From contig JALJEE010001297.1 in the NCBI GenBank assembly GCA_023231475.1, forward strand, positions 1 through 42,909: a stretch of DNA of 42,909 nt, written 5' to 3'. The notes beneath the pieces were generated by a model that saw only the letters and a program-made list of their open reading frames with translations, was not told where the DNA came from and made no database searches. Source of the DNA: Seison nebaliae (taxonomy: Eukaryota; Rotifera; Pararotatoria; Seisonacea; Seisonidae). The position numbers were made by a program, and so were the translations under genes. This document shows positions 1 through 42,909 of the stretch, in pieces; within the stretch, counting starts at the first letter, position 1; the number at the start of each line of letters is the position of its first letter.

Positions 1-4
1 AACG

Positions 5-97
5 AATAAAAACTTATAAAAACTTTCCTAAAAAACTAGTTTATTAATTAAAACTTTTTTCGAAAAGTTTTTATTAATAAAAACTTATAAAAACTTT
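5..97. repeat. 22-nt exact direct repeat flanking an AT-rich palindrome
   Basis: The same 22 nt occur at 5-26 and 76-97. Between them, about 41-85, lies an imperfect inverted repeat centred on TTCGAA, with arms made of TTATTAAT and AAAACTTTT-type sequence. A further perfect palindrome, AAAAACTAGTTTTT, follows near 118-132. It could be a fragment of a small non-autonomous transposon cut by the window edge; no coding sequence is seen. Confidence 0.6.
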
Positions 98-132
98 AGG
101 AGGAAAAAAGTTTAAACTAAAAACTAGTTTTT

Positions 133-1375
133 ACTGTCACCGTATGATGGAAGTTCCCTTGTTAGTAGTCTTTGAACGTTCACTTCGCAACACTGATCTG
201 AGTATGATCATCAGTCCAAATTAACCAAAAGTTGTGTCATGATTCAGTGTCTGATTACTTTAAATTTCTTTTGTACTTTCAACAGCAAAATTACATAACT
301 ACAGCAAGATTAACAGTGTGAAATAAAAAATGATAAGTGTTCTAACAAAATTTTGCACTAAAATTTGAATATAGTTCTACTCACAAGTTCTATTTGTCAG
401 TAGAACTATCCATAATTTTTTAAAAAGGAATAGAAATGTCGAACGAAAAAGGTACGGTGAATAATGATGTGTCCGTTGTTGTTTATTTATAGATATTGAT
501 TTATTTGTTTGAAGATTTTACAAGATCTGTTGTTAGCGAGACAGAAGATTGGGGAGTATATATAAACATTAAACTACGAATAACCGAAAAATATAAAGTG
601 TAATAAATAGTTTGAACGAATCCTATATTAGTAGAGTGTCCGGCTAAATATCATTTGAGGAAGGTTAAATGATTAATAAAATGCATTTGAATATCTTGAA
701 TAATGGTTAGAGTAGGGGAGAGTTTACGACTGAGTTCAACAGAAGACATCTTACGTACTGCATTGGTCTAATGAAAAATTTTTGTTTCTTCCTTTTTCCA
801 AATAACTTCCATAGGGAATTGGAAACTATTTTGGAAAATCTACAGCAATCAATTAGAGAACCCATATATATATATATATAAATATATGTATATATATATA
901 TATATATTAATTTATCCCAGATACTAGGATCACTAAGCAGAATGACGTTGTTAAATTAAAGTAGAATAATGTACAGTTGTCAAATCGTAGAAGTTGTTGA
1001 ATTTAAAAATCAGATTGATGAAGAATAATTTAATGGAAGCTTCTCTAGTCAAGGGAGGGAGATATTCATAAATTTATTGTTACATAAATGTAGTTGTCAT
1101 GGCAACGAATAACTGGAGAAAACATATTTATACACCAAAGCTTCCGTTGATTGAAGGTAAGAACATTTTCATAAATTCCACTAGAGAAGAAGAGGAAAGG
1201 GCGAAAACTTAATCAACTAAAGTCTATTTTCTGCTTCTTATTAAACCATAAAAAACCAATTCAAGACTAATACCATATATCGGTGGAATTACATCGGAAG
1301 GAAAATTAGAATTAAAAATTTCTTCAATTCTTCTGTTGAAAGTGAAAATTGGAGAATCATTTGAGAAAAGCGAGA
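133..1375. other. Non-coding stretch upstream of the Toll-like gene
   Basis: No coding region can be supported here. It includes an AT dinucleotide run at about 863-907. A short ATG frame at 436 is followed within five codons by GGTACGG, which could be a splice donor of a 5' exon, but nothing confirms it. The last few hundred bases probably hold the promoter and 5' leader of the receptor gene. Confidence 0.5.
863..907. repeat. (TA)n microsatellite
   Basis: Two blocks of alternating TA separated by a short AATATATG interruption. Confidence 0.9.
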
Positions 1376-3106
1376 ATGAAATTTTGGATACTTCTCTTCT
1401 GCTATGCGTTTCCCATCCTCTACACTTCATTGGAAGGAGCGGATACTTGTGCCAGTTTAGTTAGTACAACGAACAATTTAGGTAAGAAGATCTTGCAATA
1501 TAAATGTAATGCAAATGACGGCAATCCGATTGATGTGACGAAGCTCTTCATATCCAGAGGTGATCTATTCACTGAAATTGACATGCAACCAAATAATTAC
1601 AAAGAAGTACCTCCAATTTTCCATCATTATCACAATGTTGAAACGGTGAAATTGGGAAATAATCAATTGACGACGATTAATGAAGAGTTTTCCGATTTAA
1701 ACAAATTGAAAGTTTTATTATTGAACAATAACGAAATTGAGGAGATGAAAGAGAATTCTTTTGCCAATGCTAAATCGATTGAAGTACTCGATTTATCTCA
1801 TAACAAATTAACTAATATTTCATGGAAGATATTGGATAGTTTGAATAATTTGAAGATTTTGAAATTGAATTCTAACAAACTAAAACGGATTAGTCTTTTA
1901 TCAATCGCTCATATCTCAAATAAATTGACTATATTGGAATTAGAAGATAATGAAATAATTGAAATTAATTCTCAGACGACTGATGAGAAGATAAACAATA
2001 TCATATCTCCTGCTCTCTCCATTCGATTGTGGAAGCAGAATAGTTTCATTAAAATTTCAAGTGAATTATTCTCCATCTTAACCATCCACCATCAGAATCG
2101 TTTGATTGATGTTCTTAAACTCATTTCTAATGATTCGATTGAACATCAAAAATTCATTTGTCATAACAATATTTTGGTGTATGTGAAAGATGTTCAATTA
2201 GATAATCTACTCGATGGTCAATGTTCGAATAATGATGGCAATTTTTTCCGATTTCTTAATTGTCGCAATGATAAGATTTGTCAAGATCCATTTCTAAATA
2301 ATATGAATAATCAGAATCCATTACCTGAACCAGAAGAATTGGTGGATGATGAAAAAGAAGAGGAGGCAAATGGGAAAATGAACAAAAATGCTCCCTATGC
2401 TGCCACTCTTCTATTGATTCCTCTTGTCATTCTAATTGTTCTGTTGAGTCAAAGGAAATGTCGAGAAAAGTTCTTCATGCAAACCGGTTTCCATCCGTTT
2501 GATAATGATCCCGAATATTTCGATATGAAACAATTAGACGCAATCATCTTCCACACAAAAGATGGCTCACAATTCGTGGATGAGAAGTTAAGTGGGGAAT
2601 TGCAGGATTATAACACAATCACCAAAATGATCGTTTCATCAAATACTTTCTCTCAATATGATGCGAACGAGTTGAGTCGAGCTAAACGTGTCATCATTTG
2701 TCTGACGATTGAATTTGTTACATTAGCCTGGGCAGATACGGATCTCCAACAAGCAATTAAAGAATTATTGAAAACGAAACAAACGAAAATAATCGTCATT
2801 CATGTGCACAAGATCAATCAACGTGAAGTTTCTTTAAATTTAAATTAACATTTCTCATTTTATTTCTTTTTCAAGTTAAAAGATCAATTCAATTTAACAT
2901 GTTGCACATCTCAACGATATGATATGAAAGGATATGGAAATAATTTACGTCAAAAATTATTTTATGCTATGCCACAAAAGAAACCGATAAATCCTACTAA
3001 TCAATCCAGTAACGGAATTCCACGATCAATTCAACGGAGAATGCACATTCCCTCATATTCGAGGAAGTTGCCCAAAATGGAAAAGAAGGACGACTTTCTA
3101 ACATAA
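1376..3106 (+). CDS. Toll-like receptor with short LRR ectodomain and divergent TIR domain
   Basis: Exons are 1376-2827 and 2876-3106, joined in phase 0 across a 48-nt intron (donor GTTTCT, acceptor CAAG), giving 560 aa. The ATG at 1376 is chosen because the in-frame codon at 1349 is TTG and because the protein then starts with a hydrophobic signal peptide (about residues 1-22). About five leucine-rich repeats follow (residues 85-200, LxxLxLxxNxL pattern). Next come a cysteine-bearing flank (about 260-305), an acidic juxtamembrane stretch, a transmembrane helix (about 341-358) and a cytoplasmic TIR-type domain (about 386-520). Box 1 is degraded (LDAIIFH) and the RDxxPG box 2 is not present, but the RVIICLT and KIIVIHV strands and the closing LRQKLFYAMP motif are clear. 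Joining the exons restores that TIR C-terminus, which supports the intron. TIR domains of this family pass immune or developmental signals through MyD88-type adaptors; whether this one can is doubtful. Confidence 0.85.
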
Positions 3107-4370
3107 TCTATAAATCTTATTCGATAATGAAGAAAAATGAAGAGATGGACATAAAGATTCAGTTTTGTTCATATATCCATTAAAGAAATCGATCGATTTC
3201 ATTCGTTTCCGATAAATTAATGAATCGATTCCAACACATTTCTCATTTCCACATTTCGCCACAAGACAATTCTTTCTCGTGTCATATATTACAGTGCCAA
3301 TTGGATTGTTCGTCTTGTCCATCCATATCGGTCGACGTCTCATTGACATTATCTTTAATTTCTTTCCATTCAACATCGTTCTCAATGGTTTCTTCATACC
3401 ATTAATCGTTTCGTGATATAATATAAGTGAAATTTTTTTTTTAAAAAAAATTAAATTTTCCCAAAAAACAAAAGGAATTATTTCATCCCAATGAATTCAT
3501 TTTGTGGAAGAGAATTCTAACGATTTCTGAAAGTGCTCGATATTGACGAAGTATCAATTCCGCATCCTGGTGCCAATCTATATCGAAATCAGAAGATGTT
3601 AATCTTCTGGCTGTGAAGAATGTCTCATGAATGAATTATTTTGAACGGGAAAAAAAAACCGATTGGAAAATTTTCATCGATTTGTTTTCTTCGATTTCTT
3701 TCAATGAAATCTCCTTCGATGATTTCTTCTGTTAATTCTTTTAGAAGTTTTATAATCTGCATATGAAAAATTGGAGAAATAGGAATGAGAATAATTGAGA
3801 AACTAATTGACTACTTAAATCGGATAATTCCTCCAATAATTCCATCGTCATCATTCTGGTTCTCTCATTTATTTCATAGATTTGTTGATCGATGATATCT
3901 CCAGTATCAAATTGATTTTGATCAATTCTCATTAAACTGACACCAGTTATTTGATCATTAGTTAAAATAGTGAATGGTATTGGAGATGCACCTCTCCATC
4001 GTGGCAATAGAGATGGATGAATATTTATAATTCCACTAAACAATTCCAAATGAATAGTAAAAAGGAAAAGAAACTTTGGAAGGAATTGACGAATAATCTG
4101 TTCACTAATCAAACGACCATAACTTGCCACAACACCAAATTGTCGACCAATCGACCAAATGAAATGGGGACAAGATGTATGAACATTAGTTGGAATATAA
4201 TCTATTTGTTTCGCAAATAATTGAATTGGATTGAACGATTTACTTTTTCCAATCGTCACAATATCAAGTTGATGAAAGAATTTGGAAGAGTTGTTCGCTT
4301 CTAAAATATTTTGAAGAATCTTTACGGAAAAGATATCAGAGCCGAAATAAGTTAAACGATTCAACTTCAT
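3098..4370 (-). CDS. MTFMT: Mitochondrial methionyl-tRNA formyltransferase
   Basis: Formylates initiator Met-tRNA for mitochondrial translation. Five exons on the minus strand: 4370-4075, 4035-3804, 3756-3660, 3610-3522 and 3391-3098. They total 1008 nt (335 aa) and every junction keeps the frame. The introns are 39, 47, 49 and 130 nt; the 39-nt one has no stop and is a multiple of three, so it looks coding if left unspliced. The N-terminal formyltransferase fold starts LTYFGSDIFS, followed by VVASYGRLI. The catalytic block NIHPSLLPRWRG (Asn103, His105) and FDTGD (Asp142) are intact. The C-terminal tRNA-binding domain has the expected ARRLTSSDFDIDW, YRAL and DFFNGYM segments. The length is slightly below that of vertebrate homologues. 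The ATG at 4370 opens directly on the fold, so a targeting peptide is not obvious; a missed 5' exon is possible. Its stop overlaps the receptor's 3' coding end on the other strand. Confidence 0.92.
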
Positions 4371-4754
4371 TCAAAGAGAAAAATTTGAAATACTCTTCAG
4401 CTTAATATGGAAAATGTGAGAAATAGAAGGAATGAAATAAAAGGAAAATTTTAATGTAATATATAAATTCTCATATTTTAAATTTATGGGGAAGAAAATT
4501 TCATCTAAAATTATGAAGCTAAAAATATTATATTTCCAAATGTTTCTCTTAAAAAGAAAAGGATGAACATCGTTTTCACTCTATCGAGATCACCATCACT
4601 ATACATGAATTATAAAAAAAAAAGAATAATAATTGTTGTTGAGAATGATTTGGTTGGATGAGAAGAAACGTTGAAGATCGTTCGGATTGTGAGAAAATAT
4701 TGTGAATAAAAAGAATTTAAAAAAAATTGGAATATGTTTGTGTGAGAATTTTAA
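4371..4754. other. Intergenic spacer between MTFMT and the CCDC149-like gene
   Basis: About 385 bp of AT-rich DNA with poly-A/T runs. It should contain the 3' untranslated end of the CCDC149-like gene and the promoter of MTFMT, both on the minus strand. No individual site is recognisable. Confidence 0.5.
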
Positions 4755-6664
4755 TTATTTGATGTCACTAAAAATGGATCGACGAGAGCCTTCTCTCAAA
4801 CTGACGACATGTCCTCCCTTTTTTGTATTGGGTTTCGTCGTCCCAGGTAAACGACTCCAGAATGAATCATATTGAGATGGACGTGCAAAAGAGTTTGGTG
4901 AATAGAAATTGACATTTTTCTCCTTATCAAAACGATTGAACATGTTCGTTGTCCAATCGTTCTTTTTAACTGGATGTTTTGTTGGAGAATTGATAGTGAT
5001 GAATTGATGGCAAATGGAAAAAAGATTTTCATCTTTCTCTTCTTCTTCATCTTCATTCTCATCATACATTCCATCTGAATCATTACTATCACTTTCACTC
5101 ATTTGAATGAATTGTTGAGATTTGTCTTCAATCGATTCTATATCATTTATCTTCTCTTCTTCTTTAATTATTTCTTTATTTTCTTTAATTATTTCTTTAT
5201 TCTCTTTAATTATTTCTTCTTCATATTTCGTTGATGGAGTTAATTCTTCAATTTCATCACACTTCTTACGAAGAAGGAACTTCTTTCGAGTTTGTATGGC
5301 AATTGATCGAATTGAAGGATTTCTTTCGGAATTCCTTTTCGTTAAATCGAGATTCATCTCCTCTAATTCAGTAATACGTGCACCGAGCATTCGATTCGAT
5401 CTCTTCATGTGACGGAGTTCGATCGTCTTATCTTGTAACGTCTCCAAAAGCGCTTTGAGGAGTGTCTGCAACGTCTGCATATTCGTTCGCGTCGTCTTGA
5501 ATGTATTGGAGAGATATTCCTGTACTTGTTGTTGATTGATGATCTTCACTTCATCTTCATCTCCCAAACAACCGATATTACCATTGATCTTCTGTTTCAC
5601 TTTCAATTTCTTCAAATTCTTCTTTTGAAGCGATTTCTCATTCTCCAACAGAATTATTCGATTCTTCAAATACAAATTATCTGATTGTAATGATGCCACG
5701 TCGAAATATTCTTTCTTTCCTTCCTCACAACTTCGTTCATTTGTATTATACTCATTATTCTGGAATAATAAATTCATTTGTTCTATACGATTATTCAATT
5801 CCACTTTCTCTTCCTTCAAATCTTTCGTTATACATCTCTCTGATTTCAATTCCACTTGTACATCTCTTAACTGCATATGAAAATTAAAAGATTATTTAGA
5901 AGAAATGATAATCATTTTCGTATGACGTAACTTTTCCTTTTAATTCTTCTAAATCCTTCAAATGTTGTTCATTCCCGTTCGATAATTGTGAAGAGAGACT
6001 CATATTCATCTCGTCGAAACAAACAGAATAAGATGAAGTGAGTTGATTGGGAGTGAATCCTTTCTTCAATTTCATCCTCTTTCTCATTAACTTTCATTAA
6101 ATTTTTAATATTTTCACTCTTCAAACAAATGGAGAACTTTAAGATCATCATATGCATCGAATACTTTCTCTCTCAAATCGTCCCTTTCGTATTGAACAAA
6201 ATTAAGATGTTCTTTCGATCTCACTAATAATTTGATTAGATTCTTCAATTACCAATTATCAATTGAGAAAGTTGAATTTGATGAATTGATTGAAAATAAA
6301 ACCTCTTTATCCATATGTCGATAATAGTTACATTCTGCTTTGCACTTCTCATCAATCATCTCATTGGGAACCATTTCTTCCAAATCATCTCCAACATTTC
6401 TCTATTGAATGAAGATTTCAAATGAAAATCAAGAACAATCACTCCAACATTACAAGTGGAAATACTTTTCAATTTTTCATTCTCCTCTAAAACTTCACTC
6501 AACTTCTCTACCAATGTCTCGAATCCATGCTCCTTCTCAATAATTCGTGATTGTAACTCTTTTATTTGTTGAATCTCACAACGCTTCTCATCCTTTGAAA
6601 AATAAATAAAAAAAATTCAAATTTTTTCTATATCAAATCCATTTAAATTAACTTTCAATGTCAT
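4755..6664 (-). CDS. CCDC149: CCDC149-like coiled-coil protein
   Basis: Six minus-strand exons: 6664-6653, 6592-6449, 6401-6303, 6242-6138, 6090-5932 and 5870-4755. They total 1635 nt (544 aa) and all five introns (60, 47, 60, 47 and 61 nt) are in phase 0. The protein is almost entirely predicted coiled coil up to about residue 320. Similarity to the CCDC149 family rests on the ERDDLREK segment, VASLQSDNLYLKNRI, QQQVQEYLS and especially the ALLETLQDK...RSNRMLGARITELE block. The C-terminus is charged and low-complexity, with a triple EIIKENK-type repeat and an acidic run (DENEDEEEE). The molecular function of the family is not established; a structural or scaffolding role is only inferred. The 12-nt first coding exon (Met-Thr-Leu-Lys) is the weakest part of the model, and further 5' exons cannot be excluded. 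Confidence 0.78.
5152..5217 (-). repeat. In-frame tandem repeat inside the CCDC149-like gene
   Basis: Three near-identical 21-nt units encode EIIKENK, EIIKENK and EIIKEEE (minus strand). The near-identity at DNA level points to recent slippage or unit duplication, so copy number may vary between individuals. Confidence 0.85.
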
Positions 6665-7293
6665 TGTTCGATTTCTCTCTACATGTCATCGGAAAAATTT
6701 AATCTGTTTATTATTTCCATTTTTCCCAATTCTCCTGCGAACGAGATATGTTTTTTTACACATAAATCCTTAAACTTCTTCTCTCTATCAATATATGATG
6801 GAAGGAAGAATGGAAATAAAAAGAAAAAATGAATAATAAGATATTTAAAGATTGTAGCTTCTCATCAATATTACAATAACAAATTATTTTACGTAATCTC
6901 TCAAATTATTGGGAAAAAATTGTTTTTTAAATGTGATAAGAATTGTCGTTATAATTTACATCAAATTTATCATTTATTAATTACACACAAATCATTAAAC
7001 TCATTATTTTTAATCTCATCACATTATTTTTATAAATTTTCTTTATTTAATTCTTACAATTAATTCTTACAATTAATTCTTACAATTCTTAGTTTTTTTT
7101 TCTTCTTTCCATATCATACACGAAGAAAGAAAGATTCATACGAATGACTTAACTTCTGCATAGCAGTTTATCTAGATTTTGATTTTGGAAAGTTTCGGTC
7201 TTTTACACTTACATAATATTCGATTCGAGTCGAATGTGTTTCTGTATTTTTGTCTTTAAGAAGATGAAAGTAAAAAAAAGGAATATAATAAAA
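6665..7293. other. Intergenic spacer between the CCDC149-like gene and mS25
   Basis: About 630 bp with no supportable gene. It is rich in poly-A/T and holds a 13-nt tandem repeat (TTAATTCTTACAA type) near 7051-7090. It should include the mS25 3' end and the CCDC149-like promoter (minus strand). Confidence 0.5.
7049..7091. repeat. 13-nt tandem repeat, about three copies
   Basis: Successive units of TTAATTCTTACAA, the last partial. Two degenerate copies of the same unit occur at about 8140-8165, on the other side of mS25. Confidence 0.85.
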
Positions 7294-7887
7294 TTATTTT
7301 GATTTTTCCCAATACTCTTTCATCGCTTCTTTATCTGACTTCTTTTCTCTGATTTCTTCCAATGCATCTTTCTCATAATATGAATATTTGCCACGTAGGA
7401 ATTCAGGTAACAATTTCTCTGATGGACACGATACTTGCCCATAAATCTCACAAATACAATGACGTTGATAATCCACTCCGAAATTCGCGTCATTCACTTG
7501 TTGCTCCATATTACGTTGTTGTTGTTCTTGTTCGATTTGAGATTGAGATTTACAAAAGATCTTCTTGATCCAATCATGAATATCTTGTCGATTACGCTGA
7601 AAACAATCGATATGATGTTTTTTCGTATTATTCATTTGGTCGAGTGTGTAGATGGTGAGAAAGGATGTCGGAGTCACATCCTCCAATGTGATACAATGAA
7701 CATCAGGATTCTTGTATTGTAGTTGAGGTAGATGCCAAAAGATGAATCTTCTCAATCCTTCTCCTTCCTCCAACTTCGACGAATAATTCATTGAGATAAT
7801 TCTAATGTTATCTCTCAAATATAATTGTCCATTCTGTAAATATTTGATGGTGCGCCTAACAGGCGCTGCACCTTTCATAAAAGGCAT
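7294..7887 (-). CDS. MRPS25: Mitochondrial small-subunit ribosomal protein mS25
   Basis: Single uninterrupted exon, 197 aa, slightly longer than vertebrate mS25. The start MPFMKGAAPVRRTIKYL is the family's characteristic N-terminus. The LRRFIFWHLPQLQYKNP segment matches the thioredoxin-like fold shared with mL43-type mitoribosomal proteins. In vertebrate mitoribosomes mS25 supplies three cysteines to a 2Fe-2S cluster shared with bS16m. Here Cys144, Cys146 and Cys154 keep the same C-x-C-x7-C spacing, so cluster binding is probably retained. A glutamine-rich insertion (about residues 114-130) and a lysine-rich tail account for the extra length. No targeting peptide is visible, as is usual for this protein. 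The gene diverges from the downstream desaturase; the two share an upstream region of about 860 bp. Confidence 0.93.
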   Translation of the reverse strand: MPFMKGAAPVRRTIKYLQNGQLYLRDNIRIISMNYSSKLEEGEGLRRFIFWHLPQLQYKNPDVHCITLEDVTPTSFLTIYTLDQMNNTKKHHIDCFQRNRQDIHDWIKKIFCKSQSQIEQEQQQRNMEQQVNDANFGVDYQRHCICEIYGQVSCPSEKLLPEFLRGKYSYYEKDALEEIREKKSDKEAMKEYWEKSK

Positions 7888-8752
7888 TATGGAAAAAGAA
7901 GAAAATAATTTTTTTTGAATTTTATCAAAAACTCATCAAAGACTAGAAATTTAAGAGAATTTGAAATTCAAAAGTTTTTATTCTAATTAGAATATTTTGG
8001 GATTGATGAGAAAAATATTTGGAAGTAGATAGAAAAGAACATAAAAGAAGAACTCGATTATATTTACGATAATGATAAATGGATATTAATCTTTTTTATA
8101 AATTTCATTTTAATTAATTGTTTAATAAATTTTTTCCATAATTCTTACAATAATTCTTACATTATTTCAAATAAATAGAACAATCAGGATTAATTTCCAT
8201 TAAATATTTCCTAATCATTATTGATGTTTTTATTGGATTTTTCCGTTCTTATAAATTATCTATGGATTCGTCGTTTTATGAATGAAAATAATTTTTAGTT
8301 TTGGATCGGATTTTCATTTGTTCATAATTGAAATCGATAGGATTGAATTGAAGCTCAAATTATCAATAGGAAAAAAGGAGAAACATGAAGCCAAGTTTTT
8401 GAATGAACCAGTTGAATATTATAATATAATTATCTCTTAATGGTCGAGATAATTACTAGGATGATGCGACACTCTAAAGTGAAAGCAGAAGTTGATTATA
8501 TGAAAAAGTTTAAATTACCTCAAGATCGTTTCTTTTCGAATAACATTGCGAAATGAGTGTTTCTAATTGAATATGAATGAATCTCTTTAAACAAGATATT
8601 TATATTTATATATATATATATATATATATATTAAACGTTCTGTTATTAGATACTCTACAATTTTCTGTTTTTTCTATTCACTTTGATACAATTCATTCTC
8701 TTCCTTCCAAACAATAATAGTTTCCTTTTACAATTCTCATTTTTTGACAGAA
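7888..8752. other. Divergent upstream region of mS25 and the desaturase
   Basis: About 860 bp with no coding signal. It contains degenerate copies of the TTAATTCTTACAA unit (about 8140-8165) and a TA run (8598-8631). Promoters for both genes must lie here, but no TATA or initiator site can be called confidently in such AT-rich DNA. Confidence 0.5.
8598..8631. repeat. (TA)n microsatellite
   Basis: Near-perfect alternating TA run upstream of the desaturase start codon. Confidence 0.9.
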
Positions 8753-10452
8753 ATGGGTAAAGGTGGACGAGCCGTACAGGAACACCCAACAGATTTTCTA
8801 GAGAATATAACAAACGAACAGACCTTCGGTTCGGCTTTTCCTCCATCCATCTTTATTCCATCTCTTTCATTTCTCTTTAAGATAGCGAGAGTAAACGATT
8901 ATTTACTTGGGAACAATTGAACTATCATACACGTACACAACCGAATGAATATTGGATTGTTGTGAATGGACATGTGTTGGATGTCACCAATTTCTTACGA
9001 CGTCATCCTGGAGGTACGCGATTATTGAAACATTATAATGGTCAGAATGCAACGGAAGCTTTTCTCGCTTTCCACAAACACATGGAAAAGACTGAAAGTA
9101 TGTTTAAGAAATATTGTATTGGTCGATTGGACGAACAACAGGAATGGTCATTGGTCAATCGATTGAGTGATGGCGATTTGGATGTATCGAAAGAAGAGAA
9201 AGTATTAGCGAACGATTTTGAAAAAGATAAACAACTTCGAAATGATTTCGAACAAGTCCGTCAATTGGCTGTAGAGAAAGTTTTTTTTTTTTTCTCTCAA
9301 AATTTTCTTTCAAAATTTCTTCTCTTTCTAAAGAATCTTTTCGAGCCGAGCAAACTCTTCTTTTTTAGTCATTTTGCACATATCGTCCTTATTGAATTGA
9401 TCGGATTTATGATTGCGTACAATTTTGGAATTAACTCTTGGATTCCATATTTCGCTTCAATTCTCTGTTATCTAGTAGCGGAATCACAAGCTGGTTGGTT
9501 ACAACATGATTTCGGTCATTCTTCAGTATTCCCCAAAACTTGGATGGACAAACGATTTCATCAAGTCTTTATGGGTTATTTTAAGGTTAGTTAATTATTA
9601 TTATATTTAAAATGAATTATTTATATTTTGGAATATTTCGAATATTTAGGGTGCTTCTTCTGGATGGTGGAATCATTTACATTTCCAACATCATGCCAAG
9701 CCGAATTGCATTGGAAAAGATCCGGATGTACGTGTTGATCCCGTTTTCATTATTGGGAAGCATATGGTTGAGAAGTATGCGAAACGATGTAGTAAAGTCA
9801 AATATTTCCTGCCCTACAATTGGCAACATGTTTATTTCGTAATTGCTGGTCCACTTCTCTTTCCCTTATTCATGGGTATTATGACAATCAGACATGCATT
9901 CGTTCGACGCGATTATAAGGAACTCTTTTACATTTCTTTATTTTACTTCAAATTCACATACTTGATACCGGCTCATGGAATTTTGATGATGATGAGATAT
10001 GTCTTCTTCTTGAGAATGATGGAGAGTACGTGGTTCACTTTAGTCACTCAGAGTAATCATGTTGTCATGGAGATCGATGAAGATAAACGTGATGCTTGGC
10101 TACCAGCTCAAGTTTAATTCTCATCCTCTCTTCCACTAATTAATAATTTCCATTTTAGCTTCGTGCCACATGTAACATTGAACAGAGTTTCTTCAACGAC
10201 TGGTTCACTGGACATCTTAATTTCCAAATAGAACATCATCTATTCCCGAGAATGCCTCGACATAATTTACATAAGATTGCTCCGAAGATTAAGGAGTTGT
10301 GTCGAAAACATTCGGTACGATATGAAGTGAAACCGTTGTTGGGAGCATTCTATGATATTGTATGCACTCTGGAGAAGTTCGGACAATTGTGGTTCGAAGC
10401 ATACAATGAATTTATAGATATGCAGAACAATGTGAAAGCTAAAGAAGAATAA
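8753..10452 (+). CDS. Cytochrome-b5-fused front-end fatty acid desaturase (delta-5/6 type)
   Basis: Introduces a double bond between an existing one and the carboxyl end of a fatty acyl chain, in the endoplasmic reticulum, for polyunsaturated fatty acid synthesis. Exons are 8753-8756, 8882-9279, 9334-9585, 9650-10111 and 10159-10452; they total 1410 nt, 469 aa, all in frame. The N-terminal cytochrome b5 domain carries the heme motif HPGG (from residue 43). The desaturase histidine boxes are complete: HDFGH (192-196), HFQHH (229-233) and QIEHH (395-399). The glutamine in the third box is the signature of front-end desaturases. Several hydrophobic segments lie between the boxes. The first coding exon holds only ATG plus one base; an alternative splice using a donor at 8774 would give a slightly different N-terminus. 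Substrate and regioselectivity (delta-5, 6 or 8) cannot be read from sequence. Confidence 0.93.
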
Positions 10453-10918
10453 TTAATTTATAGTCAACTAATTATTATGAAAATACTTCTGCTCGTTCCG
10501 TCACTTAAAATGATTTTTCTATATTTTCCAATTGTTATTAATATTTTAATCGAATTACAGGGGAGAAAGCAAATTTATCAGTTTATTTCTCATCAAATGA
10601 ACGAATTTCCTTTAAAACAAATTTAATTCAAACAATCGTTTTCTATTCTACTCAATTTTCCATCTCATCCTTAATTATCTTTCTTCTTTTTTTTTGATTC
10701 GTTGAATTCAACGCAGTAATTTTAATTTAACTGTTTTTATTATCATCGATCATTTCTTCTAAATCATCATAGTGGTTCTAATCTACAATTTCACGATTCT
10801 CCAACTTGAATCTTTTCATCATCTCATTTCTAATCAACGAGTGAGTCAACAAATTTCGCTGAAATAGCAAGACAAGAACAGGATTATTTTCTTTCTTTCT
10901 TTCTATTATTCATCGTAT

Positions 10919-10949
<31 letters not shown>

Positions 10950-13900
10950 GTGCATTGATGGAAAATTATTGCTTCTTCTTTTCTCCAACACATATTTCCC
11001 CTCCCATTATATTATATCTCTGATCTTTCCAAAATCCTTCATTCACTGCACTTCATTTACAATAAACAAAATTTTTCATCAATATTCCCAACAGTTTTTT
11101 TTGGAATTGGTTATCAATTGAAAAGTCCACCACCGATTAATTGGTGATGGATGTGGGAAAATGTTTTGTCTCTCAATTATTGTGTTGAGAAAATGGAATT
11201 AAGTTGAGGAATTGGTAGAGAAATATATTGGAAGATTAAAGTTTAAAGGATTTTATTCATCGTCTTATGTTATTCTTCATACGTTTCTCCTCTATCGACT
11301 ATTTAGCCTCGATTCCTTTCCTTTTCTTTCTCTCATTTCGTCTTTGTTCTCTTCTATTGTTTAACGAAAAAAGAAAAGGAGAAAAGTAAGTGAATTCTAT
11401 TAGAATTTATATTTAATCTAATTGATAAGCGATCGTCGTCCTCTTTTCAATATAAACCCTATAACGATTCCGATTAAATTCCATAAGAAACGAGTAGAAT
11501 GTCTCCTATTTTCCACGAATAAACAAATAGTGACAAATGCCATTTTTCATCGACAACACCGTTTCAATTCAACAAACATAATTGCATTCCCCTCTGTTTT
11601 TTAGGGGAGATGAAGTGAAAATTTACCAAAATGTAACAGTTGGAAAAGTGGAAGAATTTATGATAAAGTTTAATTTGACATTGATTTGAATATTGTTATA
11701 AAATAGTTCCTACTAAATACTAAAATTATACCGAATAGTTGGAAAGACCCGTAAAAAAAATTTTTGACAAAGAAAAAATTAAATATTTATTAATTTTCAG
11801 AGAATTGGAGAAAATGTTCTTCCTCTTTTAAGAAAATTTCTCTGAACGACGGACGTCGAAAGGAATCCATTCGTATCAACTGAAGTTAAAGCATACTTCC
11901 GATTATAATATTTCTTTCTCTCATTACCGCATTTTCAATGAGAACATAATGATGAATAGCGGTGAGCTGGAACATCTAATTCAGCCACACAATTTTCGTT
12001 AATATTTATGCGTGGTAAAGAGTCAATGTCATCACTATTATTATCAGTATTATTCACATCATTATCATGGTTGTCGTGAGAGAATGTCGTCTCTCCGACT
12101 TCTATTATCGACCTACGTAAATTCCTTTAGCAAATATTTGTTGCTACTCCTGAAATTAAATGCGTCTGCTTCCGCTACCAAATAAATGACGAAGGACTTC
12201 AAGTGAAATTCCTCAAAGAACAAACTTCTCATAGGGTTGAGGAAAGAATATAGAAAAGAAATAATTATTTTTTTCTTCTTCATATCAATTCGAATATGAT
12301 AAGAGAATCTTCATTTTAATTAATTTATGTATTTTCAAATATTTTAATTGACTTAATCGTATGAAACATCATCGACTTGAGACATAACAAATCTGGTCAA
12401 TGCTTAAACATCTTCACATTGCTCATTCAAAGTGAACTGACTAAATGACATATTTTCTCGTCTCTCTTACTCAATCTCTACCCATTTAATTGAACATTGA
12501 TTACATTGGATCCCATTTGCGACTAGTTCTCTGCTTCCTCAAACTTCCCAACTTTTCCATCTTCCCACATCCGACGTCTCAATTTTCTTTTTTATTTTGA
12601 GAAATTTTATAAAAAATATTCAATATATTCCTTTCTTTAAAATCACTCTTTCTACTTTTGCCATCTGATTGATAAAAATTTCTCACAAATTCTCTGTCAT
12701 GTTTTGAATGAAAACATGATACTCAGTTCCATTCGATTCAAGTATAAGTATTCGATATTTGTCATATAATGGGAGGTAATGTTAGTTGATTGAATTAACA
12801 ACATGTCTTTTGAATGAATTACGTTCAAACGGAAAATAAACGATATTTGTTTCTAAAAGAAAGAAATGAATAATTGTCAGAATAAGGAAATAAATTAATT
12901 TCTTTCATTATTAATCGATGAAAAGTAAATTCATTCCAAAAAAAAATTTCATCGATACTACCTACATCGACCACATTCTTCTGCATGTTTTTCTTGATAA
13001 TAAGAAATATTTCTATTGATTTGTAACTCTATATCAACTGTCTTCTTTCCTCGAGAATTCCTTAATGTATTTTTAACGTCGACTAACAAATATTGATGAT
13101 ATGATCGTGAATGAAGGAAAATGGAAAAATGAATGTACAACAACACTCTTAACCGCCAACTCGAGACGTTACATAAGAACAAATTGTTTTGAAATTATTT
13201 GAAATTGAAGAAAAAATGGTCGGTGAGAATGGTAATCGGTAATCAGTCGAAACTCATTTAACAGCTTTTATAAAGAAGTTAGTGGAAATGATTGGATGTG
13301 TGTCTATTCCACATAACTTAATCAATAAAACTGGAAGTTTTCCAATAATTTAGAGTGGGAGAACGACGAATAATTTCCATAATTTTTAACGCTTCTCTTA
13401 CATCTATTACACCATCAACATTAATATTAGGGTAGCATCAATATTATTTTTATATCAAACAATATTTCTCTCATCTTCTCTATCATTCCATCCGACGATT
13501 TTTGTTGGCGAGGCGTGTGGCGATGCTAACCGTATACTATACTGCTCTTCCACATGTGAAGAAAAGATAAGAAAAGAATGTATATATATATTTTTTTGAT
13601 GATAGTAATCTTAGTCGATTATCCCCAAAGACGAACTAATGGTAACATATGGCATATGTGCCGATTCATTTAATGACGCATAAAATCATCAGAATTGTAC
13701 ATTCTCCCCCTTCTAATATTCTAGAATTTATTTTTTATCAATATATCCGATAATCGTTGTGGTGAAAGTTGTTGTGGATCAACATACACTTTCATCTTTC
13801 TCATCCGATTCTTTCCTTCCTATCTTCATTCCCTGCTCCACTTAAGATTTAACAGTTGACCAGTCGGTTAATTTTATTTAAAAGTTTTGTTTGTTATTTA

Positions 13901-14103
13901 AACAATTTCAGGATTTTTAGAATATTATTCAGTTTTATTCTACTTTTTTTTTGTTTCTTCATTAAATGATAAGATATGTTTCCCCAGATAATTACGAAGT
14001 CGAAATCGGTTAGAGAAGAATTAGATAAAATTTGGATGAAAATTGATAGTTCCAATTTGCATCCAATTTTGAATATTTTCAATAATTGTTTGAAAACTTC
14101 AGA
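10453..14103. other. Gene-poor stretch downstream of the desaturase
   Basis: Apart from the desaturase 3' end, no gene is supportable. It contains TTTC and GTT microsatellites near 10,897-10,950 and many short open frames of the size expected by chance in AT-rich DNA. One minus-strand frame (13182-12958) has a hydrophobic start and ends at a potential AG/GTAGTA donor, but it has no recognisable domain. Confidence 0.5.
10919..10950. repeat. (GTT)n microsatellite
   Basis: About ten GTT units, preceded by a short TTTC run at about 10,891-10,907. Confidence 0.92.
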
Positions 14104-14276
14104 ATCTAGGACAAAACGGCACCCGTTTATACATACTTCTTGAGTCTGTTCTCTTGACCGAAAGAGAAAGAAGTAGATAAGGAATTTCCTTTTCTCATAT
14201 AAAGAAAGGTACGGATAGAGAACAATCAAGTCAGTTTTCACAATACGAACTCAAAAATTAGAAATAAAAATGTAAG
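14104..14276 (+). repeat. Left terminal inverted repeat of the MULE
   Basis: Its reverse complement matches 16,164-16,334 with only about five mismatches over the inner 130 nt. The outer end reads GGACAAAACGGCACC. Confidence 0.88.
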
Positions 14277-14436
14277 TTTGTTTGTTCGAGTAAAATAATT
14301 TATATTTTTAATGAAATATTATAAGAAATAAAAAAGTTAATTGGGAATTATATTTATTTTCTATACAAAAATATGAGAGTAATTAACATATGAAACAAAA
14401 CAAGCAAAACAAAAAGTCAAAATATACAAATTAGCT

Positions 14437-15757
14437 TTAATGAAATTTATTAAGATATGAGACGATTTCTTCATCTTTCTTCACTTGTTTCTTCGGCAGT
14501 CTTCTCAATTTTCCTTTCATTGTTTGATTGAATTTGGTAATTTCTAAATTGAATTTTGTTTCAATTAATAATTCCGTCTTTTGTACACCCATGTGACTTC
14601 TGGGGATAATAAATTTCAAACCATTATTTCCTTTATATCGTTATTGGTTCTAGGTAGATTAGAAACTACGGGTGTAATTTGACCAGAGTTCAGGAGGAAA
14701 TAATGGTGTGGTAAAGCCAGAGAAAGGAGGATAGCCCACATAATTTTTTACGAAATAGGAGAAAGTATCTTTCGCGAGGTCCGAAACTGATTCACCTATC
14801 TTCCTAAAAGTTAATGGAATGTCCTCGGGTGGTACAAATGAAAGAGCCTTAAGTAATTGAATATCTTTCTTAAAACTCTTATTCGATTGATATTTTATTT
14901 TTTTCCCTAAACTTTGTACTTGTCTCATAATTGATTGTTCTAAATGGAAATAGCAACCGTAGATTGTTGCACTGGGGAAGATTAACCTAAACGCGTTAAT
15001 TGTTGCTACCTCGAAATCTACTGTTATCGAACAAACTATCGTGTTTCCTAAAAATTTCCTAATTTCCGAAAAAACCTCGGCATAATGTTCCTGCTTTTTA
15101 TTTTTTCATAAAACGTAACCTAAGTTTATAAATTGATTCTTTAACAAAAACGAAATGACGTAAAGCTAGTAATATCCTAAAGGGGCCCTATCAAAGGTGT
15201 CGTCCGCAAATAAATGGAGGTTTGTTTGTATTCTATCCCTAATTCTAATATTGAAATAAACCATGAGATCTTCCTTTGAAATTTTTCCTCCCTCTTGAAA
15301 AACTACTTCCTCCTTCTCTTGCTTTCTTCCAACGTTTCTTGTAACAGATGAAATTCTTCCAAAAACGCTTTGTACATCCACTGGCACTTTTGAAAGTGTT
15401 CTAACCACTATTGAGGATGGTGCTTCACCTGTGCATTTGCTTGCTTCATCTATCGTCTTCTTCAACTCCAATTTCTCGATTTTCAGTTTCTCTATATCAT
15501 GCGAATGGTTGTGTCATGGGTTTGATTTTCAGATTCTTATCGACGCATATCATTGACTTGCAGCTTTGGGATGTTTTATGTTGTTTACAGTACGACGCGG
15601 AACTTCCAGAACTGACATAATCTTTTTTTTGTAGTATATAAATTCTTCGTCGACGATGGCAATTTGGGTTCCTTTGGAACTCGGAATAAACCTTATATTG
15701 TTCATGATAAGTATAAAGGTAAAATGGATGTTTTAAGCTTATCATTTTCCAGAACAC
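14437..15757 (-). pseudogene. MULE transposase, broken by stops and a frameshift
   Basis: The frame runs from 15757 down to about 14437. The first part (15757-15497) has residues reminiscent of a FLYWCH-type zinc finger. A frameshift near 15,490 follows, then the transposase core. FADDTFDRAPLGYY is the first catalytic-Asp block; VDFEVATINAF followed by GCYFHLEQSIMRQVQ is the second Asp with the conserved C/H motif; and LALSFVPPED-like and ELWSNYTR segments close the domain. In-frame stops occur after GYY (TAG where the family has Gln) and about 20 codons later (TGA). A C-terminal EIVSYLNKF-type tail lies in 14619-14437. The gene cannot make an intact transposase. Confidence 0.82.
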
Positions 15758-16163
15758 TTAAATAGGGCGGCCTTTGGCGAGTCAAAAGATTATAAACATG
15801 AATAAGTTGTTTCACATTAAAAGGAACTGTGGTTAATTGATTGATTGACAAATCAATTTAATATGTGTTATTAACACATTTTTTCCTGTGTCTTCTTATA
15901 TCCATTAACAACTATTTCGCTCTAAATTGCTACATCTATTACATTAGAAGAGAAAACGCGGTAGAATGTGATACTTCAATGAGAAGTTTAGTGGTTTGAG
16001 AGCATAGTTCGCAAGAGTTGAAAGGATTAGAAGACACGACTTATATGTTTACTAGGCAAAGAATTTTTAACTAATTGATTAATTCGAAAATCAGAATAAA
16101 CTACAATCATTTTAAAACGAAGGTTCGATTTTATTTTTCTTTTATAAGAAAGTACAAACAAAA

Positions 16164-16334
16164 TTACCTTTTTATTTCAAATTTTTGAGTTCGTATTGTG
16201 GAAACTGACTTGATTGTTCTCTATCCGTATCTTTCTTTATATAAGAAAAGGAAATTCCTTATCTACTTCTTTCTCTTTCGGTCAATAGAACAGACTCACG
16301 AAGTATGTATAAAAAAGGCTGTCGTTTTGTCCAA
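16164..16334 (-). repeat. Right terminal inverted repeat of the MULE
   Basis: Inverted copy of 14,104-14,276. The outer end differs more from the left copy (CGACAGCC instead of CGGCACCC), and a second partial terminus lies just outside it at about 16,358-16,380. Confidence 0.88.
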
Positions 16335-17819
16335 TTTCTCATTTTTTAGAAAAAAATATAAAAGGGTGCCGTTTTACCCGACAACCAAAGTTCAAATAAC
16401 TGTGAATTGGAATAGTATGAAATGAGTGGAAGCATAACTTTTGTTCTAACTGAATTCGTATATGGAACATGCAGAAAGATGTTAACAACTCAGGTCTGTA
16501 CCATTTAATCCCAACACCAATTCTCATCATCTTTTTTCGAATAATTTTCTGTTGAATATGTCTCTCCATCATTCAGTTATTTCCATTAAAGAATTTAGAG
16601 TATTGTCGAAATTAAGTTAAGATTCAACAGGTTCTAAAATTTTATCTGACCAATAATCGAATACGTAGTGACTTTATATGTAGTGAAATAAGGATAATGT
16701 CGAAGTAGTTGTCGTTGAAGGAGAATGTGGAGAAAAAATAGTCGGACAGGAGAAAGGAAATCTAGAGGGATTGACGTTTTGCGTAAATCTACGTTCAAAC
16801 GTCTGAACAATAAATAAAAAGAAATGCAGACACACAAATGTCTGCACATCAGGAGATTTTGTGCAGTAAGAGAGACCACTGCCCAGTAGTCGCCATAGAA
16901 ATTTATGTTAATGATGGAGAATGTGGCATTTAATCGTTTACATTACCTACCCCATTTAATAGAACGATATAGGAAATTTTCATTTGAATCCTTTTACTTC
17001 GGTGCTGCCTAGGCGTGTAAAGAAAGCGTAGAAGCAAATGATCTTGAAACAACATGTAAAAATGTTGTCTATTGTTAATTTATCATTCATTCAAATCTGC
17101 CATCATAGATACTACTGGGATATGTTTCTTGACCAAATAAATAATCTTAATTTACCGTTCTAATAAATAGCGATTCCATTAGCATATGGAATGGTCATTA
17201 ACGTCAATGGTGTGAAAAAGAATGAAATAGGAGAAATGAAACGAAGTGAATTCGTGGTTAAGCATATGATCAGTTTTCTTCTACTTGAGATATTTGAAGT
17301 ATATGTGTGAAAAAGAGGATCACTACGGTGATTATACTGATGACATTGACATATAAAATAGGAAGTTAAATATGATTATTTGTCTGAATGTTTTTTCGAA
17401 AAAAAAAATTCCGTTTATCTTATAAAAAATTTTAAAAAATTTATTTTTTTCATTCTGCAAAAAAATGGAGCGAAAAATTTCTTTTCGAACCACTTTTATT
17501 AATCGCCGTTGTAGATTTTGAAAACTAATCGAGTATCCTTAAATCGAGATTATACATGTATAAGGTGAATTTCATTTCCAAATTGGAAAACATGGTAAGT
17601 CCATCTGCAGGATGATTTTCGTCATGTGAAATTAATGTAATTAAATTATGAAAATCTTATGAAGAACGAGATTATGAATGACTGTGAGTATCTTATTCCA
17701 AATAAGTGAGTTCGTAATTTTAATTTTGTTGAATTTTCTGCCAATTATTCAATTTTGATCGCATTCATCCAATCTTCTCGCTTGGTTTCATATTTCTTTT
17801 CAGTGAGATATTCATTCGA

Positions 17820-18440
17820 ATCTCTGAAAAGAATTCACTTTGCTTTTTAAATTTCGGAGAGGAATTTACTGTCTAGATCGAAATCGGAGGAGAATTCACT
17901 AATTTTTTTAGATTTCAGGGAATCACTTTAAATCCATTTCGGAGACGTATATTGTGGTATATTTATTGTAGAAAAAATCTTCCAAATTGTCTCCCTTTCT
18001 TCTTACAGCCTTTCTTTTGTTGCCTTCTAAACTTTTAAAAATAGGTCGATTGAATTCCATATGTATTCCGATACATTTAAATGTTTTGATCACGTAACTT
18101 AATTAATTGAGGAAGTGTTTAGTAAATATTCTTCTGATAGTATATTGTCTGATGTCTGAAGATAGTATAATCCTATTATCCTATTAAAATAGTTGCTAAT
18201 TGGTTGACAACATCAGACGCTCGTTTGAGTTTCGATGTAACTTAATAAATTATGGTGAAATACATATGAAAAAATGAGAAGTTAAAATGTGAATTTATCT
18301 CTGAAAAAGTAAAATTAAGTAGATTCCTCTTAAAAAGCTCAAAAAGGAGTTACTTCTCTTCCGAAGATATAGTGAATTCGTCTGTGAGAATGAAAAGGGG
18401 GATGAACTCCTCTTTAAGGTGAATTCCTCCTGGGATTTAT
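17820..18440. repeat. Degenerate repeat cluster, core CGGAGAGAATTCACT
   Basis: Four to five degraded copies read on the plus strand near 17,824, 17,853, 17,884, 17,923 and 17,939. At least two copies read on the minus strand near 18,371 and 18,416. The arrangement is direct, then inverted. Confidence 0.55.
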
Positions 18441-21267
18441 TAAATTCATTCTCAACAACAATGAAAACAAAAACTTATTAAGAGATGACAACAGGTCATT
18501 CATTTTGTTGAGTGCGTAAATGATTCGTTGACCGAAAGACATGAATCGATTAGTGTCAAGCACCATTTATGTGCAAATGAATGATTATTGTAAAGATATC
18601 AAACCTCGTTGATTATGTCATGCGTAAGCATAACCTTTTCTTTTATCATATCTATAATTTGATGTTGTTATAAAAGCTGTTTTGTTTATCTTAAAATTCA
18701 TTATGTTTTTAACAGTTGGTTAGATAATTAAAGAAATGTATTTCTAATGAGAATGATTGATTCCTTCAAAATTGCGTTTATTCTTCTTCCTGCACTTATC
18801 GTCAGATGTTAATGCCCATTGTCCAGTTTAGGGGTTCTTATTATCTGGTTTAGGTGTATAAGATAGAAAGGAATTGCATCTCGTTTCGTCTTCTTTTCGA
18901 TTATATTCAAATGAGTCCAATTGATCTTGTTTGTTCGATGGGCAGTTGATTTAGAGTATTTGGTGATTTGTCTTCGAAAGACGGAAACGAATCGCATAAC
19001 GATCAAATAAGATGCACAATTTATTGAAGTGTATTTGGAGAATAATTTAACTTTTTTACTCATCAATTGGAAGTAGGTAGTGTAGTGGACCAGAATATCG
19101 TCAATCTACTTCAAACTTTTCTTTGGTAAATTACGTAAAAGATGAATTGTTTCTTCTTCATCAATTTATGTTATTGGTGGTGGTTGTTGCTTCCTTCTTT
19201 TTGTTGAATCGATTCATTTTTTTTTCACATTAAATTAGAAGTTCATTAAATGAGAATTTTCATATCATTTGCTATGATCATTATTCCATTTCTACTTGCT
19301 CCGTTCACATACCTCAATTCGACGATTCCATATTCGATTTATGCAAATGCCATTCAAACAAGATTCCACTCATTATTGTTGATGATGTAAACGATGTGAG
19401 CGACGATTATGCGGAAATAACACTATCGATATTCAACCATCTTAATATGATGTATGGTAAGATGATCTAACTTTATTATTTTCCTTTAAACGAAATAATT
19501 GTTGAGAATGTTTGCACATGCATCCCTCCTACATTATTAAAGTACCATAATGATCATTTTCATAGTAATCAAATCTCAGTTTTTGAGAGTAGCCGGTTCC
19601 TCATATTGATCATCATCATTTCACACTGATTACTATTATGTATTATGGCCGCATCTAACACCGCAGTTCATTAGCACATGTGTTAATTCATTTATTTATA
19701 TGAAACATCTTTAGAGATATGAAAATTTTGAAATCAATTCACATTTTCTTCATTTTCATCGTCTTCATAATCGATTTACCTAGAAAGCTATATCGATAAT
19801 CTAATAAAAACAATTTACGTGTGATCTCAAGAAGTTGAATTGACGATGATGATTGTCGATCATAAGATGCCGATCATCATTGTTGATCTAATATATTAAT
19901 CGTCTTATTTTTTTTGGTCGATTCCGGTTGATAAACTAAGAATGGAACCATATGACAATTGTTTGTTAATCTCTATTCAATTCGTTAATGGGATGGTAGT
20001 GAATGGGAAAGTGTCACCTTCGTACATATTATCTACCTTCATTTATTTCATGCATATCATCATCACGAGAAAGAATAATCGATATTCGCATTTCATCGGC
20101 GACAGCTGATGAATTTATTTGACATTGATTGAGTGAACAGCATTGGTCGTCATATTTTCCTTTGGTTTTCTGCATTTGTCATTTCCTTCGTCATTATCCT
20201 TTCTTATCATTCGTTTATCGATTCATTCTCATTCACATCCAATTCCATCTCTCAGACATTGCTACACAAACAATAACGAACAATTTTTGATTTACAAGAA
20301 TATTTCCTTTTTTTCCATTCGATTTAATTGATAAATGATTATTGAGGTTTTCTTATTATTGGTTTTTGGAATGGTAGGAGAACACCCTGTGAATTAGAGG
20401 ACAGCGATTATCAAAATTTCATTAAAATATTAGACGGACATATCTTCATCAGAATTTCCATTAAATAAAGAATTGTTAGTTTTGTGAGCGGAAGTGTGGA
20501 ATGCTCAATTATCATCATGAGTATATGAAGGCTTGAGATATTTACATTGCTTCTTCTAATTGGTTATTGTGTTGCTTATATTCAAATTGGAGGTTAGGAG
20601 GTGAAAAAATGAAAGAATTAATGTGTTATGAAACACTTAAACAATTTGTGGAGCGAAACGAGTAAACATACTTGTTCAAGAGCGTCTAGTCGTATTGTCA
20701 AGTAGGATGAATGAGATGAGAGAGTAATTGGATATCGTGTACTATTGCTGCTACTACAAACGTAAGAATAACAATGGTCGATTACTACAGACAATTTAGT
20801 ATCCAACTAACCGTCCTATTCATACAATTCGACCGAATGTTTATATTATTCCGCATTTTATTTGTCCGTGTCGACGCATAACATTCTCAACTTACCAACA
20901 CCATTATCATCATCATCATCGCGGTTGTATACTACTTATGTGTACGTGAGTATGAGATGTTCGTGCAATTGTGCGTTGGTGCAGTAGAATGTGTAGCATT
21001 CAATTCTTTCTTTACTTTCACATATATAAACAATAGATCTTCAATATACCGATCATTATGGAAGTTGAAAAGAATGAAATCGGGATTGATGTCTAAATAG
21101 GCAAACAAGGTTACTAATAAGATATATTCTCTTACAATTGAACTACCGCTTCCTCCATGAACGAATTCGTGAATGAGAATATGAATAATTTGATGACAAT
21201 CATCAATCCTATTCATTTTATGAGTTTGAATAGAATTATTGTAGGAAGTTGATATATCTCACTATTT

Positions 21268-21302
21268 ATGTGTGTGTGTGTGTGTGTGTGTGTTTGTGTG
21301 TG
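21268..21302. repeat. (GT)n microsatellite
   Basis: About 17 GT units with one TTTG interruption. Confidence 0.93.
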
Positions 21303-23057
21303 CGGCTTCCATACATATTAATCTTTCGATTTTTTCGTGCATTCTATTGTGGGAGATGTGAAAGAATGTGAGAATGTTATTAGATAATTCATCTATTATC
21401 TCATCGTTGATAACAAGATGATTTTCTCTCCTAGAACAGTTCATGTCGATACTGCCATTGTCGAATGCATTGCAGGCATATTGAAATTAGGATTGGAAAC
21501 CACTAAAAGTGAACAAGGAAATACCAAGTTTCTTCTACGTCGTCTGACGGAAGCGCAACTGTTTCCATGAGTCAATCGGTCTTTCATTCTTTCATACAAC
21601 TCAGATTAATTTTATGTATTTATTATCGTATAATAGAAAGAAGGAGAAATTTAATTCTAATCTTCTCATCATCATTATCATCTTTTCTGTCTCCATACTC
21701 CTCACAGTTCATAGTATCGAAAGAGAAGTTAATATGAGCTAACCATCAATTTATCCTGTACATGCGAACGGAAAAGTATATAACAAGTTCATCAATAAAT
21801 TTCCACAATGACTCCCATTTTCTATTCCATTCGTACTTCCCAATCCTTCCGATATTTCAATTATTTATATGTTAATTTTTCTACTGTTTAAGATTTTATC
21901 ATGAATAGTTATCGAATTTCTGATCAGTTAAACTTTCAAATTGTTTCGTCTTCATTCTCCACTACAGCGATTTCGACAAATGCTCCAAATCCAACTGTTC
22001 ATCTTAACCGTTTTGCTTTTCTTGGAGATAAGCCTTATTCCACAAAGAATGATGACTTGAAAATAAATCATCTTCTTTTAAACACTAACTGCACTTTCTG
22101 GTTAAGTGAAGAATGTGAATATGAGGTAATCCATTGGAGCAATATAATAAAAGAGAACGAAATTGATATGTATCCAACATATTTCTCAATAATTCCTGTT
22201 GCTTCCTGAAAGAGATTCTCACATATTTTCCACCGTAACCGTCAATTCTTTCGATAGATTGCCATTAGATTATAATAAAAATATCCGATATTTTCCTTCT
22301 TTCATTGAACGGTATAATTATCTTCCACAACATCTCAACTGTTCCCTTGAAAAGAAAGGAAGAAAGTAGTTCTGGATCATCATTACCATATTGAACGTTA
22401 TCTATCGAAATATTTGAGCTAATTCGACCTCTCGACTTATATTAGGCAATTCCATTTAAATTATAGGTGAATGTGAAGAATATGCACCAGATAATGACGT
22501 CTTGTTGACTGTTAATCAAACACTTTTATGGTGGAACGTTGTCTAGAATGGAGAACTGAAGAAGATATAATTCGGTTGTCAATATTTTGTTTTCTTTCAA
22601 TTATTCGAAGTGTTGTTTACTAGAAACTGAAGTGCATCTCTCATTTCATTCTTTAATTTACTGGTTTTTTGAGCAGATGTCGATGTTTGTTTCACTTCTT
22701 CTTCGTCGATGTCTCAGTTGATTTTTTTCTTGTTTTATCATTTTACTCATCGTTCTCATATGATTATATACAATAAACATCACAATCATGTTAAGTTCAC
22801 GTTCAGCATATCACTCATCATTATGCGATAAATAAAAGGTAAAAAAGAATGTTGGGAGGAAGGAGTAACAAACACGGAGAAAATATGGTTTTCTTTATTT
22901 TTGTTTTCTTTAATTTTTTTAAGTCGACCCTGTTATTTTTCGTCAACAGCATAATCATACTAAGAAACATCATCATCATCGTCTATTATTCAATAAGAAT
23001 AAAAAGTGATTCATTTTCATTATTTAATGCTAATATGTTACATATATGGGGGAGGTA

Positions 23058-23690
23058 AGACAATTCGGAAATTTGACAAATCCCAAATTCGACAATTGAG
23101 AAACGACACATTATTTTCCCGGACTAGACAACTGGATGAGTGAGAAAGCATGAACTCATCTACTCAATAATGAACTCAGAGATCTCATAAAATGTTTTAT
23201 TCTCATCGAAAACCTCAATGGAATTCATTCCTCGGAGATCACATCTCGTAAATTAAAAGAGTTTTAGCCAATTTTAAATTTTATAATATTTATACGGTTT
23301 TATTTGGATTGTTATGGTCTTTTTACGGGTGTTCTCTGAATTGCCTCGTCTCCGAATTGTCCACCCAATATATGTTTCTATGCGTCCACGAAAATATTGA
23401 TTGATGCATAAGTATTTACTTCTGTATCTCATTCTTCATACTGTCTCGATGCGACACTTGTCGAAAAGGAAAACCTGTGTATTTGGGAAGGGATTGAGGA
23501 TGATGATGGGACGTAATACGTTAGAAAGTGGTATTTATAGATGAGTAAATGTGCAGTTACATTTTTATTTCTATGGGTATATAAAAGAAATTTTCGGTTT
23601 TTATAAGAAATACGATTTATTTCACTTCAATCTATTCGTCAATTGTCTCACTTTTCTTCATCTACATCGAATTGTCTCTCCTTCATATTA
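23058..23690. repeat. Scattered GACAATTCG motifs on both strands
   Basis: Plus-oriented copies lie near 23,060 and 23,087. Minus-oriented copies lie near 23,350, 23,640 and 23,667. The inward-facing ends resemble subterminal repeats of a small, decayed DNA transposon; no transposase is present. Confidence 0.45.
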
Positions 23691-24157
23691 GACGAATCTC
23701 AATGCAATATTACATTAATTCATCTTAATTCAACCGCGATAACTGTCAAGTCCATATGGCCGATTTATCACAATTTTCCTTGTCATTCTTTTGTTCTTCT
23801 ATCTTTCGCTTTCGTCATTATTTTATTTAATCTTCTTCAACAATTTCCCGTCTTGTTAAAAGTATCTTCTCATTTCCGAAGATTTAGGAAGAGATTTTTT
23901 CCATTATCATCAATTTCTATCAATTCCGTTTGCGACATCGTTTTAAACTTCTTCTTCTAAAATTTCACCATTGTCCCTCAAATGAATGACTTTAAAATGA
24001 ATTAATTCTTTTTGATTAAACAGATATTCTTTCTGGAACTTTTCGATAAAATATTTTAATCGAAGATTAAATATATATCTATAATATATAAATATATATA
24101 ACTTTCAGGTATAAATATTTTTGAAAGGAAAATTGAAGTTGATAATTTTAGTGAGAT

Positions 24158-26521
24158 ATGAAACGAAAGAAGAGTGTTCGATCGATCGACGACACAATTA
24201 CGATTAATGATCAGAAGTTTTTTGTAAACTGTAAAGGCTATTTGAAGAATAATGCTTATTATCATGGATTCCAATGTCCGAAGATTGGAAAGAATCCTCA
24301 ATTTTGTTGTCGAACAATTACATTGAGTTCGAAAGAATGTTGCACAAAACACGAATTGGAACAGTTGTTGAATGAAGAATTATTGGTGAATTATCCGGAT
24401 TTGGATGATGAAGCATATATCATTATCGCTGATAAGAAGGATGAATTAAACATTAAAGCCTCGTCTAATATCGAAGAGATTGATGAGATTAGTACGACGA
24501 CCAATTCGTTCATTGATCAGGATACAATGAAACCGTTCCCACCAGAAAATGTGAGATCAAATGATGATAATGGCAATTTTATTTCAAGAAATCAATTCCT
24601 TCTCACATGTTCTGTCTTCGTCTTAATGTTGTTGTTGTTTATTATAATAGTCTTATTAATTTGTCGATATTGTCGACGATGTTGTTGGTATCGTTATATT
24701 CGTGAAATGAAAATGAAGAAATCTTCTCAGAAAGCACATACATGTTCATCTAATTCATCACAATCATCGTCAACCACAACTGGTATTTTATCAACGGCCA
24801 ATAGTAAATCAAAATATTTCCAATATGACAACGAAAATAATAAAGAACAATTGAATATTTTAATGAATAATTGTGCAGCTACTAATTCCACTTTCAATCA
24901 ACCACTTTATCAATTGACGACGAATGATATCGATCAACAGCAAAAGCAGAAATTACTCGACAGTTCTTCATTGTCACCACCACATACAGGCAACGCCTCA
25001 CAACTCCAATCGAATGACGATCAATTTACCACAATTAATCGAAAATTTTCCTCCATTCTTCCAACAGCGAATTGTGGAAATAACTCATTATGTCATCGTC
25101 CATCATTTCACAATAACAATAAGAATAATAACTTAGGGAATGTGTTGGGAAGGAATTCCGTTTCAACATTCAATTCCATTCAACAACCAAATCAAATGGA
25201 AAATTATTCGTTTGATAATATTGTATCGAATCCTAGTATTATCGTATCAACGATGAATAACGGTAATCAATTAATTTATCATACAACGATGAACACACAA
25301 GCGAGAACGTCAAATAATAATTTGCATCGATATCCCTCAAAGAATTTGGGGAAGTTAAAGAATAATACATCTAATGTAGTGTCACCATCATATCGTATTT
25401 CTACCATGACTAAACGACAATATCAAGATAATCCTAATGAATCACATTATGGGAATTATGTCAATACGAAAGATCACAATTATACTATCAACAAATTATC
25501 GCAAATAAAGAAATCGTTAGCAGATTTTATTTTCTAATTTTCATTATTTTTTTCCTTCTCTCAAAAAGAAATGACAATTCGAATAGTTTTCTAGAAAATA
25601 CTTATCAAGAGTTTAAGTTCCCCAACGATTCAGCAATGTTTGCTTCTGCATACTTCGCCCAAATGCAACGGGAGGACGAAGAGAATAAATTGATGTTTGA
25701 TCAACAGAATAAGAAGGACAATGAGAATAATTCAAGCTTATCGAAACATTTAGAGGATTTACGAAAACAATTAAATGACAATCCGAATGATAAAGGAAAA
25801 AGTTGAAAAGAAACTTTAATTTCTCATTTTCCACTTTTCTTTTCAACAGATCAATTCAATTCAGGAAATCAATTATCGTCTCTTCTCAATACGAGATTGT
25901 TATCGAAACGTTCTTATGGTTTCCAAAAACCGAATTCTTTAAGGAAGTTCTTATTTAGAATTATTTATCTTATTTTATTTAATTTTCATTAGTGATTCAA
26001 CTAACAGTTCTACTAGTGGATATCATCATTATGCACGAACAACCGAATCTGAAAATACATCATCGACGATGGAGACGGCAGCATATAATATGATAATCAA
26101 TTTATCGAATAGCAGTGATGATCGTTCCGATATACGACAACAAGACTATTTGGATAATACGCAGAATGGCGTCCTCCAAATTATCCCATTTCCCGCTACT
26201 CATTGTCCTCTCGATAATATTGATTCACAAACGTTAAAAAATGATACTGATTCTGGTGTACATAGCAGTTCGATAGCGAACGACCGAATTAGTCGCAACG
26301 GTCGAAATATGTCAACGGAATTTACAAATAAAATGTCTATGTCTCCCAAACTTCCCATGCGAAATCGATCACCATTTGATGATGAGGATGGAGTAGAATT
26401 GCATGACATCGAAGAACAGAATGACGATGATGATGGGGAAATTGCTCACCTCAAAGAATTGATGACAACCACCACGGCAACAATCAAAACTATCAAAGAA
26501 GAAACGTTTACATATGGATGA
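24158..26521 (+). CDS. Shisa-like single-pass membrane protein (5' end uncertain)
   Basis: Exons are 24158-25515, 25587-25801, 25850-25946 and 25993-26521, joined in frame across introns of 71, 48 and 46 nt; 2199 nt, 732 aa. Near the N-terminus is a Shisa-type cysteine module: CKGYL (Cys25), HGFQC (Cys40), FCC (50-51) and ECC (61-62). A transmembrane helix (about 147-169) follows, then a Cys/Arg-rich membrane-proximal stretch. The cytoplasmic tail is very long, disordered and rich in Asn, Ser and Gln. Shisa proteins trap Wnt/FGF receptors or modulate glutamate receptors; which role applies is unknown. The first ATG gives no signal peptide before the cysteine module, which the family requires. 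A separate upstream exon probably supplies it; an acceptor could lie at TTTTAGTGAG just before the ATG. Family assignment rests on cysteine spacing and topology only. Confidence 0.62.
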
Positions 26522-29500
26522 AATATTTGTATGACAAAATAGAACACTTAAGAGAATGCTCCGTCGCTCAAATGTTTCTCGTTTAATCTTTCGTTTTTTA
26601 TTAACTGAACCGGTAAAATCATTTGACGGAACTAAAAAATTCGAGAGAAATTCAATTCGTTTCAAAAACCTTTTCATTTTTCAATTAATTTTCCTGATTC
26701 CTTTTATTCGATTGAATCATTTTTTGAAATAAAATCTTATGAAAATTTTACAAGAAAATATTTTAGTTCAATTTCTTATGGAAACGTTTAACTGAAACAG
26801 TAAATTGTGAAGAATATTCTTAAATAAATTATTAGACTGATTAGTGATGATGATTAATCCTTTTATTCATTGAGATCTTATTTGATTATAGTGATTTAAT
26901 GGAAATTATAAGTTATTCTCAATGGGAAGACATGATCATCGAGTAACATCGAATTAACTACATCATCTCTGCTGATTAGGATAAGAGGGTGCATATCTAT
27001 CAATTCAATAGAAGAAGAAGAAGAAGAAGGTCGACAATTATATTGATGCATTTTCCACGCGCTAATCGAAATTAGTCATCTGGTTTGAAATTGGAGGAAA
27101 GTGTTATTTTTTCTTTTTTCATCTTCAACTCCCTAAAATTTTTTTGCTCATTTCTTATTCTCACAGAATAAGAATAATATTCAGATGATACTAAAGATGA
27201 TGTTGGTGATGTTAAGTGCTAGGAAATAAGGATTATTATTAATTCCTAGTAGATATAATCTATTTGTAACAATGCGTAAGAGATGATTGTGATGATGGAT
27301 TGTGCTCGACAGATCGGAGATTAGACTTATTTTATTCAAGAAATGTGAAGGTTCTCCTTTTTTGATGGGAAAGAAGATGAGAAAACAACCAAAAATTACA
27401 TGGTATGTTCCCGTTACCTAATTAATAGTATGATGTTTTAGTTATCATAAATATGGTTTTTATGATGGAACATATAGAATTTCATAGGAAACCATTTGAA
27501 AAGTATTTGTCTCAATGTGTTTGTTCTTCGAATGAAGACGATGCTGATGATGAGGTGAATGTGCATAATAATAAGTGAAATATAACGAGACGATATATAG
27601 AATAAGTATTACATAATCGATTAAAAATGGATGTATTATTAAAATCTTTCTTTGATAATTGACTTTGGTGGTTGGAGAAATTGTTAGTTATGGGAAGTGA
27701 AGATGAAAAAAAGAAGGAGAGAATGCTGAGGAGTGATTATATTCTGCCTGAAAATGTTTCATTGGTAAATGATATTTTTAGTTTTCAGAAAGAACAGCAT
27801 TTAAAAAAATCGGTTTTAACCACCATCTCTCTTTTCGGGGATATATATTAGACATTTGAAAAACGGTTATGTTCGAATCATTCTACGTTAAAGTGAAATG
27901 AAAATTCGAAAGATTCCTGAATTACTCATTATTTTCGTGTTGGAGATAAATTGATTTTCCTTCTACCAATTTTCAAGTGAATATTCTCATCGCCATCATG
28001 ACTATTATTGAAATGAGTTAAAGTGAAGAATATGATCAGCAACGAATTTGTAGACGGATAGTAATTTCGTTAGAAAACTAATATTAATCATGTACTCCCA
28101 GTAAATTATGTTAATAGGCGATAAACGATTTATTTTAGAAGCGAATCAACAATCAAACCAAACAAGTACGGGGGGGGAGTAAATTGTTTAGCTAATCTCT
28201 TCTCTCATGTCATTCCAGCAATTTCACGGGCCGTTGAAGTTAGAGAAGCCGTACGAACATTAGCTTCAGTTAAACTCATCGGCTACTAAAACTATCATCG
28301 TCATCTATATTCGTCTGTTAATTGATGTGAAAAAATTGTAGAAATCTCTGAGTATCTGGTTTCATTGTCGTCAATGGGGAGTTTTCCACTCTGTTTTCTC
28401 CATACCATATCTGCCAGTTGAAGCACTTCCTTGCAGTCGTTGAACGCCGATTGAATTTCTACTAATTCTACTTTTTTCATATTTATCATTAGCTTTCTCA
28501 TCCATTACATATTGTTTATTTCCTAATAAATATTATCTATTTCCACTTCTTTTTTCCTTCTTTTAGTAGGACCATTCTTTAGTTGAACTAATTCTTTTCT
28601 TCTACTTACCATTTTCCTTTTCGCCCAACTCAATCACAATTATTCAATATCTACATCATCAACAATAATAATATTAATAATCTTTTCTTCTTCTATCCAA
28701 CAAATTCTTCTTTCATTTCTCCTAGTAAGAATAGCACCCTAATATTTATAGTTACCGTATTTACGAGTGTTGTAGCCATAGTAGTAATTCGGGTAGACAT
28801 TATTCTTGTTCGATTAGTAGAGTAGTAGAAGCGGGAAACCGAAGAAAAAAATGTAGAATAGATAAAATAGAGAATTTCCTCTTATTTATTTTTCGTGGAA
28901 ATTTTTATTTTCATCCCCCAACTACATCATTCTCATAAGTTAAATTTAGTTTTTCTAGTCATTTCCACTAAATGGGAAAGGAACTGTTATCACGAATCTG
29001 ATTAGTGAATATTATGAATAATTAATTATTTTTCTGAAGACATCATTCTCCATTTCAGTCAAATGACGATTCGTCCACTAATTATTCTCAATGGATAACG
29101 AATACTCAATTGCCGTTAAAAGAATCTTTCAAATATTTGTTTGTCTTTCAATTAGACTTGAAATAAAATGTTTTTTCTGTTTGAAAACATTTTTGTAAAT
29201 CATTCTATTTCATCATCATAATAAGTAAGTTCGTTTCATTCATATAAATTTATGATAATTTCTGATGATTGTTTTTCAAATCTACGAACGATAAATCAAG
29301 AGGTAAAATGATTTCTAATATTTTAATTTTTGATTCATTCAAATAACTTTTAACAATGACTGATCCAATTAATTCATTATTACCTTCAAGAAAATGAATT
29401 GTTAGTGTCAATAAAGATTCCAACAAATATTGAAGGATAAAAAATTTAGTGTATGAGCAAAATATGTTTCTTATGTAAGATTATGTCGTTTTTAAGAATG

Positions 29501-32500
29501 TAGAAAATTAATTTGACGGTCCGATAAAACGTTTTTTCTTTTTTTCTTCATTCCATTCATTCCATTGTTACATCATGCAAATTATTCGATCATTCTCTTA
29601 AAAGCAACAGTTATCGGTATTAGATTGTTCCTAATGCAGCTAAGGCAAAGAAAGTGCATAAGCGGAAAAAGACATATCAGCTGACATTCCCTAATATTTG
29701 AACAATACTTCATGAAGGAACACGATGTCATATATTGAAAAGCGTATCGTCACGTCTCCGTGTGGTGGTCCGTATGTTGAGAATGAAAGAATATCATTCT
29801 TCTTCAATGAAAGCAGAATGATGGTAAGAAGAAAGAATTAGATGCAAATAATTTCGAAATGGAATTACCCGAAATTCCTTTTTTATAGATATTCGAATTA
29901 ACAATTAGAATTTCATTCCCAGTCATCTCACAAAAATATTTCATAATCGATATAATATATATGAGAGTCGAAACGATAACTTATTAGAGAAAAGCCGGCA
30001 ATGTTTGTTGTTTGCGGCAGTAAATTACTGATGCCATTAACCAGTCAGAAGAAAAGTTTGTCAGCGTTTCATATATTCCGCCCATTATCGACTAGTCGTT
30101 GAAGCGCAACTTGTCATTTCACGAAAAGAAACATCATTCCATATAATTAATTGTTGCCGTTAGAACGTGAAGAAAATGTGAAATTTGTTGGAAGGTCGTT
30201 GGAAATAGGCTGGGAAGAAAAGTTCATTTCTCGTAATAAAATTCGACCAGACTACCATTTGATGATGATGATAGTAGAATATTGAGCGTATTCTTCTAGG
30301 GATCGTTAATAGAAAATTGATGATAGAAATTCAATCATATTTAATCCAAGTATATATATTAATTACGTAATAACTTTATAAATAAGAAGAACATATTAAC
30401 CATTTTCATCAATATAACAAGAGATTATGTTTGTATCAATTTAAAAAGAAAGAAAAGATTCTTCTTCCTTTTCTCCATATTTCCCAATAAACAGTGCTCA
30501 TAAAAATGAAGGAAAAGTTCTTTTATGTTTTTTTTTTTCATCTATACAATTCTTCATCATTAACTTCATCATCATATGATTGATATAATAGAACAGTGGA
30601 ATATTCCATCTTTTCATCATCATCATCTTCTTCATCGTCTCCAGTTGGAAAATAGTTGAAGGTGAATTGAAGAATTCACTCGTGTCTCATTAATCGATAT
30701 CAGAAAATTGTAAAAGTGCAAACAACATCGAATATACTATAACATCCGAATAAATATTCCATTCATTACCGCTCACGACGTTTCGAAAGAAAGTCTTCTA
30801 ACGAATTGCATGATTCTAGTCAGCTCTTCCTAATATAATTTTTGTTTTTGTTCCTATTGTTCTCTTTCATCAATAATTTTTATCAATTCTATGACAGAAT
30901 TTCCTTCACATCACATATGTTTCTTTCTTCCTTGCTCATTTAATCATTCAAAAAATCTGAACTCAAATCTCAATACCGTCCGTTTCTGATGCGCTATCAT
31001 ATCAACTAAACCATCAACCATTTTCTATCATTTTCTTCGGAGAAATATCTCTAAAAAGTTTTTATAAATATTCTCCAATAACAAAATTCATTTCAACGCT
31101 CTTAACGGAACAATCGAAATATTATGAGGTTAGACATCAGATGATATTGCATGTTTGACAATCATTTCGACGTCGTTAAGATTGTCGTTAGTTTGACGCA
31201 TCGTTTCTCATTTCTTTCTTTTTTTTTTTACTATTTTCCTTAATTTTCTCCTTTCTATTCATAACGATCGTTCGTCATACCTATTGCCTGTCAATGTTAG
31301 TGAGCATTAACTTCCAGGAACTATAGGATAGAGAGGTAGAGTCAATTATCGTCCAGAATGAAAGAAAGGAGCTACCAAACGAATTCAGTGGCATAAGGTA
31401 ACACGCAACAATGAAATGGATGAGAGCGACAATTCTCTCGTAACATACAATTGATCTAGTTATTGACGAATGTTGTTGTGGAACGCTTATTAATTATATG
31501 GTGAGCCGAAAGCGATTATAGGTGGTTACGTTTGAATTTGACATTCGAATCCTTTTCTTCCCGAAATTTGCTCGAAATGTTAGGTGGGAAATTGTTAGAA
31601 TTCCTTCTTTCTGCTTCATTATCCTATTAACGATGAAGGAACTAGATATTATGTTTCTTTCACTCTTTCATCCAATTCCTTCTTTCTGCGCAACAAACCG
31701 CATTTTGCATAAAAATAAAAAGTCTCTTTAAGAAAATCTTTAGTATTTCGTCTCATTCTTCTAATTCCACGACAAACTTTTGAAATGTTACAGAGAATAT
31801 CATGTGATAATTCTGATTATGTTATATTTGTTCGTTCGTCGCATATTCTCCCGTTAGATGTTATGGGCAAAGATAGATAGGAAATTGAAGAGAACGTGAA
31901 ATGAACGATATGTATGTCAGTTATCAGGTTAAGATAATGTAATTCCCCTCCAGTTGTTTGGCAGTTAAGCGCGAATAAGTAAGACAGATAACTCGTTTTA
32001 ATCGATCTGACAATAGCGTAATTTACATAATTAACACGTGAGATAATCAGTTGGTCGAGATGGTACGTACTAATAATAATAGCAGTTGATTCTTGCGAAA
32101 AGAAAACTTTCTGTCCAAAAATTGATGATTTACTATTGCTTCCACATACTCCACATCAATATACAGACGAATACAGTTCACTATTGCAATCAATGCATTT
32201 CCCTTCGTCCCCATTAATTCGCACATGAGCACTTACATTCTAATTATGTTATAAATGAAAGCATTTCCTATAGACTAACTAATTCTCATTACGAACTAAC
32301 AAAGTGGACATCGGTCAATGTGATTAATCTATTTTTGGTTCAACGCAGAAAGGAACTTAAAGAAAATTCTCGTTTATTTTAGACATCGAATATTTCCATT
32401 TTATTTCATTATTTCCCACTATATCTTATTCCAATATCTCTGAAAAATTTAGCGTTCATGAATCAAGTTTTACTATGTAGCAGAAAATTTTAAATTTATT

Positions 32501-35500
32501 GTGTGCATTGACTCTGCACAAAATGTGCACGACTCATTTCTCAGTAGATATATAATGAATCTGGTAATCATTAGACATACAGTCCAAGAGGCGTATGGCT
32601 CGGATGGACATTTGAAGACGAAATGAGATTGGCTTCTCCACATCTCTCTAATTTAACATCGTATTGATCGTTTCAATAACTGTTATTCTCTAATTAAATT
32701 ATTCGATTGACTCTTAGGTCGAAAACGACGACGACAAAGTGGACTAGGAGCATTGTACTGGTCCTGTCAGATGCACATTTGGAGCAAGGAAGTTTGATTG
32801 AAGAAAGTCATTTATTTTCGTTCGATCGTAAGAAGAGAAGAAAAATGGTAAATATAGAACAATTCCATTATTTATGGTAAATAAAGATTTCAATTGTATT
32901 ATGAATCGTCGTCGCCAACCTCGTCCCAAAATATATACATTCCCCACAGAATTCACTAAAAATTTCCTACAATTAGCATTGTTCAATCTCGTCAAGAGGA
33001 AGAAAGAATTGACCAAATAAAAACCAAAAGATTTGAAAAAATTTCTTTTTTTTTTTCATAACCAAATGTATTTCGACCAACAAGAATAAGAAGCAAAATG
33101 AGAATATCATGATAATCGACACCACTAACATCGTCATCTATCAACGAATAATAATAATTATTATTATTATTATCGACATCTTCATCATCATTGTAATTGT
33201 TGCCGTGCATATATCCGACGTACGACTATCGTTCCATTACGACTTTAGGTTAAAAACGGTAAGTATAATGAAAAGAAGTAAATTCTATTGTCTACTCACT
33301 TCATTCAGAATCGGCATCCATTTAATGCTATTTTATATGTGAGAGAATAATGAAGAAGATTGAAATGAAATAAATGACGATTCGTCATTTTTTTTGATGG
33401 ATAGATTTTGAGGGATCCGAATGGAAAAATTGTTATTTCTATTGTTCAACGGAAAAGTCTACTGCGTCGCGCATATGTATGATGGGGCGTACGATGTTGG
33501 ATGAGAAAGATGAATTGATAAATGGAATATTGGGAAAGTAAATTTTCCCATTATCGCTTTCCATCCATGTTTACTTACTAATGCAGTGAAGATGTTGACG
33601 AAATGTGCTAAAGGTAGCCGGTGGGCAGCAACTCGTTATAAAAATGTTATCCATCAATTCGTTTACTCGACATGGGGAGAAGGACCGATGAAAAGAATGA
33701 AAACATTAGTCAATTTCATTAGGCGGTTCCAATTCGAAGTGTACTCTCGTCCTAAAACTATACCACTTTCATAACCATCATCATATTGACATCATCTTCA
33801 ACCATGTCCAATATGTCCGTGCACAATTTTGTTCATCTCTAAGTCTTTTTAGGAAAATATTCTCCTGGCAACTTTTTCTGATAATTCATTTTCTTTTACC
33901 AATTTTTTTCTTTAGTCAAAAATATATGGTTGATTTCTCTATGTAATATAATATAATATGGAAGATAAAATCATCACCATCTCAATCTGCCAATGACAAA
34001 TGATGAAGGATGATAGCAGAAAGGACTGAGTGAGAAAAAGAAGTTATCATAAAAAAATGAAATTCAATATTTCACTGATAATCATTATATGGAATGGCAT
34101 TTGGAGGAATGATTTAATTAAATAAATATGAAATACAGTTATCAATTTAATGAAACTTCTTATCGTTCATCTCATTCCTTTATTGTTGATTGCGATGACG
34201 GAATAATATTCGACGTTATCGATTCATGCATCTGGTGGTGAATTTCAATTTCAACACGAAATTTCCTCAACTCAATTCAGTTAATAGGGGAGATGGGAGA
34301 TAGAATTAATTTTTGTCTAATTCATCTGAAATTATCTCTCAATATATATATATATGTATATTTGTGTAAGGGAAGGATTGATGATTGAATGTCGATTGTC
34401 AACATTCATTTCTATTCTACTCTCAATCTAGTTTCAATAGAATACGAAGTATTGTTGAAATTGTTGAACTGGACGAAGTGCATGGGATGAATTTGTTTTG
34501 AAGATAATTTTGAGATGAAATTCAGGAAATCTTAGAGATATGAACGACGATTGTTACGTAATTGAAGTCAATGGACAATTTGATGGAATGATTGAAAATG
34601 TCTCAAAACGATTCTTTACTTAACCCGAATTTTTACATTTAATAATTTTCTTCTTAAACATAGGAGGATTGAAGGGAACATTTCTAATTTTTATGATAAG
34701 ATAATCCACATATTTCAACCGGTTCATCTTTGCTACTGTGTTGTTGTGGGAATAATTATCAGGAATTTGTAGTTTTTCAATCCTTTCCTTTCTTCTCTAA
34801 CAATTCTGATAACAGATGGAAATAAGGTTTCTTTCATTTCATTCGTATACAAATATTTTAATGATACCGACAAAGTCAACGGAGAAGAACCGAAAGTGAC
34901 ATGAAAATGCGGCACATTTCAAATCGATTTGATTACATCATCATTGGGAAGAGTGGAGTAAATGCATTAGCAAATGCTTTACATGTTCACTGATTGTCAA
35001 TTGACTGTCAACAAATCAACTTTTTCATTCACCGCTATTGTTTCTCCCTCCTACCAACATTATTCTTCTTCGATTAGTGATCTCATTCTCCAATTGCATT
35101 TAACAAGCAAACGAAGAATGAATACCTAACGCTATATATCTAACTATCCAATTTCTATTTCTTCTTTCCAAATCACGAAATCTTCAATTGAAATTGGAGG
35201 GGAGATGGACAACTTTCTATTCTCCTATTTCCGGTAAATAAGTGAAGAGTCGATCTAAATTATATCGTATTTGGATTAATTCTTCTCATTTAATATATAT
35301 ATTTCTCTCAAATCGTTTAGTAATGTTATTGAGGAATCCTTTCCATTATTAGTTTGACTTGTAAAACGAAGGAATGATGAAGGAATGATACGAAAAATAA
35401 CAATCCTTCCCGTTATATATACGTACATGTATCGTTTGTTTTAATTGTCGGTCTGACGGAAGTGATACTCCATTATTGCATCATAATTCTTCTTCATTCT

Positions 35501-35868
35501 TTTTTCTTCCCGTCATCAAAATGTTTATGATTCTTACCATTACTATCATCGTCAGGAATAATGATATCAGCGACAGTAGTAGCATCATCATCTTGTGATT
35601 CTCTTCATTGTGATACTCTTCCTTTTCTTCTTTCGTACTCATCATTAATTTCAGCTGTTGTTTAGTTATTTAATTAATAGATATTAATTATTCTTCTCCA
35701 ATTTCTCCGTTTCTTTTACAGAGATGAAATTAATTTATTGCTAATAAATTTCATTGTACCGATATCATTAATAAGTTCGCCAATTAACTGGCTAAACGAA
35801 ATTTCTTTCGCAGTTCTTTATTGTTAGAGTGAATACGAAATCATTCGTCATTATTCAATCAACATAAT
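26522..35868. other. Gene-poor stretch upstream of the protocadherin
   Basis: About 9.3 kb. I find no multi-exon gene. It has an AGAAGA run (27,011-27,030), a G run (28,169-28,177), CAT/ATC runs near 30,610, an AAT/ATT palindrome (33,147-33,174) and one exon-like segment at 28,219-28,289. It probably holds regulatory DNA, and possibly untranslated 5' exons, for the protocadherin. Confidence 0.5.
33147..33174. repeat. AAT/ATT palindromic microsatellite
   Basis: Four AAT units run into ATT units, making a perfect self-complementary stretch of more than 20 nt. Confidence 0.85.
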
Positions 35869-38800
35869 ATGATGGTTTGGACGAGAAGTGGAAGATTGGA
35901 TTATACATTCATCATATTCATGTCATTCTTATCATTTGCACATTGTTTGAAAGAAGAACGCATTACTATTCAATTGAATGAAACGGCACCTATTGGTAAA
36001 ATAATTTGGTGGTACAACAATTCGAGGAATTTGGAAGGAATAGTAAAGAGTATTCGACGTGAAACATTTATGTCGAATCGTATTGATCGCATTCAACAAC
36101 TCAGTCAATTAATGTATTTCGACTCAACAACTCTGAGATTAAGAGGAAACATTTCTTTGATAAGTATTTGTAATGAGAAGAATCCGAGTCAATCGTTATG
36201 TTCGAACCAGTGCCATTCATCTTGTAACATCGAATTCAGTGTAAATCTGATTGAACGACATAGGAAATCGTTGAATAATAATAAATTGAAAATCGTCAAA
36301 TCATTATTGTTCTCTATATTTATTCAAGATGTGAATAATCATGCAGCTTTCTTCCATACCGATTTCAAGGAGATTTCCATTAATGAAAATGTACCTCTTG
36401 GTATTCGATTACCATTGGAAGGGGCAACTGATTATGATTTCGATTCAGATAAACGAATTTTAGAATATCGATTGATGTATTATAAATCGCCAAATGAGAA
36501 AGTGAAAGAATTGGAGTTATTGCATTTGGAGAAATATGATATTCATATTGATCATCTCAATTTAGTTCTCGTCTCCAAATTAGATCGAGAAAAACAATCA
36601 GAATTACAACTCATTCTATTAGCACGATATCAACGACCATTCTCGCATTTGATCGATGAAACTCGTATGAGAATTTGTATTCGAATTATTGACGTGAATG
36701 ATGCTGCTCCCCAATTCGACCAGAACGTTTTTCATATAAGTCTCTCCGAATTTACACAGGTAGGACAAATCATTAAGAATTTTACGGCTACCGACGCAGA
36801 TAGTGGAATGAATGGAAAAGTAGAATATGCGCTACGAATGTCATCTTCCAAATTGTCATCATCATCATCATTATCATCATCATCATTGTCGTCATTGTCG
36901 TCGAGAATGTCATCACAATCTTTCCCACAAGACCTATTCCCATTTTCAATTAACCGTCATAACGGAAGTTTAATGATAACTAAACCGTTAGATTTCGAAC
37001 ATAAAGATTCTTATCAATTTCTGGTTGAGGCACATGATTCGGTTGGAAAGGTGCCAACTGAACGAAGAAATACAGGCCATGCACGAGTAATGATACAAGT
37101 CATTGACGAGAATGACAATCAACCACAAATGCAGTTGATTCAATTGAAATTTCCAATTTTTAATGATGATACTTTCAAGAAATATTTGCCCACACTCAAA
37201 TTGAAGAGAATGGATGTGAGAGAATCGGAGAATATGGAAAATGAATTTATTCTTTTTATTAAAGGAATCGATGCTGATTATTCAGATTCATTAAATTGTC
37301 ATTTGAATGAATGGTCATTTCGGGATAGGAATGAATTGAAACGACATTTAAATAAATTAGTTAATTCATTAAAATTCAATCAAAATCTTTTATCAACATC
37401 ATCATCCTCCTCATCATCATCATTATCAATTCAGTCATCATCTCAAAATAAATTCTATAAATCGATGTCACCGTATATACGAGAAATGTTCTCCACTCCT
37501 CAATTATTCGAAATGGAAGAGATTCATACAAGTGATGCCGACAAGTTACATATGTCTCCATCATCTTCTGGATTTAATAATGAATATCGTCCCAGACAAT
37601 CCACAATAATGTGCCGGATAAAAGTTCTCTCTCAACTCAATCGAGAAAAATCGGAATATCATTTATTAAAAATAAAGATAATGGATCGAGAACATCATTC
37701 GGAACAATTATTATTATTACACGTTTTAGATGTGAATGACAATTCTCCAATTTTCATCAACGCCACATATAATTCACCATCGGACAGTTCCTTAATGAAT
37801 TTCCGAAGAGCGAGTGATTGTTTAATAAAGAAAAGTATTTCTGAAAATTTAAAGAAAGGTGAAGTTGTTACAACAATTCAAGCGACTGATATGGATCAAG
37901 GATTAAATGGAAAAATTTATTATTCAATCACCAAACAAAAAGATGAAATGTTTTGGGTGGACAAATTTTCGGGTAACGTCTATTTGACGAATGGTCGATT
38001 TGATCGTGAGAAGGTCAATGAACATTCAATATTAATAGAAGCGACTGATAATGGCAAGAATGTGAAGAAGAGAAGAACATCCCAATGTATTCTCCAAATC
38101 AATGTGTTGGATGATAATGATAATTCACCGAAATTTGAATTTCCTTCGTATCATTTTTATCTGGCTGAGAATATGACAATCGGTTCGATCATTGGCTATG
38201 TGAAAGCGACGGATAAAGACGAAGGTCTAAATTCGAGAATTAATCTCAAATTACAACCGATCGAACAAAATGGTAATATTAATTTGATGGAGAATAAGAA
38301 TGATTTATATGCCACCAACAATTTACAATTACCATTCGCTATCGATGGGAATGGTCGAGGAAAAGTCACCGGCATCTTAAAATTAGTTCAACAATTAGAT
38401 CGAGAATTGAAGAAAGAATATAAATTTAAAATTATTGCAACAGATTTCGGACGTGACATCCATCGAGAAACTGCCGTATTGGCCACAATTACTGTGACGG
38501 ATATCAATGACAATGCACCACATTTTATTTGGCCACCAGAAATTTTGGAGAAATCGAATATGGAGTATTTATCATTCCAGTCGCTTACTAATACGTTATA
38601 TGTGAATAAGAATTATTTTATTGAACGATCTAAATTGGAAAGTTCGATGAAGAAGAAAGATGATGTTCATTTAATAAAATTAGTACGATTTCGAGCATCT
38701 GATCGTGATAATGAAGGTGCAAATAGTCAAATCATTTTCACATTAAACACTTTCCAAATGGTGGATAAGAGAATTTTCCATATTTTTCATATGGAACACA

Positions 38801-41012
38801 ATGGATGTCTTTTCATGAATATTTCGAAAACGAAAATTGGTCGATATGAAATTCAAGCGAGAGCGTCAGATAATGCAAGAAATTCCTTATTCTCTTTAAG
38901 TCGCTACTTGTCCATTGTTGTTTATGACGATGTGGTGAGTGAGAATGAAGCGATGAATATAATTCATTTACCCAAACAATCATTCCACAATAGCATCCAT
39001 CGTCAACAACTTTATCATGATAATAAGAAACAGTTCTTATTTCAAAACTTCTCTGCTGATTCGAAAAATTTCCGTCAATTTAAACATTTCTCTTCGAATG
39101 GAAATCGAATGAAAAATCGAAGAAATGGGAAAGATTCGACGTTTGTTATGATTTTAGCTTTCTCTATCACATTTGCAATTGCCACCGTCGTTTTTATTTG
39201 TATTCTGACATTTCAATATCAAATAAAAAAAGTACGTCATCAAAATCGTCGGAAGAGAGTGTCATCTTTTCGTCAGTTCAATAATTCTGTAAAGAAATCG
39301 TTGAAGGAAACTGGAGTTCATCAAGATTCTAAATGTCAAGTAGAAAAGAATTGTGTAACATCGTCAAATGAGAAGAATACGTCGTTCGATAAAAATACGA
39401 CGTCAACTGTTGCAACGACGACATATATGGATTGTTCATCAGCATCCAACGATTATATTCCATCACAAACATTTACTTTAAGTAACTGCTCCACATCGGA
39501 AACACCATCTCCATCACAGAAAGTTGGAGAGAATAATGATTTTCATGAACATAATACAGATTTAATGATTCAATTGAATCAAATGAATCCATCGAATGAC
39601 ATGTTATTCATCGAATCTCAACAACAACAAGAGCAACAAAAACATTTACAATTACATGATCAGAAACAACAACAATATTTTTCGAAACAATTCTCTCCGG
39701 AGACTTCATATTTCGATCATCGACAATTAACTTTACAACGTCATTCAAATCGACAACCATCACATGAGCAACAACAACAGTTTATTTTTGATGGACAACA
39801 TAATAATGAGCTACAACAAAAACATTATCATCAACAACAACCACAACAACAAGAACAATATATTACACAGACATTGAAAAGTGCACGTTCGTTGGGACAG
39901 AATAAAGGATCGATACGTTTCTCTCATTTAGGTGAGGCTTTAGTTGACAAGAATTTTGGACCTGATAATTCCGAAATATTCGTAAATAATTTCTCTCAAA
40001 GAGATCCATCCATACCCAATCAACCAAAATCTTCACTTAATCTTTTAACTCATCATTCGATCGATGGAGAGAATATGGGACAGAATAGTATTCAATATTT
40101 GGATTCGATAAGAAAACAATGTTCTAACAATAATCGAGTAGATTATGGAAATGGTCATGATTGGAAATCAACTGTCATCAATCGACTGGTCATACATGAA
40201 AATGGCCATTCTTCCAACCAACCGACGACATGTCGAACGGATAAAGTTGGAATTTGCATGTGTAAATTATAAGAATTTATTATTAATTCTAATTCTCTTA
40301 ATAGGAGAATTATTTGATGCACTCGAATGACATCTCATCAAATAATCATCAGTCTCTTTCAGATTATCGTCCAATTAATGATAAACAACAAAAACAACCG
40401 ATATCATATAATAATGATGCGTTTAATGATAATACTTCGATAATCGATGTTTATTATCAAAAATCGAATTCAGAAGATAACAAATTAGAAGTTTTTTTCG
40501 TTTATATATATATCTTCTTTAATTTCTATATATTTCTATATCAGCTTCCTATGAATCCAACATCATTCGATTCTCAACAAACAATCAACAATCAATTCAA
40601 TTCTTCTCATCTTCTTTACGATAATGTCATCATATCGAATGATGGTTCGTCCATAATAAATGACAACAATCCGTTGACAACTTTTCCATCTTCTACCTTA
40701 CCATCAGGATCATCAGTTAATGTCCTTCAAGAACATCTTCCATTGGTCCAAACATTGACACGTACATTAACCGACTATGAATATAATTATGGTCGGACCG
40801 ATCTCATACCGATTGTTCCAGTGTCATCTATCGAATATATATCTGATGGAAACGAATCAATAACCACAACAATCGCTTTGGCAACAACAACAACTAGTTC
40901 GAGTTTGACGACAAGTTCCATGGTTTCAACCATCGAAATAAAGCAGCCGCTCTTACAAGAAAGTGAAACATTTTCCAGTTCACTCAACATTCATCAAATC
41001 CAAAGAGATTAG
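35869..41012 (+). CDS. Protocadherin-like adhesion receptor, seven cadherin repeats
   Basis: Exons are 35869-40245, 40305-40490 and 40545-41012, phase 0 at both junctions (introns 59 and 54 nt); 5031 nt, 1676 aa. A signal peptide (about residues 8-27) is followed by about seven extracellular cadherin repeats. Their calcium-binding linkers are visible: DVNNH (154), DVNDA (275), DENDN (413), DVNDN (622), DDNDN (748) and DINDN (878). There are also DxD and LDRE motifs inside the repeats. The linker at 154 is weak. Repeats three and four carry serine-rich insertions. A transmembrane helix (about 1091-1113) leads to a 560-residue cytoplasmic tail with long Gln/His-rich runs and no catenin-binding domain that I recognise. 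Seven repeats, one giant exon for the ectodomain and no laminin-G or EGF domains fit protocadherins better than classical cadherins. It should mediate calcium-dependent cell adhesion. Confidence 0.9.
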
Positions 41013-41457
41013 AAAGAAGGAATTCGAATGAAAATCTTCTTCATTTGTCTGTTTTGTCAATACGAATATACGATAATACGAATATTATTTTCTAATAACA
41101 TTCAGAAAAATATTTCTCTTTTATCAATTTTAATTTGTGAATATTTATTTTGGTTCGTTCAACAAATTTAATATATTTTCTTTTTTCATATAATTTTCTC
41201 TTTTTTTTCCAATTCTCCTTTTTCATTTTATAATAACATTCATTAGATTTACAATCATTTCTCAACTGAAAATTTCATTTCTGATTTTTACTTGTTGTTT
41301 TTGACGAAAAAGAATTTTTGTGATAAAAAAGAATATTTAAAGCGCACACTCACATCCAAAACAACATAGTCGCTTCGGTTTGATTAAATTTAGTTTTTTC
41401 TTTTTCGAGTTTTGAGTTTTCAATTTGTTCCCAAACTTATTATCATTCGAATTCGAA
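41013..41457. other. Spacer between the protocadherin and the final gene
   Basis: About 445 bp, very T-rich on the plus strand. It should contain the protocadherin 3' end and the promoter of the next gene. No specific site can be called. Confidence 0.5.
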
Positions 41458-42480
41458 ATGTCAAGTGATCCGCTTGTACTATCGAATAACTCAGATCTCT
41501 TAAAAGCATTCGTCCAGTTGGACATTAAGGAGGAAGGAGAAGTGAAGGAAAACGAAAAAGTTCCTGAAGTATCGAAAGATTTAATAAAACTTTCTGAAAC
41601 TCCCAATAAAGAGCCGACGGAGGAGAAATTCGTGAAAGAGGAGCCGTTAGATATCGAACAAACTTTACCAAATATAGAGGAAATTTTGAATAAAGATGAT
41701 ACATCAGATTGTAATCACGATTTACCCCAAGAAGCTACTCCATATTTCACTCCGAATGGAACACCTGAAGGAACGACAGATGGAAGTCAAGAAGGCAGTC
41801 AAGAAAGAACAAGAGTTGTTACATCAGAAAAATCGGAAGATGATCCAAATCGACCGCCGATACCGCCACCTAAACGTGCCACTCAAAATGAAAGAATTCA
41901 TGGAAAACATCATTTCAAGGCGACTGAAATAAGTTCAACAGTATCTGAAGGGAAACGGCAAAGTGATATAATGTATGAGAGTCAACATAAACCAAAAAAG
42001 AATCGTAGTGGTGCGATTATAACATCAAAAGATCAACGTGATCGTCGACGAGAAAAACAACGACAACGTCGCTATAGGAATCGATTAAGACGTCGAGAGC
42101 AACGTCTACAGTCAGAACGAGGTTTCCGACGTCATGCTGAATCGATATCAGCATTTAAAATTGGTCGTTTAACTGACAGGAAACCATTCGATGCAATGAT
42201 CAGTGCATTAGAGAAAAAAGATAAGGAAAAGAAAAATGACCAGAAATTATTGGCCGAAGAATCCGAAGGTTCTGGAAAATCGAAGAAACTAATCAATGCT
42301 ACCAAAGTCGATATGATCAGAAAACAATTAACGTCTAACCTTAAGAAACCGGATGATGAAGACGATGACGATAGTGAAGATGAAAGTATTGAAAATGTCA
42401 TTCGACCAGTTAAACGATCTGTTAGAACATATGCTAATTTAAGTCAACATCCACTCTTCCGGAAGAATACTGAATACTAA
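41458..42480 (+). CDS. Unrecognised, highly charged, probably disordered protein
   Basis: 340 aa from the ATG at 41458; the open frame extends 11 codons further upstream without an ATG. I do not recognise a family. The N-terminal third is acidic (repeated KEE/KEEP). A Pro-rich patch (about 135-142, PPIPPPKR) follows. About residues 181-225 are extremely basic, with RR/QR-rich sequence ending in LRRREQRLQ, which looks like a nucleic-acid-binding or nuclear-localisation segment. A conserved-looking stretch (ISAFKIGRLTDRKPFDAMISALEKKDKEKK, broken here by description, about 225-255) precedes an acidic run (EDDDDSEDE) and the C-terminus PLFRKNTEY. Nuclear, RNA- or chromatin-associated function is a guess from composition. 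Downstream exon-like sequences (42,636-42,770) leave the true 3' end open. Confidence 0.7.
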   Translation: MSSDPLVLSNNSDLLKAFVQLDIKEEGEVKENEKVPEVSKDLIKLSETPNKEPTEEKFVKEEPLDIEQTLPNIEEILNKDDTSDCNHDLPQEATPYFTPNGTPEGTTDGSQEGSQERTRVVTSEKSEDDPNRPPIPPPKRATQNERIHGKHHFKATEISSTVSEGKRQSDIMYESQHKPKKNRSGAIITSKDQRDRRREKQRQRRYRNRLRRREQRLQSERGFRRHAESISAFKIGRLTDRKPFDAMISALEKKDKEKKNDQKLLAEESEGSGKSKKLINATKVDMIRKQLTSNLKKPDDEDDDDSEDESIENVIRPVKRSVRTYANLSQHPLFRKNTEY

Positions 42481-42909
42481 TTTTGTTATAGTCATGGAAA
42501 AAAATGACGATAATAATTTATATCTTAATTTTCTCTTCCTTTATCGATACGACCAATTGTCCTATTAACTCATTCCGTTTTCTCTCATCTTATTAATAAA
42601 CAATTTATTATATTAATATTCTCTCATTTCATTAGATCATTGGAAATAGAAAATTTGAACATTTTTCCAACTGAACAATTAGAAAAGAATGATGAGTCAT
42701 GAATAGACCTGTTAAACGGTCAAAACGATCGACTCAGTCGTTTTATACGGCTCAATTACAGTCGATCTAAAAAAATAGATATCCAAAAAGATGAAAAGAT
42801 AAAGCGAGCGGTCGAAAATTTGGACAAAACCCAACTTTTTCAGTTTTTTAGTAAAATGGAAGAGATTCATGAAAACATATAAATATTTTTAATTTTCACA
42901 AAATTCATA
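42481..42909. other. Downstream flank with exon-like fragments
   Basis: Mostly AT-rich DNA. After an acceptor-like TTCATTAG at 42,635 a frame runs to a stop at 42,702, and an overlapping 24-codon ATG frame (42,699-42,770) repeats the RPVKRS motif of the preceding gene. Neither can be confirmed as an exon. Confidence 0.4.

Follow-up and report, generated by a model that had tools for sequence, protein, structure and literature searches.

Few RNA stretches in eukaryotes are as conserved as the 5' end of U1 snRNA. As set out in the accessible sections of Kondo 2015 (PMC4383343), the 5' splice site is chosen mainly through base pairing with U1, in which psi6 of U1 pairs with +3 and a U at +3 gives a U-U mismatch. 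The larvacean Fritillaria borealis is, like the rotifer Seison nebaliae, an animal with a genome-wide donor change and a U2-type spliceosome. There, according to the available part of the report, U1 retains a strictly conserved 5' end, identical in both of its versions, and the donor change is attributed to U2AF duplication and m6A (PMC13326754). Seison differs in that GT..AG is retained, +3 is changed and U1 itself has the matching base. In the copepod Eurytemora affinis, which uses GA/GG donors, a C8U change, carried by a single one of the five potential U1 copies, has been proposed to pair with GA (PMC7072748, PMC5714493, in the passages available). The accessible text of PMC7072748 describes about 12% of introns and one U1 copy, against about 88% of introns and three of the four copies found in Seison, and mentions a pseudogene annotation for this variant in human. 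The diplonemid S. specki, like Seison, has canonical and altered (poly-C) U1 5' ends in one genome, but both pair about equally with the canonical 5' splice site, and the excerpt at hand ties no major donor shift to the poly-C U1 (PMC12621601). In yeasts, +4 A/U switches have occurred repeatedly and, as in Seison, alter a single intronic donor position at the level of lineages; compensation by a psi-to-A change in U1 was suggested as a possibility, and the available part of that study describes no U1 or U6 change and links the switches to METTL16 and SNRNP27K (PMC10581693). In the accessible portions of these reports, studies of aberrant donors sought compensating U1 changes and found none (PMC10581693, PMC13326754). 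RNA-seq of S. nebaliae is described by Mauer 2021 (PMC8351084). We found no report of Seison donors, or of a +3 U/U1 A6 pair, in the open-licence PubMed Central literature.

In Seison, both sides of this nearly universal interaction appear to have changed together. We consider it likely that GUU has replaced GUR at the 5' splice sites of the main U2-type intron class of S. nebaliae, and that U1 snRNA coevolved with this shift. The preliminary description of the 42,909-nt stretch analysed here (the window) had claimed that nearly all introns begin with GTT. A self-trained gene HMM, with GT/AG imposed and +3 left neutral, confirmed this claim: of the 19 distinct introns that it placed in the window, 18 begin with GTT and one with GTC; the earlier tally was also 18/19, on a different set. 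The wider sample covered 243 kb of the genome on 21 contigs; of 20 stretches, 18 were spaced some 40 contig numbers apart and two (L026 and L029) were picked for their U1 genes. T occupied +3 in 120/166 introns in the first HMM pass and in 194/225 at convergence, and a model started from forced GTA reached 175/213 after eight rounds, still unconverged. All donor tests but one imposed or required GT and AG. A start without any dinucleotide imposed settled on G/TT, one base out of register, with the acceptor also out of register and a slightly worse optimum (log-likelihood 14615 vs 14698), and we use this run solely to back the GTT word. In a held-out half, a GT-only donor model gave GTT at 69 of 88 donors.

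Before filtering, GTT donors were found in 189 of 222 distinct introns. Three duplicates from overlapping chunks, six introns shorter than 30 nt (four from a Gly-rich L027 repeat) and nine overlapping opposite-strand models were removed, which took out 15 distinct introns (GTT 7, GTG 6, GTC 2) and left 207 donors: GTT 182, GTC 11, GTG 7, GTA 5 and two others. These filtered donors mostly lack the purine at +3 expected of U2-type introns, and the roughly 12% that are not GTT contain no clean GTRAGT class. They do have the GT donor and AG acceptor of U2-type introns, a pair that was imposed or required and under which the tests then fit; AG was present at 200/207 acceptors, and seven were non-AG. 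The GTT share was uneven among unfiltered stretches (L021 21/21, L029 10/10, L022 16/23, L027 6/10, L023 0/1), and the genome-level share of 85-88% is a better figure than the 18/19 of the window. A filter on flank coding score (cut 10 nats) left five introns, two of them with T at +3, too few to use. The two introns with the highest flank coding score have GTC donors and lie inside the L027 repeat.

One alternative is that T at +3 reflects no more than AT-rich drift at weak donors that a canonical U1 recognises, with the A6 copies of U1 described below being unexpressed paralogues. The base composition leans that way, since GC is about 31% in the window and T follows GT at 40.0% of GT sites in the 243 kb and at 52% of the 275 GT within introns. 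A GTT share of 88% nevertheless far exceeds both backgrounds (182/207; p = 2.5e-46 against 40%, 4e-28 against 52%). Moreover, under drift about 22% of +3 positions should be A, GTA making up 22.5% of background GT sites, yet only 5/207 filtered donors are GTA. We regard drift as improbable.

These counts depend on gene models, and the HMM does err: 15/222 introns were filtered out, 1/20 donors differs from public proteins and 7/207 acceptors are non-AG. A further alternative is thus that the models are artefacts and the true donors are shifted. In three genes with public proteins, GTT was found at 4/4, 8/8 and 6/8 donors (18/20), and within 30 nt no alternative GT/GC-AG pair yields an identical protein. 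The HMM reproduced two of these proteins identically and shared 7/8 introns with the third, and at the one donor where the two disagree it is the public annotation that has GTT. When the donor model of a profile test was limited to GT/GC, GTT ranked top at all four desaturase and all eight HID1 introns (12/12). Tyrosine hydroxylase aligns without gaps to solved structures across five junctions, every one of them with GTT. A gene-model artefact is already largely refuted, and we find it scarcely credible. Two further anchors were dropped or limited: the Na/K-ATPase beta gene aligned too poorly to solved chains, and in a Rab gene only the GTPase part was anchored, its GTA call lying outside. Two HMM gene models have an in-frame stop.

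The desaturase of the window (493 aa) is identical to NCBI SNEBB_008966, and its four introns on the + strand are supported by HMM, profile and public protein alike (donors are written exon/intron): 8829..8881 (TCG/GTTCGGCT), 9280..9333 (AAA/GTTTTTTT), 9586..9649 (AAG/GTTAGTTA) and 10112..10158 (CAA/GTTTAATT). The sole GTA donor of the preliminary description, that of a 125-nt first desaturase intron (ATGG/GTAAAG), is a miscall. The frame continues as MGKGG, and the real intron, 53 nt long, begins at TCG/GTTCGG. A profile built from 119 homologues gave the corrected model 603.3 bits and the earlier version 597.8; the N-terminus is MGKGG in 44/119 of these homologues and MGKG in 78/119.

The tyrosine hydroxylase junctions also bear on the age of the GTT introns. 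Their coding positions are equivalent to 441, 509, 706, 842 and 969 of human PAH, which we take to be human PAH junctions, and these five introns occupy old animal positions. This argues against a recent burst of introner elements with GTT ends, for which the short and fairly uniform introns (median 51 nt, n=222) might otherwise speak. The similarity expected of introner-derived introns was likewise not found among the 222 introns: an all-against-all comparison gave 11 pairs at E<=1e-3, nine spanning only 15-21 nt and two (38 and 157 nt) arising from opposite-strand models of one place. An introner burst is therefore highly improbable.

On the side of U1, a covariance model identified four genes above the Rfam cut-off for RF00003 (97.4-112.9 bits vs 69.5). 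Three have the 5' end AUACUAAC, with A at position 6 opposite +3, and start AUACUAAC(C/U)UGG, while the fourth has AUACUUAC; by 5' end, the forms are AUACUAACC, AUACUAACU and AUACUUACC. The RF00003 5' end, ACUUACCUG, complementary to GURAG, is thus present in one gene and replaced in three (ACUAAC). One variant also carries U9, and both A6/C9 and A6/U9 forms occur. All four genes have an AAUUU-type Sm site, and the three variants have the U1A loop AUUGCAC; the canonical-end copy has AGAGCAC. The remainder of the variant molecules is U1, and it is the 5' element that changed. An exact compensating base in three of four genes, with Sm site and U1A loop kept, further weighs against drift, although the canonical-end gene does persist (112.4 bits, no obvious pseudogene). 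By eye, U1, U2 and U5 genes share a downstream AATTAAACT-like element, which has a single mismatch in the canonical-end U1. A fifth 13-nt match to the U1 end (C629:103997) is a chance match without U1-like continuation. We know of no genome-wide change of donor consensus that accompanies human variant U1s. These are, as in Seison, altered paralogues beside canonical U1, and the available text describes a set raised in stem cells that participates in pre-mRNA processing (PMC5159530).

In the coevolution that we favour, A6, in place of the usual (pseudo)uridine in three of four U1 genes, would form a Watson-Crick pair with +3 U, and because A6 has no wobble partner, +3 would be nearly fixed as U rather than A or G. 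The variant U1s would be expressed, form snRNPs and select GTT donors, and existing introns would have been converted in place. Duplex energies favoured a variant U1 by more than 0.3 kcal/mol for 188/220 donors and the canonical U1 for 11/220, a comparison that is partly circular because +3 T by itself favours A6. Relative to 600 random GT sites, donors gained 2.0 kcal/mol with the better variant U1 (-3.76 vs -1.72) and 0.35 kcal/mol with the canonical U1 (-1.60 vs -1.25). U9 of one variant may pair with A, which is common at -1 (106 donors; U9 -3.42, C9 -1.10), and the energies at donors with G at -1 (69 donors; C9 -5.39 vs -2.86) suggest that G is the better match for the C9 variants. Beyond -1 to +3 the pairing is weak, with +5 G in only 27% of 180 GTT donors, as drift would also have it, and donors form a mean of 5.9 of 11 Watson-Crick pairs (n=205). 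Neither full-consensus word was enriched genome-wide over Markov expectation (MAGGTTAGT, 154 sites vs 146-252; MAGGTAAGT, 199 vs 144-252), and word counts therefore gave no support; the reversed-word control contains other dinucleotides and is not comparable.

The single U6 gene found has a canonical ACAGAGA box. Given the +3 GTT statistics, the A6 U1 genes and this unchanged box, +3 U and U1 A6 look coevolved. Alternatively, another factor (U6, U5, Prp8, U1-C or METTL16/SNRNP27K) may have changed first and driven +3 U, with U1 following or incidental. U1-C, though highly conserved, has some changes, which relative to the human sequence include residues 28, 29 and 32. In yeasts, moreover, the accessible part of Parker 2023 (PMC10581693) ties +4 switches to proteins, with ACUUACC invariant wherever U1 was found. 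Against such a factor, the genes found also show a U5 loop and a U2 branch-site sequence that look canonical, a METTL16-type PF05971 match is present (44.8 bits), and U1 has the exact compensating base. We consider this order of events unlikely. Of the change in donor recognition through U1, U6 or U1C that was first suggested for the whole lineage, the U1 part thus holds (A6 in 3/4 genes), while the U6 box is unchanged, U1-C shows only some changes and the donor shift is seen in one genome. U6atac is present; a U12 search gave no match, nor did its controls. None of the five GTA donors kept is GTATCC, the form that a U12-type RTATCC donor would take, the nearest being GTATCA, and an approximate query for the bdelloid spliced leader gave no match at three or fewer mismatches.

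The retained canonical U1 suggests a route in which U1 was duplicated, one copy mutated, introns drifted and the old pairing was lost. A multi-U1 system is also conceivable, though we hold it only tentatively: A6/C9 and A6/U9 forms would split the GUU introns by their -1 base, and the canonical-end U1, which lacks the AUUGCAC loop, would be freed from bulk splicing and retained for something else, for example protection of 3' ends or a small set of introns. Were this true, an animal would have recoded the U1-5' splice site helix to completion while its genome still carried the old code. Under the coevolution that we favour, the donors affected would number in the tens of thousands (extrapolated from 222 introns in 243 kb), with most U1 genes changed at the facing positions, and a genome with such paired changes would be a natural experiment on rewriting a one-to-many RNA code. 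For annotators, standard donor models may misplace seisonid genes.

The remaining window introns, all modelled by the HMM, vary in their support. Introns 1-4 of MTFMT (- strand) had been described as fixed by homology, but not all of them are: only intron 1 (4036..4074, AAA/GTTTCTTT) adjoins a stretch well aligned to solved bacterial enzymes. Introns 2 (3729..3803, TTA/GTTTCTCA) and 3 (3624..3659, TCG/GTTTTTTT) lie in a weakly aligned region, and the 3' end of intron 4 (3407..3521, ATC/GTTAGAAT) is uncertain because its modelled acceptor is non-AG. An LRR-protein intron lies at 2828..2875 (+, GAA/GTTTCTTT), and a coiled-coil gene on the - strand has introns at 6593..6652 (AAA/GTTAATTT), 6402..6448 (AAT/GTTGGAGT) and 5871..5931 (AAA/GTTACGTC). 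The sole non-GTT intron, with GTC (14600..14683, -, CTG/GTCAAATT), has a MULE-transposase domain match just upstream in one shared reading frame and is probably not a real intron. The gene at 24158-26521 (+) contains introns at 25516..25568 (ATC/GTTAGCAG), 25802..25849 (AAA/GTTGAAAA) and 25947..25992 (GAA/GTTCTTAT); that at 32956..33062 (-, TTG/GTTATGAA) belongs to a weak gene model and is of low confidence. A cadherin gene (+) has introns at 40246..40304 (AAA/GTTGGAAT) and 40491..40544 (GAA/GTTTTTTT). Among the window donors, that of desaturase intron 3 matches the variant U1 across AG/GUUAGU.

GTT was the predominant donor across the 21 sampled contigs, as the preliminary description had proposed from the window: 182 of 207 filtered introns began with it, compared with 11 for GTC, 7 for GTG, 5 for GTA and 2 for other sequences. 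The counts come from a purpose-written gene-finding HMM trained on both strands of 242,909 bases, made up of the window plus twenty 10-kb stretches of other contigs, including two selected for their U1 genes; filtering removed introns shorter than 30 nt and those overlapping opposite-strand models. Unfiltered, 189 of 222 distinct introns on these contigs carried GTT. The background frequency of T after GT was 40.0% in the whole sampled sequence and 52% of 275 cases within introns. In the first HMM, GT and AG were obligatory and the rest of the donor was neutral; T occupied +3 in 120/166 introns at the first pass and in 194/225 at convergence. A model started from an obligatory GTA moved to 175/213 T at +3 in eight rounds and was still moving, and one started without an obligatory dinucleotide recovered the word GTT, with the register off by one base and a slightly worse likelihood. 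Training on one half of the data, with the donor defined only as GT, gave GTT at 69 of 88 introns in the held-out half. These results indicate that the GTT donor is real and general in the sampled contigs. By stretch, the unfiltered share was complete in L021 (21/21) and L029 (10/10) and lower in L022 (16/23) and L027 (6/10), the last because of a repeat. This Gly-rich repeat lies in the coding frame of L027 and gives rise to false introns of 24-25 nt; L011 also has a simple repeat in its coding frame, a GRTDGRTD-type run.

Donor positions were also examined independently of the HMM. Twelve introns of the window desaturase and of HID1 were scored against a profile of 119 homologues with Seison left out, taking as candidates all stop-free, in-frame combinations of GT/GC donors and AG acceptors up to 45 nt away. 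The GTT donor ranked first at all 12, as the sole candidate at HID1 intron 4 and by 1.6 bits over a GC donor at desaturase intron 1. Public proteins, taken as deposited, matched our models letter for letter for HID1 (SNEBB_011458; 8/8 donors GTT) and the desaturase (SNEBB_008966 of Seison nebaliae, 493 aa; 4/4), and SNEBB_000647 mapped on the DNA gave six GTT donors of eight, with one GTC and one GTA. For the 20 introns of these three proteins, no alternative GT/GC-AG pair within 30 nt yields the same protein, and at the one SNEBB_000647 intron where HMM and annotation disagree, the annotated donor is GTT. The only GTA donor in the preliminary description (ATGG/GTAAAG, desaturase) was a miscall, as the intron starts TCG/GTTCGG at 8829: the public protein begins MGKGGRAVQ..., against a splice at ATGG/GTAAAG, 44 of the 119 homologues share the MGKGG start, and the GTT version scores 603.3 bits versus 597.8. 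Of the MTFMT introns 1-4, described as fixed by homology, introns 2-4 are less secure than claimed, and the modelled acceptor of intron 4 is not AG. Neither correction changes the conclusion. In the tyrosine hydroxylase gene of L029, all five catalytic-domain junctions are GTT in a gapless alignment to solved structures. Shifted by 61 residues, these junctions correspond to nucleotides 441, 509, 706, 842 and 969 of human PAH, the positions of exon boundaries in that gene. We infer that these five introns are old and that their donors would therefore have been altered in place.

The proposal that donor recognition has changed through U1 is supported at the sequence level, with three of the four U1 genes found carrying A at position 6 (A6), which lies opposite donor +3 in the passages of Kondo 2015 (PMC4383343). 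An Rfam search in which 41 of 293 candidates were scored identified at least four U1 genes above the cut-off, a lower bound. Two variant genes, at C208:8280-8439 and C647:4426-4585 (both minus strand), have the 5' end AUACUAACCUGG; the third, at C762:47440-47598 (minus strand), combines A6 with a C9-to-U change (AUACUAACUUGG), and a canonical-end gene lies at C208:6576-6739 on the plus strand (AUACUUACCUGG). Since the canonical-end gene and one variant are convergent neighbours on C208, both kinds are this animal's own. All four genes keep an AAUUU-type Sm site. The U1A loop AUUGCAC is kept in the three variants and reads AGAGCAC in the canonical-end copy, which is possibly a U1 with another job. 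By eye, a downstream AATTAAACT-like element is common to the U1 variants, two U2 genes and the U5 gene, with one change in one of these U2 genes and one in the canonical-end U1.

A6 would pair with U at +3 and would have no wobble partner, unlike U or pseudouridine at this position, which would take A and, by wobble, G; this would explain why +3 is more one-sided than the usual purine. Of 220 GT donors, a variant U1 had the pairing advantage at 188 and the canonical U1 at 11, counting differences above 0.3 kcal/mol. Relative to 600 random GT sites, donors paired more strongly by 2.0 kcal/mol with the better variant, and by 0.35 kcal/mol with the canonical form. These comparisons are partly circular because +3 T defines the donor class. 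Less circular is position -1, where A is the most frequent base (51% of 180 GTT donors; 106 of 220 GT donors), an excess that U9 in one U1 gene appears to match. Duplex energies with A at -1 were -3.42 for U9 versus -1.10 for C9, and with G at -1 they were -5.39 for C9 versus -2.86 for U9. The argument from -1 is less strong than that from +3 because A is frequent throughout these exons, with an exon background of 33% assumed in the model.

Apart from GTT, the intron side of the donor is weak, because +5 G occurs in only 27% of 180 GTT donors, mean U1 pairing is 5.9/11 over 205 donors, and the genome has no excess of the full word MAGGTTAGT. The introns are short (median 51 nt) and may be recognised as units. 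Among the 207 filtered introns, the non-GTT donors did not group into a GTRAGT class that could serve as a clear clientele for the canonical U1.

Other spliceosomal components were also surveyed. The one U6 gene found carries ACAGAGA, a METTL16-type PF05971 match is present, and the U5 loop GCCUUUUAC and U2 GUGUAGUA have their usual appearance. A third U2 gene, at C796:78598-78799, is divergent (78.7 bits versus 139.1 and 135.4), lacks the downstream element and is perhaps a pseudogene. A minor spliceosome is likely present because U6atac (C143:9744-9851) scores above the Rfam cut-off; U12 gave no match in a search whose controls also gave none. The first intron of the U1-C gene (C664:32656-32763) starts GTTATA. 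The first 33 residues of U1-C are very close to the human sequence, with differences that include residues 28, 29 and 32. These differences sit beside the U1-donor helix; according to Kondo 2015 (PMC4383343), residues 28 and 29 lie close to the backbone of the RNA, and residue 32 lies close to the 5' end of U1.

A pseudouridine-to-A change in U1 is weighed in passages of Parker 2023 as compensation for yeast donor switches, and U1 ACUUACC is given there as invariant in all species in which U1 was found (PMC10581693). Sections of Soo 2026 regard U1 as a likely substrate, yet not the route taken in Fritillaria (PMC13326754). The nearest known cases are the copepod Eurytemora, with a U1 copy carrying C8U (PMC7072748), and a diplonemid with a poly-C U1 (PMC12621601). 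The passages concerned in the Seison genome paper do not discuss donor bases (PMC8351084), and searches of the open-licence literature gave no prior report on Seison donors or on a pairing of +3 U with U1 A6. Seison nebaliae (Rotifera, Pararotatoria, Seisonacea) has marine crustaceans as hosts (PMC8351084). Its assembly comprises 36.03 Mb in 846 contigs, of which the window is C593, with a GC content of about 31%. On the minus strand of the window, positions 14659-15105 match a MULE transposase domain (1.4e-05), just short of the Pfam cut-off.
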